Assembly: GCA_907163375.1 (NCBI GenBank)
Contig: CAJQUW010003011.1
Location: 1 to 64,000, forward strand
DNA length: 64,000 nucleotides
Direction of reading: 5' to 3'
Origin: Prostheceraeus crozeri
Lineage: Eukaryota > Platyhelminthes > Polycladida > Euryleptidae
The number at the start of each line of letters is the position of its first letter. The first letter of the stretch is position 1. The position numbers and the translations under genes are program-made. A model generated the notes under the pieces. It searched no databases, was not told the origin of the DNA, and saw only the letters and a program-made list of their open reading frames with translations. Positions 1 to 64,000 of this stretch are shown one piece after another.

Positions 1-435
1 CCGCCCCGACGCCCACTCAATTCTAATTGTGTATTTACATGTAGAATGCACAGAACGCCGTCCTGTGCTTTTGCGTATTTGCTGACTACTCATGAAGGTG
101 TACGCTTACAGCTAAAATACAATTTAACTCACACTTCATGGAATAATAACTTGGCTTGTAGCATGAGTGATCGTCTTACCTTCTTTTACGAGGCCTCCAG
201 CACGTAAACTTGAGAGAATCGGCAGAAATTGAGTCACACAGGTATTCGATTCACACATCTTCTACCATACTTCCTTTAGTTCGAAGAAGATTCACGAAAT
301 CATAGTTTGCCAATGTAAAGAATCAGCATGAAAAGTCGTTGGCACTTCCAGTGAAAGCTTTAAAATTCACAGCCCTTCTGTTCGAGTGAGGAGCGCACAT
401 CGAAACGAGCGCAGCAGTATGGCCAGACAGTAATA
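1..435. other. no recognisable feature
   Basis: I see no coding pattern, RNA gene or repeat family here. A short minus-strand open frame crosses into the neighbouring MITE and has no family resemblance. Confidence 0.5.
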
Positions 436-1158
436 GTCCGGCAGCCAGAACGAGTTTCTGCAGGGAACGAGGCCGAAAGTGAGACTTTGACAGAATGATG
501 TACACTCTATGCCTACTACGAATTCGTGCGTCTGCCGAGTTCTAGTGAGTTCCTCTTCTTGTCAGACAAGATCAAAGAAAAACGCATGTAAATCCAATGG
601 GACGCAGATTGCAGTTTTTGGCTAAAATGAGAATTTCTATGTTTTCTCTGATTAGACGAAAAGTACTCAGCCCAGAGTCATAATTTTTGGCATGGAATGT
701 CTTCAGGTCATTTCCTATGATGTGCATGTGCTTTTATCATGCATCTAATCGGCAATGTATGTGAGAATGTGGTTGAATGTGAATAAAGTAGCTCAAAATG
801 TTTGTGTTTGTCGACATGAAGAGGCTCGCCAAATCTAAATGTGTTTAGCTTTATTGACAGGGGTACATGAAAATGAAAGGAAATGACCTGGAGACATTCC
901 ATACCAAAAATTAATACTCTGAGCTGAGTACTTTTCGTTTAATGAGAGAAAACATAGAAAATTTTATTTTAGCCAAAAATTGCAATCTGCGTCCCATTGG
1001 ATTTACATGTGTTTTTCTTTGATCCTGTCTGACAAGAAGAGGAACTCACTAGAACTCGGCAGACATGCCGATTCGTAGTAGGCATAGGGTGTACATCATT
1101 CTGTGAAAGTCTCACTTTCGGCCTCGTTCCCTGCAGAAACTCGTTCTGGCTGCCGGAC
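436..1158. mobile_element. Long palindromic MITE (fold-back element), copy 1
   Basis: The two halves are inverted copies of each other over about 280 bp each. The left end starts GTCCGGCAGCCAGAACGAG and the right end is its complement, ending GGCTGCCGGAC; both ends abut TA, as expected for TA-targeting Tc1/mariner-type MITEs. The middle (about 720-880) is a less perfect spacer. There is no transposase gene; open frames inside are by-products of the palindrome. A second copy with the same termini lies at 20957-21682. Confidence 0.85.
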
Positions 1159-1932
1159 TATAAGGTCATGCATTGTTAAAAGAAACGCAAAGTAAGTCAA
1201 TGCGCGCTAAAGACGGCGGGCGAGGACACACGCACACTATGCGTGAGTCACTCTATAAAGCAATGATCCTACGTGTAAGGCAAGATTGATGTTGTTATGA
1301 CGTCACTCGATCGTATTATACAGACGTCCTCGACTGAAGGCATGCAAGGAAGAAACAAACGCTCATATTAATGTAGACCTGCAATTATTAATGAAGTATG
1401 GGAAATATGGGTGCTGCTATTGTGCTTGTCTGTGAAATCAAACTGCATGTTCATCGACTTCGCTAGTGCAAGTTACACTGTTCAAGTTCAATTCCATTGT
1501 TCACGTGTTTGTCTTGGAGATTCGGTTCCGTTTTGACACCAGCTGCTGGCTAGTGATAAAAAGTTGTGACTTTTCAATCATTTGACGTAAACATTGTTAT
1601 CATGTAGCTAAACAGATGATTTCAGAAGTCCGCTTACTGCACTGTTTAATGCTAACAATTACATAAGTATGCAGGAATATTTTTGTTACATCGACAAATT
1701 AATTCATAAATATTTGTAAAATGTTTCAGATATGAACATTTAGGTGATTATGATAATATTTGTCAAATAATAGTCAAAGATGTATCACAAATTATTAAAA
1801 AATATCAAATATGCAGTATTTGATTGTTTTATAAAACAATTATCTAATATTTGTAAAATTTGTCACCATTAGTCATATATTAGATAAATTATCTCGGTTT
1901 TTTCAACCCGGGAATACTGTAAGAATTGAAAA
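1159..1932. other. AT-rich intergenic stretch, nothing recognised
   Basis: No open frame with family resemblance and no repeat structure beyond general AT-richness. The stretch around 1680-1880 contains many ATTTGTAAA-like words but no fixed period. Confidence 0.4.
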
Positions 1933-2288
1933 GAATAATCTTTATTTTATCAATGCGAATTTATCATGAATGTTCAACCGGGATTTATGCATGAATCATC
2001 AATGCAAGTTTTTAAGATCTTATAATTGCGTATTTTTGGTTCAATAATGATAATCGATGTATTTTGACAATGCATATAAGCTTTCCAATCATTAAACATG
2101 CTTACCAACAATGATTTTCAATTTTGAATAATCTTTATTTTATCAATGCGAATTTGTCATCAATGTTCAACCGAGGTTTATGCATGAATCATCAATGCAA
2201 GTTTTTAAGATATTGTAATTGCGTATTTTTGGTTCAATAATGATAATCGATGTATTTTGACAATGCATATAAGCTTTCCAATCATTAA
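1933..2288. repeat. 193-bp tandem repeat, two units, second split by a piggyBac
   Basis: Unit 1 (1933-2125) and unit 2 (from 2126) share nearly every base, including GAATAATCTTTATTTTATC and a TTTTGACAATGCATATAAGC block. Unit 2 breaks at CAATCATTAA and resumes at 4953 with TTAAACATGCTT. Unit 1 preserves the uninterrupted sequence, so it serves as the empty-site control for the piggyBac insertion. Confidence 0.85.
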
Positions 2289-2332
2289 CGGTTAAATGAT
2301 GTCCTCACGTAAGACTAGGTAAATGATGAACC

Positions 2333-2350
2333 CGGGTCTGCCCAGACCCG
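2333..2350. promoter_or_regulatory. Subterminal palindrome near left end of PB1
   Basis: CGGGTCTGCCCAGACCCG lies 44 bp inside the left terminus. It is an imperfect copy of the two palindromes near the right end (4738-4757 and 4916-4937). Position and repetition suggest a transposase binding site; this is inference. Confidence 0.5.
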
Positions 2351-2631
2351 TAATAAAATTGAAGATAAGCACCGCTATTCATCTATAGTGAAGGTTGTAG
2401 GAACATTGGATTTTAGAATACCATGGTTTATCATCACTTGACTTCTGCATTCTATAGTTTCAGCTAATAACTAGGCCTATATGCTTACCACAGTAGGCCT
2501 ATGTTGTGAAACTGTTTTAGGTGATGCCATGTAGTATGTGGAAATATATGTTTATCTGGCTTATCTAAAAAGTGATAGCAGTTGTCAATTATAGGCCTAC
2601 ATACTGTACGTATTATAATGTAAAACACAAT

Positions 2632-4279
2632 TCATCCAGGTACCAGTATAATTGAAATAGTCAGCTGCTGTATTCCATTACGTCTCATCTTGTTATCAAA
2701 TCCAAGAGCAGCTTTGATCTGCTGGGATCGCTGGAAACTCATTGAAGCCCTAAATATCGGATTGCCATTTCTGAGATCCCAAAGCTCCCGAGTGTTACGG
2801 TGCCCAGCCTTCAACGCGCCAGCAATCAGATGCAGACCTACGAAGGCTTCAAATTCAGTCATTGATAATGGTCTCCATGTAGTGTGCTTAGCAGCGGCGA
2901 TACGGCGACCCTCACGATTAGTATGGAGAAGTGTCAGGTGCAAACTGTCACCAAAATATGCCTTGAATGCTTCTCATGGTGTCTGAGGATGAAACCCGAC
3001 ACTGAATCCAATGTGAGAAGCACGGAAAGAGTTGCGCACTGGCTCTCTGGCTGGTGGATGCTGCTGGGCCGTCTGAAGACACCACAAGAGACCAGTGGGA
3101 GCTCTTAGGGCAGGTGCCACTAGGGAGGGAGTCTCGTCGTCGTCGTCCTCTTCTCCGCTGAAATCCATCTCCTCTAAAGCCTCTATACTCAACTCTTCAT
3201 CACTGACATGGCCACTAGCAGCAACTTGGTCTGAAATGAAATGATACGCCGATTGTAAAATCATTGCAACAAGTATGGGTGTAACATTTGCAAGAGCTAA
3301 ATCACTTACCAGAAATCTCGGCAAGGGAGTCATATTCGTCGCTGCCTGCATCGTTGTCATTTATCACAGCACTAGCTGCAACATCATCAGCTGAAATGGA
3401 GATGATTTCATTTAGAGTTACCGGCAAGTTGAATTTGCAGGGCTACATATGTATAGCATAGCGATGTACACGTACATGTGTTCATGTATACATCTGTAAC
3501 ATATTGCTATAATAATATGCAGTACAGTGTACATAGTCAGATGATAAGTTCAATGGGCAGTCCATAAATTTTATATCCATAAATATCGGCTGGTTGTCTG
3601 CTGATAGGTCTAAATGTAGGCTACACGCATAGCCAATAGGCAATCACAACATGGGTGACATCGTTATCAACCTACATGTACATGTCGGCTACGGCTACTC
3701 TACGGCACAGAAGTTTTCTGTAAAAGCAAAGACGCAACAACTTAATACACGTAGGCCTAAAATGAGTTGTGTAATAAACTATTGTCAATGAATCTGAATG
3801 GATTGATCACTTTACAACGGGCTGCAGTACGTACATAGTACAAGCTTGGTCCTTCTTCTGAAATCTCCATTAGTCTAGTCATATGTATATCTGTGCCTAA
3901 ACATAGCTCAAGATTCAAGCTGGTCATTTCAAAATAGTAACGGATGGCTCTACCGGTACTTCCACTTACAATCCTACATATAAGTACGTAAACAGTAGCT
4001 TATTCTAATCTCCCCATAAGTATTCACGTGTACTAGTATAAATTGCATTTCACCCTCCCACCATGAACAGACACTAAACAGCTCCTCGAACCCTCCCTCC
4101 CCCTCAAATCTGTTCACATAGATTGGCCTTCAACGATCCCTCACACTCAGCTTACTTGATATTCCAACAGGAAAATTGTCTTCTTCTTCATCAGCATCGT
4201 ATTGTAGATTGATATTAGCAAATGCAATAGACCTGGCATTGCGGGGCGGTAGTTGACGTCTTTCATTAGAAGATGCCAT
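2632..4279 (-). pseudogene. piggyBac transposase (DDE_Tnp_1_7 family), truncated
   Basis: Three exons can be read with consistent phase and GT-AG borders. Exon 1 is 4279-4156 (ATG at 4279-4277, rich in D and E at its end), exon 2 is 3390-3310 (acidic), and exon 3 runs from 3230. Exon 3 carries an acidic stretch and then the family's N-terminal transposase region (motifs LHLTLLHTN, FVGLHLIAG, NPIFRASMS, FDNKMRR). An in-frame TGA at 2976-2974 interrupts exon 3. Homology stops just after FDNKMRR, so the region that would hold the three catalytic aspartates is absent. The equivalent region is visible in the other piggyBac at 51102-52414. No function is expected. Confidence 0.8.
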
Positions 4280-4737
4280 TGACATACCAATACATGAGTA
4301 GACAATCGCAGAATATTCCTTCGTGCATATAAGGGAAGAAAAATGAATTCATTCAATCAGACGATTTCGTGACTCCTATTGGTCCTTTGATTCCTTCTTA
4401 TCAAATAGAAAAACAGATGGGCAATAAGCGCGCGCGTGTACTTGTGTGTGTGTGATTCTCTAGATGTTACCATGTGTTACCAAGCAGGTAATCCATGAGA
4501 AGCACACACGTTAGGTAGGCGATGCTGCGAACGATGCACAAACATTTGACCTTGATGAGTAGCTTTACAAGTACTGCAAGTACTTTGTAAGTACATTATG
4601 CTTTACAACAGTCGAGTCTAAGGTTTACAAAGTGAGAATGTAAGTAAGAAAAGTCATGAACTTCACTAATAGCGCATACTGACAGAAAATAAGACCGTTA
4701 TCAGACGAGAAGATAGCCCGTTATGCCATAGACACGG

Positions 4738-4937
4738 CCGGGTCTGGCCAGACCCGGGTTCATCATCTACCTAGTCATAGGCTCGATGTAGTAAAACAAA
4801 CTATCGTGGACTCTAACAAAAGCTCTCAGATTGAGTACTCGAATAATGTAGAAAAGTCATGAAATTTCAGCCTCCTGTCGATTTTAGTTTCGGAGATATC
4901 TTGTATGAAAGATAGCCCGGGTCTGGCCAGACCCGGG
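4738..4937. promoter_or_regulatory. Pair of subterminal palindromes near right end of PB1
   Basis: Two near-identical palindromes, each with arm CCGGGTCTGG and its complement, lie at 4738-4757 and 4916-4937 (the latter a perfect 22-bp palindrome). Both are followed by GTTCATCAT. Together with 2333-2350 they form a three-site set, probably recognised by the transposase. Confidence 0.55.
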
Positions 4938-4956
4938 TTCATCATTTAACCGTTAA

Positions 4957-5326
4957 ACATGCTTAACAAGAATGATTTTCAATTTTGAATTTTCCATGGA
5001 TTTATTGGAATCATCGATCATGGATTCTGTGTCCATGGCTGGGCTACTAGGGACTTGCTGACTAAAGATAACATATTTAAGATTTGGTTATATTAATACA
5101 AAAGTTACGAATTTCTGTAAATTTACTTTTTCATTGAAATTTTGGAAAATCCTGTGAATAAGATGCTGGTGAGCATAAGCAGTTGAAATTGTCAGCGGTA
5201 ACATGTTTATTTGATATAATAAACAATAAGAATCCACTATTCATGGTTTTGCAGATAATGCTGTTGGTTTAATATGCCCCACCCTCCCCTTCGTCTCAAT
5301 GCTAGCTAGCTCTATATACTCGCATA
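4957..5326. other. rest of the 193-bp repeat unit, then unremarkable AT-rich DNA
   Basis: The first 40 bp continue the interrupted tandem repeat. After that I see no gene or repeat. Confidence 0.5.
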
Positions 5327-5334
5327 TAGTATAT

Positions 5335-5367
<33 letters not shown>
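5327..5367. repeat. TA microsatellite at 5' edge of a Penelope-like element
   Basis: About 40 bp of TA/AT repeat. A second TA tract (6664-6679) lies just beyond the 3' end of the retroelement, so the element is bracketed by TA repeats. Confidence 0.75.
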
Positions 5368-6542
5368 TTGCCAAATCATGTGTAACAGAATTCCTTTCTA
5401 TTCATCCTCATTCCTTATCTAATACTGTTTTGTTAGAACTGATATCTCTGTGCCTCAACATTTATTTTTCATTTAAGAACCGATTCTTCGAACAAAATAA
5501 AGGTACACCTATGGGATCACCTATTTCAGGTTTACTTGCTGAATTAGTTATGCAAAAGTTAGAAAACATTGCCATTTCCAAGTTACAACCCAAATTTTGG
5601 TTGCGCTACGTCGACGACACTTTTGTTATCATGAAACGAAATGACTTGAATGACATGCTCTTAACACTTAATTCAATCTTTCCCGGAATCAAATTTACTC
5701 ATGAAGTTGAAAGAAATGGAGAACTGGCATTCCTCGACATCTTGGTTAAAAGAAATAGTGATGGCTCTACTGAAACAAGTGTTCATAGGAAGAAAGCCTA
5801 TGCAGGAACAATCCTTAACTTCAACAGCAATCACCCAGTCATCCACAAGAGGAATTGTATTCGTACTTTATTTCAGAGAACAATAACTCACTGTAGTACT
5901 GAGGAGAATAAAAATAATGAAATTAAATTTCTTTTCCAACTTTTCCAAAATAACAATTATCCAAAGCAATTCATTGAAAGAACTTTGTCACAAATGAAAG
6001 AACAATTAAAACAAAACAATGAAGTCCAACAAACTACAACAATAGAAGAACAAGAACAAAGAAAACAAACTTATTACACACTACCATACATTAATGGTAT
6101 TTCTGAAACATTGAGCCGTATGTTTCAAAAGCACGATATAAAGATCGCCCACAAACCAACAACTACATTGAAAAATCAGCTCTTTAAACCAAAGAAATTA
6201 AAATCTGATTTAGAACGAAGAAACGTCATTTACCAAATTGATTGCTCCAACTGTCAACAAAAATACATTGGACAAACTGGAAAACAGCTGTCAACAAGAG
6301 TTCATGAACATCGACTAGCAGTAAAGAGGATTGATCAGCGTTCACAAATATCAACTCATTGCGTTGAAGAAGACCATACATTTGATTGGAGTAGTGCAAA
6401 AACCATCAACTCATGTGAACATAGATATGGTCGTGAATTCATGGAAGCTTGGTACTCCTCAGACCACTCCATCAATAGACATATAGAACTTGATAACATC
6501 TATGTAAACTTACGCCAAGCTATGTCATCACGAAATTTTTAA
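5368..6542 (+). pseudogene. Penelope-like element: reverse transcriptase plus GIY-YIG endonuclease, 5' truncated
   Basis: The open frame runs without a stop from the TA microsatellite to 6542. It starts inside the RT domain and shows the RT block GTPMGSPIS, the catalytic YVDDTF box (about 5608-5625) and the downstream LAFLDILV block. The C-terminal part is a GIY-YIG endonuclease with the spaced residues IYQIDC then KYIGQTGKQL. RT plus GIY-YIG is the hallmark of Penelope-like elements. About the first half of the RT region is missing, so it is a dead-on-arrival copy despite its intact 3' frame. Copying by target-primed reverse transcription from the 3' end explains the truncation. Confidence 0.85.
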
Positions 6543-6663
6543 AATTTTATACTCATGTCTCCCTATATAATTTCCCTTTTCCACCTGACGACGAGCTGAA
6601 GCAACAGCCTGAAAATTTGTGGTTAATTACATCTTATTCCTGAAGACATCTTTTTGTTAAATC

Positions 6664-6679
6664 ATATATATATATATAT
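6664..6679. repeat. TA microsatellite at 3' edge of the Penelope-like element
   Basis: Short TA tract following the 3' untranslated region of the preceding retroelement. It mirrors the TA tract at its 5' edge. Confidence 0.6.
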
Positions 6680-6765
6680 GGAAAATATCGGTTTGTACGC
6701 AGAGACGATGGTTTTGTGTTCTCAAAAACAGTTGAGGTTCAGATTGTGATCGTGCGAGAAAAGAT

Positions 6766-7816
6766 TTGATATCAAATTTCCGAAATCATGGCCTTAAAGT
6801 ATCTGTTGATACTAATATGAAGTCCGCTGACTGTCTGGACGTCTACTTTGATTTGAAAAACGAAACGTATAGACCATATAATACGCCTAATAACATACTA
6901 TTATATGTGCATGTGAACTCAAATCATCCAAAAACTATCATTCGACAGATTCCCAAAATGATTGAAACAAGAATTTCAAACTTATTTTGCAACAAAACTG
7001 AATTCGACAAATCGAAGCCAATTTTTCAAGATTCTCTAAAAGCGAGCGGATATTCAGATGTTTTGCATTACAAAGCTAGTAGTGAGTCCAGACCGAGACG
7101 CAGAAGAAACATCATCTGGTTTAACCCACCATACTGCGCAAATGTCAAAACAGACATTGGGCGTATCTTCCTTTCATTGATACGCAAACAATTCCCGAAC
7201 AGTCATAAATATCATGTTTTATTCAATAAAAACAATCTGAAATTAAGCTATAGCTGTATGCGAAATATGGAGGCTTTAATCAAAAGCCACAACACAAAAT
7301 TGCTGAAAAGTGAACAACAAAATCAAATTCAACGGAAGTGCAATTGTAGAGTGAAAGAAAATTGTCCTTTAGGTGGTGATCACTTACAAGAATGTGTTGT
7401 ATACAAAGCTACTGTTAAGTCAAGAACAGATGAAAAGATCTATTTCGGCATGTATGAGAAAGACTTTAAATCGAGATACAGAAATCACAAAAAATCGTTC
7501 TCAAACTTTTCGTATATGAACGAAACATCACTATCAAAATATATCTGGAAGCTAAAAGATGAAGATCAAAATGGATGTTGTTTCAAAATCATCACCATAT
7601 ACGTGTGGAATGAGACACTGTAATCCATGTCTCTCAGAAAAATATTTCATTGCAACAGCTGACCCTAGAAATTTGATCAACAAAAAGAATGAGATCATCG
7701 CAGAAAATATCTTCTATGCAATCTTAAGACATAGATGTATGATGTTAATGAATGTGAGCCCTTTGAATTTTAAGGTATCCTGTACTTTCGTTGATTATCA
7801 GTTTATTACTGTCTGA
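6766..7816 (+). pseudogene. Second GIY-YIG retroelement fragment, frameshifted
   Basis: A 285-codon frame, beginning in the region downstream of an RT, continues in another frame from about 7600. Visible blocks are LDVYFDLKN, NSNHPKTIIRQIPKMIETRI, RRNIIWFNPPYC, LSYSCMRNM, a cysteine-rich RKCNCRVKENCPLGG and a GIY-YIG-like core (VYKAT ... IYFGMY). The last block CNPCLSEKYFI lies after the frameshift. I recognise this arrangement from RT/GIY-YIG retroelements of aquatic invertebrates. The RT palm itself is absent. It differs clearly from the upstream Penelope-like copy. Family-level placement is uncertain. Confidence 0.65.
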
Positions 7817-8222
7817 TGATCGGTTTTGTGAACAATACAATCCGGTCTATAACTAGAGTGCCTTTTCACTTTACCGAATATCTAACGGTTGCCCTGCCCT
7901 CCCACATTGAATCACATGGCTAAGCAGGGATTATTTCGTCAATACAATTCGTGAAGCTTAAAGTCACAGATAATAAACTTCACTTGTTCTGACTTTGAAT
8001 TTCGACTATATATATATATCAATGTTATTGTAAAAAACTAGAAAAATTCAGATTTTAAATTCCATTACGAGCGTTACAATTAGTTTCACGGCTGAGCTGA
8101 TTTTCAAATGTGACATCAAATATAGAAGGAAGTTCACTATATACTGAAATAGAGAAGAGATAGAAATGGTTTTAAAATTTAGATTCTATGATTGGCGATG
8201 AACCACCTTGTGAATGCTAATT

Positions 8223-8225
<3 letters not shown>
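7817..8225. other. AT-rich, nothing recognised
   Basis: No gene, repeat family or regulatory pattern that I can support. Confidence 0.4.

Positions 8226-8294
<69 letters not shown>
8226..8294. repeat. TA microsatellite (about 69 bp)
   Basis: Pure TA dinucleotide repeat. The minus-strand frame that reads through it as Ile-Tyr repeats is not a gene. Confidence 0.95.
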
Positions 8295-8298
<4 letters not shown>

Positions 8299-8438
8299 CA
8301 AACATGAATGCGAGGAAAAGCCATACTTCCAACCGGTTTCACCCTCTTGAACGAAGGCTGCCCATGGAATGATATACTTATAAAATTTAAGGACCAAAAG
8401 AAATCTAAATGCATTAAAGCATAGATTCATCATAGAAA

Positions 8439-8770
8439 TTAATGAGAATTAAGACTGGGACGAAACATAGAAATGAAAATCTGCTCCTGCCTCTCTCTGT
8501 CTATCTTAGTGGAAGAGGCACACAATTTATAAATAGGAGCCGCTGAAAACATAGGGTCTTGGTCTTTAGCACACGACGCAATATGCTGGCTGACCTTCAG
8601 CACTCTGTAGTTGACATGAGCTATTTACTGACGGTGAACAGTGTGTCGGTTGCGGAAATAGTCGCCACTTTGACCGACGTAGAGCGCATTACATCCGTTA
8701 CAGCGTAGAATATCAATGATGTTCTTTGATAGACAGTTCATGTTTCTCTTGACTTCAAAATTTGAAATTT
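8439..8770 (-). pseudogene. GIY-YIG retroelement C-terminus, interrupted by the Polinton insertion
   Basis: On the minus strand a GIY-YIG domain is readable: LRCNGCNALYVGQSGDYF, then LKVSQHIASCAK and the tail MFRPSLNSH. One in-frame TAA sits after VHRQ. This is the C-terminal signature of an RT/GIY-YIG retroelement. Its upstream part would lie to the right, but the Polinton begins at 8814, and no convincing continuation is readable beyond the Polinton's right end. Confidence 0.6.
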
Positions 8771-8807
8771 TCAAAATATTGAAAGGCCTATTGGTACTTT
8801 CAATAGA

Positions 8808-8813
8808 CCAAAG
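8808..8813. repeat. 6-bp target site duplication of the Polinton (left)
   Basis: CCAAAG abuts the left terminus and is found again at 19232-19237 right after the right terminus. Six-base duplications are typical of Polinton integrases. The left terminus appears to have lost about four bases (CCGG) present at the right terminus. Confidence 0.75.
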
Positions 8814-9107
8814 TAGTGAAAATTGTGCCCTACTGTGATAGGGATAGGTACATACATGTAAAATTCAGTGTTATCAATCGGAACATGGATATAGGTACAT
8901 GTATAATTCAGTGTTATGAATAGGAACATGTATGACATCTGTTTTACTGGATAGGTACATGTGTTTGGTACACTCGGTTGAGTACATTGTGTGTTCGGAA
9001 CGTCTATGAGCGAACTTGTGTGACTTGGTTCTGTGTACTTGGGTACGTACCGATAGACGTCCGTTGTTTGATTTTGAATGGGTTTGCTCAATTGCGACTA
9101 TTGTGAC
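8814..9107. repeat. Left terminal inverted repeat of the Polinton
   Basis: Starts TAGTGAAAATTGTGCCC and matches the reverse complement of 18929-19231 with scattered differences. Inside it, a roughly 60-bp motif (GGTACATGTAAAATTCAGTG then an ACATGG word) is repeated twice. Confidence 0.9.
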
Positions 9108-9173
9108 TATTGCAACCATTGTAATCAAGATGACAGTCACATTGATTTTCCTTTTTACGTAGACAAACTATGC

Positions 9174-9180
9174 TATAAAT
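9174..9180 (+). promoter_or_regulatory. TATA box of the RING gene
   Basis: TATAAAT just inside the left terminal repeat, 23-38 bp upstream of the first in-frame ATGs of the RING gene. Confidence 0.45.
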
Positions 9181-9196
9181 ATGAGATAGTCGTTTG

Positions 9197-9706
9197 ATGA
9201 CATACATAATGATGACTAATATCCCAACGTCGTGGGTTGTCGCAAGAGACCTTGGATATTCGTTCAAAGCTATAGAAACTGTAACAAATCTCAGTGAAAA
9301 TATCAACGCTGGTGATTTAGTTGATCAACTAATGGATCTAGATGAGCATGCAATGAATCACAATTTGGATCGTAGGTGGATAGAGGATTTCTCCATGCTA
9401 CACTGCAATGATAGTGAAATTAGGAGGATCAAATTGGAACGATATGGAAAGAAGGAGACATTTGACAGTGTTTTAATAAAAAGTTCTCCCAATAAAAGTG
9501 ACTTCAGAAGGAAATTAGAAGAAGAGACATTTAAATTATTATGTGAACAGAACTGCGTTAAATGTTTTAAACAGGAACGATCCCTTCTCTTTTTACCATG
9601 TTCTCATAGCGTTATGTGTTCTACATGTTATATACCCTTTGAAACTTCATCTTGTCCTCTTTGTGATCAAGAAATATTTTCAACAGTCACTGTATATCGT
9701 ACATGA
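9197..9706 (+). CDS. UBA-like/RING-finger protein (IAP-tail-like putative E3 ubiquitin ligase)
   Basis: The C-terminus is a classical C3HC4 RING: NCVKCF, LPCSHSVMC, STC and CPLC in order over about residues 117-158, the spacing found at the end of inhibitor-of-apoptosis proteins. Residues about 15-48 (GYSFKAIETVTNLSENI ... LVDQLMDL) look like a UBA ubiquitin-binding domain, also found before the RING in animal IAPs. No BIR domain is visible. It is the first gene inside the left terminal repeat and reads intact. A role in redirecting host ubiquitination or cell death is plausible but inferred. ATGs at 9197, 9209 and 9212 are all possible; the closeness of the TATA box favours the later pair. 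Confidence 0.75.
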   Translation: MTYIMMTNIPTSWVVARDLGYSFKAIETVTNLSENINAGDLVDQLMDLDEHAMNHNLDRRWIEDFSMLHCNDSEIRRIKLERYGKKETFDSVLIKSSPNKSDFRRKLEEETFKLLCEQNCVKCFKQERSLLFLPCSHSVMCSTCYIPFETSSCPLCDQEIFSTVTVYRT

Positions 9707-9761
9707 TGAGTCATCATACACGTCTGTGATTGGTCACTATTGTGTCTTTGTGTGACTTTTC

Positions 9762-9769
9762 TATATAAG
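9762..9769 (+). promoter_or_regulatory. TATA box of the 207-aa gene
   Basis: TATATAAG lies 48 bp before the ATG at 9817, a normal distance for a TATA promoter with a short leader. The RING gene ends 56 bp upstream, so the genes are transcribed separately. Confidence 0.65.
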
Positions 9770-9816
9770 GAGGACATTGTACCGTTCTATTTCAAGCATA
9801 ATTTGAGGCTAATACA

Positions 9817-10440
9817 ATGTCAATCAGCATGTCGTTCACTACCAACATTCCCATTTCAATAATTTACCGAAGTCAACTCTTCACCGGCAATATATTTTAT
9901 TCTGCCGTAAATATAACTGGCTATGAAGCGGATTTGGTGGATCTGATGGAGGAAATAGTGAAGTATTTCCGCTGCGGAGAGGACGTTGTGGTGCAGAGAA
10001 TGTTAATAAGAGTCGTGAACAACGCTCTTACACGAGTTGCAAGATTTTGGCTCAATGAAGTATTTCGCCCACTAGCTCAAAATGAGATTGTACCGGAATA
10101 CTCTCGCTGCTGCTGCAGCAGTATCCAACGGAAACACAACACATGTCTCCATGACATTATCACCTACAGCTACTTTGACGAGAAGGGTGAGAAATGTAAA
10201 CTGGACTTGTTCAGTGGACCGCCATCAGTAAGCATCAATGTGGCTGCTCAAGGACATTCTGAGGTGATCAGTTTGCGGGCATACTATGACAATATTTTAA
10301 AGACTTTCCATTTAAAGCCCTGCTGTATGTGCTGTCCTATTTCAAAACATCTAATGAAAGACATTGAGCAGCTCATAACTGCTACAAATCAGACTCTAGC
10401 CGATGTGAGTGTGTATCAGTTTCCCTCTACAACTTGTTAA
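9817..10440 (+). CDS. Unrecognised 207-aa cysteine-rich protein of the Polinton
   Basis: I do not recognise a family. Features that can be seen: an acidic helix-like stretch at about 33-48 (YEADLVDLMEEIVKYF), a cluster SRCCCSSI near residue 97-103, a CLHDII stretch and a second cluster KPCCMCCPI near 167-175. The paired cysteine clusters with nearby histidines could bind zinc or form disulfides. There is no signal peptide or membrane segment. It has its own TATA box and lies in the accessory part of the element between the RING gene and the structural genes. It is intact. Confidence 0.6.
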   Translation: MSISMSFTTNIPISIIYRSQLFTGNIFYSAVNITGYEADLVDLMEEIVKYFRCGEDVVVQRMLIRVVNNALTRVARFWLNEVFRPLAQNEIVPEYSRCCCSSIQRKHNTCLHDIITYSYFDEKGEKCKLDLFSGPPSVSINVAAQGHSEVISLRAYYDNILKTFHLKPCCMCCPISKHLMKDIEQLITATNQTLADVSVYQFPSTTC

Positions 10441-10575
10441 GTGTTTTGTGTAATTTTATAAGTACCAGCAACAAACCCTGCGTGGTATGTGAATGCTTGT
10501 AAACTTTTGTGTATAATGTTGTAAGTACTAAGCAAAAATTGTAATTGTGTTATCTATTTCCATATTAGAATAAAA

Positions 10576-10968
10576 ATGTCTGTAAAACGGAAGGCATCTT
10601 CTCGTCAATCGAAACGGTCCTTCAAACCTTCAAGTCAGTTTAAAAAGGCGTTGCGAAAGTTAAACAGGATACATGATGATAAGAAGAAGTGTAAATTGAT
10701 TCAAAATTCAAGTGAAGATTTCATTCGCGATTTAGCTTTTGCAATACACAAATGTTTACCTATTTACAAGCCTCTATTGAATGCTGGCTCTTTGAATAGC
10801 ATAAAAAAGTTTTCAAATCCAAGGAGTAGTGATAAGAAAAGGCGAAACTTAATTCAGCGCGGTGGTGGTGGGTTTCTAAGTATGTTAAATGATATTGGAA
10901 ACAGTATTAATGGTGTAATCAATAGTCCGCTTGGAAGGATTGCAGCAACTGCTGCAATGTTAATATAA
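10576..10968 (+). CDS. Small basic protein, putative virion core/membrane-lytic-like protein
   Basis: The first half is very basic (SVKRKASSRQSKRSFK), fit for binding DNA. A run RGGGGF near residue 95 resembles the glycine-rich sites cut by adenain-type proteases, and the tail after it (FLSMLNDIGNSINGVI ... AATAAMLI) could form an amphipathic or hydrophobic helix. Basic part, Gly-Gly site and amphipathic part are the ingredients of adenovirus-type minor core proteins, and a matching protease gene is in the same element. Family assignment is inference; length 130 aa. Confidence 0.5.
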   Translation: MSVKRKASSRQSKRSFKPSSQFKKALRKLNRIHDDKKKCKLIQNSSEDFIRDLAFAIHKCLPIYKPLLNAGSLNSIKKFSNPRSSDKKRRNLIQRGGGGFLSMLNDIGNSINGVINSPLGRIAATAAMLI

Positions 10969-11026
10969 CGTTAACGAATCATAAAGTGACACGTCATTAC
11001 TTTGATTGATGAGTCATATACAGGTG

Positions 11027-11034
11027 TATATAAG
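11027..11034 (+). promoter_or_regulatory. TATA box of the gene at 11120
   Basis: TATATAAG, 86 bp before the ATG at 11120, with GTGTATATAAGGA context like the box at 9762. Confidence 0.55.
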
Positions 11035-11119
11035 GAAGACGCTTTAATGATATTTTATCACTTTCAAGTGACAATTCATTTGCGCTGGTTGAAAGCTCCG
11101 AATTAGTACTTGTTGAAAC

Positions 11120-11843
11120 ATGACTCAGAAAATGTATACAATCAGAGAGGAAGGTGACGCTATTGAGCAAGATCTCTTGAAGCTTCGTCCGACACGAAAG
11201 GTGCAAGGGATTGGAAATACATTCTACTTTCAAACCCTGAATTATGGTGATGATTCAAGTTCCATTCTTCCACAGTAATGGCATGTCTACATCAGGGTAT
11301 AGCAATATGAGACAAATGCGAGTGACTTTTCCAAAATGGCAACAGGTGATGTTTAAAACTATTGACTCTTTCGCGAAAAAATGTGTTGAGCTGCCTGAAA
11401 GTGCTCCCACTCATTGGAGAAAGGCATTAGAGGAAGGAGTTGGTTACAAGGAATTGCCGGAATTCGATACACTGTTTTTAAAACTATCGGATCATTTTCA
11501 AGCATTCGATCTCTTTACAAACGCGATGGAATGTGAGGATCTCAAACGGGGTCGCTATATGGGCTTAGTGCACGTTACCGGACTTTATATTGGCTCAAAT
11601 GGTTCGACTGGCAAAGTCGCATCTTTACAAATGAAGGTTCTTCAACTAGTCTATGAACCACTACCAATTGATAAATGCTTAATTAACATTGATAAGACTG
11701 TTTCAAGTGATGAGAAGGAAGAGAGCAAAAAGTGAGGGCGGAAATCTAAAGATGGGAATCCTAAATTGAAGTTGAAGCGCCAAGATGCTGACTTGAAAAC
11801 TTTCTATAATCCTAATTGTGATGAGGAAACACAAATGTTTTAA
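11120..11843 (+). pseudogene. Unrecognised Polinton structural-region gene with frameshift and stop
   Basis: The first frame (11120-11278, beginning MTQKMYTIREEG) overlaps a second frame (11244-11735) that lacks a good upstream start. The first frame ends in a tyrosine/serine-rich stretch where the second begins, so they look like one gene with a frameshift near 11240-11275. The second frame ends at TGA (11733-11735), but the same frame stays open for 35 more lysine-rich codons to TAA at 11841-11843, suggesting a premature stop. Visible blocks: FPKWQQVMFKTID and EFDTLFLKLSDHF. I recognise no domain. Position before the ATPase gene fits a virion protein. Confidence 0.45.
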
Positions 11844-11968
11844 TTTGTAAATGTAACTTGAAAGTTTCCATTCTGAATGTAAATAAACGTGATCTGGAAC
11901 ATGTGTCTGTTTTGTTGTTCTAAGCAAAATTAGCGGGATGATGAGTTTAATGTTAGTGGAATTATAAG

Positions 11969-12604
11969 ATGACAGATTTTCGTCTATTCACTGATCGCAC
12001 AATGTGTGTCGCTGGACCAAGTCAGTCCGGTAAAACTACATTTGTAACTCAATTGCTACAATATAGAAATGAATTGTTTAACAAGGAAATTAAGAGAGTC
12101 AAATGGTTTTATGGAATATTTCAACCACAACTACATTCTGCACTTCGCCAGAAAGGTTATGAGGTGAAGCAAGGGTTGCCATCAACTGAGGATATCAAAG
12201 CAGGTGACTTATTAGTATTAGATGATCTATTGCGTGGAAGCAAATCTTCAAAGGATGTAACTGAAATGTTCATTCAAACTGCACATCATAGGGAAGCTTT
12301 TATTATCTACATCACCCAAAACATCTTTGATGGAGGGAAAGAGCAAAGAACTAGAAGTTTGAATACACATTATTTGGCAATATTTAAAAATCCAAGAGAT
12401 AGCAGTCAGATACATCATCTCAGTAGACAAATATTACCTCAACAACCTAAAGTACTTTCAAAAATATATGAAGATGTAACAAAGAAACCACATGGCTATC
12501 TATTTATTGATCTAACCGAGGAATGTCCGGAACGACTTCGATTTCGAACAAATATCATACCTAATTCCGCTGAACCAATGACAGTTTTCTCGGCTCACAG
12601 TTAG
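11969..12604 (+). CDS. Packaging ATPase of FtsK/HerA (A32-like) type
   Basis: A Walker A motif GPSQSGKTT at residues 16-24 and a Walker B LLVLDD at 81-86 are followed by a strand ending in a polar residue (FIIYITQN), the order seen in Polinton and poxvirus A32 genome-packaging ATPases. Length 211 aa is near the usual size. The enzyme is expected to pump DNA into the capsid built by the hexon and penton proteins encoded downstream. The frame is uninterrupted and starts 10 bp after a TATAAG-like word. Confidence 0.88.
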   Translation: MTDFRLFTDRTMCVAGPSQSGKTTFVTQLLQYRNELFNKEIKRVKWFYGIFQPQLHSALRQKGYEVKQGLPSTEDIKAGDLLVLDDLLRGSKSSKDVTEMFIQTAHHREAFIIYITQNIFDGGKEQRTRSLNTHYLAIFKNPRDSSQIHHLSRQILPQQPKVLSKIYEDVTKKPHGYLFIDLTEECPERLRFRTNIIPNSAEPMTVFSAHS

Positions 12605-12643
12605 TTTTAAGCAATGTACTTTGTTGCCTTATTATTTTCAAAC

Positions 12644-13294
12644 ATGTCGTATTCAAAGATGGTAGTCATTCCTCAAGAGGAGTATGTACAATTGACTACA
12701 TTACAAAGTGCACAGGAAGTCAAAAATATAGATCAACCTATTACGAATCAACTTAAGGAACTAACACAAAAGGATATGGAAATTCAGAAGATTAAGGATC
12801 CCTATCGCCAAATGCAGTTAGCAGCTGAAAACATCGATGAGAGGCGACAGATTCGTGACAAGTTGCGACGATTTATAACCTTGTCAACACCTCGACCATA
12901 TCGTGTGCGCGCTGAGCGATTATTTGACTTCATTGACCCACATGTGAAGTTCAATGAGAGAGGGGAGATATTAGATGAAACAACTGGTGATGTTATTAGA
13001 AACAGTCACATAGATGACCTTCTACAATATGCTGTCAGAGATGTAAGGCGAAAGCTAGGTGCACCACAAGGGTGGACATATTTTCAGAAAATTTTATCTG
13101 ATCAAAATGTACCTCACAATATTATTGGAGGACCGACTGTGAATGAGTTGGATAAGGGTCACTTACAAGATGGATCAAAAAGTAAAACACCCACGATGGC
13201 GGGCAAGCGAGAGCTTCATGATCCCGATGATCTGCAACCAAAAAGAGCTTCTAGGCGCTCAATGCGTGTTGCGAAGGAGTATAGTAAATATTAA
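12644..13294 (+). CDS. Conserved-type Polinton protein of unknown function
   Basis: A highly charged, probably helical N-terminus is followed by RRFITLSTPRPYRVRAERLF and a block reading VKFNERGEILDETTGDVIR then NSHIDDLLQYAV. I have seen the GE ... G-I-x-S-H-I-x-D-L-L pattern in Polinton proteins encoded near the ATPase, but know no function for it. The C-terminus is basic (QPKRASRRSMRVAK). The start chosen is the ATG at 12644; an in-frame ATG at 12614 lies only 10 bp after the ATPase stop. Confidence 0.6.
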   Translation: MSYSKMVVIPQEEYVQLTTLQSAQEVKNIDQPITNQLKELTQKDMEIQKIKDPYRQMQLAAENIDERRQIRDKLRRFITLSTPRPYRVRAERLFDFIDPHVKFNERGEILDETTGDVIRNSHIDDLLQYAVRDVRRKLGAPQGWTYFQKILSDQNVPHNIIGGPTVNELDKGHLQDGSKSKTPTMAGKRELHDPDDLQPKRASRRSMRVAKEYSKY

Positions 13295-13328
13295 GCAAAT
13301 CTGAATTAAGCCTTGCCTCTCTCATATC

Positions 13329-13655
13329 ATGTCGTTACAAAAGTTTTGCTGTTGTTTGAAATCTGCGCTCGAAGGTAAAGGAGAAGAGGGCATAGAGGTT
13401 GATATCAATTGTGTTAGCAGTTGCTGTGCGAGTAATACACGTGCAAATCAGAACAAAGACGATGAGTACAGCAGTGAAACTCAGAAAGATTTATTACGAC
13501 TTAAATCACCCCGCAAGTTTCAGTCGTCCAGAGGTTCTAGCTCGTGCAGCAGGTGTGGGAATAGAGAAAGTCAAGAAGTTGTTAAGGAGTCAACCGACTT
13601 ACACTCTTCACAAAAATTCGGGAAAGCGGTTTCCAACGAGAAAATATGTTGTTAA
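13329..13655 (+). CDS. Possible small cysteine-rich ORF overlapping the integrase
   Basis: A 108-codon frame beginning MSLQKFCCCLKSALEG. Its second half overlaps the integrase start in another frame and is serine/arginine-rich, as expected for a shadow. The first 44 codons are free of overlap and have clustered cysteines. It may be a small real gene or the leader of the integrase. Low confidence. Confidence 0.2.
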   Translation: MSLQKFCCCLKSALEGKGEEGIEVDINCVSSCCASNTRANQNKDDEYSSETQKDLLRLKSPRKFQSSRGSSSCSRCGNRESQEVVKESTDLHSSQKFGKAVSNEKICC

Positions 13656-14545
13656 CAATATAGATAGTCAATGGCAAGCGGACTTGGCTGACATGCAACA
13701 GATATCACAGTACAATGATGGCTATAAAAACATCTTAACTGTAATAGATATTTTATCTCGCTATGCTTGGGCACGTGCGCTGAAATCTAAACGAGGACCA
13801 GAAGTTGAAGCGGCTTTTCAGAGCATTTTCGATGAGGGGCGTGTTCCGCAAAGAATACAGACCGATCAAGGAAAGGAATTCGAAAACTCTCATGTTCGAA
13901 GTCTCCTTAAAAGTAATAATGTGGAATTGTTTAGTGTCAAAAGTGCTTATAGAGCTGCCATGGTTGAGAGGTTCAATCGCACACTGAAGACAAAAATATG
14001 GCGCTATTTCACTGCAAAAAATACACATGTTTGGGTAGGTGAGTTGCAGAAATTTGTTAAGAATTACAATGAAAGCTACCATCGAATCATTAAGATGAAA
14101 CCAGTTGATGTTACCCCAGATAATGCGATGGATGTATGGCTTCGATTGTGTGATAAGAAAGCAAAAAACATTTCCAATGAAAAGAAAATTAATGTAATAG
14201 AGTTCGGATTTCAAATGTTAAGTCTACATTTGAGAAGGGGTATCTACCTATTTGGACTGAAGAAGAGTTTTTGTAGATGAAGTAAATACAAAATTTAGAC
14301 CCACCATGTATAAATTAATAGATTACCATGGCAATCCAATTTAAGGAAAATTTTACTCTTATGAATTGCAAGTAGTAGACAGAAGTGAAGAGGTGTATAT
14401 GATTGACAAAATAATTAGGAAGAAAGGTCATGGCAATCAAAGGAAATATCTAGTTAAATGGAAAGGATATCCTGATTCATTCAATAGCTGAATAACGCAC
14501 CAGGATCTACAAAATGTGGAGGTGGGAGACACTCGTAACTTTTAA
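13462..14545 (+). pseudogene. Polinton integrase (rve/DDE) with C-terminal chromodomain, broken at the 3' end
   Basis: The N-terminal part has a helix-turn-helix-like block (FSRPEVLARAAGVGIEKVKK). The core carries the DDE triad: D in WQADLADM (about residue 74), D in QTDQGKEF (135) and E in MVERFNRT (169). The frame then breaks. Relative to the expected reading there is a shift near 14215, another at the T-run near 14270, an in-frame TAA near 14342 and a TGA inside the chromodomain (after YLVKWKGYPDSFNS) where a tryptophan codon is expected. The chromodomain region is about 14395-14520. Polinton integrases make the 6-bp target duplication seen here. Catalytic core intact, targeting tail degenerate. 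Confidence 0.85.
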
Positions 14546-14585
14546 GCTAATATAGCATGTGACTTCTTCCATATATGAGTTCAAC

Positions 14586-16161
14586 ATGTCTACTAACTTC
14601 AACATCATTCTTCCAAGCAATAGCAACCCCAAGACATTCCCAAGTAACAAACCATCTCTATACTCGGTTGAATTCGCTAATCCAATTACTCTGCATGGAC
14701 CCCATGAAGTTGCTCTAACTGAAATTACTTACTACAACGATATCAGTTTGCTAAAAAACAATTATTGCGAATTACATAAAGAAGTACGAGAGAAGGATGA
14801 TTGTTTTCGCATATTTCACAATAGTCTGCATGGTACATGGGCTTTTCATCATCTAACTTTACATCCTTTTTCAACATCTTTACCATCTGTCCAAAACATG
14901 ATTAAAATTCAAAAGGCATTTGCAACGTCAACTTTTGATTCTAAGGTTCCCACAATGAGCTTGCAGGATACAGAAAAGGAAATCGGTAGAATGTTTGAAC
15001 GAATAAATGATCTCTTCAAGCTGACTTTGAATAAATTCTACAAACCAGTCATAAAGGGGTCAACAAAATTGATGAAGGAAGGGAAGCATGTTCTTCTTGT
15101 ATTAGGTAAGGATTTGAGTCATACTTTTGGGTATTCCAGAACAACTTTCTCATCAAGGTATTGGTACAATGGACGTGGGTGGAATTCGGAGAGGAAAGTC
15201 ACTGATTTTTAATGTAGAATTGTGCCATTGTATGCAATACAAAAAAGGAGCATCCGAGTAAAAAATCAATTTGAGGTCATTAGAAATGTTGAAGACTTTG
15301 CAAGAAAGTTTCAAGGATCAGTGCCAGAAACGTTAATGACTTGTGAATATAAGAAAGAGAAGGTAACTTTATTTACTGTTGAAACGGAGGCAGAATTTCT
15401 TGTTTTTACTAAAAAGACACCATTGGAAAAGTCTGATTCCGCTGTTATTGAATTCGGATCTGAAATGATTGGGATGTTTAAGGGCCTTGAAAGCGCACCT
15501 TGGTTGACAGAATTAAATGATACATTCAAGGTTCAATTGTCCTCTTCTAAACTCAAAGCATCAACAAATGCTTCATGGGATATCCACGTATACAGCGAAG
15601 ACATATTGATTGATGATTTGTCTACTTCCAGTGAACTTGTAAAAAGAGCTAATTTGAACATTGAAAGCTTGAAAGCGCCATCTGAATTGTGTACAAAGTT
15701 AAATGAGTTTGGTGTAGATTACCTTGATGCAGATGAATATCACTTTTCTTATGACCCACATAAGAAACGCATGATTCTAAAGGTAGGGAAGAACTCTCTT
15801 ATCAAGCTGGATAGCGTGTTAACGACCACATTGGGATTCTCAAAATCAACTATTTATGAAGGCACATCAATAGGTGATACAGCCCAATCACTAGAGCGTG
15901 ATATAAGTAACTTATACGTCTATTGTAACATTATTGAATATACAAGGGTTGGCGACATTGAGGCCCCACTTCTGCGCACATTTCCTCTCTCATCCATAAG
16001 GAAGCAACTAATCAATCGAGAATTTTTTAACACAATATCTACCAATCAGCCGAAATTTCATCAATAGAATTGACATATCAATTCATGATGACGCAGGAGA
16101 AGTAGTACCGTTCTGTGGTGGTGTTACTGTTTTGACCCTACATATTAGGTCAAGAGAATAA
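14586..16161 (+). pseudogene. Penton-like minor capsid protein of the Polinton, broken
   Basis: The N-terminus NFNIILPSNSNPKTFPSN and HEVALTEITYYND is characteristic of the Polinton minor capsid (penton-like, single jelly roll) protein. One in-frame TAA (15210-15212) interrupts it after about 208 codons; the same frame continues to 16067. The typical C-terminal strand (IDISIHDDAGE ... VLTLHIRS) lies in the next frame to 16161, showing a frameshift near 16060. A related protein, intact as far as seen, lies at 62846-63991. The in-frame ATG at 14559 is less likely as the start. Confidence 0.8.
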
Positions 16162-16204
16162 GGCTTTACGCTATTATGCCTTCCATAGTTATTCAATAGT
16201 CATA

Positions 16205-16687
16205 ATGACAGGCATTTACAGTAGACCATCATATCAGAGCGGTTATCCCCTGTTTGTTGGAGGTAGACGACAAGTTGGAGCTGGCATATTTGGTGCACTA
16301 AGACGTATGGTTCTTCCAACACTCATAAAGTATGGCGTACCAATCATGAAGCGTGTTGGAAGCAGGGCTTTAGATTTTGGTGCAAATGTTGCAGCTGATG
16401 CGCTTCAAGGTGAGGATATCGGTGAATCTATGAAAATGCGCACGCAGCAATCTGCCATAGATGCATTAGATGATTTAACAAAGACGAGACGTACAGTTCG
16501 GAAGAAGCGTAGGAAGTCAAGACAAGTTGGATCCGGTCGAGTTACTAAGCAAAGACGCAGGAAAAGTAAAAAGCCGACTAGAGCAGCACGTTCTAAATCT
16601 AGACGTGGAGTGAAAACAAGAAAGCGCAAACGAAATTCCACAGCGACTAGAAACAAGTCAAAACGAAGGAAGACAACATATTTGTAG
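16205..16687 (+). CDS. Basic virion core protein (adenovirus pVI/core-like)
   Basis: The first half has a glycine-rich GGRRQVGAGIFGALRRMV, a possible adenain cleavage site followed by an amphipathic segment, then an alanine-rich helix (ALDFGANVAADALQGEDIGE). The last 65 residues are extremely rich in Arg and Lys (TRRTVRKKRRKSRQ, SKRRKTTYL), fit for condensing DNA. This architecture and the position between penton and hexon genes are usual in Polintons and adintoviruses. Intact, 160 aa. Function by analogy only. Confidence 0.65.
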   Translation: MTGIYSRPSYQSGYPLFVGGRRQVGAGIFGALRRMVLPTLIKYGVPIMKRVGSRALDFGANVAADALQGEDIGESMKMRTQQSAIDALDDLTKTRRTVRKKRRKSRQVGSGRVTKQRRRKSKKPTRAARSKSRRGVKTRKRKRNSTATRNKSKRRKTTYL

Positions 16688-16697
16688 AGCTAATACG

Positions 16698-17978
16698 ATG
16701 CAGAGTATCAATTCGGCTTTGTGTTTCTTCGATTCTCCCCCTCATCAGACATACATCATCTCCTCAACAATTGTAGACATAGTCCCCACAACAAATATCG
16801 ATGGTAACCAACAGCCTATTCAGTTTGATATACCTGCCAATCCTCAAGATTATATTGACTGTCAATCCATTGATTTAGAGTTGTGTATACAAATTAAGAA
16901 GACTGATGGTACAAATATTGATTCATCTAAGGATAAAGTGGGATTGGCACATCTTCCTATTGCCAGTCTGTTCTCAGATGTGTATCTAATATTGAATGAC
17001 AAACAGATTGAAGGAGGGGATCGAGCATATCCATATGGAGCATACATACATACAATGACGCAACTTCAAAAGCAAGCTAGACAGTCACACTTGCAAGTTT
17101 CTGGGTGGTATGATGATCAGCAAGGGAAATTTGATGATGTCTCAAATACAGGGTTAAAAAGACGAATGGATTTAACAGCGGATTCAAAGGAATTATACTT
17201 GAAAGGACCTGTCTATCTTGATTTCCTTCGTCAATCTAGATATCTGCTATCACAGGTTAAAATGCAAATAAAATTTATTCGTGCAAATCCTGAGTTCGCG
17301 TTAATGGCTTTTGGAGCTACAAACTATCAAGTCAACATAAGTAATGCCGTGCTCAAGATGCGAGTAACAATGAACCCGTCAGTCATCAACGAGCATGCGA
17401 CAGGATTGAGGAAAAACAATGCAATATATCCAGTTAATCACAGTGTGTTGACAAACTTCACAATTGGTGCGGGATCATCCTCACATGCCTACCCAAATCT
17501 TTTTCCCACTGCAATGCCAAAGGCAGTGTATATCACATTTATGGAAAATGAGGCATTCATTGGTGCTTTTGAAAAGAATCCATTCAATTTCCAACACTTT
17601 AATGTTGGCAAACTAGCACTCTACCAGGATAGGAAATTTGTATCTTGCAAAGCATATGAGCCTAATTTCAAAGATGGCAAATTCGCACGTGAATATGGTT
17701 CTACTTTCACCGCCCTCAACATGTTTAATACTGATGATTCAAATGGAATTACAATGGATATGTAGAAGAATGGCTACTTCTTCATTATGTACAACCTCAC
17801 AGCAGATGCAGATCTAGGTGGTGAAAGCGTAGGAGTTACAAAGCCTGGAAATCTACGACTGGAGGTATCATTTGAGTCACCTTTGAAGAAAACAATTACT
17901 TGTCTCATTTACGCTATCTATGATAGCAAAGTTGAGATAACAAGAATGAGAGACGTGACTGTCAGCTATCAGAGATGA
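16698..17978 (+). pseudogene. Hexon-like major capsid protein (double jelly roll), one premature stop
   Basis: The sequence matches the Polinton major capsid pattern: FDIPANPQDYIDCQSIDLEL near the start, LPIASLFSDVYLILNDKQIE, a conserved YPYGAYIHTM block and PVYLDFLRQ. A TAG at 17763-17765 cuts the frame after MDM, but the same frame continues with KNGYFFIMYNLTAD to the end at 17978, so the stop is a recent point change or an error. The gene's TGA overlaps the protease ATG by four bases (ATGA). Expected to form trimeric capsomers with the penton-like protein. Confidence 0.82.
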
Positions 17979-18388
17979 GTAACTTAAGCAACATAGAAAT
18001 CTTGAGGAAAAAAAGGAAAGCTCATCTCTACTCCAAGACAATATTTCTCAATGTCTTTTCTAGAGATAATTTACCTGATTCAATTCCTTTCTATCCTTGT
18101 TCGCTTATCATCAATACGGATACCAACAATCTTCCCGGAAAACATTGGATTGCTGTATACATCAATCGTTACAAAGTGGCCGAATATTTTGACTCTCTTA
18201 ATCAACCTCGTTTACATGATATCGCATTATGGATGAACAGGTTCTCCTGGACTGTTAGGAAAGTGACATCGTTCCCACTTCAAAGTAATACATCTCTAAT
18301 GTGCGGTGGCTATGTACTCTATTTTGTCAACGAGAGACCATTGAAAAATAACTGTAAAAGTGCTTTAGAACTATTTTCGAAAGACTGA
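17975..18388 (+). CDS. Adenain-type cysteine protease (maturation protease)
   Basis: The Ulp1/adenain catalytic layout is visible: His57 in GKHWIAVYI, Asp73 in EYFDS, the oxyanion Gln103 in FPLQSN and the nucleophile Cys110 in LMCGGYVLYFV. At 137 aa it is compact but appears complete. It would process core and capsid precursors at Gly-Gly-type sites such as those in the two basic proteins of this element. The ATG overlaps the capsid gene's stop. Confidence 0.85.
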   Translation: MSNLSNIEILRKKRKAHLYSKTIFLNVFSRDNLPDSIPFYPCSLIINTDTNNLPGKHWIAVYINRYKVAEYFDSLNQPRLHDIALWMNRFSWTVRKVTSFPLQSNTSLMCGGYVLYFVNERPLKNNCKSALELFSKD

Positions 18389-18928
18389 TTATTTCTAATT
18401 ATTTATAATTTATAATTATTAAAGTCGAAAGACTGTGATGTAATTCTTACTAAATGTGTCGAAACAGTTTTGAAATAAAGTTTTATGTTGCATCATTAAC
18501 TTGCTCTCTTTTTCCAAAACAAGGGTTTATAAGGAAAACAAAAACATGTTCATATTTCATGTCAGTTGGATATGACCATGCATCTCTGTTGCGGCTGCAA
18601 GGTGGCCTTATGGAAAACTTTAACTGTGACAGCACTTCAAAGGCGGAGTGGACTACCAGTGAAGTGTACACGAGTGTGAGCATGACTTCACCAACAATCA
18701 GACATTTCATCAATGGTGTGATGACTTCCTAAAGATCATGGAGTCGCCTGAGGGACGTGATCTGTACCCATCATTTATTTTTCATGCTTAAATTAAACTT
18801 ACATCGTAAATCTCTTGTCTTTTTCACTTTAAACATAGTTCTGGAATTGGTTTTCTTATTGGGGAGCAACTAAATCATAACTGCACATTAAAGTTTCACA
18901 TCTAAGTAGTGCTACATTTAAAATAATT
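18389..18928. other. Non-coding stretch between protease and right TIR
   Basis: A 92-codon plus-strand frame (18454-18732) lacks any family resemblance or promoter signal. AT-rich hairpin-like words (TTATTTATAATTTATAATTATT) follow the protease stop. No room for, and no trace of, a polymerase gene. Confidence 0.5.
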
Positions 18929-19231
18929 GTCACAATAGTCGCAATTGAGCAAACCCATTCAAAATCAAACAACGGACGTCTATCGGTGCGTACCCAAGTA
19001 CTCAGAACCAAGTCGCACAAGTTCGATCATAGACGTTCCGAAACGCAATGTACTCAACCCAGTCTACCAAACACATGTACCTATCCAAGAAGATAGAAGT
19101 CATACATGTTCCTATTCATAACACTGAATTATACATGTACCTATCCATGTTCCGATTGATAACACTGAATTTTACATGTACCCATCCATGTACCTATCCC
19201 TATCATAGTAGGGCACAGTTTTCACTACCGG
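18929..19231. repeat. Right terminal inverted repeat of the Polinton
   Basis: Inverted copy of 8814-9107, ending ...CAGTTTTCACTACCGG, directly followed by the CCAAAG duplication. Four terminal bases (CCGG in complement) are extra compared with the left end. Confidence 0.9.
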
Positions 19232-19237
19232 CCAAAG
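19232..19237. repeat. 6-bp target site duplication of the Polinton (right)
   Basis: CCAAAG, identical to 8808-8813. Confidence 0.75.
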
Positions 19238-19496
19238 TACTCAACCATAAGCTATCGGTGATAGAAAAACTTATATGTCTATGCACGCAGTTACCTATAA
19301 CTCTTCTTAATATCTATAATGTCTAAAAGCTCATCTATGTCCATATATTTCTTCTTTTTGAAAATACAAATACATTCATTAGTCCCTTGAAAAGTCTGTA
19401 AAACAGACGCAACCAGTGGGGAGAATTCATTAGTTTTAGTTGACTTCTATTGGGATTTTATTTTACTTAAAATGAAGAAAAAGGGAAAAAACAGAG

Positions 19497-19988
19497 ATGG
19501 TGTTCTATTTTAAAGGCCAGCTTACATCAAATTACCGGATAGAAGAAAAGCGCATCCAGAAGATTATCAAGGATAATGTGAAGGGAAAAGTTGAATCATG
19601 CGATGTCCATGTGCGAGTGTATTACAAATATGTCAAATTGGTTAACTCAATAAAAACAAAAATGGACAGGTTTCATTCAAAAAACAATGTGGTGTACCAA
19701 TATGCATGTCCAGAGAGCATATGTAATAATGCTCACTACATTGGATATACCACAAATTTGTTGAATGTGAGAATGAAGCAACACGAAAATAATGGTTCGA
19801 TAAAGTCTCACCACATGAAAGAACACAAACAAAAACCAAGAGACTTAACAAACAACACAAAAGTTATAGTTCGCTTTTCAAATGCTAACACCCTACAAAT
19901 CGCTGAAGCAATACTAATAAAGGAAAATGCTCCAGTGCTAAATCAACACGACAAGGGATTAACAAGACACTTAAATATCATTTCTTGA
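19497..19988 (+). pseudogene. GIY-YIG retroelement C-terminal fragment (Penelope-like)
   Basis: The frame shows VFYFKGQLTSNYRIEE, then the GIY-YIG core NVVYQYACPE and AHYIGYTTNLLNVRMKQH, and a terminal LIKENAPVLNQHDKGL, which is the usual end of such proteins. No RT motifs remain. Its 3' flank (to about 20230) ends in AATAAA-like words. It is distinct from the fragments at 5368-8770. Confidence 0.65.
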
Positions 19989-20245
19989 TTTCTATTCTTT
20001 CACAACTTCAATATGACATCAAATCCTCCCTGAAAACCTATGAACGTGTAACCTACATCCAGTATTATATCTTTGAGCTTTCTGTATAGCATTTTGGTTG
20101 AGACTTTTTGAATTTCAACCACAGCTCATCATTTTGTTAATATGTTAGCTTGAAAATGGTCTATGTACAGAAGACCGAAACGTAGCCGTCAATAAAATGT
20201 AAATATTTTGCAATAAAATGGTACTCATTCATCGTCATCAAAACA

Positions 20246-20431
20246 TTGACAACAGCAGAATTACAACAATATAGAAGAACAGAAAAACTTCTGAATAAAT
20301 GTATCAAATTGGAAAAAGACATTCAATTTAACATCACATGTGAAGAAAACAATTTATTACCAAATTATACGAAGATCAGTAAAAAGAATCAACACAAAGT
20401 ACATCACAAATTAGCAGAAAAATTTCAATGA
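20246..20431 (+). pseudogene. Possible N-terminal fragment of a second retroelement copy
   Basis: A 61-codon frame (LNKCIKLEKDIQFNITCEEN, LLPNYTKI) resembles in style the N-terminal region upstream of RT in Penelope-like proteins. It sits directly after the 3' end of the preceding GIY-YIG copy, as expected for the partial head-to-tail arrangement these elements form. The resemblance is weak and from memory. Confidence 0.3.
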
Positions 20432-20956
20432 AGCCTTGTAGGCCTTGAGATAAAAAACTTACAAACAAAAAAAATATATATATGATGAAAAAACTGAGAA
20501 CAGAACATCAATACGTGATTCGTATTGATTGATGATAGAAGTACTTCATGCCGTAAAGAGATGACGCAATTTCAAGGCTACCTGCATGCTTTAATAGAGA
20601 TTTTTCATGATGCATGCCTACATCCTACAATAATACATCAAATGCAAAACTTGAAAATTAATGCAAGTCAAAGACCTTGCGCATTGCGAAAGGCCTATTA
20701 TAGATGATGAATTCAATATTTCAAACATAAAAAAATAGGTGCTTGTAAAAAACTACAAAAAATAAAATTTTAAGTCAGCAGGCCTAATTGAAAAGATGAT
20801 ATTTAAATACTACATGTGAGCTGCATACAGAAACTAATTATCAGACAGTCCAATTTATTAGGTGAACAAAGCATTTGAAAAAAACATTTTATGAAAATCC
20901 ATATTTGAAAGAAAAATAGAGGTATCTTTCAAACACCATAAAGACAACGATAAATA
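20432..20956. other. AT-rich, nothing recognised
   Basis: No gene or repeat that I can support. Confidence 0.4.
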
Positions 20957-21682
20957 GTCCGGCAGCCAGCACGAGTTTCTGCAGGGAACGAGGCCGAAAG
21001 TGAGACTTTCACAGAATGTTGTACACCCTATGCCTACTATGAATCTGCACGTCTGTTGAGTCTTAGTGAGTTCCTCTTCTTGTCAGACAAGATCAAAGAA
21101 AAACACATGTAAATCCAATGGGACGCAGATTGCAGTTTTTGGCTAAAATGAAATTTTGTATGTTTTCTCTGATTAAACGAAAAGTGCTATGCCCAGAGTC
21201 ATAATTTTTGGCATGCAATGTCTTCAGGTCATTTCCTATGATGTGCATGTTCTTTTATCATGCATCTGATCGACAATGTGTGTGAGAATGTGGTTGAATG
21301 TGGATAAAGTTGCTCAAAATGTTTGTGTTTGCCGACATTAAGAGGTTCGTCAAATCTTAATGTGTTTAGCTTTATAGACAGGGGTGCATGAACATGGTAG
21401 GAAATGACCTGAAGACATTGCATGCCAAAAAGTATGACTCTGGGCATAGCACTTTACGTTTAATCAGAGAAAACATAGAAATTTCATTTTAGCCAAAAAC
21501 GTCGCAAAATATGCGTCCCATTGGATTTACATGTGTTTTTCTTTGATCCTGTCTGACAAGAAGAGGAACTCACTAAGACTCAACAGACGTGCAGATTCAT
21601 AGTAGGCATAGGGTGTACAACATTCTGTGAAAGTCTCACTTTCGGCCTCGTTCCCTGCAGAAACTCGTGCTGGCTGCCGGAC
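20957..21682. mobile_element. Long palindromic MITE, copy 2
   Basis: Same termini (GTCCGGCAGCCAGCACGAG and complement), same fold-back design and same TA flanks as the copy at 436-1158. The two halves are inverted copies with the spacer around 21240-21400. Length 726 bp. Confidence 0.85.
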
Positions 21683-21981
21683 TAAAACAAAAGCTGACAA
21701 TAAAAACGAATTGAACTAGCCTACATGTACCTTTAAGTAAACATGAAAGTATTCTTTGCCATCCACGCAAAAAGAAGAACTTGTAGACATTGCTATAACG
21801 AACAAACGGAGCAACAGTTAAAAAGGTGGCGAAATCAACTTGGACGGGTTTGAATGCTTCAGTCCCACTTGCGTAACGAAAATCAACAGCTAGTTTATTT
21901 CATATTCATGAAAAAGTACAATCCTTTAAAACATCAATACAGCGGGAAGGGTACCGTAGAAATATCCGAGGCAATGTCGCC

Positions 21982-22200
21982 AGTAGTAAGTAAAACTCCA
22001 CTTCTGGATAGCGCAAGATGGCCGCCGTCGCTGACGTCCGTCCCCCCCCTCTGGACCGGCAGAGTGTCGTGGTCGGCCGCCGTGGTGCTTCGGGTCTGAC
22101 GTCCCCCCCCCTCTGGTCGACCGTCGTGTAGCGCGCGATGATGTGGTGTCTAGGTTGGCGTGGTGTGCCGGCCAGGTTGGGAGGGTGGACTGTCGTAGCT
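21982..22200. repeat. V1 left terminus with C-tract/hairpin modules
   Basis: After the AGTAGTAAG end comes a run of C directly followed by CTCTGGACCGGCAGAG, a 5-bp hairpin. Further C-tract blocks follow at about 22104 and 22324. Similar modules sit at 54937 and 54992 in V2 and in inverted orientation at 34172-34255. Confidence 0.65.
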
Positions 22201-24365
22201 CACCTGAAAAAATCCTAAGTGTCAGAGTGGCTTTGTATGGGTAAAATTTTGAAAATTTTCCAAAGTGTGTCATTTCGACCTGGGACCGTCACCAAAACAT
22301 TTTTCATCAAATTTCACTGACCTCCCCCCCTCTGGACCGGCAGAGTGTCGTGGTCGGCCGCCGTGGTGCTTCGGGTCTGACGTCCCCCCCCCCTCTGGTC
22401 GACCGTCGTGTAGCGCGCGGTGATGTGGTGTCTAGGTTGGCGTGGTGTGCCGGCCAGGTTGGGAGGGTGGACTGTCGTAGCTCACCTGAAAAAATCCTAA
22501 GTGTCAGAGTGGCTGTGTATGGGTAAAATTTTGAAAATTTTCCAAAGTGTGGAATTTCGACCTGGGACCGTCACCAAAAGATTTTTCATCAAATTTCACT
22601 GACCTCCCCCCCCGACAGCAATCTTCTAACTTTGGTTCTAGTGAACGGATTTTGTTCGTTCGAGTTGCATTCGAAAGAGGAGAAAAAACTACTCGACAAC
22701 ATTTTTTGTTGCGAGTCAATCGGACCAGTCGTTCAAAAGTTAGAGCGGTTACAAGATTTTAGGTCGGAGCTCGCTCACCTGAAAAAATCCTAAGTGTCAG
22801 AGTGGCTTTGTATGGGTAAAATTTTGAAAATTTTCCAAAGTGTGGAATTTCGACCTGGGACCGTCACCAAAACATTTTTCATCAAATTTCACTGACCTCC
22901 CCCCCTCTGGACAGCTAGCTTCGATCTTGGCTTCTAGTGGACGGATTTTGTCGTGCGATAGCTCGTTTGAAAGCTAAGAGTGAGACAAATTCAGTGAAAG
23001 AATCGGCTTGTTCCTATCTGTCTTCGTTCAAAAGTTAGAGCGGTTACAAGATTTTAGGTCGGAGCTCGCTCACCTGAAAAAATCCTAAGTGTCAGAGTGG
23101 CTTTGTATGGGTAAAATTTTGAAAATTTTCCAAAGTGTGGAATTTCGACCTGGACCGTCACCAAAACATTTTTCATCAAATTTCACTGACCCCCCCCCCC
23201 CCGACAGCAATCTTCTAACTTTGGTTCTAGTGAACGGATTTTGTTCGTTCGAGTTGCATTCGAAAGAGGAGAAAAAACTGCCTCGACAACATTTTTTGTT
23301 GCGAGTCAATCGGACCAGTCGTTCAAAAGTTAGAGCGGTTACAAGATTTTAGGTCGGAGCTCGCTCACCTGAAAAAATCCTAAGTGTCAGAGTGGCTTTG
23401 TATGGGTAAAATTTTGAAAATTTTCCAAAGTGTGGAATTTCGACCTGGGACCGTCACCAAAACATTTTTCATCAAATTTCACTGACCTCCCCCCCTCTGG
23501 ACAGCTCGCTTCGATCTTGGCTTCTAGTGGACGGATTTTGTCGTGCAATAGCTCGTTTGAAAGCTAAGAGTGAGACAAATTCAGTGAAAGAAACGGCTTG
23601 TTCATATCTGTCTTCGTTCAAAAGTTAGAGCGGTTACAAGATTTTAGGTCGGAGCTCGCTCACCTGAAAAAATCCTAAGTGTCAGAGTGGCTGTGTATGG
23701 GTAAAATTTTGAAAATTTTCCAAAGTGTGGAATTTCGACCTGGGACCGTCACCAAAAGATTTTTCATCAAATTTCACTGACCCCCCCCCCCCGACAGCAA
23801 TCTTCTAACTTTGGTTCTAGTGAACGGATTTTGTTCGTTCGAGTTGCATTCGAAAGAGGAGAAAAAACTGCTCGACAACATTTTTTGTTGCGAGTCAATC
23901 GGACCAGTCGTTCAAAAGTTAGAGCGGTTACAAGATTTTAGGTCGGAGCTCGCTCACCTGAAAAAATCCTAAGTGTCAGAGTGGCTTTGTATGGGTAAAA
24001 TTTTGAAAATTTTCCAAAGTGTGGAATTTCGACCTGGGACCGTCACCAAAACATTTTTCATCAAATTTCACTGACCTCCCCCCCCTCTGGACAGCTAGCT
24101 TCAATCTTGGCTTCTAGTGGACGGATTTTGTCGTGCGATAGCTCGTTTGAAAGCTAAGAGTGAGACAAATTCAGTGAAAGAATCGGCTTGTTCCTATCTG
24201 TCTTCGTTCAAAAGTTAGAGCGGTTACAAGATTTTAGGTCGGAGCTCGCTCACCTGAAAAAATCCTAAGTGTCAGAGTGGCTTTGTATGGGTAAAATTTT
24301 GAAAATTTTCCAAAGTGTGGAATTTCGACCTGGGACCGTCACCAAAACATTTTTCATCAAATTTC
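22201..24365. repeat. Higher-order tandem repeat: eight units of about 282-296 bp
   Basis: A shared 145-bp core starting CACCTGAAAAAATCCTAAGT recurs at 22201, 22483, 22776, 23071, 23366, 23661, 23955 and 24251. After each core's C-run the filler alternates between type B (CGACAGCAATCTTCTAAC) and type C (CTCTGGACAGCTNGCTTC), so the true repeat is a B-C dimer of about 590 bp. V2 has one core at about 55392. Frames inside are not genes. Confidence 0.9.
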
Positions 24366-24520
24366 TCTGAACGAGGGGGGGAGGGGGGAGTCAGTGAAAT
24401 TTGATGAAAAATGTTTTGGTGTCGGTCCCAGGTCGAAATTCGGAAGTTTTAAATTTTTCAAAATTTTCACCACACTGGAGCTCTCACACTTAAAAATTTT
24501 TTCACTTGTGGCATGTTACA
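24366..24520. repeat. Inverted copy of the repeat core
   Basis: From the G-run at about 24372 the sequence is an inverted, more diverged copy of the core just before it (GTCAGTGAAATTTGATGAAA ... GGTCCCAGGTCGAAATTC). The end of the array is thus a large imperfect palindrome centred near 24370. Confidence 0.8.
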
Positions 24521-24676
24521 TGGACATGTGCTGACGGACCAACTTCCCGTGGTCATATGAGAATGGTTCAGGTGTCATATGATAGAGAATGATGAGACGA
24601 ATCGTTTGCAACAAACCGCATGTCGCTACGATGAATACTTTCGGAGATAGAGCCATTTTAAGTTTTCTTCCGAGCA

Positions 24677-24684
24677 TATATAAA
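24677..24684 (+). promoter_or_regulatory. TATA box of the V1 zinc/coiled-coil gene
   Basis: TATATAAA about 49 bp upstream of the splice donor GAG|GTAAGC (24725/24726). The counterpart in V2 is TATATAA at 55556-55562. Confidence 0.7.
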
Positions 24685-24725
24685 CCCCCGACAACGTAAG
24701 TCTGATCACTTCATCGAAAGACGAG

Positions 24726-25259
24726 GTAAGCGACGGTCGTCGCTCTGAGCTCCCGATATCGGGTGTTTCAAAGGACTCTATCTTTTGAAGTAGGCAAGCT
24801 ATCTTCTTACTTCAAAGTTTGTATGATAGAGTTTAATAGTGTCTTTACTACTGATAAAATTTTTTAGAAGTAGTATGAGTAGTAAAAATGCGGAATTTTT
24901 TAAAAATTCTTAATTTTCAGTTTTTTCAAAGTTTTAACATATAGACTAAGGTTTTCAAGTATCCTGAGTTCAAATCTGCTATCAGATTTGAAATGTAACT
25001 AAGTCTAAGGCAGCTTTGAGGGGTTAGATCCCAGCTACTGATCACTACCTTTGACTCGGCGTTGCTGTTACCACTTCGGGGCAGTGACAATGATGTCTTC
25101 AGCTGTAAAGAGCGGGTATCGGGGAAGATCTCTCACTTCCCTAGTGATCAGTACAAGGCCTTCGGGCTGTCGACGGGATCGAGTGCCACTCACTACACTC
25201 TTTAGGAATATGACTGTACTACATGATTCCAAACTTATACAAATTTCATTATCTTACAG
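24726..25259 (+). other. 5'-UTR intron of the V1 zinc/coiled-coil gene
   Basis: Donor GAG|GTAAGC and acceptor ATCTTACAG border a 534-bp intron whose downstream exon carries the start codon 17 bp later. V2 has a 623-bp intron in the same place. Most of it is AT-rich, but 25020-25200 is GC-richer and contains a strong inverted repeat. Confidence 0.65.
25036..25153 (+). ncRNA. Candidate structured RNA inside the V1 intron
   Basis: TACTGATCACTA (25036-25047) and TAGTGATCAGTA (25142-25153) form a perfect 12-bp stem. The enclosed 94 nt hold smaller hairpins such as CACT/AGTG around 25062-25086 and GGGAAG ... CTTCCC just before the closing arm. Upstream, CAAATCT-GCTATC-AGATTTG forms another hairpin at about 24975. 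No known RNA family is recognised. Confidence 0.3.
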
Positions 25260-25276
25260 TTAACAATAAATCAGGC

Positions 25277-26455
25277 ATGGCAAACGACAAGAATCGTAAA
25301 TATCACATCAAAATGTGCTCATGTGGGCGAGTTAATCGCAGTGCGGACGCCAAGGCTCATGTCAAGAAGGCGGGCACCGGCCACATGATTATCTTGAATA
25401 GGGTTGCGTGTGTGAAGTGCAGAGTGCTGAAGGGTGATGAGGATGAGGCGCGTTTTTACAGAGTGCATGCTGACTGTAGTGGTGGTTTAGTGACTGATTT
25501 GAGATTTACGCAGTTGATTGTGGAAGAGAGGGAGCGAATGTTGGCGATCGAGCGAGAGGGTAAGGCTGAGAATGTTGTTGAGAATGTTGTTGAGAATGAT
25601 GAGTTGGCGAGAGCGGTTGCGTCGTTGGAGGGTGAGATTGAGCGAAAGAGAGTGCTTGAGAGTGATGATGAGGATGATGTGGATTTAGATAGGGAGCGTG
25701 TGAGGAAGCGTGTGAGGAAGTTGAGCTCTTCGTCGTCGGAGGTGTCAAACATCGTCATCACCGACCCCCCGAAGAGCTCATCTTCCCCAAAAGTGAAGAG
25801 TGGTGGGATTCGTGTGCAGTCGGCGAGGTGGTTGAAGGATGAAGAGAAGAGGCATGTTTCGCAGCAGATGGCGCATGATTTGTTGGTTAATAAGTATGAG
25901 AGTTTGAAGAAAGTGAAGGATGAAGTTGTGAAGGAGTTGGATGAGTTGAAAAAGAAGGAACTGAAGTCGAAGGAGGTAGCGGATGAAAATATTAGAATGA
26001 AGCGTAGTGTGACTGATTTGAAGAAAAGACGCGAGAGTTGGAAGAGAAGAATGATGAGTGTGAGAAGAGGGCGAGTGCTGCGGAGAGAAGAATGAGAGAT
26101 GCAGAAGCGAAGTTTGAGGAGATGATGAAGGAGATGAGTGTGTTGAGAGCGAGGAATGTTGAGTTGGAGAGGACTGTGGCTCGGCGGGGTGATGAGAGGC
26201 AGGCGTATGAGAAGTTGGAGCGCATGAGGGATGAGTGGGAATCGTGTGAATGAGGATCGTTTGTTTGAGTTTCACATCCCTATTCGGGATAATCATTTGG
26301 CCGGCGAAGTACTCGTAAACCAGAATTTAGACGAATCCATCCTATGCTATAACGGCCATCCAACGAAAAAATGTTTGCATGCCAGCCTACGAATGCGCGG
26401 TCACTTGCACAAATTTTCTATTCGGAAGCGCGCGAGACTGCCAAAGGATGGCTAA
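25277..26455 (+). pseudogene. V1 zinc-binding/coiled-coil protein, two frameshifts
   Basis: The N-terminus has a cysteine/histidine pattern: MCSCGRV, AHVKKAGTGHM, CVKC and RVHADC, likely one or two zinc sites. A long charged middle with heptad character (ERERMLAIEREGKAEN and later KKVKDEVVKELDELKK) indicates coiled coil. The C-terminal block FEFHIPIRDN ... LCYNGHPTKKCLH parallels the end of the V2 gene at 56241. The frame shifts near 26035 and back near 26235; both lie in purine-rich runs and may be sequence errors. It starts after a 5'-UTR intron; a second intron (26460-26519) follows the stop. No function known. Confidence 0.65.
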
Positions 26456-26555
26456 CTTGGTAAGTGAAAAGTAAATAAGATAGTATATCCTATTCTAATA
26501 CATATCATTTTCATTGCAGATCTTTGCCCGCCTTCACCACCCCATCACGTCACTC

Positions 26556-26696
26556 CCGAGAACGAACCATCGGCTCTCTTAAGGGCCACTAGGGGCAAGA
26601 CATGATAGAACCTCCACGCGGTTTGCCCTGGGCAGTCTTCGGACTGGCGAATACTATCATTAAGTTGAATCTGCTATCAGTCAACTTGAACGTTGC
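26556..26696 (+). repeat. 3' module copy 1: histone-like stem-loop plus two hairpins
   Basis: A roughly 141-bp segment occurs three times in V1, each time after a gene. It holds a histone-type stem-loop (26573-26588), the UUCG-type hairpin CAGTCTTCGGACTG (26634-26647) and a hairpin with 7-bp arms AAGTTGA/TCAACTT around CTGCTATCAG. A TATA box for the next gene follows 16 bp later. Confidence 0.8.
26573..26588 (+). terminator. Histone-mRNA-like 3' stem-loop, zinc/coiled-coil gene of V1
   Basis: GGCTCTCTTAAGGGCC forms a 6-bp stem (one G-U pair) with a 4-nt loop, preceded by AACCATC and followed by ACTA. It lies 57 nt after the stop codon in the spliced message. Compared with the histone consensus only the first loop base differs. 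Confidence 0.6.
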
Positions 26697-26711
26697 GTCG
26701 AGTTAGAGGGG

Positions 26712-26719
26712 TATATAAA
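26712..26719 (+). promoter_or_regulatory. TATA box of the 88-aa gene
   Basis: TATATAAA, 32 bp before the ATG at 26751, giving a very short leader as in histone genes. Confidence 0.7.
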
Positions 26720-26750
26720 CCACTGCCTCTCATTTCATTTCATTTCAATC

Positions 26751-27017
26751 ATGCAGACGCCGAACAGTCAAGTCAGCTCTCCTCGCGGACAGCAGTTAAG
26801 GCCGCGAAATTTATTTGAGGAGTTTGCCAGGCTAGAGGAGCAAGACAGAGTTTTTAATAATCTTGCTCGGATTGGCAATCCGATGACAGCAACTGCTGTC
26901 AATCCAACGGAATGGCGCTACATTCCACTTTTTAGTCACGTGCCAATTAGCGTGGAAGTCGACAGTGCTACCAAAGAGAGAGTCAAAGACTCTCTCAGCA
27001 GAATTGGTAGGGTGTAA
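26751..27017 (+). CDS. 88-aa protein of V1, unknown function
   Basis: Compact gene: TATA box, ATG at 26751, stop at 27017 and a histone-like stem-loop starting 30 nt after the stop. The protein is soluble-looking with a charged middle (LFEEFARLEEQDRVFNNL) and proline-containing C-terminal half (YIPLFSHVPISVEVD). There is no cysteine cluster, signal peptide or membrane segment. I recognise no family; it is not a histone. V2 shows no counterpart in this position. Confidence 0.55.
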   Translation: MQTPNSQVSSPRGQQLRPRNLFEEFARLEEQDRVFNNLARIGNPMTATAVNPTEWRYIPLFSHVPISVEVDSATKERVKDSLSRIGRV

Positions 27018-27029
27018 GATGACGTTACT

Positions 27030-27170
27030 CCCGAGAATGAACCATCGGCTCTCTTAAGGGCCACCATGGGGCAAGACATGATAGAACCTCCTCGCGGTTT
27101 GCCCTGGGCAGTCTTCGGACTGGCGAATACTATCATTAAGTTGAATCTGCTATCAGTCAACTTGAACGTT
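27030..27170 (+). repeat. 3' module copy 2
   Basis: Near-identical to 26556-26696, including all three hairpins. It follows the 88-aa gene and is separated from the next TATA box by 65 bp. Confidence 0.85.
27047..27062 (+). terminator. Histone-mRNA-like 3' stem-loop, 88-aa gene
   Basis: GGCTCTCTTAAGGGCC followed directly by ACCA, as after many histone stem-loops, then GGGGCAAGACATG, a purine-rich stretch at the place of the histone downstream element. It begins 30 nt after the stop; there is no AATAAA before it. Confidence 0.65.
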
Positions 27171-27235
27171 ATGCAGTCGATTGCTATCCCTGAAGCATTC
27201 TGATTCGCTGTTGAGCAATTCATTGTTGAAAACCC

Positions 27236-27243
27236 TATATAAG
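27236..27243 (+). promoter_or_regulatory. TATA box of the 73-aa gene
   Basis: TATATAAG, 41 bp before the ATG at 27284. Confidence 0.7.
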
Positions 27244-27283
27244 CCAGAAGATTGTAGCGCTTCTCATTCAATTTGAAGTCACG

Positions 27284-27505
27284 ATGGAAGCGACATCTGC
27301 CGACAACATTCCCGTCTTCACCGATGAAGACAACGCCATTCCCGAGTTCGTCATCCTCGACGAGTGGGATGAGGAGGATGAGAAGAAGGGGAAGATCAAG
27401 AGGATCGTTTGGACGGATGAGGTGTGGACTCCAAATACCACCCGCATCCGAAAGGTGCCAGATGCACCAGTACGACCTCGGCGGTATAGGTCTATGACAA
27501 CCTAA
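27284..27505 (+). CDS. 73-aa acidic-then-basic protein of V1, unknown function
   Basis: The N-terminal half is strongly acidic (FTDEDNAIPEFVILDEWDEE), with two hydrophobic-acidic patches that resemble activation or interaction motifs; the C-terminal part is basic (VRPRRYRSM). It has a TATA promoter and its stop is followed 63 nt later by a histone-like stem-loop. I recognise no family. A +1 frame over the same stretch is a shadow. Confidence 0.5.
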   Translation: MEATSADNIPVFTDEDNAIPEFVILDEWDEEDEKKGKIKRIVWTDEVWTPNTTRIRKVPDAPVRPRRYRSMTT

Positions 27506-27550
27506 CCGTCATACCCACTTGACTATTCCAGCCAATAGTCAAATTCACAC

Positions 27551-27692
27551 CCCGAGAACGAACCATCGGCTCTCTTAAGGGCCACCATGGGGCAAGACAT
27601 GATAGAACCTCCACGCGGTTTGCCTGGGCAGTCTTCGGACTGGCGAATACTATCATTAAGTTGAATCTGCTATCAGTCAACTTGAACGTTGC
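27551..27692 (+). repeat. 3' module copy 3
   Basis: Third copy, one C shorter in the GTTTGCC stretch. It follows the 73-aa gene. Confidence 0.85.
27568..27583 (+). terminator. Histone-mRNA-like 3' stem-loop, 73-aa gene
   Basis: Same 16-nt hairpin as at 27047, followed by ACCATGGGGCAAGAC. Confidence 0.65.
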
Positions 27693-27694
27693 AA

Positions 27695-27901
27695 ATGAAG
27701 TTCGGTGTAATACTTCCTTTCGACGGGCGTTCTGTAAAGGGCGGCGGTGAAACCCGTAGCTATGTATACCGCAAGGGACATTCGGCAATGGTCAATCTTG
27801 TTAAACCTCTCTGCGTCATGTTTGCAAGTGATTGCCTCTGTCTCAACGTAGTATGCATTCGCGCCAGGGCGACATTTAGCCAACTGTCGAAGGTTGCCTA
27901 A
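27695..27901 (+). CDS. Possible small ORF after the third 3' module
   Basis: A 68-codon frame begins 3 bp after the module (MKFGVILPFDGRSVKGGG). No TATA box precedes it and no stem-loop follows. It could be the remnant of a fourth gene whose promoter was lost. The minus-strand frame over the same bases is equally open, so this is weak. Confidence 0.2.
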   Translation: MKFGVILPFDGRSVKGGGETRSYVYRKGHSAMVNLVKPLCVMFASDCLCLNVVCIRARATFSQLSKVA

Positions 27902-28028
27902 AACTTTCCATTGCATACGTTATGAGAACCATGAGTTCTACCTGTCTCTATCAATGAGACGAATTGATGAATGGAATGAAATGGGAGGACACTCACGCGC
28001 CACACGCAACATAACACACTTCTCTCTT

Positions 28029-28645
28029 CCGTAGTCTAACAAGCTCTTTACACATGGATCGCAGTCGATTGCTATCCCTGTATCAGAAGTGTAAGCTATC
28101 TTAATTTTATTTGACACTATTTCATCTATCATCATCATCGTCCATATGAAATGTTTTAAGATTTACAAGTTAGACTAAGCGTGCTACTATTTCCAAATGA
28201 AAAAGTATACATGGTTAAATCATCCACTTAAGCCCATCCGTAGTCTAACAAGCTCTTTACACATGGATCGCAGTCGATTGCTATCCCTGTATCAGAAGTG
28301 TAAGCTATCTTAATTTATTTGACACTATTTCATCTACCATCATCGTCCATATGAAATGTTTTAAGATTTACAAGTTAGACTAAGCGTGCTACTATTTCCA
28401 AATGAAAAAAGTATACATGGTTAAATCATCCACTTAAGCCCATCCGTAGTCTAACAAGCTCTTTACACATGGATCGCAGTCGATTGCTATCCCTGTATCA
28501 GAAGTGTAAGCTATCTTAATTTTATTTGACACTATTTCATCTACCATCATCGTCCATATGAATGTTATAAGATTTACAAGTTAGACTAAGCGTGCTACTA
28601 TTTCCAAATGAAAATGTATACATGGTTAAATCATCCACTGAAGCC
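28029..28645. repeat. Tandem array, three units of about 206 bp
   Basis: Units start with CCGTAGTCTAACAAGCTC at 28029, 28238 and 28444. V2 has a single unit at 57556-57760. Each unit contains AGTCTAAC near its start and the complementary GTTAGACT about 120 bp later, so it can fold. V1 has amplified a sequence that is single in V2. Confidence 0.85.
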
Positions 28646-28696
28646 CCATTCAAGTAAGTCAGTATGAAAGCAAAGATAATACGAAATAAAAATTTA

Positions 28697-29093
28697 TTAT
28701 GGCATGTATTTCAAAAGGTCTTCATCGTCAATATCGTCCCAGAGTCTGGCTTCGCATAGATAACAAAAACAGTTCAGTTGCTTTAATCGTTCTTCCACTG
28801 CGAGCATCACTTTGTCAATATACTCCCACTCCTCCATAGTTCGTGGCTGGGAGTTAGGGGTGTACCACTCCCATAATTGGTGGAGGAATTTCGTGCTGGT
28901 GATCTCCATCACATCGTCAGTATCGTACTGGAGATACTTCCACCTCACGCCTGTTAAGTCGGGGACACTCCTTCTCACATACACTCTCTTCGTTGTCCGC
29001 TGGTAATAACACCTTCTCTACCTTCGTTGGAGCGTTTGGTGTTGAGGATGGAGAAGAGAATTTTGTGTTTGGTGTTGTCGGAGGGCTTGTCAT
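28697..29093 (-). pseudogene. V1 copy of the antisense 149-aa gene, one frameshift
   Basis: The sequence is nearly identical to the intact V2 gene (57809-58258) over VRWKYLQYDTDDVMEITS and the C-terminal LWDDIDDEDLLKYMP. Relative to V2 a G-run near 28960 has one extra base, which shifts the frame, and a short internal segment is deleted near 29005-29050. AATAAA on the minus strand overlaps its stop codon. Confidence 0.65.
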
Positions 29094-29190
29094 GTTGACT
29101 GTGAATAATAACTTTGAAATGTTTTCTAATTCTTAAGTATCAACAAGCAACCAATCAGAATGAACAGCCAATGAATGATGAACATGAAAG

Positions 29191-29198
29191 TATATATG
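29191..29198 (+). promoter_or_regulatory. TATA box of V1 PolB
   Basis: TATATATG, preceded by two CCAAT boxes (29150-29175), as in V2 (58316-58363). Confidence 0.6.
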
Positions 29199-29370
29199 TA
29201 AAGTGACATTCGTGTCATTTCACTCTGTCTTTGAGACACATAAGTGAACTGTTGTTTAGCGAATTCTGTTATTATTTGAGGCGTACAAGTGAATTCCAAA
29301 TTTGAGACGTATTATTTGAGTGAAGTCTCTATCTTGTTGAAGTATCAAGCTTAAACATAATTTCGTTGAA

Positions 29371-31725
29371 ATGGTAAGTTGAAAATTTCTTCACTCATCT
29401 CCCTCAAACGTGTGGCTAATAGCATCTTCCTCAATTTCAGGTATCAACTTCATCACCAACACCCTCCCTTCTCGAGGAAAGTTTAGAGCTGTTGAGTCAA
29501 GGTAGGTTGTAACAATACACTGAGACTTGAACAGAGATGAAAGAATGATTTCTCTTTCAGGTGATGTGAGTTCCAGCTCAGGACTCTCGCGACAAGGCGA
29601 CGAGTGGGAATGTGCCGACTGCGGATATATGTTTACAAGGAAGCACAGTCTCCTTCGACACATCAAACAACGTGTGTGTCAACGCAAAGCGGCGTCAATC
29701 TCCGGAGGTGACGTTGATTCTGACGATGACATCTCCTTTCCTTGCGATTTGTGCCCTCTTTCTTTTGATAGTCACTTTCAGCGATCTTCGCACAGACTTC
29801 AACACACGCATGCAAATGATCACTACACCAACGGTACCTCTACCATCTCCCTCATTAATGTTTCACATAATAATTTAGTACGCGACTACTGCTTGGAGTC
29901 CAGTACTCAAATAGTAGATTTTCCTGAGTGGCTCCTTCAAAATTCAAACATTATCGAAGCGCTCTTCAACAATTTAGACAATTTTAGAATGAAGGCGCTC
30001 ATCTACCTTAAACTAAAATATATTAAGATAGATTTTCAAACGGGTCAAGTGACGGAGAGAATACAGTTTCATGTTCCTTCCTCTTCCGCAACCGAAGTTG
30101 TAGACTGCGAGTCTTGGCTAAATTTTCACATTCAATGTTTAAAATCAAATGTAGATAAATTCAATCAACGCAACAGCGCTCTCATTTTTGATGGTGTGGA
30201 CTCAGCCATATTCAAAATTTCACTATTAGAAGGTCATGCAGATCGAGGTACATTTATACTACCAAAAACGTTGTATAATAAGAAAGCTGTCATCAATGTC
30301 GATTGTAAATCACAGTGTTTCAAATATGCAGTCCTATCCATCCTTCACTATAATGATATCAACGCGAATCGAAATCAGACAGTGGGAGGATGAACTAGAC
30401 TTTGAAGGTTGTGATAGTAACAACATGAAAATCAAAGATGTAGAAACGTTCGAAAAACATAATAAGATTAAAATTGTCGTTCACGTGTGGGAGAAGGGGT
30501 TGAAGGGTGCCCGCTATAATTCACGTTCAACTTGTTATGAACGTGTAGTCAACCTCTTATTAGTAAAACAAGATGATAGCGAGGAATGGCACTACTGTGG
30601 TATTCCAAAATCTCTCGCTTGTACACTCACTTGGGCACTCTAAAAAAGGTTGAACATTTTGTATGCGACCGCTGCATCCGCTCATTTTGGAGTAAAGATA
30701 AATTTGTAACTCACTATGAATGGTGCAAGCGAGGTAAATTACAAATGGAACGCATGCCCAAAGATAAAATATTTTCACATAGGGATAATGGTGACGAATT
30801 AAGTCCCCTGCGTGTCATTTACGCAGACATAGAATGCTACATTGATGATATCATCCACAAGCCAGCAGCCATATCCTGCTATGAAGTATGGCATGACCAC
30901 TTTAGGAATAGGGAAAACAAAATGCATACTTGGCAAGGTGAAGATTGCATTTCAAAATTTCTAGAATTTCTCGATAAAGCTGCTAAATTTCAACAATCAT
31001 ATGATTCCCAATTGCAGCGTAAGTCACTACATATGTCAGATGAAGACAAACAAAAATTTGAAAGTTGCACATCCTGTCCTAAATGTCATAAAACGTTTGA
31101 TGACAATAAAATTAAGAAAGTGCGTGATCATGATCACATCACTGGTAAATTTAGAAACGCACTCTGCTCCAAATGTAACTTTTCACTTAGGTTGAGACGT
31201 CGTGTACTACCCGTCATTTTTCCAAACTTTAAGGGCTATGACAGTCATATGCTCATAAAAGGAGGGTTGAGCCAGATGAAATCGTGGCAGTTTAATGTAA
31301 TAGCGCAAACGAGAGAAAAATTCATGGCAATGACAGCAAAAGTACCAGTAGATAAAACTAAAGAAAAATAAGACAGTCTTCTTCGAAATAAAATTTTTAG
31401 ATTCATTTCAATTCATGTCAGCGTCACTAGCTTCTCTCGTTCGTAATCTCAAGTTTCTTCCCCATAGTCAAACTTTGAAGAAACACTATCCAAACTTAAC
31501 GGATGAAATAATCACTCGCAAAGGAGTCTTTTCCTATGCGTATTTCAGCTCAATGTCTAAACTAAATGAAACAACCCTTCCTTCCATTGACAAATTCAAA
31601 AACGATTTGACGGGTGAAGATTGTCCAGTTAGAAGGACTATGAACATGCTCAAGAGGCATGGTTAAAATTTTAATTGTAAAACGTTGGCGATTATAAGAT
31701 CGCTTACTTAGAATTAGATGTCATT
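29371..31725 (+). pseudogene. V1 protein-primed-type DNA polymerase B, frameshifted and interrupted
   Basis: The exon pattern equals V2: exon 1 ends in ATG|GTAAGT (29371-29373), exon 2 is 29441-29501 and exon 3 starts at 29561. The protein begins with two C2H2-type zinc fingers (ECADCGYMFTRKHSLLRH and FPCDLCPLSFDSHF), then the exonuclease box VIYADIECY, an endonuclease-VII-like HDHITGKFRNALCSKC insert and FKGYDSHM. The frame shifts near 30390, 30600 and 31370 (an A-run one base longer than in V2) and decays after 31630. At 31726 the gene runs into G/T-only sequence; only about 50 bp of later PolB remains (33396-33447). The palm motifs are absent. Confidence 0.8.
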
Positions 31726-33320
31726 TTGCTGGGGGGTGTTTGGTGTTTGTTGGGTTGTTTTGGGGGGGGGGGGGGGGGGTTTTGGTGGGTTTGGGGTGGG
31801 GGGTGGGTTGGTTGGGGGGGTTGGGGTGGTGGTGGGGGGTGGGTGGGGGGTTTTGGTTGTTGGGGGGTGTGTTTGGGGGGTTGGTGGGGGGTGGGTGGGG
31901 GGGTGTGGTGTTGTGGTGTGGGTGGGTTTTGGGTGGTTGTGGGGGGGGGTTGTGGTTTGGGGGTGGTGGGGGTGTTGTGGTGTTGGTGTGTTGGGTTGTG
32001 TTGTGTTGGGGTTGTTGTTGTTGTGGGGTGGGGTGTGGTGTGTTGGGTTTTGTGGTGGGTGTTGGGTGGGGGGTGGGGGGTTGGTTGGGGGGTTTGGGTT
32101 TGGGGGTTGGGGTGGGGGGTGGGGGGGGGGGGGGGGTTTGGGGGGGGGGGGGGGGGTGGGGTGGGTGTTGGGGGGGGGTGGTGGTGGGGGGTGGGGGGGG
32201 GGGGGGGTTGTTGGGGGGGTTGGGGGGGTGGGGTGGGGGTGGGTGGGTGGGGGTGGGGGGGTGGGTGGGGGGGGGTTGGGGGGGGTGGGGGGGCGTGGGG
32301 TGTGTGGGGGGTGGGTGGTGGGGGGTGTGGGTGGTGTGTGGGTGGGGAGGGGGGGGGGTGGTGGGGTGGGTGGGGTGGTGGGGGGGGGGTGGGTGGGTGA
32401 GGGGGGGGTGGGTGGGGGTGGTGGTGTCGGTGGGGGTGTGGTGGTTGTTGGGGGGGGTGGTTGGTGGGTTGGGGTGTGGGGGGGGATGGGGTTGGTTTGG
32501 GGGTGGGGGGTGGTTGGGGGGGGTGGGTGTTTTGTGGGTGGGTGGAGGGGGGGGGGGGGGGGGGGGGGGGGGTGTGTGGTGGTGTGGGTGTGGGGGGTTG
32601 GGGGGGTGGGGGAGGGGGGGTGGGGGGTGGGGTGGGGGGATGTTGTGTGGAGGGGGGGGTGGTTTGTGGGGTCCCCGGGGGGGGGTTTTGTGGGGGGGTG
32701 TTGGGGGTGGGGGGGGTGGGGGGTGTGGTGGGGGGGTGGGGGGTTGGTGGTTGGGTGGGGGGAGGTGGGTGTTGTGGGGGGGGTGGGGGTGGGGGGGGGG
32801 GTTTGTGGGGGGTGGGGTGGGGGTGGGGGGGGTGGGTGTTGGTGGGGTTTGTGGGTGGGGGGGGGGGTGGTGTTTATTTGGGTGGGGAGGGGTGGATGGG
32901 TGGGGAGGGTGGAGGGGGGGGGGTGTTGTGGGATGGGTGGGGTGGTGGTTGTGGGTGTTGGGGGTTGTTGTGGGTGTGGGGGGGGTTGGGTGTGGGTGGT
33001 TGGGTGGTGTGTGTGAGTTGTGGGGTTGGGGTGGTTTGGGGTATGGGGTGGTAGGGGGTGTTTTGGTGTGGGTGGGGTGGGTTGGTGTTTTGTGGGGTGG
33101 TGTGTTGGGGGTGGTGGGGTGGTGTTTGGTGGGGTTGGGGGGTTTTATGGGGGGTGGGGTAGGTGTTGTTGGGGGAAGGGATGGTGGATGGGGATGGGGT
33201 GTGGGTGGTTGGTGGGATTGTGTAGATTGGTGGGGTGTTGGTGTGGTTGGGTGGTGGGTGGGGGGTGCTGGTGGGTGTGTTGTGGAAGTGAGTGCTTTGG
33301 TAGTTGGTGGAATGGATGTA
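31726..33320. other. G/T-only low-complexity block 1 (possible artefact)
   Basis: About 1.6 kb composed almost entirely of G and T, mostly G, with no fixed period and hardly any A or C. It replaces PolB sequence that in V2 is about 160 bp long. Long Gly/Val/Trp frames on the plus strand and Pro/His/Thr frames on the minus strand result from composition and are not genes. Confidence 0.85.
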
Positions 33321-33395
33321 TAAGAAAAAATGTACTTGTAATCAAAATTTAAAATTAGTAATAATTAATACTTACAAACCCGTATTTATTTTGTA

Positions 33396-33447
33396 AAGCA
33401 ATACGCGGTCTCACATTTGTAAATAAACATCATATAAAATCTGAAAC
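33396..33447 (+). pseudogene. PolB remnant between the two G/T blocks
   Basis: ACGCGGTCTCACATTTGTAA and the bases after it match V2 PolB at about 61109-61160 with small differences. This shows that the G/T blocks interrupt a former PolB gene. Confidence 0.75.
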
Positions 33448-34060
33448 ATGGGGGGGTGGGGTGGAGTGGGTCTGGGTGGGTGGGTGGGTTGGCTGTTGTG
33501 GTTTTTGGTGGTGGGTGGGGTGTGGTTGGATTGGCGTATGGGCGTGGGGTGGTGGGGCGGTGGGTGAGTGGCAATTGGTGTTTGGTGTGGGGGGGGAGTG
33601 TGTTGGTGGGTGGGGGTGATGGTGGTGGGGGTGGTGGTGTGTGGGTGGGGGGGGTGTTGGGGTGTTTGTGGTGGGTGGTGGGTGGGGGTGTGGGTGGTGT
33701 GGGTGTGGGTGGGTGGGGGGGGGGGGGGGTGGTGGGGTGGGTTTGGGGGGTGGTGGATGGTGTGTGTGTTGGTGGGTGTTTTGGTGGGGGGTTGTGGTGG
33801 TGGTGGGGGGTGGTGTGGGGGTGGGGGGTGGTTGTTGTCGTTGTGTTTGTTTGGGTGTGGTTGTGGTAGGGGTGTTGTTCGTGTGTGTGTATGGGTTGTG
33901 AGGTAGGGTTTGGTGGTCGTATTGTTTTGTTTGGAATTGTTGAATCTAGGTGTTTTGGGGTTTTTCTTATTTTTATCTTTATGTTTTTGAGTTTTTTTTT
34001 GGTTTTGATGATTTTTTGGGGGGGGGGGGGGTGTTTGGTTTTTGTTTGTTTTATTGTTAA
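33448..34060. other. G/T-only low-complexity block 2 (possible artefact)
   Basis: A second block of almost pure G/T, grading into T-rich sequence at about 33930-34020. Same character as block 1; no gene. Confidence 0.85.
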
Positions 34061-34126
34061 GACGGTCGCCCACGTCAACCTAGACGGTCGCCCACGTCAA
34101 CCTGGACGGTCGCCCAAGTCAACCAG
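34061..34126. repeat. 22-bp tandem repeat, three units, in V1 right terminus
   Basis: GACGGTCGCCCACGTCAACC repeats at 34061, 34083 and 34105. The complementary words GGGCGACCGCC occur once in the V2 left terminus (about 55028-55040), so this belongs to the terminal repeat. Confidence 0.8.
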
Positions 34127-34292
34127 GCGGTCGGACCAACTCACTCGAGTCTCACACTCTGTCGTTGCAGAGGGGGGGGGGAGTCAGCGAACATGTTGTG
34201 AACCAACCTGGCCGGCACACCACGACAGACCACAACCTCTGTCGTTCCAGGGGGGGGCGCGCTGTGTTTATTCTGGACCTTTTGTTACTACT
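34127..34292. repeat. V1 right terminus with inverted C-tract/hairpin modules
   Basis: Two modules CTCTGTCGTTGCAGAG / CTCTGTCGTTCCAG each followed by a G-run are inverted copies of the left-end modules. The end TTACTACT is the complement of the AGTAGTAA start at 21982 and 54899. Confidence 0.65.
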
Positions 34293-35603
34293 TATGACAC
34301 GGATCCAAAATCGCCATAACCATCAGAGAACTGTCACAGGGATGAGGAAAAAAAGGACGAGGAGCATAATGAGTAAAGTTCGCACCCAATAATTCCATGG
34401 CTGAGATCTGATAACGCGCGCCATCAAAAGTAACAGAAATGCCTTTAATCCCAATACTATGTAAACGCACTAATGTCTCTTTCACGATACTCGTAACACA
34501 TTGGGCTGATACGCCAGCGGTCAAAAAATACCCAAGAGGAATCTTCCAGTGGCCTAAAATACCAACTGCCATGATTACATAGGCACTTGAAGCCTCTTGT
34601 GAGCAATCATCATCAAATCCATAATCAACATAACCACTGAACCGATCACTGCCTTTATCCCATTGTATATTCTTCTTTAATGACATCTCATCTATGATTA
34701 TTGCACAAAATCGGTATTTTTCGCTTTCGTCAATAACACAAGAGGTAACTTTGGATTGAAGTTCTGAGAATGATTCGCTGGTAAATCCTGGATAACAGCC
34801 ATGATTCGATAACCAAGCACGAATTGTCGAAGGATTTGGCAATTGTAGAAACTTCCGTATGAAAAAATATGCACTCGGAGATCTGAAGAAAATATTACAA
34901 GCAAATTCTCGAACTTCGTCAGAATACGTGCACCTTCTACTGCTAAGAAGCTGAGACATTAAATTTGCGTCGTCGTTAGAAAATCGTCTTCTCAAATCAT
35001 GACCATCTCGTTGTCAATCAGATTTCGCTTTCGTAGTTCCGTCGTGAGATCTTTGAGAGAGCGTACTTTTATCATCAAACGGCGTTTTTGATTTTGTTTC
35101 ACTTTGCATAACGCTTCTTTGCGTTGGAGTGAGTTTGTATGGTTTTCGGCAAATTTGCAACAGTATTTCTAAGCTCTTGAATCTCTCGCTGTAGGCCTAA
35201 ATCACTGACTGAGGGCACACAAGATGATGAGGATTCCGTTATCGATGCGCTCGGGGCTTCAGACACATTTTGCTCGGATAGTATCGCCGATACGATTCGC
35301 TTTTCAGAGATCACACGCTTCTTTTTGGTTGCATATAAGTCGGCATGTTTGGAAAAACAGTGGGAATCGCGTTAGGATATAGCTTTTTCACTGTCACATT
35401 TGGTACAAATCGTCTTTCACAAAATGATCACTGCATAAATAAGTGAATCTACCCGGTTCAAAGGCTTTCCGTTTGATAGCCTGTATCCACTTATTCCGAA
35501 TTGCAGGATCGGTTGGGAACAGATGGAAGGAAACACAGCGTTCTTTGCAGTCATGTTTATTTGCTGAGTTAAAACATCCAAACGCTGAGCAAGCCTTCGG
35601 CAT
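34293..35603 (-). pseudogene. THAP/P-element-type transposase (THAP9-like), copy 1, truncated
   Basis: Begins at 35603 with a THAP zinc finger: PKACSAFGCFN, then KWIQAIKRKAFEP and YLCSDHFV. A single-base loss near 35400 shifts the frame; the linker continues (ISEKRIVSAILSEQN) and another shift lies near 35100. The P-element RNase-H-like core follows (FCAIIIDEMSLKKNIQW, VGILGHWKIPLGYF, VTFDGA). It ends at ILDPCH exactly where V1 begins, so the C-terminal half is missing. Confidence 0.75.
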
Positions 35604-36034
35604 GATGCAGCCGCAAAGCAATGGTTTGTGATAGATCCTCGAAGTTCAGGTTGAACAATTGTCATTGAATAAGTGCTATTGTATGTATCATTTGACTGCA
35701 AGCATGTTGCTTCGCTGCGCTCACCCTACGTTCCCCGACCCTTCATCGATTAAAAGCCGTGCGCGCGCCTGGCATCATAACTCGTATTGTGAGACGGCGT
35801 GACTAGCAGTCTATGGGGTTTGCGCCATAGATATACTATTAAAATTTATATAGTAGTTTCTAGATTGCTTACTTTATGAGAAAGAAGTGGTACCACCTAC
35901 AGTCCATGATGATATCAAAATAAGAGAGCAAAACGCGTCGATCGTTGCACAAAGCTTCATATAATACAAAAAAGGCAGGAAACATTTCTGCGATTACATC
36001 ACATTCTGATGAGTCAAATGTCATTTGAGTAAAG
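35604..36034. other. Spacer between the two THAP transposase copies
   Basis: No gene recognised. Palindromic-looking GCGCGCGC and CATAGA/TCTATGG words near 35760-35830 may be transposon end remnants, but I cannot define a boundary. Confidence 0.35.
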
Positions 36035-38743
36035 TCACTCGCCACTGAAAAGTATGGTTTTATTACATTTCATCCTTTTTGAAGACGTTCCCCTTAAAAC
36101 GATTCTCTGGTGGTGCAATCTGGCAGCTGTGTGCAGCCTTATTCTGAGGAAATACTTTGTTATTTCTCTTATTAAATGGGTAACATGATCATCAGAAAGA
36201 GAAATGTCGAAATCAAGAGCATGATCACATAGCTGTGGAAAGATATACTCTATCTTTGATTGGAAATGACTTAGGACAGCTGTTTGGATGCGAATATCTA
36301 GAAACCGTGTTGGTGGCAAAGTTTCCATCAGTTTGGGACTGGGCATTATGAATATAAAAGCCTTCTCTGTTGCCTTGATGACTTCAACGACTCCTTTGGA
36401 AGGAATGATTAAACCACCATTGTTCCTGCATCGCAAAAATTTTAATGATTCTCGATCTGGATAAGTTCGACTATCAGCTAGAAGTGCGTTGTGACATTTT
36501 TTGCAATCAATTTTCAAGTGGCGGACTACATACCCAGCTGTATAAACTAGACAGTTCATTTCAGTCAAGATCAGATAGTTCTTCACTTCTTTCAAGATTT
36601 CTTACAGCAATAAAAAATCTGGGTCATTCACAAAGGAATCATCGCTTCTTGACTTCAAATCAACAGGGCATCGAGAACAAGGCTCTAACTGCAACGTTTC
36701 AGTGCCATCTAAATTAATCGAATTCGAGTTTCTGGAATACGGAATATTGTTTTTGATAATAAGTGCTCTCAAACTAGCTCTGAACTGTTCTGTGTTGGGG
36801 TTAGTATTCCAACCCCCTCTTCTACGAATAAGACTGAAAAAATACTTCCAGATGATCTTGTGACAGTTTAAAAGTGAGCAAATATTTCATTTCTTGCGTT
36901 AGTAACAAATCGTAAGATAACTTCAAAACTGATGTGGCTGTAATTATCAACCCTAATGGACCCTGAGATTTCCGCCCATCCACTAAGGGTTTCATAGTCT
37001 TTTGTTCGTTGAAATTTTTCAGATAATTGCAAGCTTTGTTTAGGAATGGTTCCCAAAACTGACGATTTGAAATTGAAAGTGGAGCTTTATACCCTTTCAC
37101 GAGAGGATTTTTTGAGTTGAGTAGATCAAACAATCTATCTATGATTCTTATGAATCGAACAGTGCCTTCGGAGCCGGCGAATTGCGGCAGATGCATTTCA
37201 TCTCTGAGAAACTCAATTGCAGTAGCTACGGATGCTGAAAGGGTTTGCGCTGCTAAACTGACTTTCATTTTCACGTTTTGATAATTTATATGACGACCAC
37301 TAATTTTGTTAGCCAAGTATAAACTTTCTTCGGACTGAATTTTGTGCAATTCCACAATGTACCTCCATTCAATAGTTTCAAAGTCATTATTTTCAGTTTT
37401 GTACAACAAGATTTTCCGCTCGGCGATCAGATTGCGCATGAGTCTCAGCATGTGCGCAGCATCAAAAACGAAATAAATGACTCTTTCTAGATAAAGAGGA
37501 TGGGGAAAAAAGTTTGGAGTTCATCCAGTGACAAATTGCATCCTAAAAGTATCGCAGAATGGACATTTGCAGAAAGACCATCAGCCACAACTGCACGAAC
37601 GTCAACACCTGAATTAGCTACTCTACAAATAGACGACTTTATCAAATTTGCCTGTTGTTCTGCACTAATATGGTTTGTGAAAAAATATCCGATTGGAGCC
37701 TTCCACCGACCCTTCAGACCAACAAGCATAATGACAAGTGCCTGAGATGCCAATGTCTCTTTTAAAGGGCCCCCACCAAAATCAACAAGGCCTGAATACT
37801 CATGTTTTGACGAATTCCATGAGCATTCTCTTCTAATTGACATTTCATCTACCATTAATGAGCAATAACGAAAATCAGGATTACTATCGATCTATTTTTT
37901 GATAGCATCTATCACTTCAAAAAGAAAACCTGGCTCACAGTTTACGGATGAAGCATACCTTCTTAAAGATGATGGATGTGGTAAATGCAGTGTCGGTTTA
38001 AGGAATTCATATGCGGCAGGAGACAAAAAGTGCAGTGTCATAGCGAAATTCTTTATCTTGCTGTCGTAGCGTTCTCCACCTTTGCGACAATCTCTCATTC
38101 GAAACAAATGATGAAATAAAGACAATGATGTTCCACCAAACGCTTCTTGTAGCAGATTCTCGGCCGAGGATTCAATCAAATTCTTGTCTTTCAGTTGTTT
38201 AATCACAGTACTGAGATTCTCACATTTCTTTGCTCTTGCCTTTATTTTCCGTCGTAGGTTCCTGACAGAACGGCGAAGATGTTCAAGTCGACGAATTCTC
38301 GTTTTCTCTTTCGCCACACGCTTCGAAGTAGAACAGATATATAGTCCATGGTCATGAAGAACTGCTGCCCGGAGTCTTTTGAGTGTCATTCTTCGCCTAC
38401 GCACTCCTAGGCGATGTTTCACTATCGTTCGTCGTTTCACTTCTTTTGTAGTGATGAGATGTTTCGGAAATTTGAACAAAGATGGAACAGAGTTTTTCTT
38501 TAGTCGACGTCTGCAAAGATTTTCAGTGAAGTCGGTAGGAAGAAAATGATCACTACAAATCCTAGAATATTCTGTAGGTTTAAAGTTTTCTCTTCGCATA
38601 GCGGATTGCCATTTCTTCAGAAGAATACCATCTTTCAAAGGAAATTTGAAAAAAGTTACATCTTGATGTCCGTCGGTAGTTGATGTTCGACGTCGGACTT
38701 GTCGTCGGTTTGTGCAATTATATGCGGAACAGCTGACAACCAT
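36035..38743 (-). pseudogene. THAP/P-element-type transposase, copy 2, near full length but broken
   Basis: From 38743: THAP finger (VVSCSAYNCTNRR, KWQSAMRRENFKP, RICSDHFLP), a basic coiled-coil stretch, then the transposase core (YCSLMVDEMSIRRECSW region, LKGRWKAPIGYFFTNH, AHMLRLMRNL) and the C-terminal part ending near 36035. Breaks: in-frame TAG at 37894-37892, a shift at the T/C-run near 37500, a further break near 36822, and a stop upstream of 36595. The frames belong to one gene in order, and the copy differs clearly from the one at 34293-35603. Confidence 0.8.
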
Positions 38744-39059
38744 TCTGGGCGCTTAGTGCAGTTGATGTGATGAATGTGAATTATGATAACCGAACTATCG
38801 ACTGGGAACCTTAAACTACATTGTTTAGGGCTACTGTATTATCTTCCTCGTGCTGCCGGTAACGCTGAGTCATTCATTCTTGCCCTCTTATTCGCCGCAC
38901 TGATCATTTGCGCGCATGAACGCAATATCGTTGTCTCAATGCAGACAGGTGAGCGATCTAGACTGGTTTGCGCGAGTAAGCGGTGATCATTGTGTGACAA
39001 AAGAAACTTTTAATCAATAAGTTCACTTCACACGCGCGTTTCATTTCATTCCAGGCGTT
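38744..39059. other. Spacer, nothing firmly recognised
   Basis: A donor-like CAG|GTGAGC at about 38946 and an acceptor-like TTCCAG at about 39055 would splice onto the short frame that follows. Speculative. Confidence 0.3.
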
Positions 39060-39233
39060 ATGTCCAAAGCACGAAGCCATGATGAATGTCGCAAGACATT
39101 TGGCATTGTATGTGGAGGAAAGTCCGACCCAACGGAAAGCAATCGTATTTCGGCGGAACTTGTGAGATTAATTCGACAATTTGTAATGGATGATTTCAGT
39201 CTCAGTGATGATCGACTACCATCGGGGATATGA
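39060..39233 (+). pseudogene. Short conserved-looking fragment of unknown family
   Basis: A 57-codon frame MSKARSHDECRKTFG ... VRLIRQFVMDDFSL ... RLPSGI. I recall similar N-terminal segments in unnamed aquatic-invertebrate proteins near transposons, but with paired cysteines that are only partly kept here. It continues past a stop. Low confidence. Confidence 0.25.
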
Positions 39234-39477
39234 AAGTCACACCTAAATCTGCTACACGAATACAAGTGTGGAATATATACACGGAAATTAAATATTCAAT
39301 CATTCAAACCATACCTTGGATATACAACTAGACAATCTAGATGTGACGGTGTGACCTTCTTCTGAAAGCTTGGAAACCCACATTTGTTCAATATTTAACT
39401 GAAGAAGATCATCAGAATCGTGCTGAATGCTTTACGGCTATTCTTGAGAAGTATCAATCTCCACGGATGAGAAAGAA

Positions 39478-40070
39478 ATTGTTTTTCTCGGATGAATGTG
39501 CAGTTTATGCTGCATCAACAGACAAGAATGTGGTCTAATGAAAGTCCTCACTTTGGGAACATGCGCATCAACATCCCCAGCGTTAGGGTGTGGGCATCGA
39601 TGTCTCAGGAGTATTTAATTGATCCATATTTTATTGAAGGTAGTATGAACTGTAATCAATATCTCCAAATCCTGGATAGTGAGCTCATGCTAGATCTTGC
39701 GAGACGAGGCATTCGTGAAATCTCCCACTTCCAGTAAGATGTCGTCCCTTCTCACACTTCCCGAACAACTCGAGAACTTCTGAATACGCACTTCGATGAG
39801 AGATGGATGGGTAAATTCGGTCCAGTCCCATGGCCAGCAAGAAGCCCTGACCTGACTTCTTCTGACAATGCCCTTAGGGGTATGATGAAAAGAAAATTTC
39901 ACCATGATAGGCCGCTAACATCGAATGACATCGAAGTGACTGTCAGACAAGCTTTCGAATAAATTGATGCTGATAAAGAACTTCTCCGAAGAATCCACAA
40001 TTGCACATTCCGAAGACTCTCTTTGTGCTTTGACATTAAGGGCCTGCAGGTAGATCCATATGATACTTGA
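39478..40070 (+). pseudogene. Tc1/mariner-type transposase remnant (unit A)
   Basis: Blocks FSDEC (first catalytic Asp), WSNESPHF, VRVWASMSQEYLIDPYF, then SHFQ-stop-D (second Asp directly after an in-frame TAA at 39735-39737), and WPARSPDLTSSDNALRG (third acidic position) appear in order. A frameshift lies just before WSNESP and a TAA follows VRQAFE. The flank carries CACACCCTGTA, typical of mariner-type ends. Confidence 0.7.
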
Positions 40071-40200
40071 GCTTTTGAATGATACTTTAGTAATTTTGAT
40101 ATTATAAATGTAACAATATTTGAAACGTGGTCACTTCTGGCACACCCTGTACATTTTATGGCTATTAATATCAAAAAATAAATAAAATCGTTTTTCAAAA

Positions 40201-40560
40201 AGGGCTCGATGTAAATTTGTGTAGTGGGTCTTAAATTATTAGCATGAATATTCTTGGCATCCTAGATTAAAAAATATCCGCCCCCAATTTTTGTAAATCT
40301 GCAGTACAATCGATATCGATCATTGAAGTATATATCGAATTTGAAAAATCAATGAAGTTGATTATCTCGAAAACGGCTCGATGAAAATTTGTGTAATTGG
40401 TCTTGAAATGTTAGTATGAATATCCTTGACATCCTAGATTGAAAAGTATCCGCCCCCAATTTTTTTTAAATCTGCAGTATAATCGATATTGATTATTTTA
40501 TAGTATCGATTTTGAAAAATCAATAAAGTCGATTTTCTCGAAAATGGCTCGATGAAATAT
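40201..40560. repeat. 171-bp sub-repeats (unit A)
   Basis: GGCTCGATG recurs at 40203, 40375 and 40546 with the same intervening text (CCTAGATT, ATCCGCC, CTGCAGTA, AATCGATAT). Corresponding arrays lie at about 45676-46036 and 53411-53773. Confidence 0.8.
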
Positions 40561-40841
40561 TTTTTGATTTTTTTAGTTCTACTTCTATTCCTCTTCCTTC
40601 CATCATTAGACAAACAGATTTGACCCCCAATTTTTTCGACCTTTTTCGTCTCTCAGCACCACCGTGAGGCCCTTTTGAATTCATTGAAAATCGACCAAAT
40701 GTTCGATCGGTATTGAAACAAAGTAATGACCTTCTTCAAGTCAACAGAGTGCCGGATTATTGTGAAACCAGGCTTCTGAACCTATTCCTTGTCGTCTAAG
40801 CAGCATGCCATCAATTTCCCGTCATTGAAAAGCTTGTAAGA

Positions 40842-41652
40842 TTGGAGAGTGAAAGTGGCCACATGAAAGAACATCTGAAGCTAAAGGGCCTTCTCATCAC
40901 CATGGATCAATTTGTCATCCATTTGAAAGCTTTGCGCGATTTTACGAGGACAACTCAATCATTGAACGGAAATGTGTATTATTTGCTTTTGATTTTGTTG
41001 GAACTGGTGTCGAAACTGCTTGTCCGCCTGGGACACAACATTCCTCTTTCAGCTAAAAGCTATTTCAAGAAGTTGTTCGAAGACGGAAAAATCTTCTTCA
41101 AGTTTTGTGTAAATCACGAGATTTCAGTTATTCGAAGAACGCTTCGTCGATTTACAAGGAGTTGTGTGAAACTGTTGAAGTGGACTTGGAGCTGACTCAA
41201 AACAACTGGGCCGGCATTATTGAACGAATACATTATTCGAAGCGTACTGGTATTTTATCCTTCCCTGAAACAAGAAATTGTGCGAAAATGCTAAGTTCTA
41301 TTCAAGCATGTCAGGACTTCAACGATGTAACGTCGCAAGGCTTAAAATGTTGTTGACGTCAGCTGACCTTGCAGACGAATACCCTCAACTTGCTATGAAA
41401 CAGGATAGCAGCCTTACTGATCTGCACAAGAACGGTCAACTGTCCACGTTTCCTCTTTTGACCAGACTTGTTGAAAAAGTTATAGTTTTATGCCCACACA
41501 ACATGATGGTTGAATCGGGCTTCACCAAGATGAAGTTTTTCGAAAGCGATCAACACTCGAACTTCAGTTTGGAAATGCACAACGCATTTCGTTTAGCATC
41601 CGATTTTTTTGACCGGGACATTTCGAGGATTTTGAACCTCCTTCATCCTTGA
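40842..41652 (+). pseudogene. hAT-like transposase C-terminal remnant (unit A)
   Basis: Two frames in sequence. The first has no recognised domain. The second contains FPLLTRLVEKVIVLCPHNMM then VESGFTKMKFFE, which resembles the hAT dimerisation motif (P-x-L ... VERxFS). A frameshift separates them near 41200. Assignment by general resemblance only. Confidence 0.4.
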
Positions 41653-43567
41653 TGGACAAAATCAAGCTGGCCAGTAAGGGATGCAAGACATTTTGTGATG
41701 AAAACGTAGAAATTCATTCGGATGGAATTGCTGAGGGCTGAGGTGCTGAGAGAAGAAATTGGTGAGTTTAAGGAGACCAATATACATACAGAACTTCAGA
41801 TGGAGATGCAAGCAGCAGAAAGGGAAATTCGTGATGCAGAGGCCATGTTAAAGGCTGCATAGACAAGGAAGATCGAGCTAAATTTCCTAAGAGATCGTAG
41901 CGCTAACCGTCAGGATAGTGGTAGTTTTTCTACTATCTCAAAAATGTTCAAAAAGTGAGAGGTTTTTGTGTTGGCTGTGCACATAGTTTACGATTGGATG
42001 CTATGTACGTGTATATTCGATACTTCTTTTCAGATGTGCAATTTTAGATGTATATGAGTAATTGCCTCTGTTTTTAGAGTATATGATTTTAAGTAGATTT
42101 GTTTTTATAAATCCGTCGCCTGTTTTCAAATGTGCCATTCTAGAATATTTAAGTAATTGGTTCTGACAAAATAATATTTTTATACTCTTATATGTGGTTT
42201 TTATCTGATTTGCATCAATTTTTTGAGAAAAATGCATCTAAAGTCGGTGCCAAGTGTTCACATTTTTTTCTTTACTTAAGTATGTGCATGTTTGTATAAG
42301 TGGGAAGATGCGTCTAAGTTCGATTTAATGAAGAGGCTCGAGGTCTTTTTAAACATGCGAAATCAGTGCACATAAGAACCTGACTTCTGTAGGTAGCGCA
42401 ATAAGATATTCTCATAAATGTTCGTATTAAGGGTGTTCAATTTTTCTTTTCAAAAACGAACCAATAATTTAAAAATTGGACCTTTTTTGCCCTGCTAGCA
42501 GTATAGCAGGACAGCCGCCGGTTGAAAGCGTCTAAAAGAAGAATTAGCGAAACTTTGACATCATTACTACATGTACTGCAATTTCGTTAAGAAGATACTG
42601 TATACTGACATTCGACAGAGCTTGTAGAAAGATGATTGAAGATTTTATTGATTTAATGAATCAACCACAGTTTCTGATTTGCAATAAATGAAATGATTAT
42701 CAAATCATTCCCTTTATTACTCATGGACTTCGCATATTATGGGCATACACTGGTTCATATTCATCCTTTTGGCATCAAATTCGAGTTATTTATGGAGTAG
42801 CATTCAATTTGTTCAGAGAGGGATTGTTAAGATTTTCCGCATTTTTTTGGGAATTCGACTTTTCATCCCAAGTAATGATAACTGAAAACTTTATTGATGA
42901 ATCACAGTGTACCAGGAAAAACACAAGTTCATCTAAACACTCGTAGTATCCAAGTACACCAATGCTTTTGTTGAAGCAATTATTGCGCTCATCTCATACA
43001 ACCGTGAAATTTAGTTTAAAAGCATTTCACTAGCTTAGATATACGTACAACTTGTGGGAAATAATTCATCAAAGCTAAGCATTCAAGAATGAATGCCTGT
43101 ATGTACGAATGTAATAAATTTTATCTTGCTTAACATTCGCCACAGTATCCAGTTCACAACACTTTCACATTTTTTTTTGATATGCTGTTGAATTTTCATC
43201 TTTATACATTGTTAGAGTTAGACAGCTACAACCTTGTTCGATTAAAAAAGACACAGTCGAAAGCTCTCCAGTACAATTTTAGGGCTTGTTGAAACATTCA
43301 GGAAAGTGTTTTTTTCGTTATTTTCCCTCATGATCTGTTGCTGCTTTTTTCACCGTCAACTATCAGTAACCGTTTTTTTAACAGACAGTAGTAAAGACGA
43401 CCACGGTTTCAAGTATGACATAAAAATAAAAATTTCTTATAGACCTTATCTTAGTTTACATTTTTTTAGTGGAATGAAAGTGAACTTTATGCAACAACAG
43501 TATCACATTAGCAAATTTACGGCAACTTAGCTTTCGAACTTGATTTATTATTTTCCTTTAATTTCAG
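41653..43567. other. Non-coding stretch before the UBA5 exon (unit A)
   Basis: No coding resemblance. AT-rich, ends in a polypyrimidine tract and acceptor TTTAATTTCAG at 43557-43567, so at least its right part is an intron of UBA5 or a copy of one. Confidence 0.5.
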
Positions 43568-44392
43568 CCTCATCAATCGGGTCAATCAAAAGTAGAAGCC
43601 GCTTCGTCCACCCTCTCTCTCATCAATCCGGATGTGACTATCGAAACACACAACTTCAACATCACGCTTGTTGACAAGTTTGAACTCTTCTTAGATCGAA
43701 TCTTACATGGATCTCTGACTGGTTCTCGAGTCGATTTGGTGCTGAGCTGTGTCGATAACTTTGAGGCGCGGATGACAATTAATGCAGCATGCAATGAACA
43801 GGATCAAGTGTGGCTAGAGTCCGGTGTTTCTGAAAATGCTGTCTCTGGACACATCCAGCACATGATACCTGGACTTACACCTTGCTTTGCCTGTGCTCCA
43901 CCCCTTGTCGTCGCCACGGGGGCCGATGAAAGGAGTTTAAAGCGCGAAGGTGTCTGTGCTGCTTCTCTACCAACTACAATGGGAGTTGTTGCAGGATTGC
44001 TTGTGCAAGCGGCTCTGAAATTGCTCCTTGGCTTTGGAAATGTCAGGCAATACGTAGGATATAATGCCTTGGAGGATTTTTTCCCTACTTTGGTGATGAA
44101 GCCAAATGCAGAATGTTCAGCTCCATTTTGTACAAAGAGACAAAAAGAAAAGGAAGGCCAACAACAAACAACTGTATTGGAGGAAGAGGAAGATGGAGAA
44201 ATTGAGCATGAAGATGACTTTGGGATTGAGGTGGTTGGAGAAGGTGGAAGTGGGGGAGGTAGTGTTGAGGTTGCCGAAGGTGTCAGATTGGCATATACGG
44301 CACCTGTAAAAGATAAGGAAGAAGCTGAGCAGAAAAGTAGTGGAAGTGGATTGTCTCTGGAAGAACTAAGGAGGCAAATGGCTAACTTGTGA
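43568..44392 (+). CDS. UBA5: UBA5 last exon (E1 enzyme of the UFM1 pathway), copy A
   Basis: Reads [12 protein letters not shown] at the exon start, [32 protein letters not shown], the zinc-binding CFAC (pairing with a later CSAPFC) and [12 protein letters not shown] with the catalytic cysteine. The C-terminal tail has the UFM1/GABARAP-binding-like DDFGIEVV and the UFC1-binding-like [15 protein letters not shown]5 adenylates UFM1 and transfers it to UFC1. Only the C-terminal part is present: the nucleotide-binding N-terminal exons are not in the window. Stop at 44392; AATAAA at 44479-44484. Confidence 0.9.
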
Positions 44393-44952
44393 GTCTTAAT
44401 GACGATTTGTGTTGTTACGCTAGTATTATTTGATTATGTGGCCATGATCTGATCTTCCCATCGTTGTTAAAGGTACCAAATAAACTCGGTGACATGATGT
44501 GACTTTTTAATTTTCTGTAGGCCTATATGCTATTTAAGAAAATCCGGCGGAAGGTATCGTTTACCTTATGAGAAAGAACTGACTAGAAACCTTGTATTGT
44601 GGAATATTTTTGATGTCACATTTTTTTAGTGTGCTAGCTATAACTAAGCAGAGACTGGTTGATAACCACGTGAATTCAAAGTTGCACCAATGTCTGTTTG
44701 CGCATTTAGACTTCATTGGCCCTTTTCTTTTCGTGAAATAACTGTTAAATGGCAAAAAGAAAATGATTTTTGACACTCAAATAAGACCGCTTCAATAGAT
44801 AAATAGGGAAAACAGCAGATTTTACACATTCTGTATGCAGTTTATTTTTATGATTCTGTTAGTGCAGTTTCATTTCAATGAGGTCATCAGACACCAATAA
44901 CATGAAAGTCGGCCTAAAAAGTGCAGTAGACCTTGAAAATGATGAGAAGGAA

Positions 44953-45545
44953 ATTGTTTTTCTCGGATGAATGTGCAGTTTATGCTGCATCAACAGACAA
45001 GAATGTGGTCTAATGAAAGTCCTCACTTTGGGAACATGCGCATCAACATCCCCAGCGTTAGGGTGTGGGCAGCGATGTCTCAGGAGTATTTAATTGATCC
45101 ATATTTTATTGAAGGTAGTATGAACTGTAATCAATATCTCCAAATCCTGGATAGTGAGCTCATACTAGATCTTGCGAGACGAGGCATTCGTGAAATCTCC
45201 CACTTCCAGTAAGATGTCGTCCCTTCTCACACTTCCCGAACAACTCGAGAACTTCTGAATACGCACTTCGATGAGAGATGGATGGGTAAATTCGGTCCAG
45301 TCCCATGGCTAGCAAGAAGCCCTGACCTGACTTCTTCTGACAATGCCCTTAGGGGTATGATGAAAAGAAAATTTCACCATGATAGGCCGCTAACATCGAA
45401 TGACATCGAAGTGACTGTCAGACAAGCTTTCGAATAAATTGATGCTGATAAAGAACTTCTCCGAAGAATCCACAATTGCACATTCCGAAGACTCTCTTTG
45501 TGCTTTGACATTAAGGGCCTGCAGGTAGATCCATATGATACTTGA
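44953..45545 (+). pseudogene. Tc1/mariner-type transposase remnant (unit B)
   Basis: Same blocks and same breaks as the copy at 39478-40070, so the breaks predate the tandem duplication. Confidence 0.7.
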
Positions 45546-46319
45546 GCTTTTGAATGATACTTTAGTAATTTTGATATTATAAATGTAACAATATTTGAAA
45601 CGTGGTCACTTCTGGCACACCCTGTACATTTTATGGCTATTAATATCAAAAAATAAATAAAATCGTTTTTCAAAAAGGGCTCGATGTAAATTTGTGTAGT
45701 GGGTCTTAAATTATTAGCATGAATATTCTTGGCATCCTAGATAGATTAAAAAATATCCGCCCCCAATTTTTGTAAATCTGCAGTACAATCGATATCGATC
45801 ATTGAAGTATATATCGAATTTGAAAAATCAATGAAGTTGATTATCTCGAAAACGGCTCGATGAAAATTTGTGTAATTGGTCTTGAAATGTTAGTATGAAT
45901 ATCCTTGACATCCTAGATTGAAAAGTATCCGCCACCAATTTTTTTTAAATCTGCAGTATAATCGATATTGATTATTTTATAGTATCGATTTTGAAAAATC
46001 AATAAAGTCGATTTTCTCGAAAATGGCTCGATGAAATATTTTTTGATTTTTTTAGTTCTACTTCTATTCCTCTTCCTTCCATCATTAGACAAACAGATTT
46101 GACCCCCAATTTTTTCGACCTTTTTCGTCTCTCAGCACCACCGTAGGCCCTTTTGAATTCATTGAAAATCGACCAAATGTTCGATCGGTATTGAAACAAA
46201 ATAATGACCTTCTTCAAGTCAACAGAGTGCCGGATTATTGTGAAACCAGGCTTCTGAACCTATTCCTTGTCGTCTAAGCAGCATGCCATCAATTTCCCGT
46301 CATTGAAAAGCTTGTAAGA

Positions 46320-47131
46320 TTGGAGAGTGAAAGTGGCCACATGAAAGAACATCTGAAGCTAAAGGGCCTTCTCATCACCATGGATCAATTTGTCATCCAT
46401 TTGAAAGCTTTGCGCGATTTTACGAGGACAACTCAATCATTGAACGGAAATGTGTATTATTTGCTTTTGATTTTGTTGGAACTGGTGTCGAAACTGCTTG
46501 TCCGCCTGGGACACAACATTCCTCTTTCAGCTAAAAGCTATTTCAAGAAGTTGTTCGAAGACGGAAAAATCTTCTTCAAGTTTTGTGTAAATCACGAGAT
46601 TTCAGTTATTCGAAGAACGCTTCGTCGATTTACAAGGAGTTGTGTGAAACTGTTGAAGTGGACTTGGAGCTGACTCAAAACAACTGGGCCGGGCATTATT
46701 GAACGAATACATTATTCGAAGCGTACTGGTATTTTATCCTTCCCTGAAACAAGAAATTGTGCGAAAATGCTAAGTTCTATTCAAGCATGTCAGGACTTCA
46801 ACGATGTAACGTCGCAAGGCTTAAAATGTTGTTGACGTCAGCTGACCTTGCAGACGAATACCCTCAACTTGCTATGAAACAGGATAGCAGCCTTACTGAT
46901 CTGCACAAGAACGGTCAACTGTCCACGTTTCCTCTTTTGACCAGACTTGTTGAAAAAGTTATAGTTTTATGCCCACACAACATGATGGTTGAATCGGGCT
47001 TCACCAAGATGAAGTTTTTCGAAAGCGATCAACACTCGAACTTCAGTTTGGAAATGCACAACGCATTTCGTTTAGCATCCGATTTTTTTGACCGGGACAT
47101 TTCGAGGATTTTGAACCTCCTTCATCCTTGA
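46320..47131 (+). pseudogene. hAT-like remnant (unit B)
   Basis: Same two-frame structure as 40842-41652, with one base difference near 46690. Confidence 0.4.
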
Positions 47132-49047
47132 TGGACAAAATCAAGCTGGCCAGTAAGGGATGCAAGACATTTTGTGATGAAAACGTAGAAATTCATTCGG
47201 ATGGAATTGCTGAGGGCTGAGGTGCTGAGAGAAGAAATTGGTGAGTTTAAGGAGACCAATATACATACAGAACTTCAGATGGAGATGCAAGCAGCAGAAA
47301 GGGAAATTCGTGATGCAGAGGCCATGTTAAAGGCTGCATAGACAAGGAAGATCGAGCTAAATTTCCTAAGAGATCGTAGCGCTAACCGTCAGGATAGTGG
47401 TAGTTTTTCTACTATCTCAAAAATGTTCAAAAAGTGAGAGGTTTTTGTGTTGGCTGTGCACATAGTTTACGATTGGATGCTATGTACGTGTATATTCGAT
47501 ACTTCTTTTCAGATGTGCAATTTTAGATGTATATGAGTAATTGCCTCTGTTTTTAGAGTATATGATTTGAAGTAGATTTGTTTTTATAAATCCGTCGCCT
47601 GTTTTCAAATGTGCCATTCTAGAATATTTAAGTAATTGGTTCTGACAAAATAATATTTTTATACTCTTATATGTAGTTTTTATCTGATTTGCATCAATTT
47701 TTTGAGAAAAATGCATCTAAAGTCGGTGCCAAGTGTTCACATTTTTTTCTTTACTTAAGTATGTGCATGTTTGTATAAGTGGGAAGATGCGTCTAAGTTC
47801 GATTTAATGAAGAGGCTCGAGGTCTTTTTAAACATGCGAAATCAGTGCACATAAGAACCTGACTTCTGTAGGTAGCGCAATAAGATATTCTCATAAATGT
47901 TCGTATTAAGGGTGTTCAATTTTTCTTTTCAAAAACGAACCAATAATTTAAAAATTGGACCTTTTTTGCCCTGCTAGCAGTATAGCAGGACAGCCGCCGG
48001 TTGAAAGCGTCTAAAAGAAGAATTAGCGAAACTTTGACATCATTACTACATGTACTGCAATTTCGTTAAGAAGATACTGTATACTGACATTCGACAGAGC
48101 TTGTAGAAAGATGATTGAAGATTTTATTGATTTAATGAATCAACCACAGTTTCTGATTTGCAATAAATGAAATGATTATCAAATCATTCCCTTTATTACT
48201 CATGGACTTCGCATATTATGGGCATACACTGGTTCATATTCATCCTTTTGGCATCAAATTCGAGTTATTTATGGAGTAGCATTCAATTTGTTCAGAGAGG
48301 GATTGTTAAGATTTTCCGCATTTTTTTGGGAATTCGACTTTTCATCCCAAGTAATGATAACTGAAAACTTTATTGATGAATCACAGTGTACCAGGAAAAA
48401 CACAAGTTCATCTAAACACTCGTAGTATCCAAGTACACCAATGCTTTTGTTGAAGCAATTATTGTGCTCATCTCATACAACCGTGAAATTTAGTTTAAAA
48501 GCATTTCACTAGCTTAGATATACGTACAACTTGTGGGAAATAATTCATCAAAGCTAAGCATTCAAGAATGAATGCCTGTATGTACGAATGTAATAAATTT
48601 TATCTTGCTTAACATTCGCCACAGTATCCAGTTCACAACACTTTCACATTTTTTTTTGATATGCTGTTGAATTTTCATCTTTATACATTGTTAGAGTTAG
48701 ACAGCTACAACCTTGTTCGATTAAAAAAGACACAGTCGAAAGCTCTCCAGTACAATTTTAGGGCTTGTTGAAACATTCAGGAAAGTGTTTTTTTCGTTAT
48801 TTTCCCTCATGATCTGTTGCTGCTTTTTTCACCGTCAACTATCAGTAACCGTTTTTTTTAACAGACAGTAGTAAAGACGACCACGGTTTCAAGTATGACA
48901 TAAAAATAAAAATTTCTTATAGACCTTATCTTAGTTTACATTTTTTTAGTGGAATGAAAGTGAACTTTATGCAACAACAGTATCACATTAGCAAATTTAC
49001 GGCAACTTAGCTTTCGAACTTGATTTATTATTTTCCTTTAATTTCAG
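47132..49047. other. Non-coding stretch before the UBA5 exon (unit B)
   Basis: Copy of 41653-43567; no gene recognised. Confidence 0.5.
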
Positions 49048-49872
49048 CCTCATCAATCGGGTCAATCAAAAGTAGAAGCCGCTTCGTCCACCCTCTCTCT
49101 CATCAATCCGGATGTGACTATCGAAACACACAACTTCAACATCACGCTTGTTGACAAGTTTGAACTCTTCTTAGATCGAATCTTACATGGATCTCTGACT
49201 GGTTCTCGAGTCGATTTGGTGCTGAGCTGTGTCGATAACTTTGAGGCGCGGATGACAATTAATGCAGCATGCAATGAACAGGATCAAGTGTGGCTAGAGT
49301 CCGGTGTTTCTGAAAATGCTGTCTCTGGACACATCCAGCACATGATACCTGGACTTACACCTTGCTTTGCCTGTGCTCCACCCCTTGTCGTCGCCACGGG
49401 GGCCGATGAAAGGAGTTTAAAGCGCGAAGGTGTCTGTGCTGCTTCTCTACCAACTACAATGGGAGTCGTTGCAGGATTGCTTGTGCAAGCGGCTCTGAAA
49501 TTGCTCCTTGGCTTTGGAAATGTCAGGCAATACGTAGGATATAATGCCTTGGAGGATTTTTTCCCTACTTTGGTGATGAAGCCAAATGCAGAATGTTCAG
49601 CTCCATTTTGTACAAAGAGACAAAAAGAAAAGGAAGGCCAACAACAAACAACTGTATTGGAGGAAGAGGAAGATGGAGAAATTGAGCATGAAGATGACTT
49701 TGGGATTGAGGTGGTTGGAGAAGGTGGAAGTGGGGGAGGTAGTGTTGAGGTTGCCGAAGGTGTCAGATTGGCATATACGGCACCTGTAAAAGATAAGGAA
49801 GAAGCTGAGCAGAAAAGTAGTGGAAGTGGATTGTCTCTGGAAGAACTAAGGAGGCAAATGGCTAACTTGTGA
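49048..49872 (+). CDS. UBA5: UBA5 last exon, copy B
   Basis: The protein is identical to copy A, with at least one silent difference (GGAGTC for GGAGTT near 49467). The same splice acceptor precedes it and the same AATAAA follows at 49959-49964. If real, at most one of the two exons can serve as the terminal exon of one UBA5 message unless each has its own upstream exons; none are visible. Confidence 0.85.
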
Positions 49873-50589
49873 GTCTTAATGACGATTTGTGTTGTTACGC
49901 TAGTATTATTTGATTATGTGGCCATGATCTGATCTTCCCATCGTTGTTAAAGGTACCAAATAAACTCGGTGACATGATGTGACTTTTTAATTTTCTGTAG
50001 GCCTATATGCTATTTAAGAAAATCCGGCGGAAGGTATCGTTTACCTTATGAGAAAGAACTGACTAGAAACCTTGTATTGTGGAATATTTTTGATGTCACA
50101 TTTTTTTAGTGTGCTAGCTATAACTAAGCAGAGACTGGTTGATAACCACGTGAATTCAAAGTTGCACCAATGTCTGTTTGCGCATTTAGACTTCATTGGC
50201 CCTTTTCTTTTCGTGAAATAACTGTTAAATGGCAAAAAGAAAATGATTTTTGACACTCAAATAAGACCGCTTCAATAGATAAATAGGGAAAACAGCAGAT
50301 TTTACACATTCTGTATGCAGTTTATTTTTATGATTCTGTTAGTGCAGTTTCATTTCAATGAGGTCATCAGACACCAATAACATGAAAGTCGGCCTAAAAA
50401 GTGCAGTAGACCTTGAAAATGATGAGAAGGAAATTGTTTTTCTCGGATGAATGTGCAGTTTATGCTGCATCAACAGACAAGAATGTGGTCTAATGAAAGT
50501 CCTCACTTTGGGAACATGCGCATCAACATCCCCAGCGTTAGGGTGTGGGCAGCGATGTCTCAGGAGTATTTAACGGTTAATGGATGTTT

Positions 50590-50784
50590 GGGGTGTGTTT
50601 GCACCCCAAGGACATTTTAAGGGAATCAAACTTTTTTTTACTTAGCCCAATTTAGTTGTCAATACATGACTTTGTCACAAATATGATATATATTATATGG
50701 TGAAAAAAGATTGTTAGATACTTAACGTATATATGTGTACCAATAAATTCATAGTTAAGTACGTTTGGGGTGTGTACGCACCCC
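50590..50784. promoter_or_regulatory. Subterminal near-palindromes of PB2 (left pair)
   Basis: GGGGTGTGTTTGCACCCC (50590-50607) and GGGGTGTGTACGCACCCC (50767-50784). A third, GGGGTGTGTAAACACCCC, lies at 52766-52783 near the right end. Arms are constant while the centre varies, as for a dimeric protein's binding site. Confidence 0.6.
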
Positions 50785-51101
50785 ACGATGAATTGCATGT
50801 ATTATCGAAAAAATATACACGAAGTTGGATTTAAATGTCATAATACATGTTTATGGACACATAAATCAACTAGCTTATATAAGCAACTATTTTGAATTTG
50901 TGTTTACGGTATTCTTGTTCATATTTATTTACTTAGTGATTTAAAGGCGCGATGATCAAGGTTGGAATAACAAATATTCTCCTCTCATTGTTTTCAATTC
51001 TACGTAAGGCGTTGTTCTTGTGTTGATGAAGAGGGCTCAGACCAGCTTCCAGGAAAGAGTCTCTTCTAGTTCTTCTTGATGAAGTCCTGGACATAACAGT
51101 T

Positions 51102-52414
51102 ATGTATACCAACAAAGAAGGTAGGCGTCGACTTCGTGAAAACTGGAAACTAACATTTCGTGATGAAATGGAATGTTATATTGGACTACATATATTGTCA
51201 GGAGTACTAAAAGCTCATCATCGTGCTCTTCGAGAACTTTGGTGTGAGAGAGACGGAATTCCATTGTTCAGAGCATCGATGATTTACGAGAGATTCTCTC
51301 AGCTTCGAACGATGCTCCGATTCGACGATAAGATGCGACGTGATACTTCTGACAAACTTTCTCCCATACGACATGTGATTGACATCTTCAACAGAAAACT
51401 AAAAGACATCTATCAACCAGGTCCGTTTTTAGTGATAGATGAGATGCTGATAGAATACCATGGAAGAGTTTCATTTAGACAATATTTGCCCTCAAAACCT
51501 GGTAAATTTGGCATAAAAGTTTTTTGGATCGTTGATAATGACAATAGTATGCCATTACAGTGCCTTTTTTACATCGGTGGAGGCTCCTTGAATCAAGATG
51601 AACTGAACGAGCACAAAACAGCTGCAAATGCATATGTCATGCGTTTGGTCAATTCTTATGTCGGAAAAGGTAGAAACCTCACTGTTGACAATTATTTCAT
51701 GTCAGAATATCTCTGTGAAAAACTTTCTTCACAAGCCACCACTATCGTTGGAACCATGCGACGAAACAAAAGAGAAATCATTGATCACGCGAAGAGTATA
51801 TCTGGAAGGACTCGAGGTGATACAATTCATTATTAGTGGTAACATGACATTATGCTCATTCTTCGACAAGTCGAACAAACCTGTGCTTCTCCTGTCTTCC
51901 GATGCACGGAAGAGTGAGAAATACGACTCATGAAGATGGAAAACCGGAAATGGTAAAGTTCTATAATGAAACAAAGAGCGGTGTAGATAATCTCGACAAA
52001 ATGGTTCGTGGTTATTCGTCGAAGCGAAAGACAAGAAGATGGCCATCAGCAGTTTTTTTCACAATGATTGATGTATCTGTTATAGCAGCCAGGTTGATGA
52101 TGAATGAACAAAATGATCTTGACGAAGAACATTACGAATTCAAGCGAGAATTAGCTTATGAGTTGTGCAAACCTTTGATTAACCGACGTCAAATGCAGCC
52201 AATTACTAGAAAGGCAATCAAGGAAGCAATCAAGCAATGTGGTTTGTGGAATGTCGAAGATCGCATCGAAAATGTGGGAAGACCTACGGCTATACAGGGA
52301 CGTTGCACAAATTGTCCCAGGAAAAGTGACAAAAAGGTTCGCTCAAAATGTTCAAATTGTGGAAATTTTGTTTGTCCATCTCATTCCACTCTTTCTTGTT
52401 CTAACTGTGTTTGA
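51102..52414 (+). pseudogene. piggyBac transposase (PB2), full catalytic core but two frameshifts
   Basis: Readable blocks: MECYIGLHILSGVLK, IPLFRASMIYERF, FLVIDEMLIEYHGR (first Asp), KFGIKVFWIVDND, LTVDNYFMSEYL (second Asp), KPEMVKFYNET, SGVDNLDKMVRGYS (third Asp) and a C-terminal cysteine-rich domain (CTNCPRK, CSNCGNFVCPSH, CSNCV). The frame shifts near 51820 and near 51915, so the third Asp is in another frame. The frame upstream of 51102 is open for about 28 codons without an ATG, so the N-terminus may lie in an unseen exon or be lost. Confidence 0.85.
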
Positions 52415-54057
52415 ATTATCAAATATCTTGGTAAAGTGGGCGGAGACGTGTGTGTGTGTGTTCGTTGTTAAGCTGGAATAAACATTTTTATTACCATTTA
52501 TTGTACTTTTTAATGACTCTGAAACATAAGCTTAGGCCTAATGTTCATCAGGAAAGATTTTTTCTCCACTAACTCAAAACTTCTTAGAAATATAAATATT
52601 TTTATGTAATGTATAGCCACAAATATGATAGGTTAATTACTAAAAAGATAATATAAAATGATCTAAATATGTTGTAAATGGATATATTACAGATACAATA
52701 TGAATAGATAGCCATAGAATATTTTTGTCTATATTAAATAACTAAAATCTAATATATATTGGCATGGGGTGTGTAAACACCCCAAACGTACTTAACACAT
52801 AAAAATTTGAACATCCATTAACCGTTAATTGATCCATATTTTATTGAAGGTAGTATGAACTGTAATCAATATCTCCAAATCCTGGATAGTGAGCTCATAC
52901 TAGATCTTGCGAGACGAGGCATTCGTGAAATCTCCCACTTCCAGTAAGATGTCGTCCCTTCTCACACTTCCCGAACAACTCGAGAACTTCTGAATACGCA
53001 CTTCGATGAGAGATGGATGGGTAAATTCGGTCCAGTCCCATGGCTAGCAAGAAGCCCTGACCTGACTTCTTCTGACAATGCCCTTAGGGGTATGATGAAA
53101 AGAAAATTTCACCATGATAGGCCGCTAACATCGAATGACATCGAAGTGACTGTCAGACAAGCTTTCGAATAAATTGATGCTGATAAAGAACTTCTCCGAA
53201 GAATCCACAATTGCACATTCCGAAGACTCTCTTTGTGCTTTGACATTAAGGGCCTGCAGGTAGATCCATATGATACTTGAGCTTTTGAATGATACTTTAG
53301 TAATTTTGATATTATAAATGTAACAATATTTGAAACGTGGTCACTTCTGGCACACCCTGTACATTTTATGGCTATTAATATCAAAAAATAAATAAAATCG
53401 TTTTTCAAAAAGGGCTCGATGTAAATTTGTGTAGTGGGTCTTAAATTATTAGCATGAATATTCTTGGCATCCTAGATAGATTAAAAAATATCCGCCCCCA
53501 ATTTTTGTAAATCTGCAGTACAATCGATATCGATCATTGAAGTATATATCGAATTTGAAAAATCAATGAAGTTGATTATCTCGAAAACGGCTCGATGAAA
53601 ATTTGTGTAATTGGTCTTGAAATGTTAGTATGAATATCCTTGACATCTAGCTAGATTGAAAAGTATCCGCCCCCAATTTTTTTTAAATCTGCAGTATAAT
53701 CGATATTGATTATTTTATAGTATCGATTTTGAAAAATCAATAAGTCGATTTTCTCGAAAATGGCTCAATGAAATATTTTTTGATTTTTTTAGTTCTACTT
53801 CTGTTCCTCTTCCTTCCATCATTAGACAAACAGATTTGACCCCCAATTTTTTCGACCTTTTTCGTCTCTCAGCACCACCGTGAGGCCCTTTTGAATTCAT
53901 TGAAAATCGACCAAATGTTCGATCGGTATTGAAACAAAGTAATGACCTTCTTCAAGTCAACAGAGTGCCGGATTATTGTGAAACCAGGCTTCTGAACCTA
54001 TTTCTTGTCGTCTAAGCAGCATGCCATCAATTTCCCGTCATTGAAAAGCTTGTAAGA

Positions 54058-54868
54058 TTGGAGAGTGAAAGTGGCCACATGAAAGAACATCTGAAGCTAA
54101 AGGGCCTTCTCATCACCATGGATCAATTTGTCATCCATTTGAAAGCTTTGCACGATTTTACGAGGACAACTCAATCATTGAACGGAAACGTGTATTATTT
54201 GCTTTTGATTTTGTTGGAACTGGTGTCGAAACTGCTTGTCCGCCTGGGACACAACATTCCTCTTTCAGCTAAAAGCTATTTCAAGAAGTTGTTCGAAGAC
54301 GGAAAATCTTCTTCAAGTTTTGTGTAAATCACGAGATTTCAGTTATTCGAAGAACGCTTCGTCGATTTACAAGGAGTTGTGTGAAACTGTTGAAGTGGAC
54401 TTGGAGCTGACTCAAAACAACTGGGCCGGGCATTATTGAACGAATGCATTATTCGAAGCGTACTGGTATTTTATCCTTCCCTGAAACAAGAAATTGTGCG
54501 AAAATGCTAAGTTCTATTCAAGCATGTCAGGACTTCAACGATGTAACGTCGCAAGGCTTAAAATGTTGTTGACGTCAGCTGACCTTGCAGACGAATACCC
54601 TCAACTTGCTATGAAACAGGATAGCAGCCTTACTGATCTGCACAAGAACGGTCAACTGTCCACGTTTCCTCTTTTGACCAGACTTGTTGAAAAAGTTATA
54701 GTTTTATGCCCACACAACATGATGGTTGAATCGGGCTTCACCAAGATGAAGTTTTTCGAAAGCGATCAACACTCGAACTTCAGTTTGGAAATGCACAACG
54801 CATTTCGTTTAGCATCCGATTTTTTTGACCGGGACATTTCGAGGATTTTGAACCTCCTTCATCCTTGA
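54058..54868 (+). pseudogene. hAT-like remnant (unit C)
   Basis: Third copy, with an A-run one base shorter near 54305 that shifts the first frame earlier than in units A and B. Confidence 0.4.
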
Positions 54869-54898
54869 TGGACAAAATCAAGCTGGCCAGTAAGGGAT

Positions 54899-55535
54899 AG
54901 TAGTAAGAAAACGGCGAACACTCGACCGGCGCCCCCCCCTCTGGAACGGCAGAAGGTCGTGGTCGGCCGCCGTGGTGCTTCGGGTCTGACTCCCCCCCCT
55001 CTGGAACGACAGAGAGTCGTGGTGGTCTTGGGCGACCGCCAGGTTTTGTCTTGAGGCTATAGTGTGTGATGTTTTTCGTGCAATCTGCTGAATGTTGGGC
55101 TGTAAAATGGGTTGTTTCGAGTGGAAGGAGTGCTCGGATGTGAAAACGGAGGCCAGATTCGGATTCAGCGTGAAATTCTGCATCGGTAGGGTGAGTTTCA
55201 AGTCAATCGGAGAGAAAAATTTTCGCTGACGTCCCCCCCCCTGACACCGACCTTCCAACTTTGCTTCTAGTGGACGGATTTTGTCGTGCAATAGCTCGTT
55301 TGAAAGCTAAGAGTGAGACAAATTCAGTGAAAGAAACGGCTTGTTCATATCTGTCTTCGTTCAAAAGTTAGAGCTGTTACAAGATTTTAGGTCGGAGCTC
55401 ACCTGAAAAAATCCTAAGTGTCAGAGTGACTTTGTATGGGTAAAATTTTGAAAATTTTCCAAAGTGTGGAATTTCGACCTGGGACCGTCACCAAAACATT
55501 TTTCATCAAATTTCACTGACCTCCCCCCCCTCTTA
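54899..55535. repeat. V2 left terminus
   Basis: C-tract plus CTCTG/CAGAG hairpin modules at 54930-55010, a GGGCGACCGCC word shared with the V1 right end, and one copy (55390-55535) of the core that V1 has amplified eightfold. Confidence 0.75.
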
Positions 55536-55555
55536 TCGATTGCATATTCACAGGG

Positions 55556-55562
55556 TATATAA
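55556..55562 (+). promoter_or_regulatory. TATA box of the V2 zinc/coiled-coil gene
   Basis: TATATAA, 49 bp upstream of the splice donor CTACAG|GTAAGT (55610/55611), the same spacing as in V1. Confidence 0.75.
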
Positions 55563-55610
55563 GAACGGGATCGGGAGAGGAATTTCACTAAGTTGAGAAA
55601 CTGACTACAG

Positions 55611-56233
55611 GTAAGTCGTTTCTCTTGAGGTCCGATATCGGACTTCTGACTTTACATTGCTGATATCAGCTAAGGTGTCAGACTTATAGGTTAGTCAGTA
55701 TAGCATGACTGACCATTTGATGATAGTAGGCCGAAATCTTCAAACGGCTATAACTTTGCTTCTACAAGTCCTTTAGACTTGATTCAAAAAACATTCGACA
55801 GCGTTTGCTATGCTGAAGGTGACAGACTACTTATAAACGTTTTATGAGTAGTACTAAAATACTGAAAAATTTAAATTCATATTTAATGATAATAATTAAA
55901 GTTTTTGAATAAAAAGCAGTCGTTTATGAGTCTCTGTGACTTGGGTCGTTTCCTCTTGTAAATAACTCCACCGGTTTTCATGTCAAAACTTGGGCCCGGA
56001 TACCAACACAGTGATATGACGCACGCTCTGTCCGATCGAGGTTGGATTTGTGGGTCGAGGCCTTGGAGCTGGGATAAGATCCCCTCTGAGTAATGCCTGT
56101 AACGGATTCAAGAGCTTAACACCCAAACGGTTGCTGACTTGCTATCAAATGTTTGGTCACTTAGTCTTTCAATGCATATCAGCAAGTAGTATCCTATAAA
56201 CACTTGCTATCAAATTTTACTCTATCGTTACAG
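55611..56233 (+). other. 5'-UTR intron of the V2 zinc/coiled-coil gene
   Basis: Donor CAG|GTAAGT, acceptor ATCGTTACAG, 623 bp. The start codon follows 7 bp after the acceptor. A GC-richer stretch around 55990-56110 may be structured, parallel to the V1 intron, but the pairing is less clear. Confidence 0.7.
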
Positions 56234-56240
56234 AATTATC

Positions 56241-57370
56241 ATGACAAAACCGAATAACGCAAAGATGTTGGTTGGCAAGTGTAGTTGTGGCAAGATTGCC
56301 AGAGGTAGTGAACTGAAGAAGCATTTAAAAGAAAAAGAGGGGACGATGGGCCATGAGAGGAAAGTGATGTTGAGGTTGTGTGTGTCTTGTCGGAAATCTG
56401 TGATGGGGGATGAGAAGGAATTTATGAAGGCGCATTTGCAGTGTGAGAGTGGGAACATCGGAGAGAAGGGGTTCAAGGCATGGTTTGAGGGAGAGTTGTT
56501 GGAAAGGGAAGAGGTGAGAAAGGCGGTGGCAACGATTCAGGACGTGATTGGGGAGAAAGTGGTGAGGAATGCGAGTGATGGGAGTTCGAGTGAGGAAGTT
56601 GAGTTGAGAGCGAAAATGAAGAAGAAGGATGATGTTGATTTGGATGCGGTGATGGAAGATTTGTTTGGGGATATAGCGGATTTGAAGGAAGAGTGGGATG
56701 GGGAGGAAGTGGCTAAGCCGATGGCAGCGTCATCGCCACGGCAGCAAGAGGCGTATGATACGGAGGTATTTGTGAGAATGAAGGATCGTGTGATGGCTTT
56801 GGAAAGTAATAATAGAAAAGTTTTGAAGGAGAATGAAGAGCTGATGGTGAAGGTTGAGGGGTATAGGGCAACGAGGGAAGAGTTGGAGAGCTTGAGAAAG
56901 AAGGAGAAGGAATGGATGGCGGAAAGGAGAGAGTTGATGAGGAAGGCAGGTTTGGTGGAGAGTTTGCAGGCGAGTGTGTCGAGGAAGGATGAAGAGATAG
57001 AGCGGATGCGAAGCGTGGTGAAGGAGACGGAGGAGGTGAAGGTTATTAATAAGAGGTTGACGGGTGAAGTGGAGCGACTGCATGAGCGTTTGAAGTGTCG
57101 AAAAAGGAGAGTATATGAGGTTCATCTTCCCCTCTTTGAGAATAACGTATGTGATGCCCCTACAATCTCCAGCGACTTAAATGAAACACAGTTGTGTTAT
57201 GAGGGGGATGGAGTTCGCTGCCTCCACATGAAGATGAACATCAATGGAGAGCTTGATGACTTCGTCGTCAGAAAAGTTAGAAAGAAGGTTCCCAGTAAGT
57301 CTATTCAACATAATCATTTTTGTAGCTCATCTAATCTCCTATTATTTTTCTTTCAGAGTGTTTGCAGTAG
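56241..57370 (+). CDS. Zinc-binding/coiled-coil protein of V2, spliced
   Basis: N-terminus with CSCGKI, a His-containing LKKHLKEKEGTMGHE, CVSC and KAHLQC: two probable zinc-binding clusters in about 60 residues. A long acidic/basic coiled-coil follows (EERELMRKAG-like heptads, KETEEVKVINKRLTGEVERL). The C-terminal block VYEVHLPLFENNV ... LCYEGDGVRCLHMKMN is shared with V1. The last coding exon ends at 57294 (CCCA|GTAAGT); after a 62-bp intron the reading continues at 57357 and stops at 57370. A histone-like stem-loop begins 30 nt after the stop. No family recognised; nuclear DNA- or RNA-binding is a guess. Confidence 0.75.
57295..57356 (+). other. Terminal mini-intron of the zinc/coiled-coil gene
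   Basis: GTAAGT ... TTTCTTTCAG, 62 bp, just before the stop codon. V1 has a 60-bp intron (26460-26519) at nearly the same place, a few bases after its stop. Confidence 0.65.
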
Positions 57371-57399
57371 TAGTGTCGGTGGACGGAGAACGACCCATG

Positions 57400-57415
57400 G
57401 GCTCTTTTAAGGGCC
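57400..57415 (+). terminator. Histone-mRNA-like 3' stem-loop of V2
   Basis: GGCTCTTTTAAGGGCC fits every position of the histone stem-loop consensus GGYYYUUHUHARRRCC and is followed by AACC. It differs from V1 only in the loop (TTTA for CTTA). No AATAAA lies between the stop codon and the hairpin. Confidence 0.7.
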
Positions 57416-57453
57416 AACCTTCTAATGCAGCTAAAGCGGTCCCAAGCCCGCCA

Positions 57454-57469
57454 CATATCCTCGGATATG
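57454..57469 (+). other. Second 3' hairpin of V2
   Basis: CATATCCTCGGATATG, a 6-bp stem with a CTCG loop, 39 nt after the stem-loop. V1 has CAGTCTTCGGACTG 46 nt after its stem-loop. The stem sequence differs but pairing and loop type are kept. Confidence 0.55.
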
Positions 57470-57555
57470 GAATGCAGAGGGGAAGTAAAATGATGAATGG
57501 AATGAAATGGGAGGACACTCACGCGCCACACTCAACATAACACACTTCTCTCTTC

Positions 57556-57760
57556 CGTAGTCTAACAAGCTCTTTACACATGGATCGCAGTCAATTGCTA
57601 TCCCTGTATCAGAAGTGTAAGCTATCTTAATTTTATTTGACACTATTTCAACTATCATCATCGTCCATATGAAATGTTTTAAGATTTACAAGTTAGACTA
57701 AGCGTGCTACTATTTCCAAATGAAAATGTATACATGGTTAAATCATCCACTGAAGCCCCA
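57556..57760. repeat. Single copy of the unit that is tandem in V1
   Basis: CCGTAGTCTAACAAGCTC to ATCCACTGAAGCC, about 205 bp, over 95 percent identical by eye to the units at 28029-28645. It lies between the 3' ends of two convergent genes. Confidence 0.8.
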
Positions 57761-57808
57761 TTCAAGTACGTCAGTATGAAAGCAAAGATAATATGAAATA
57801 AAAATTTA

Positions 57809-58258
57809 TTATGGCATGTATTTCAAAAGGTCTTCATCGTCAATATCGTCCCAGAGTCTGGCTTCACATAGATAACAAAAACAGTTCAGTTGCTTTAATC
57901 GTTCTTCCACTGCGAGCCTCACTTTGTCAATATACTCCCACTCCTCCATAGTTCGTGGCTGGGAGTTAGGGGTGTACCACTCCCATAATTGGTGGAGGAA
58001 TTTCGTGCTGGTGATCTCCATCACATCGTCAGTATCGTACTGGAGATACTTCCACCTCACGCCTGTTAAGTCGGGACACTCCTTCTCACATACACTCTCC
58101 TCTTCCTCATCCGCTGGTAATGATAACTTTCTGATATTGTCCAGTCGGTACACCTTCTCTACCTTCCCCTTCGTTGGAGCGTTTGGTGCAACGAGCGCCT
58201 TTGGTGTTGAGCATGGAGAAGAGAATTTTGTGTTTGGTGTTGTCGGAGGGCTTGTCAT
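57809..58258 (-). CDS. 149-aa antisense protein of V2, unknown function
   Basis: Divergent from PolB. Serine/proline/threonine-rich N-terminus (TSPPTTPNTKFSSPCSTPK), then a folded-looking part with many aromatic residues (LTGVRWKYLQYDTDDVMEI, LHQLWEWYTPNSQPRTMEEW), a CFCYLC pair and an acidic tail DDIDDEDLLKYMP. Its stop overlaps AATAAA (minus strand, 57810-57805). V1 has a nearly identical C-terminal 90 residues, a strong sign of selection or of recent common origin. No family recognised. Confidence 0.6.
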   Translation of the reverse strand: MTSPPTTPNTKFSSPCSTPKALVAPNAPTKGKVEKVYRLDNIRKLSLPADEEEESVCEKECPDLTGVRWKYLQYDTDDVMEITSTKFLHQLWEWYTPNSQPRTMEEWEYIDKVRLAVEERLKQLNCFCYLCEARLWDDIDDEDLLKYMP

Positions 58259-58315
58259 GTTGACTGTGAATAATGACTTTGAAATGTTTTCTAATTCTTA
58301 AGTATCAACAAGCAA

Positions 58316-58363
58316 CCAATCAGAATGAACAGCCAATGAATGATGAATATGAAAGTATATATG
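58316..58363 (+). promoter_or_regulatory. PolB promoter: two CCAAT boxes and TATA
   Basis: CCAAT at 58316-58320 and 58333-58337, TATATATG at 58356-58363, about 170 bp before the ATG. The same arrangement is kept in V1. Being between divergent genes it may serve both. Confidence 0.65.
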
Positions 58364-58532
58364 CAAAGTGACATCCGTATCATTTCACTCTGTCTTTGAG
58401 ACGCATAAGTGAACTGTTGTCTAGCGAATTCTGTATTTGAGGCGTACAAGTGAACTGCTCTCTAGTGAATTCCAAATTTGAGTGAAGTCTCTATCTTGTT
58501 GAAGTATCAAGCTTAAACATAATTTCGTTCAA

Positions 58533-61500
58533 ATGGTAAGTTGAAAATTTCTTCACTCATCTCCCTCAAACGTGTGGCTAATAGCATCTTCCTCAATTTC
58601 AGGCATCAACTTCATCACCAACGCCCTCCCTTCTCGAGGAAAGTTTAGAGTTATTGAGTCAAGGTAGGTTGTAACAATACACTGAGACTTGAACAGAGAT
58701 GATAGAATGATTTCTCTTTCAGGTGATACCAGTCTCATCTCGAGCGAGTCGGATAACAACAGCGACTCCATGTCAACATTGTCGCGGGAATGCAACGATC
58801 GGGAATGTGCTGACTGTGGACACATCTTCACGAGGAAGCGGGATCTCACCCGACACATCAAGCGAGGTGTTTGTCGACCTAAGCCGGCATCAAACTCCGA
58901 AGGTGGGGATGATTCTGTTAACGTCGTCTCCTTTTCTTGCGACTTGTGCGCTCAGTCTTTCGAGACACGTTTTGAACTATCTTCGCACAGACTTCAACAT
59001 ACACACAGTGACGATAGTTATACTAACAGCACCTCCTCTATCCGACTCACTGAAGTGTCCATAAATAATTTAGTGAGGAACTACCAGATGGACTCCTCAG
59101 AAACCATTGCTAACTTTGAGGAATGGTTTCATCAAAATTCATCATTGATAGAAGCGCTCTTCAACAATTTAGACAATTTTAGGATGAAGGCGCTCAACTA
59201 TCTTAAAATAAAATATGTAAAAATCGACCACCATACTGGTCAAATAGTAGAGAGGTTGGAGTTTCACATACCCTCCTCTCCTGCAACCGAAGTTGTAGAC
59301 TATGAGTCTTGGATAAATTTTCATATCCAAGGATTAAAATTAAACATAGATAAATTTAACGAGCGCGATAGCGGTCTCGTTTTTGATGGTATTGAGTCCG
59401 CCTTATTTAAAATCACTTTATTAGAAAACTACTCTGGACGAGGCTCCTTTAAACTTCCGAAAAATTTAAGAAATAAAGCAGCAGTCATTTCTGTAGATTG
59501 CGAATCGCAATGTTTTAAGTATGCCGTCCTCTCCATTCTCCACTATAATGATGTACAGAATAGCCGATACCGTAAGAGTAAGTATCAACAGTGGGAGAAT
59601 GAATTAAAGTTTGATGACTGCAATAGTGAAGATATGAAAATTAAAGATATAGAAAAATTTGAAAAATTGAACAACATCAAAATAGTTCTCCATGTTTGGG
59701 AAAAGGGATTGAAGGGTGTCCGCTACAACTCGCGTTCGAGTTGTTATGAGCACGTTGTCAACCTTTTGTTAGTAAGACAGGATGATAGTGAGGAATGGCA
59801 CTACTGCGGCATTCCCAAAATTTCTCGCTTATACCACCACTTAAGAAATTCTACCTCATCAGAGATTTATTACTGTGACAGATGCATTCGGAACTTTAGG
59901 AGTAAAAACAAATTTGAAACTCATTATGAGTGGTGTAAGCGAGGTAAACTGCAAATGGAACGCATGCCCAAAGATAAGGAGTTTTCATATAGAGAGAATG
60001 GCGATGAACTAAGTCCTCTTCGTGTCATCTATGCTGACATCGAATGTTATATCGATGATAACATCCATCGACCAGCAGCCATTTCCTGCTATGAAGTATG
60101 GCATGACCATTTCCAAAATAGAAAAAATAAAATGCACATCTGGCAAGGTGAGGATTGTATTTACCAATTCCTACAATTCCTCGAACAGGCTGTAAAATTT
60201 CAACAAAAGTATGATGGTGAACTCTATCGCAGATCATTGCATATGACAGCAGATGATCAAGCAAAATTTGATAGCTGCAACGTTTGCCCCAAATGTAGGA
60301 AAACATTTGATGATGATAAGATTAAGAAAGTGCGCGACCATGATCACATCACTGGTAAATTTAGAAACGCACTATGTTCAAAATGCAATTTTTCGCTGAG
60401 GATGAAACGGCGTACATTACCCGTCATTTTCCATAATTTCAAGGGCTACGACAGCCATATGATAATAAAAGGAGGTTTAGGTCAAATGAAAGAGTGGAAG
60501 CTTGATGTAATAGCACAAACGAGAGAGAAGTTTATGGCCATGACAGCAAAAGTGCCTGTCGATAAAACTAAAGAAAATAAGACGGTCTATTTTGATATAA
60601 AATTTTTAGATTCCTACCAATTTATGACTGCATCACTGGCCTCTCTCGTACAAAATCTGAAGTCTCTTCCACTAACACAAAATCTTAAGAAACAATATCC
60701 AAATCTAACCGATGAAGTCATCACACGGAAAGGAGTCTTTCCATATGCATATTTTGATGCAATTAGTAAACTCGGCGAGACTTCTCTTCCGCCCATAGAT
60801 AAATTTAAAAATGATTTGAGCGGTGCAGAATGTAAGACCGAAGATTATGATCATGCACAAGATGCATGGATAAAATTTGACTGCCATACATTTGGTGAAT
60901 ATATGATTGCCTACCTTAAGTTAGATGTATTTTTGCTGGCTGATGTATTTCAGGAGTTTCGACGAGTGGCATTAGAAGAAGATAAGTTAGATCCCGTCCA
61001 CTTTGTCAGTCTACCAGCCATGTCATTTAAGTCTGCTTTTAAAATGACTGGTGAGACCATTCATCTCTTACAAGATCCAGAGATGTATAATTTATTTGAG
61101 CGAGGAATTCGCGGTGGTCTCACATTTGTAAATAAACATAGGTTAAAATCTGAAACAGTAGGTAATGATCATACCCATCTTAAGTATTATGACCAAAATA
61201 ATTTGTATGGTAGTTCATTATCCAAACCACTCCCTCACTCTGAGTTTAGCTGGTTAGATGATAGTGAAATTCAGCATCTCTCCAACCCTTCTAACATACT
61301 AGCAATTCCAGATGAAGGTGATTGGGGATATTATTTTGAGATAGATCTAATCTATCCAAATAATATTAAACATAAAACCGTAGATTTTCCACTCGCACCC
61401 GAATCAGGTGAAGTGACCAAAGATATGTTTTCCGACTTTATGAAACAATTTCATAAAGATTTAGAATCATGCGGTCAACCCGACTATAAGCCTTGTCGCA

Positions 61501-62540
61501 AACTTTTACTCACCCAGTATGATAAGGAAAACTATCTAGTCCACTTTAGCATCTTAAAATTTTATTTAGAAATGGGTATGATTTTAAAAAGAGTTCACCG
61601 CATTATTAAATTTAGACAGAAAGCCTTCCTCAAACCATATATTGATAGCAACAGCCAGAAACGTGCACTAGCCCAAAATAATTTTGAAAAAGATTTTTAT
61701 AAGTATAAGAATAATAGTCTATTTGGTAAGACGATGGAGGATGTTAGAAAACGTGTAAACTATAAACTAGTCAATGATGTTACAAAATTTAAGAAATTGG
61801 TCTCATCACCTCTATTCATCGATAGAGACATTATCGATGAGGACCTTGTAGGTGTTAAAATGATAAAATCTGAAGTTGAGTTGTGCAAGCCCATCTATAT
61901 TGGTCAAGCTGTACTAGATTACTCTAAGCTTGAAATGTACCAACTCTTTTATAAAATACTAAAACCATGTCCTCTCGTAAAAGGGGTTCGTTTGTTGGGT
62001 GGTGATACAGATAGTTTCTTCTTAGGTATTACCACTCAAAAAGATTTAAATTTCAATGAAGTAGGAAAATCTTTAGAAAGATATTTTGATACATCAAATT
62101 ATCCTACTGATCACCCACTCTACTCCATCAAAAATAAGGCAAAACTTGGCTGCTTTAAGGATGAGACAGCAGGGAAGGAAATAGATGAAATGATTCTCCT
62201 CCGTCCAAAAATGTACAGTATGAAATTAAAGGATAGTGACGATAGTATTAAGCGTGCTAAAGGCATATCAAGATCATTGGTCTCTAACATGAAACATAAA
62301 AATTTCAGGAAAGCCTATAGAAATAAAAATATAACGTTTGTCAATATGACAATCTTAAAATCTAAGTCGCATGAGATCAAAACTCATACTTTTAGGAAAC
62401 GGGCGCTTTCAGCATGGGAGGATAAGAGGTGCTGGTTAGAACACAACATATCTCTTCCACATGGACATCCTGACACAAACATACCACCACCCAAAAGAAT
62501 TAAACTCACACTACCACATTCAGGAGACGTCTTAGCATAA
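58533..62540 (+). CDS. DNA polymerase B of protein-primed (Polinton/adintovirus) type, spliced, 1293 aa
   Basis: Exon 1 contributes only the ATG (58533-58535, ATG|GTAAGT), exon 2 is 58603-58663, exon 3 runs from 58723; phases agree. Domains in order: two C2H2-type fingers (about residues 50-110, RECADCGHIFTRKRDLTRH and FSCDLCAQSF), exonuclease motif YADIECY (about 455), an endonuclease-VII-like zinc insert (CPKCRKTF ... DHDHITGKF, about 542), exonuclease motif FHNFKGYDSHM (591), palm motif A YDQNNLYGSSLSKPLP (843), motif B KNNSLFGKTMED (1015) and motif C GGDTDSFF (1114). All catalytic boxes look complete. It would replicate the element from a protein-linked primer. Zinc fingers at the N-terminus and 5' introns are unusual for the family. 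Confidence 0.92.
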
Positions 62541-62845
62541 TCATCCTTAACTTAGTATTTTGATGTTGATTTCTGTAGATAAACATTGTTGTTTTATGTA
62601 TCGCATGAGATTGTTTTTTCCTTGTGAATATGTGTCCACATCTGTACATTCCCCATGTGATGACTTTTCCACTGAAAGACATTTTTCCTATCCCTGTATA
62701 TTTCCACCCTTCACGAAGTAAAAAGACTTTTTGTATATAGCAATGTTTATTGAAGTGCGCTCATGTATATATTTTCAGTGGATGTTGTATAAAGTCTATT
62801 GCTTCACATTCATGTACATATTTCAATAAATGTTGTATAAAGACT
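62541..62845. terminator. Convergent 3' ends of PolB and the penton-like gene
   Basis: AATAAA on the plus strand at about 62825 (for PolB) and on the minus strand at about 62749-62744 (for the penton-like gene) overlap in this spacer, so the two messages would share complementary 3' ends. Two similar words (GTTGTATAAAG) suggest a small local duplication. Confidence 0.55.
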
Positions 62846-63991
62846 TCACTTTGTTTTCCGAAACACTAAAGTTACGAGGGATTTAGTATCTTTCACATGG
62901 ATGCACTCTTGTAAACCATTGGTAATTTTGATAGCAATAGAGGGTATAGTTTGTTTGACGACGGGATGATAGAAAATAGATTCAAACATCTTCTCGACTA
63001 TTCCATATGAAGCGTCTTTATCATGAATGAAATCACGTAAAATGTATTCTTTTTTCTCACCAACAGAAATAGGTAGAATCAAATCACTTTGAATGTAAAG
63101 GTGCTGTTCATGTTTATCAAGTGTCATTGGTGTTTCTATACCAATCGTATGCGCAGCAGCAAACACAGTTTGTAGCATTGAAAAACCAAAGAGTTTTTTC
63201 AAATTTTTACTCAATTGACATTGAATGTCATCACCCAGTTTCAGAACAACGCGTTGATTTTCAATTGAAAACGAAATGTGGTGTGTCTTTACATCATATT
63301 TACTTTTCATCACATGCTTCAACTTCTGTTGTATATAAGGATTTACTACATGAATGAAGCTTTCAACTGTATGATATAGACGCGGCATTATATTGATAGC
63401 AACTTTAGATTCTTCATAAGACTGGTAAATTTTCTTGATGCGATCGCCATAGATGTCCACCCACCATTCATCATTAACTGAATCAGCTTTAGTGTGATAT
63501 TCATGAGAAGCATACACCACACCGCTTCCAATAATAGGTGTATAATGTCTTACAAAATGACGCAAGGTTGGAGAGAAATAAACTGTAAGTTTGTCATTAT
63601 ATTTCTGAATAACCAACTTATTTTTGTTCGCCATAATTTTCTCTCCATACTTCTTACCCACAGTCTCATTCCATCGTTTTACTAACTCAATAAGCGATAA
63701 AGGTTGAACACCACGCTTTTTCAAAATGATGCGTTCTTCGCATTCTACAACATCTTCATCAAATATTTTAAATCTATAATGAAATTTGTTGATTCGATTT
63801 GAATAAACTTTTTTAACATTTGCAGTAGCAATTGATGTTAGATGTAGTCCATGACCAAAACCAAGATGTGGATAGAATTCATTATCCAACCTCAGCGTAA
63901 GACCTTTAGTAAAAGAATGAAAGCGAAGGAACTGTCTCCCACTCCAATGATAGATAGTAAACTCATAAGCTTTCTGATTTTTATTCTTCAT
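62846..63991 (-). CDS. Penton-like minor capsid protein of V2
   Basis: The C-terminal third aligns by eye with the Polinton penton-like protein at 14586-16161: LKKLFGF, a short LYIQSDLI strand, a hydrophobic VGEKKEYILRDF stretch and a terminal IAIKITNGLQECIHVKDTKS then LVTLVFRK, the usual last jelly-roll strands. The N-terminal half (FTIYHWSGRQFLRF, LDNEFYPHLGFGHG) is less familiar. The ATG at 63991 is close to the window edge and the frame stays open to the edge, so the true start may lie outside. Uninterrupted, at least 381 aa. Confidence 0.7.
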   Translation of the reverse strand: MKNKNQKAYEFTIYHWSGRQFLRFHSFTKGLTLRLDNEFYPHLGFGHGLHLTSIATANVKKVYSNRINKFHYRFKIFDEDVVECEERIILKKRGVQPLSLIELVKRWNETVGKKYGEKIMANKNKLVIQKYNDKLTVYFSPTLRHFVRHYTPIIGSGVVYASHEYHTKADSVNDEWWVDIYGDRIKKIYQSYEESKVAINIMPRLYHTVESFIHVVNPYIQQKLKHVMKSKYDVKTHHISFSIENQRVVLKLGDDIQCQLSKNLKKLFGFSMLQTVFAAAHTIGIETPMTLDKHEQHLYIQSDLILPISVGEKKEYILRDFIHDKDASYGIVEKMFESIFYHPVVKQTIPSIAIKITNGLQECIHVKDTKSLVTLVFRKTK

Positions 63992-64000
63992 GATGGAAGT

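Follow-up and report, generated by a model that had tools for sequence, protein, structure and literature searches.

Histone-type hairpins and predicted self-cleaving ribozymes at gene 3' ends of virus-like elements in a polyclad flatworm

The locus described here raises the question of how virus-like DNA elements in an animal genome form the 3' ends of their mRNAs. An earlier note on the window (the whole analyzed stretch of 64,000 nt from Prostheceraeus crozeri, contig CAJQUW010003011.1) proposed that four 16-nt hairpins behind genes of two such elements, V1 and V2, are histone-type 3' stem-loops that rely on SLBP and the U7 snRNP. We analyzed the hairpins, the genes that they follow, the sequences behind them, and their counterparts elsewhere in the genome; all comparisons were made within this one genome (2.05 Gb).

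Two virus-like elements and their hairpins

V2 encodes a DNA polymerase of the Polinton type with a zinc finger and an endonuclease VII domain (58707 to 62540; forward strand, like all V1 and V2 features given below). Among 7,999 scored proteins, 2,295 were recovered as its relatives at E ≤ 0.001, placing it with the Polinton/Maverick protein-primed DNA polymerases B. PF03175 and endonuclease VII occur together in several of the 120 polymerase relatives listed, PF03175 gave no score in the window polymerase protein, and the polymerase relatives in viral and genome contigs are pattern matches, none of them confirmed. The V1 polymerase is fragmented in the window, which contains only parts of both elements; no integrase, capsid, or terminal inverted repeats were found for V1 or V2 among the proteins scanned. 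An rve integrase at 13462 to 14280 belongs to a different element, which has inverted repeats of its own. The best reading is that V1 and V2 are elements of the Polinton/Maverick polymerase lineage.

The hairpins lie behind a gene present in both elements (gene X) and two small genes of V1. V1 gene X (25223 to 26455; stop codon, 26453 to 26455) is split over two frames (25223 to 26095 and 26228 to 26455) and is followed by a putative 3'-UTR intron recognized by eye (26460 to 26519). Small genes A (26751 to 27017; 88 aa) and B (27284 to 27505; 73 aa) have no Pfam match and are preceded by TATA boxes at 26712 to 26719 and 27236 to 27243, respectively. V2 gene X (56241 to 57370) has a putative intron, also placed by eye, at 57295 to 57356, and its unspliced frame reaches 57410. 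One relative of gene X was recovered (source, jgi). The elements had been described as well diverged here, which is true of the gene X protein pieces (36% and 33% identical) but not of the stretch behind the gene, where matching six-frame pieces are 89 to 99% identical (two others, 68 and 80%).

All four hairpins are present on the forward strand, the first starting at 26572 rather than at 26573 as originally given: V1a (26572 to 26587), V1b (27047 to 27062), V1c (27568 to 27583), and V2 (57400 to 57415), each found by motif search and by Rfam model. They have a 6-bp stem with a GG..CC base and a 4-nt loop, with the sequence GGCTCT-CTTA-AGGGCC in V1 and GGCTCT-TTTA-AGGGCC in V2; as claimed, motif comparison gave an exact fit of the V2 copy to GGYYYUUHUHARRRCC and a departure of the V1 copies at the first loop base (C). 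V1b starts 29 nt beyond the stop codon of gene A (27015 to 27017), V1c starts 62 nt beyond that of gene B (27503 to 27505), and the V2 hairpin starts about 29 nt beyond the gene X stop at about 57368 to 57370, as read across the putative intron by eye. The reported lack of a poly(A) signal was borne out, with no AATAAA or ATTAAA in 25265 to 28685 (V1) or 55908 to 57797 (V2). The V2 polymerase gene has an AATAAA at 62825, 285 nt past its stop codon, and no Rfam hairpin or ribozyme match at its 3' end. Because the motif with two mismatches allowed occurs in the window at chance level (12 versus 9.15 expected, a count reached by 19 of 100 shuffles), the case rests on the exact hairpin forms. The covariance-model check proposed in the earlier note did match the hairpins with RF00032 (Histone3), at 15.3 to 18.1 bits, below the gathering cutoff of 34, but at this cutoff the test is misleading, since host histones fail it as well: five of six host histone hairpins scored 24.4 to 31.1 bits, and the sixth (L237) is absent from the matches listed. 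The low score was accordingly rejected as an argument against the hairpins.

Ribozyme folds behind the hairpins

Behind each V1 hairpin lies an HDV-like ribozyme fold: V1a (26592 to 26660; RF02682, 26.8 bits; RF00094, 24.8 bits), V1b (27068 to 27136; RF00094, 27.5 bits; RF02682, 26.5 bits), and V1c (27589 to 27656; RF00094, 20.8 bits). These scores are below the gathering cutoffs (20.8 to 27.5 versus 50 for RF00094 and 26.5 to 26.8 versus 44 for RF02682), and the matches are weak when scored window-wide (E = 0.71 to 6.9). By sequence, all three copies form P1 (7 bp), P2 (7 bp), P3 (4 bp), P4 (5 bp), and a GCGAA J4/2 strand; in V1c, the P1 3' strand is one base short and the 7-bp P1, shifted by one base, forms only from 27590. 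The V1 ribozymes would self-cleave 5' of P1, with predicted cuts before 26592 in V1a (4 nt beyond the hairpin stem), before 27068 in V1b (which would leave the stem plus ACCAU), and 6 nt past the stem in V1c; the Rfam matches start at 26592 or 2 nt earlier, at 27068 or 2 nt earlier, and at 27588. Folding places an extra stem behind the ribozyme of V1b (27136 to 27165) and likewise behind those of V1a and V1c.

The V2 hairpin is followed by a type-P1 twister (57419 to 57485; RF03160, 41.3 bits; E = 4.9 × 10−8, or 1.2 × 10−5 window-wide), so that gene X has an HDV-like ribozyme at its end in V1 and a twister in V2. The score is below the gathering score of 67.2, as it is for all 38 genome matches listed. 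The V2 type has the conserved core and forms 10 of 10 tested pairs of P1, P2, and P4, and these helices covary: over 17 types, 159 of 170 cells are paired, versus a mean of 125 and a maximum of 141 in shuffles. The predicted cut, 8 nt beyond the hairpin stem, falls between U57423 and A57424, where the RNA would self-cleave in the manner of a twister. In plain folding, a method blind to pseudoknots, the hairpin-ribozyme module did not outperform shuffled sequences (z = −0.16 to −1.38).

These folds bear directly on the proposed reliance on U7 for cleavage, which they do not support: the site of the histone downstream element is taken up by a predicted self-cleaving ribozyme, which belongs to either of two classes unrelated to each other. 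The purine-rich stretch observed earlier after two of the V1 hairpins is no separate feature but the 5' strand of the HDV-like ribozyme (P1/P2), and we rejected it as a U7 site; no U7 site was recognized. A search for U7 RNA gave 0 matches, as did its control search.

Genome-wide association and host histone genes

Exact hairpin forms occur at 13,486 sites in the genome, versus 0.67 expected from base composition (39% GC assumed) and 0 for the backward pattern, and an HDV P1 strand lies 2 to 8 nt behind 11,440 of them (0 in the reversed control); most listed copies are near-identical, and the counts are therefore not independent. Twisters were sampled through the ribozyme alone, leaving out hairpin-chosen loci (59 loci; 47 distinct copies). 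A stem of at least 5 bp ending 6 to 9 nt before the cut precedes 41 of the 47, versus 26% of shuffles with the same lenient detector; five of the other six fail through mismatches and one (L184) outright. Among distinct HDV copies, 6 of 46 are missing the hairpin. Between lineages, stems are altered on both sides (GGCTCT/AGGGCC, GGCCTT/AAGGCC, and AGTTCT/AGAACT) and loops are CTTA, TTTA, or TATA; the hairpin of one twister lineage (L003, L007, and kin), with 5 bp in the stem and 5 nt in the loop, departs from the histone rule. Two further repeat families have a short box (see below) and the hairpin, but in five copies analyzed no Rfam ribozyme was found to follow it. In viral contigs, the hairpin pattern occurs in two contigs, in sequence that by eye is coding-like and unrelated. 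The twister core is found there in at least 120 stretches; in the 80 stretches read, 26 of 84 core places are twister-like by a loose rule, and no evident histone hairpin was seen by eye at these places.

Flanks of 40 host histone genes were taken, of which 6 have a hairpin; it was not found by the rules used in the other 34, many of which, judged by eye, lose similarity immediately ahead of its site. All four H3 genes that retain a hairpin have GGCCCT-CTTA-AGGGCC. Element hairpins are identical to it at 14 to 16 of 16 positions overall, the V1 copies at 15, loop included, and a twister-linked copy (L202) at all 16. Thus, the first loop base, which is U in V2, is off the general consensus in V1, but this "deviant" C is the host's own, given the CTTA loop of its H3 hairpins. 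The claim of histone-type stem-loops at viral-element gene ends is therefore upheld, with a resemblance to host histone hairpins closer than the earlier note could know. In the 16 nt 5' of the hairpin, a twister-linked copy (L179) and an H3 gene (L226) are identical at 14 positions; V1 and H3 genes, compared ungapped, agree at just 4 to 9, and hence the box common to them is short. The host also encodes an SLBP RNA-binding domain (52.7 and 32.9 bits).

A candidate route of mRNA 3'-end formation

On the sequence features above, we consider it probable that the mRNAs of these elements acquire their 3' ends, histone-like and without polyadenylation, through self-cleavage by ribozymes that are interchangeable. 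One part of the 3'-end module, a short GTGAACG-type box with a hairpin of 6 bp and a 4-nt loop, resembles the host histone signal, and host SLBP should bind this hairpin. The other part, an HDV-like or twister ribozyme, would cut the nascent transcript 4 to 8 nt behind the stem, approximately at the site at which histone pre-mRNA is cleaved by the U7 snRNP and CPSF73. The product would be a capped mRNA with a histone-type stem-loop, a 2',3'-cyclic phosphate end, and no poly(A) tail, to be translated via SLBP; making it would require neither the U7 snRNP nor poly(A) signals and perhaps no S-phase control. It is plausible that translation and stability depend on SLBP; the S-phase linkage of element genes advanced earlier becomes more doubtful, since cleavage by a ribozyme would be independent of cell-cycle factors. 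Histone mRNA is destroyed by trimming and uridylation at the end of S phase. The chances appear about even that the elements adopted the histone 3' signal of their host with ribozymes in place of U7-dependent cutting, gaining SLBP-driven translation and a cyclic-phosphate end that resists trimming and uridylation.

Three other explanations were weighed. That the module functioned in an ancestor and its thousands of copies are now decaying passengers is unlikely: it accords with the fragmented polymerase and frame-split gene X of V1, the base lost from V1c P1, and the existence of broken-hairpin copies, but divergent lineages keep their helices through two-sided changes and not by mere identity, and the 7-bp P1 of V1c still forms by a one-base slide. 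Even this explanation would contradict present activity only, not the mechanism. We give slightly less credence to a different use of the ribozymes, such as insulating packed genes from read-through or releasing small RNAs, with stable ends formed elsewhere and the hairpin aiding folding or blocking exonucleases. In keeping with such a use, the TATA box of gene A follows the preceding hairpin by about 125 nt and that of gene B by about 174 nt, some HDV copies lack a hairpin, one twister lineage has a nonhistone hairpin, and an extra stem lies behind every V1 ribozyme; however, neither exonuclease blocking nor folding would need so close a match to the host H3 hairpin, down to the V1 loop, or the same hairpin ahead of both ribozyme classes. 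Ordinary histone-type processing via SLBP and the U7 snRNP, with the ribozyme-like sequence incidental or a relic, is highly improbable: SLBP is present in the host and the hairpin alone may suffice, since two repeat families have it without an Rfam ribozyme (five copies), but two unrelated ribozyme classes occupy one and the same position after the hairpin, the twister helices covary, and no U7 site was recognized.

The predicted self-cleavage behind a histone-type hairpin can be set against known systems. With histone 3' ends, the element ends share the 6-bp stem, the 4-nt loop, the place after the stop codon, a predicted cut a few bases behind, and the absence of AATAAA nearby, and with host H3 genes they share the CTTA loop, also found in four Caenorhabditis elegans H2B genes (PMC1924863); they differ in belonging to viral-element genes and in having a ribozyme in place of the U7 site. 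The V1 ribozymes have the P1 to P4 helices and GCGAA strand of the HDV-like ribozymes (RF00094 and RF02682) known from retrotransposons and other genomes, whose carriers include Chilo iridescent virus and which sit at the 5' ends of R2 and L1Tc (PMC8256844), whereas each V1 copy follows a histone-type hairpin at the 3' end of a gene. The twister has the P1, P2, P4, GGUYCCAAGCCC core, and U-A cut of the type-P1 class (RF03160; PMC5408937) but, unlike known members, is coupled with a histone-type stem-loop where genes of a virus-like element end. Mimiviridae likewise have hairpins at the transcript ends of a viral DNA element, but in that family the hairpin is the cutting site of an enzyme that the virus encodes, with addition of poly(A) (PMC4402537), whereas the V1 and V2 RNAs are predicted to cut themselves past a histone-type hairpin that stays intact. 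By engineering, mRNAs have been given tail-less or defined ends by a ribozyme, or a histone stem-loop end; unlike the present case, these are laboratory constructs in which, in the portions cited, the two are treated as separate devices (PMC2728509 and PMC8253595).

Each part is of a known kind; for the combination, we found no described kind into which it falls. The earlier note knew of no case in Polinton-like elements; in the parts of the open-access literature searched, no natural combination of a histone stem-loop with a self-cleaving ribozyme is described, nor is either of the two in Polintons.

To our knowledge, the known routes of animal mRNA 3'-end formation, by poly(A) or of the histone type, use a protein endonuclease. 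If the proposed reading is true, the transcript would instead cut itself, near the histone mRNA cut site, in thousands of genomic copies, and two unrelated ribozyme classes would do one job at related genes. A natural function where genes end would thereby be assigned to self-cleaving ribozymes, and SLBP function without U7 would have a test bed. Tail-less mRNA design would find a natural precedent, and these elements would represent a natural pathway of mRNA 3'-end formation outside those known.

Hairpins and ribozymes at gene ends of V1 and V2

The four histone-type hairpins described in the earlier note for V1 and V2, two virus-like elements of the Polinton/Maverick polymerase lineage, are all present on the plus strand, the first starting at 26572 rather than 26573. 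The three V1 copies (V1a, 26572-26587; V1b, 27047-27062; V1c, 27568-27583) are identical (GGCTCT-CTTA-AGGGCC), and the V2 copy (57400-57415; GGCTCT-TTTA-AGGGCC) differs in its loop. The claim that they lie 30 to 63 nt behind stop codons holds, as 29 to 62 nt, for three of four stops, one of these distances (V2 gene X, the gene common to both elements) being read by eye across a putative intron, but not for V1 gene X (stop, 26453-26455), where the unspliced distance is 116 nt, or ~56 nt without a putative intron at 26460-26519. The reported lack of AATAAA was borne out, a window search finding neither AATAAA nor ATTAAA within 25265-28685 (V1) or 55908-57797 (V2). Downstream of gene X, both small V1 genes have their own TATA box (26712 and 27236), which makes each resemble a self-contained small transcription unit ending in a module, i.e., a hairpin followed by a predicted self-cleaving ribozyme.

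At curated cut-offs, Rfam gave no match anywhere in the window, and the ribozyme matches were obtained only with lax thresholds. These place the HDV-like family RF00094 directly behind each V1 hairpin (26590, 27066, and 27588; 20.8 to 27.5 bits), the HDV-like family RF02682 at 26592 and 27068 (26.5 to 26.8 bits), and a type-P1 twister behind the V2 hairpin (57419-57485; 41.3 bits; E = 4.9e-8). The window-wide E-value is 1.2e-5 for twister and 0.71 to 6.9 for the HDV matches listed; thus, the HDV case rests on more than Rfam. On manual inspection, all three V1 copies have the HDV helices P1 (7 bp), P2 (7 bp), P3 (4 bp), and P4 (5 bp) and a GCGAA strand, in which the catalytic C of HDV sits. HDV has a G-U pair at its cut site, as do V1a and V1b at the predicted cut; P1 of V1c lacks one base, yet seven pairs are restored starting at 27590. 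The predicted mRNA ends are the stem plus ACUA (V1a), ACCAU (V1b), ACCAUG (V1c), or AACCUUCU (V2); histone pre-mRNA is cut ~4 to 5 nt behind the stem. Folding without pseudoknots gave no excess stability of the module. A further conserved stem (TTAAGTTGAATC...) lies behind every V1 ribozyme (26660-26689, 27136-27165, and 27656-27685).

Genome-wide association of hairpin and ribozyme

In the 2.05-Gb host assembly, the exact hairpin pattern occurs at 13,486 places, 11,440 of them with an HDV P1 strand 2 to 8 nt behind, and the HDV and twister core patterns occur at 14,129 and 2,925 places; backward-read controls for each pattern gave 0 genome-wide. The hairpin is in place at 96 of 101 HDV copies in the loci examined (interlocus overlaps counted; one of the five exceptions is truncated by a locus edge) and at 40 of 46 distinct HDV copies with flanks. 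Since many HDV loci were selected through the hairpin itself, the independent test is that of twister, with 59 loci reached via the ribozyme alone; these gave 60 usable copies, 47 of them distinct, and one more at a locus edge, in a nonrandom sample partly picked for variety from the match list. Of the 47 distinct copies, 41 (31/36 when restricted to distinct upstream sequences) have a stem of 5 bp or more whose end lies 6 to 9 nt before the cut, as scored by a lenient detector that passes 26% of dinucleotide-shuffled upstream sequences. By eye, five of the six misses are the same hairpins with mismatches, and the sixth (L184) no longer has one.

Across 17 types, 159 of 170 pairs are intact in the twister helices P1, P2, and P4, against a mean of 125 and a maximum of 141 with re-dealt partners; P2, for instance, reads UGCA/UGCA, UGAG/CUCA, UGUG/CACA, or UGUA/UACA. 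The 63 rows compared include those from the window and from loci selected through the hairpin; four copies were omitted, one because of a locus edge and three for want of a findable GAGG strand. Hairpin stems are likewise altered on both sides (GGCTCT/AGGGCC, GGCCTT/AAGGCC, AGTTCT/AGAACT, and AGCCCT/AGGGTT), with the loops TTTA, CTTA, TATA, and, once, TCTA. One twister lineage (L003, L007, and kin) has a 5-bp stem and a 5-nt loop, which the detector reads as a 3-nt loop on a 6-bp stem that includes a U-G pair. All comparisons are inside one genome, and most listed copies are near-identical. On one contig (C67), a twister copy at 4000 lies close to HDV copies at 4607 and 5082, so that a single element probably contains both classes.

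Host histone genes, SLBP, and other hairpin repeats

A family search gave 150 scored histone matches, and 6 of the 40 3' flanks inspected have a hairpin, the other 34 having none under the rules applied. Four H3 genes (L226, L243, L244, and L245) all read GGCCCT-CTTA-AGGGCC-ACA, and two H2B genes read GGTCCT-GTTG-AGGACC (L237) and GGCCCT-CCTA-AGGGCC (L262), the H3 and H2B labels being our reading of the coding ends. By eye, many H3 copies diverge right behind a GTGAACGC box, ahead of where the hairpin would stand, as though they were retrocopies of a histone mRNA lacking the stem-loop. The first loop base of V1, previously taken as a departure from the histone consensus, is the host's own, as the CTTA loop of the four H3 genes shows; an excerpt of one report gives the same loop for four C. 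elegans H2B genes (PMC1924863). The H3 hairpin is matched at 15 of 16 positions by V1, 14 by V2, and all 16 by a twister-linked copy (L202). In the Rfam check proposed in the earlier note, a viral hairpin (L201; 28.3 bits) falls below the histone hairpin cut-off of 34, but so do five of the six host hairpins (24.4 to 31.1 bits; L237 not listed). Rfam listed no ribozyme behind the host hairpins in the available stretches (<20 nt for L262).

All six host hairpins have a GTGAACGC or GTGAAAGC box upstream; the viral forms are GAGAACGA or GAGAATGA in V1 and V2 and GTGAACGC in a twister-linked copy (L179), which shares 14 of the 16 upstream nucleotides with one H3 gene (L226). In ungapped comparison, only 4 to 9 of these 16 nucleotides agree between the V1 copies and the H3 genes, and the shared box is therefore short. 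Two pieces of the SLBP RNA-binding domain, both on one contig, are encoded in the host genome (52.7 bits, domain positions 34-69; 32.9 bits, positions 1-37); a stop codon falls within the weaker match.

The box-plus-hairpin pattern occurs at 750 places in the host genome. Another repeat family (L263, L265, and L268) combines a host-type box with GGTCCT-CTTA-AGGGCC and variants, and the three copies inspected have no Rfam ribozyme behind the hairpin. In a second hairpin repeat (L264, L267, and L269; C46 and C420), the loop is CTTG or CTTC in these copies, and TTGGCGACC, roughly 100 nt behind the hairpin, resembles the primer-binding site of an LTR retroelement; histone-type 3' ends may also serve an LTR element.

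The elements and a proposed mechanism

Gene X and a DNA polymerase gene are common to V1 and V2; for the polymerase, the main V1 pieces are 64 to 79% identical to V2. The earlier description of the two as well diverged fits gene X (pieces 33 to 36% identical) but not the adjoining stretch downstream of the V1 genes, with a tandem repeat of ~206 bp (28028-28646 and 57434-58461), pieces of which are 89 to 99% identical although the neighboring genes are not, suggesting recent exchange. The V2 polymerase (1,277 aa) includes an endonuclease VII domain; of the 7,999 sequences scored, 2,295 are related to it, and PF03175, the Polinton polymerase family, is present in several of these. AATAAA lies at 62825 behind the V2 polymerase gene, where Rfam shows no module; the module thus seems restricted to some element genes, a contrast that is weak on its own because AATAAA is common in this AT-rich stretch. 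Capsid, integrase, and terminal repeats of V1 and V2 were not found within the window. A long G+T-rich stretch (31765-33890), possibly an assembly artifact, interrupts the V1 polymerase. A separate ~10-kb element (8891-19144), bounded by inverted repeats (8891-9111 and 18925-19144), encodes a RING protein (9197-9706), an ATPase-like protein (11969-12604), and an rve integrase (13462-14280); stretches at 36822-38743 and 51102-51836 contain P-element-like transposase pieces with a THAP domain (minus strand) and a DDE_Tnp_1_7 (piggyBac-type) transposase.

Most likely, the ribozyme would cut the nascent RNA behind the stem, and the hairpin with host SLBP bound would then form the mRNA end. HDV cleavage yields an RNA that ends in a 2',3'-cyclic phosphate, which, in the part of one report available, is used elsewhere against lengthening or shortening of mRNA ends (PMC8253595); trimming and uridylation belong to histone mRNA decay, according to an extract of another (PMC10388802), and we infer that such an end would resist both. 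Because host and elements alike combine a box with a hairpin, the module probably arose when a host histone 3' end was captured, convergence being a possible source of the pair instead. That HDV-like and twister ribozymes replace one another behind the same gene, gene X, suggests selection for a cut at this place and not for a particular ribozyme.
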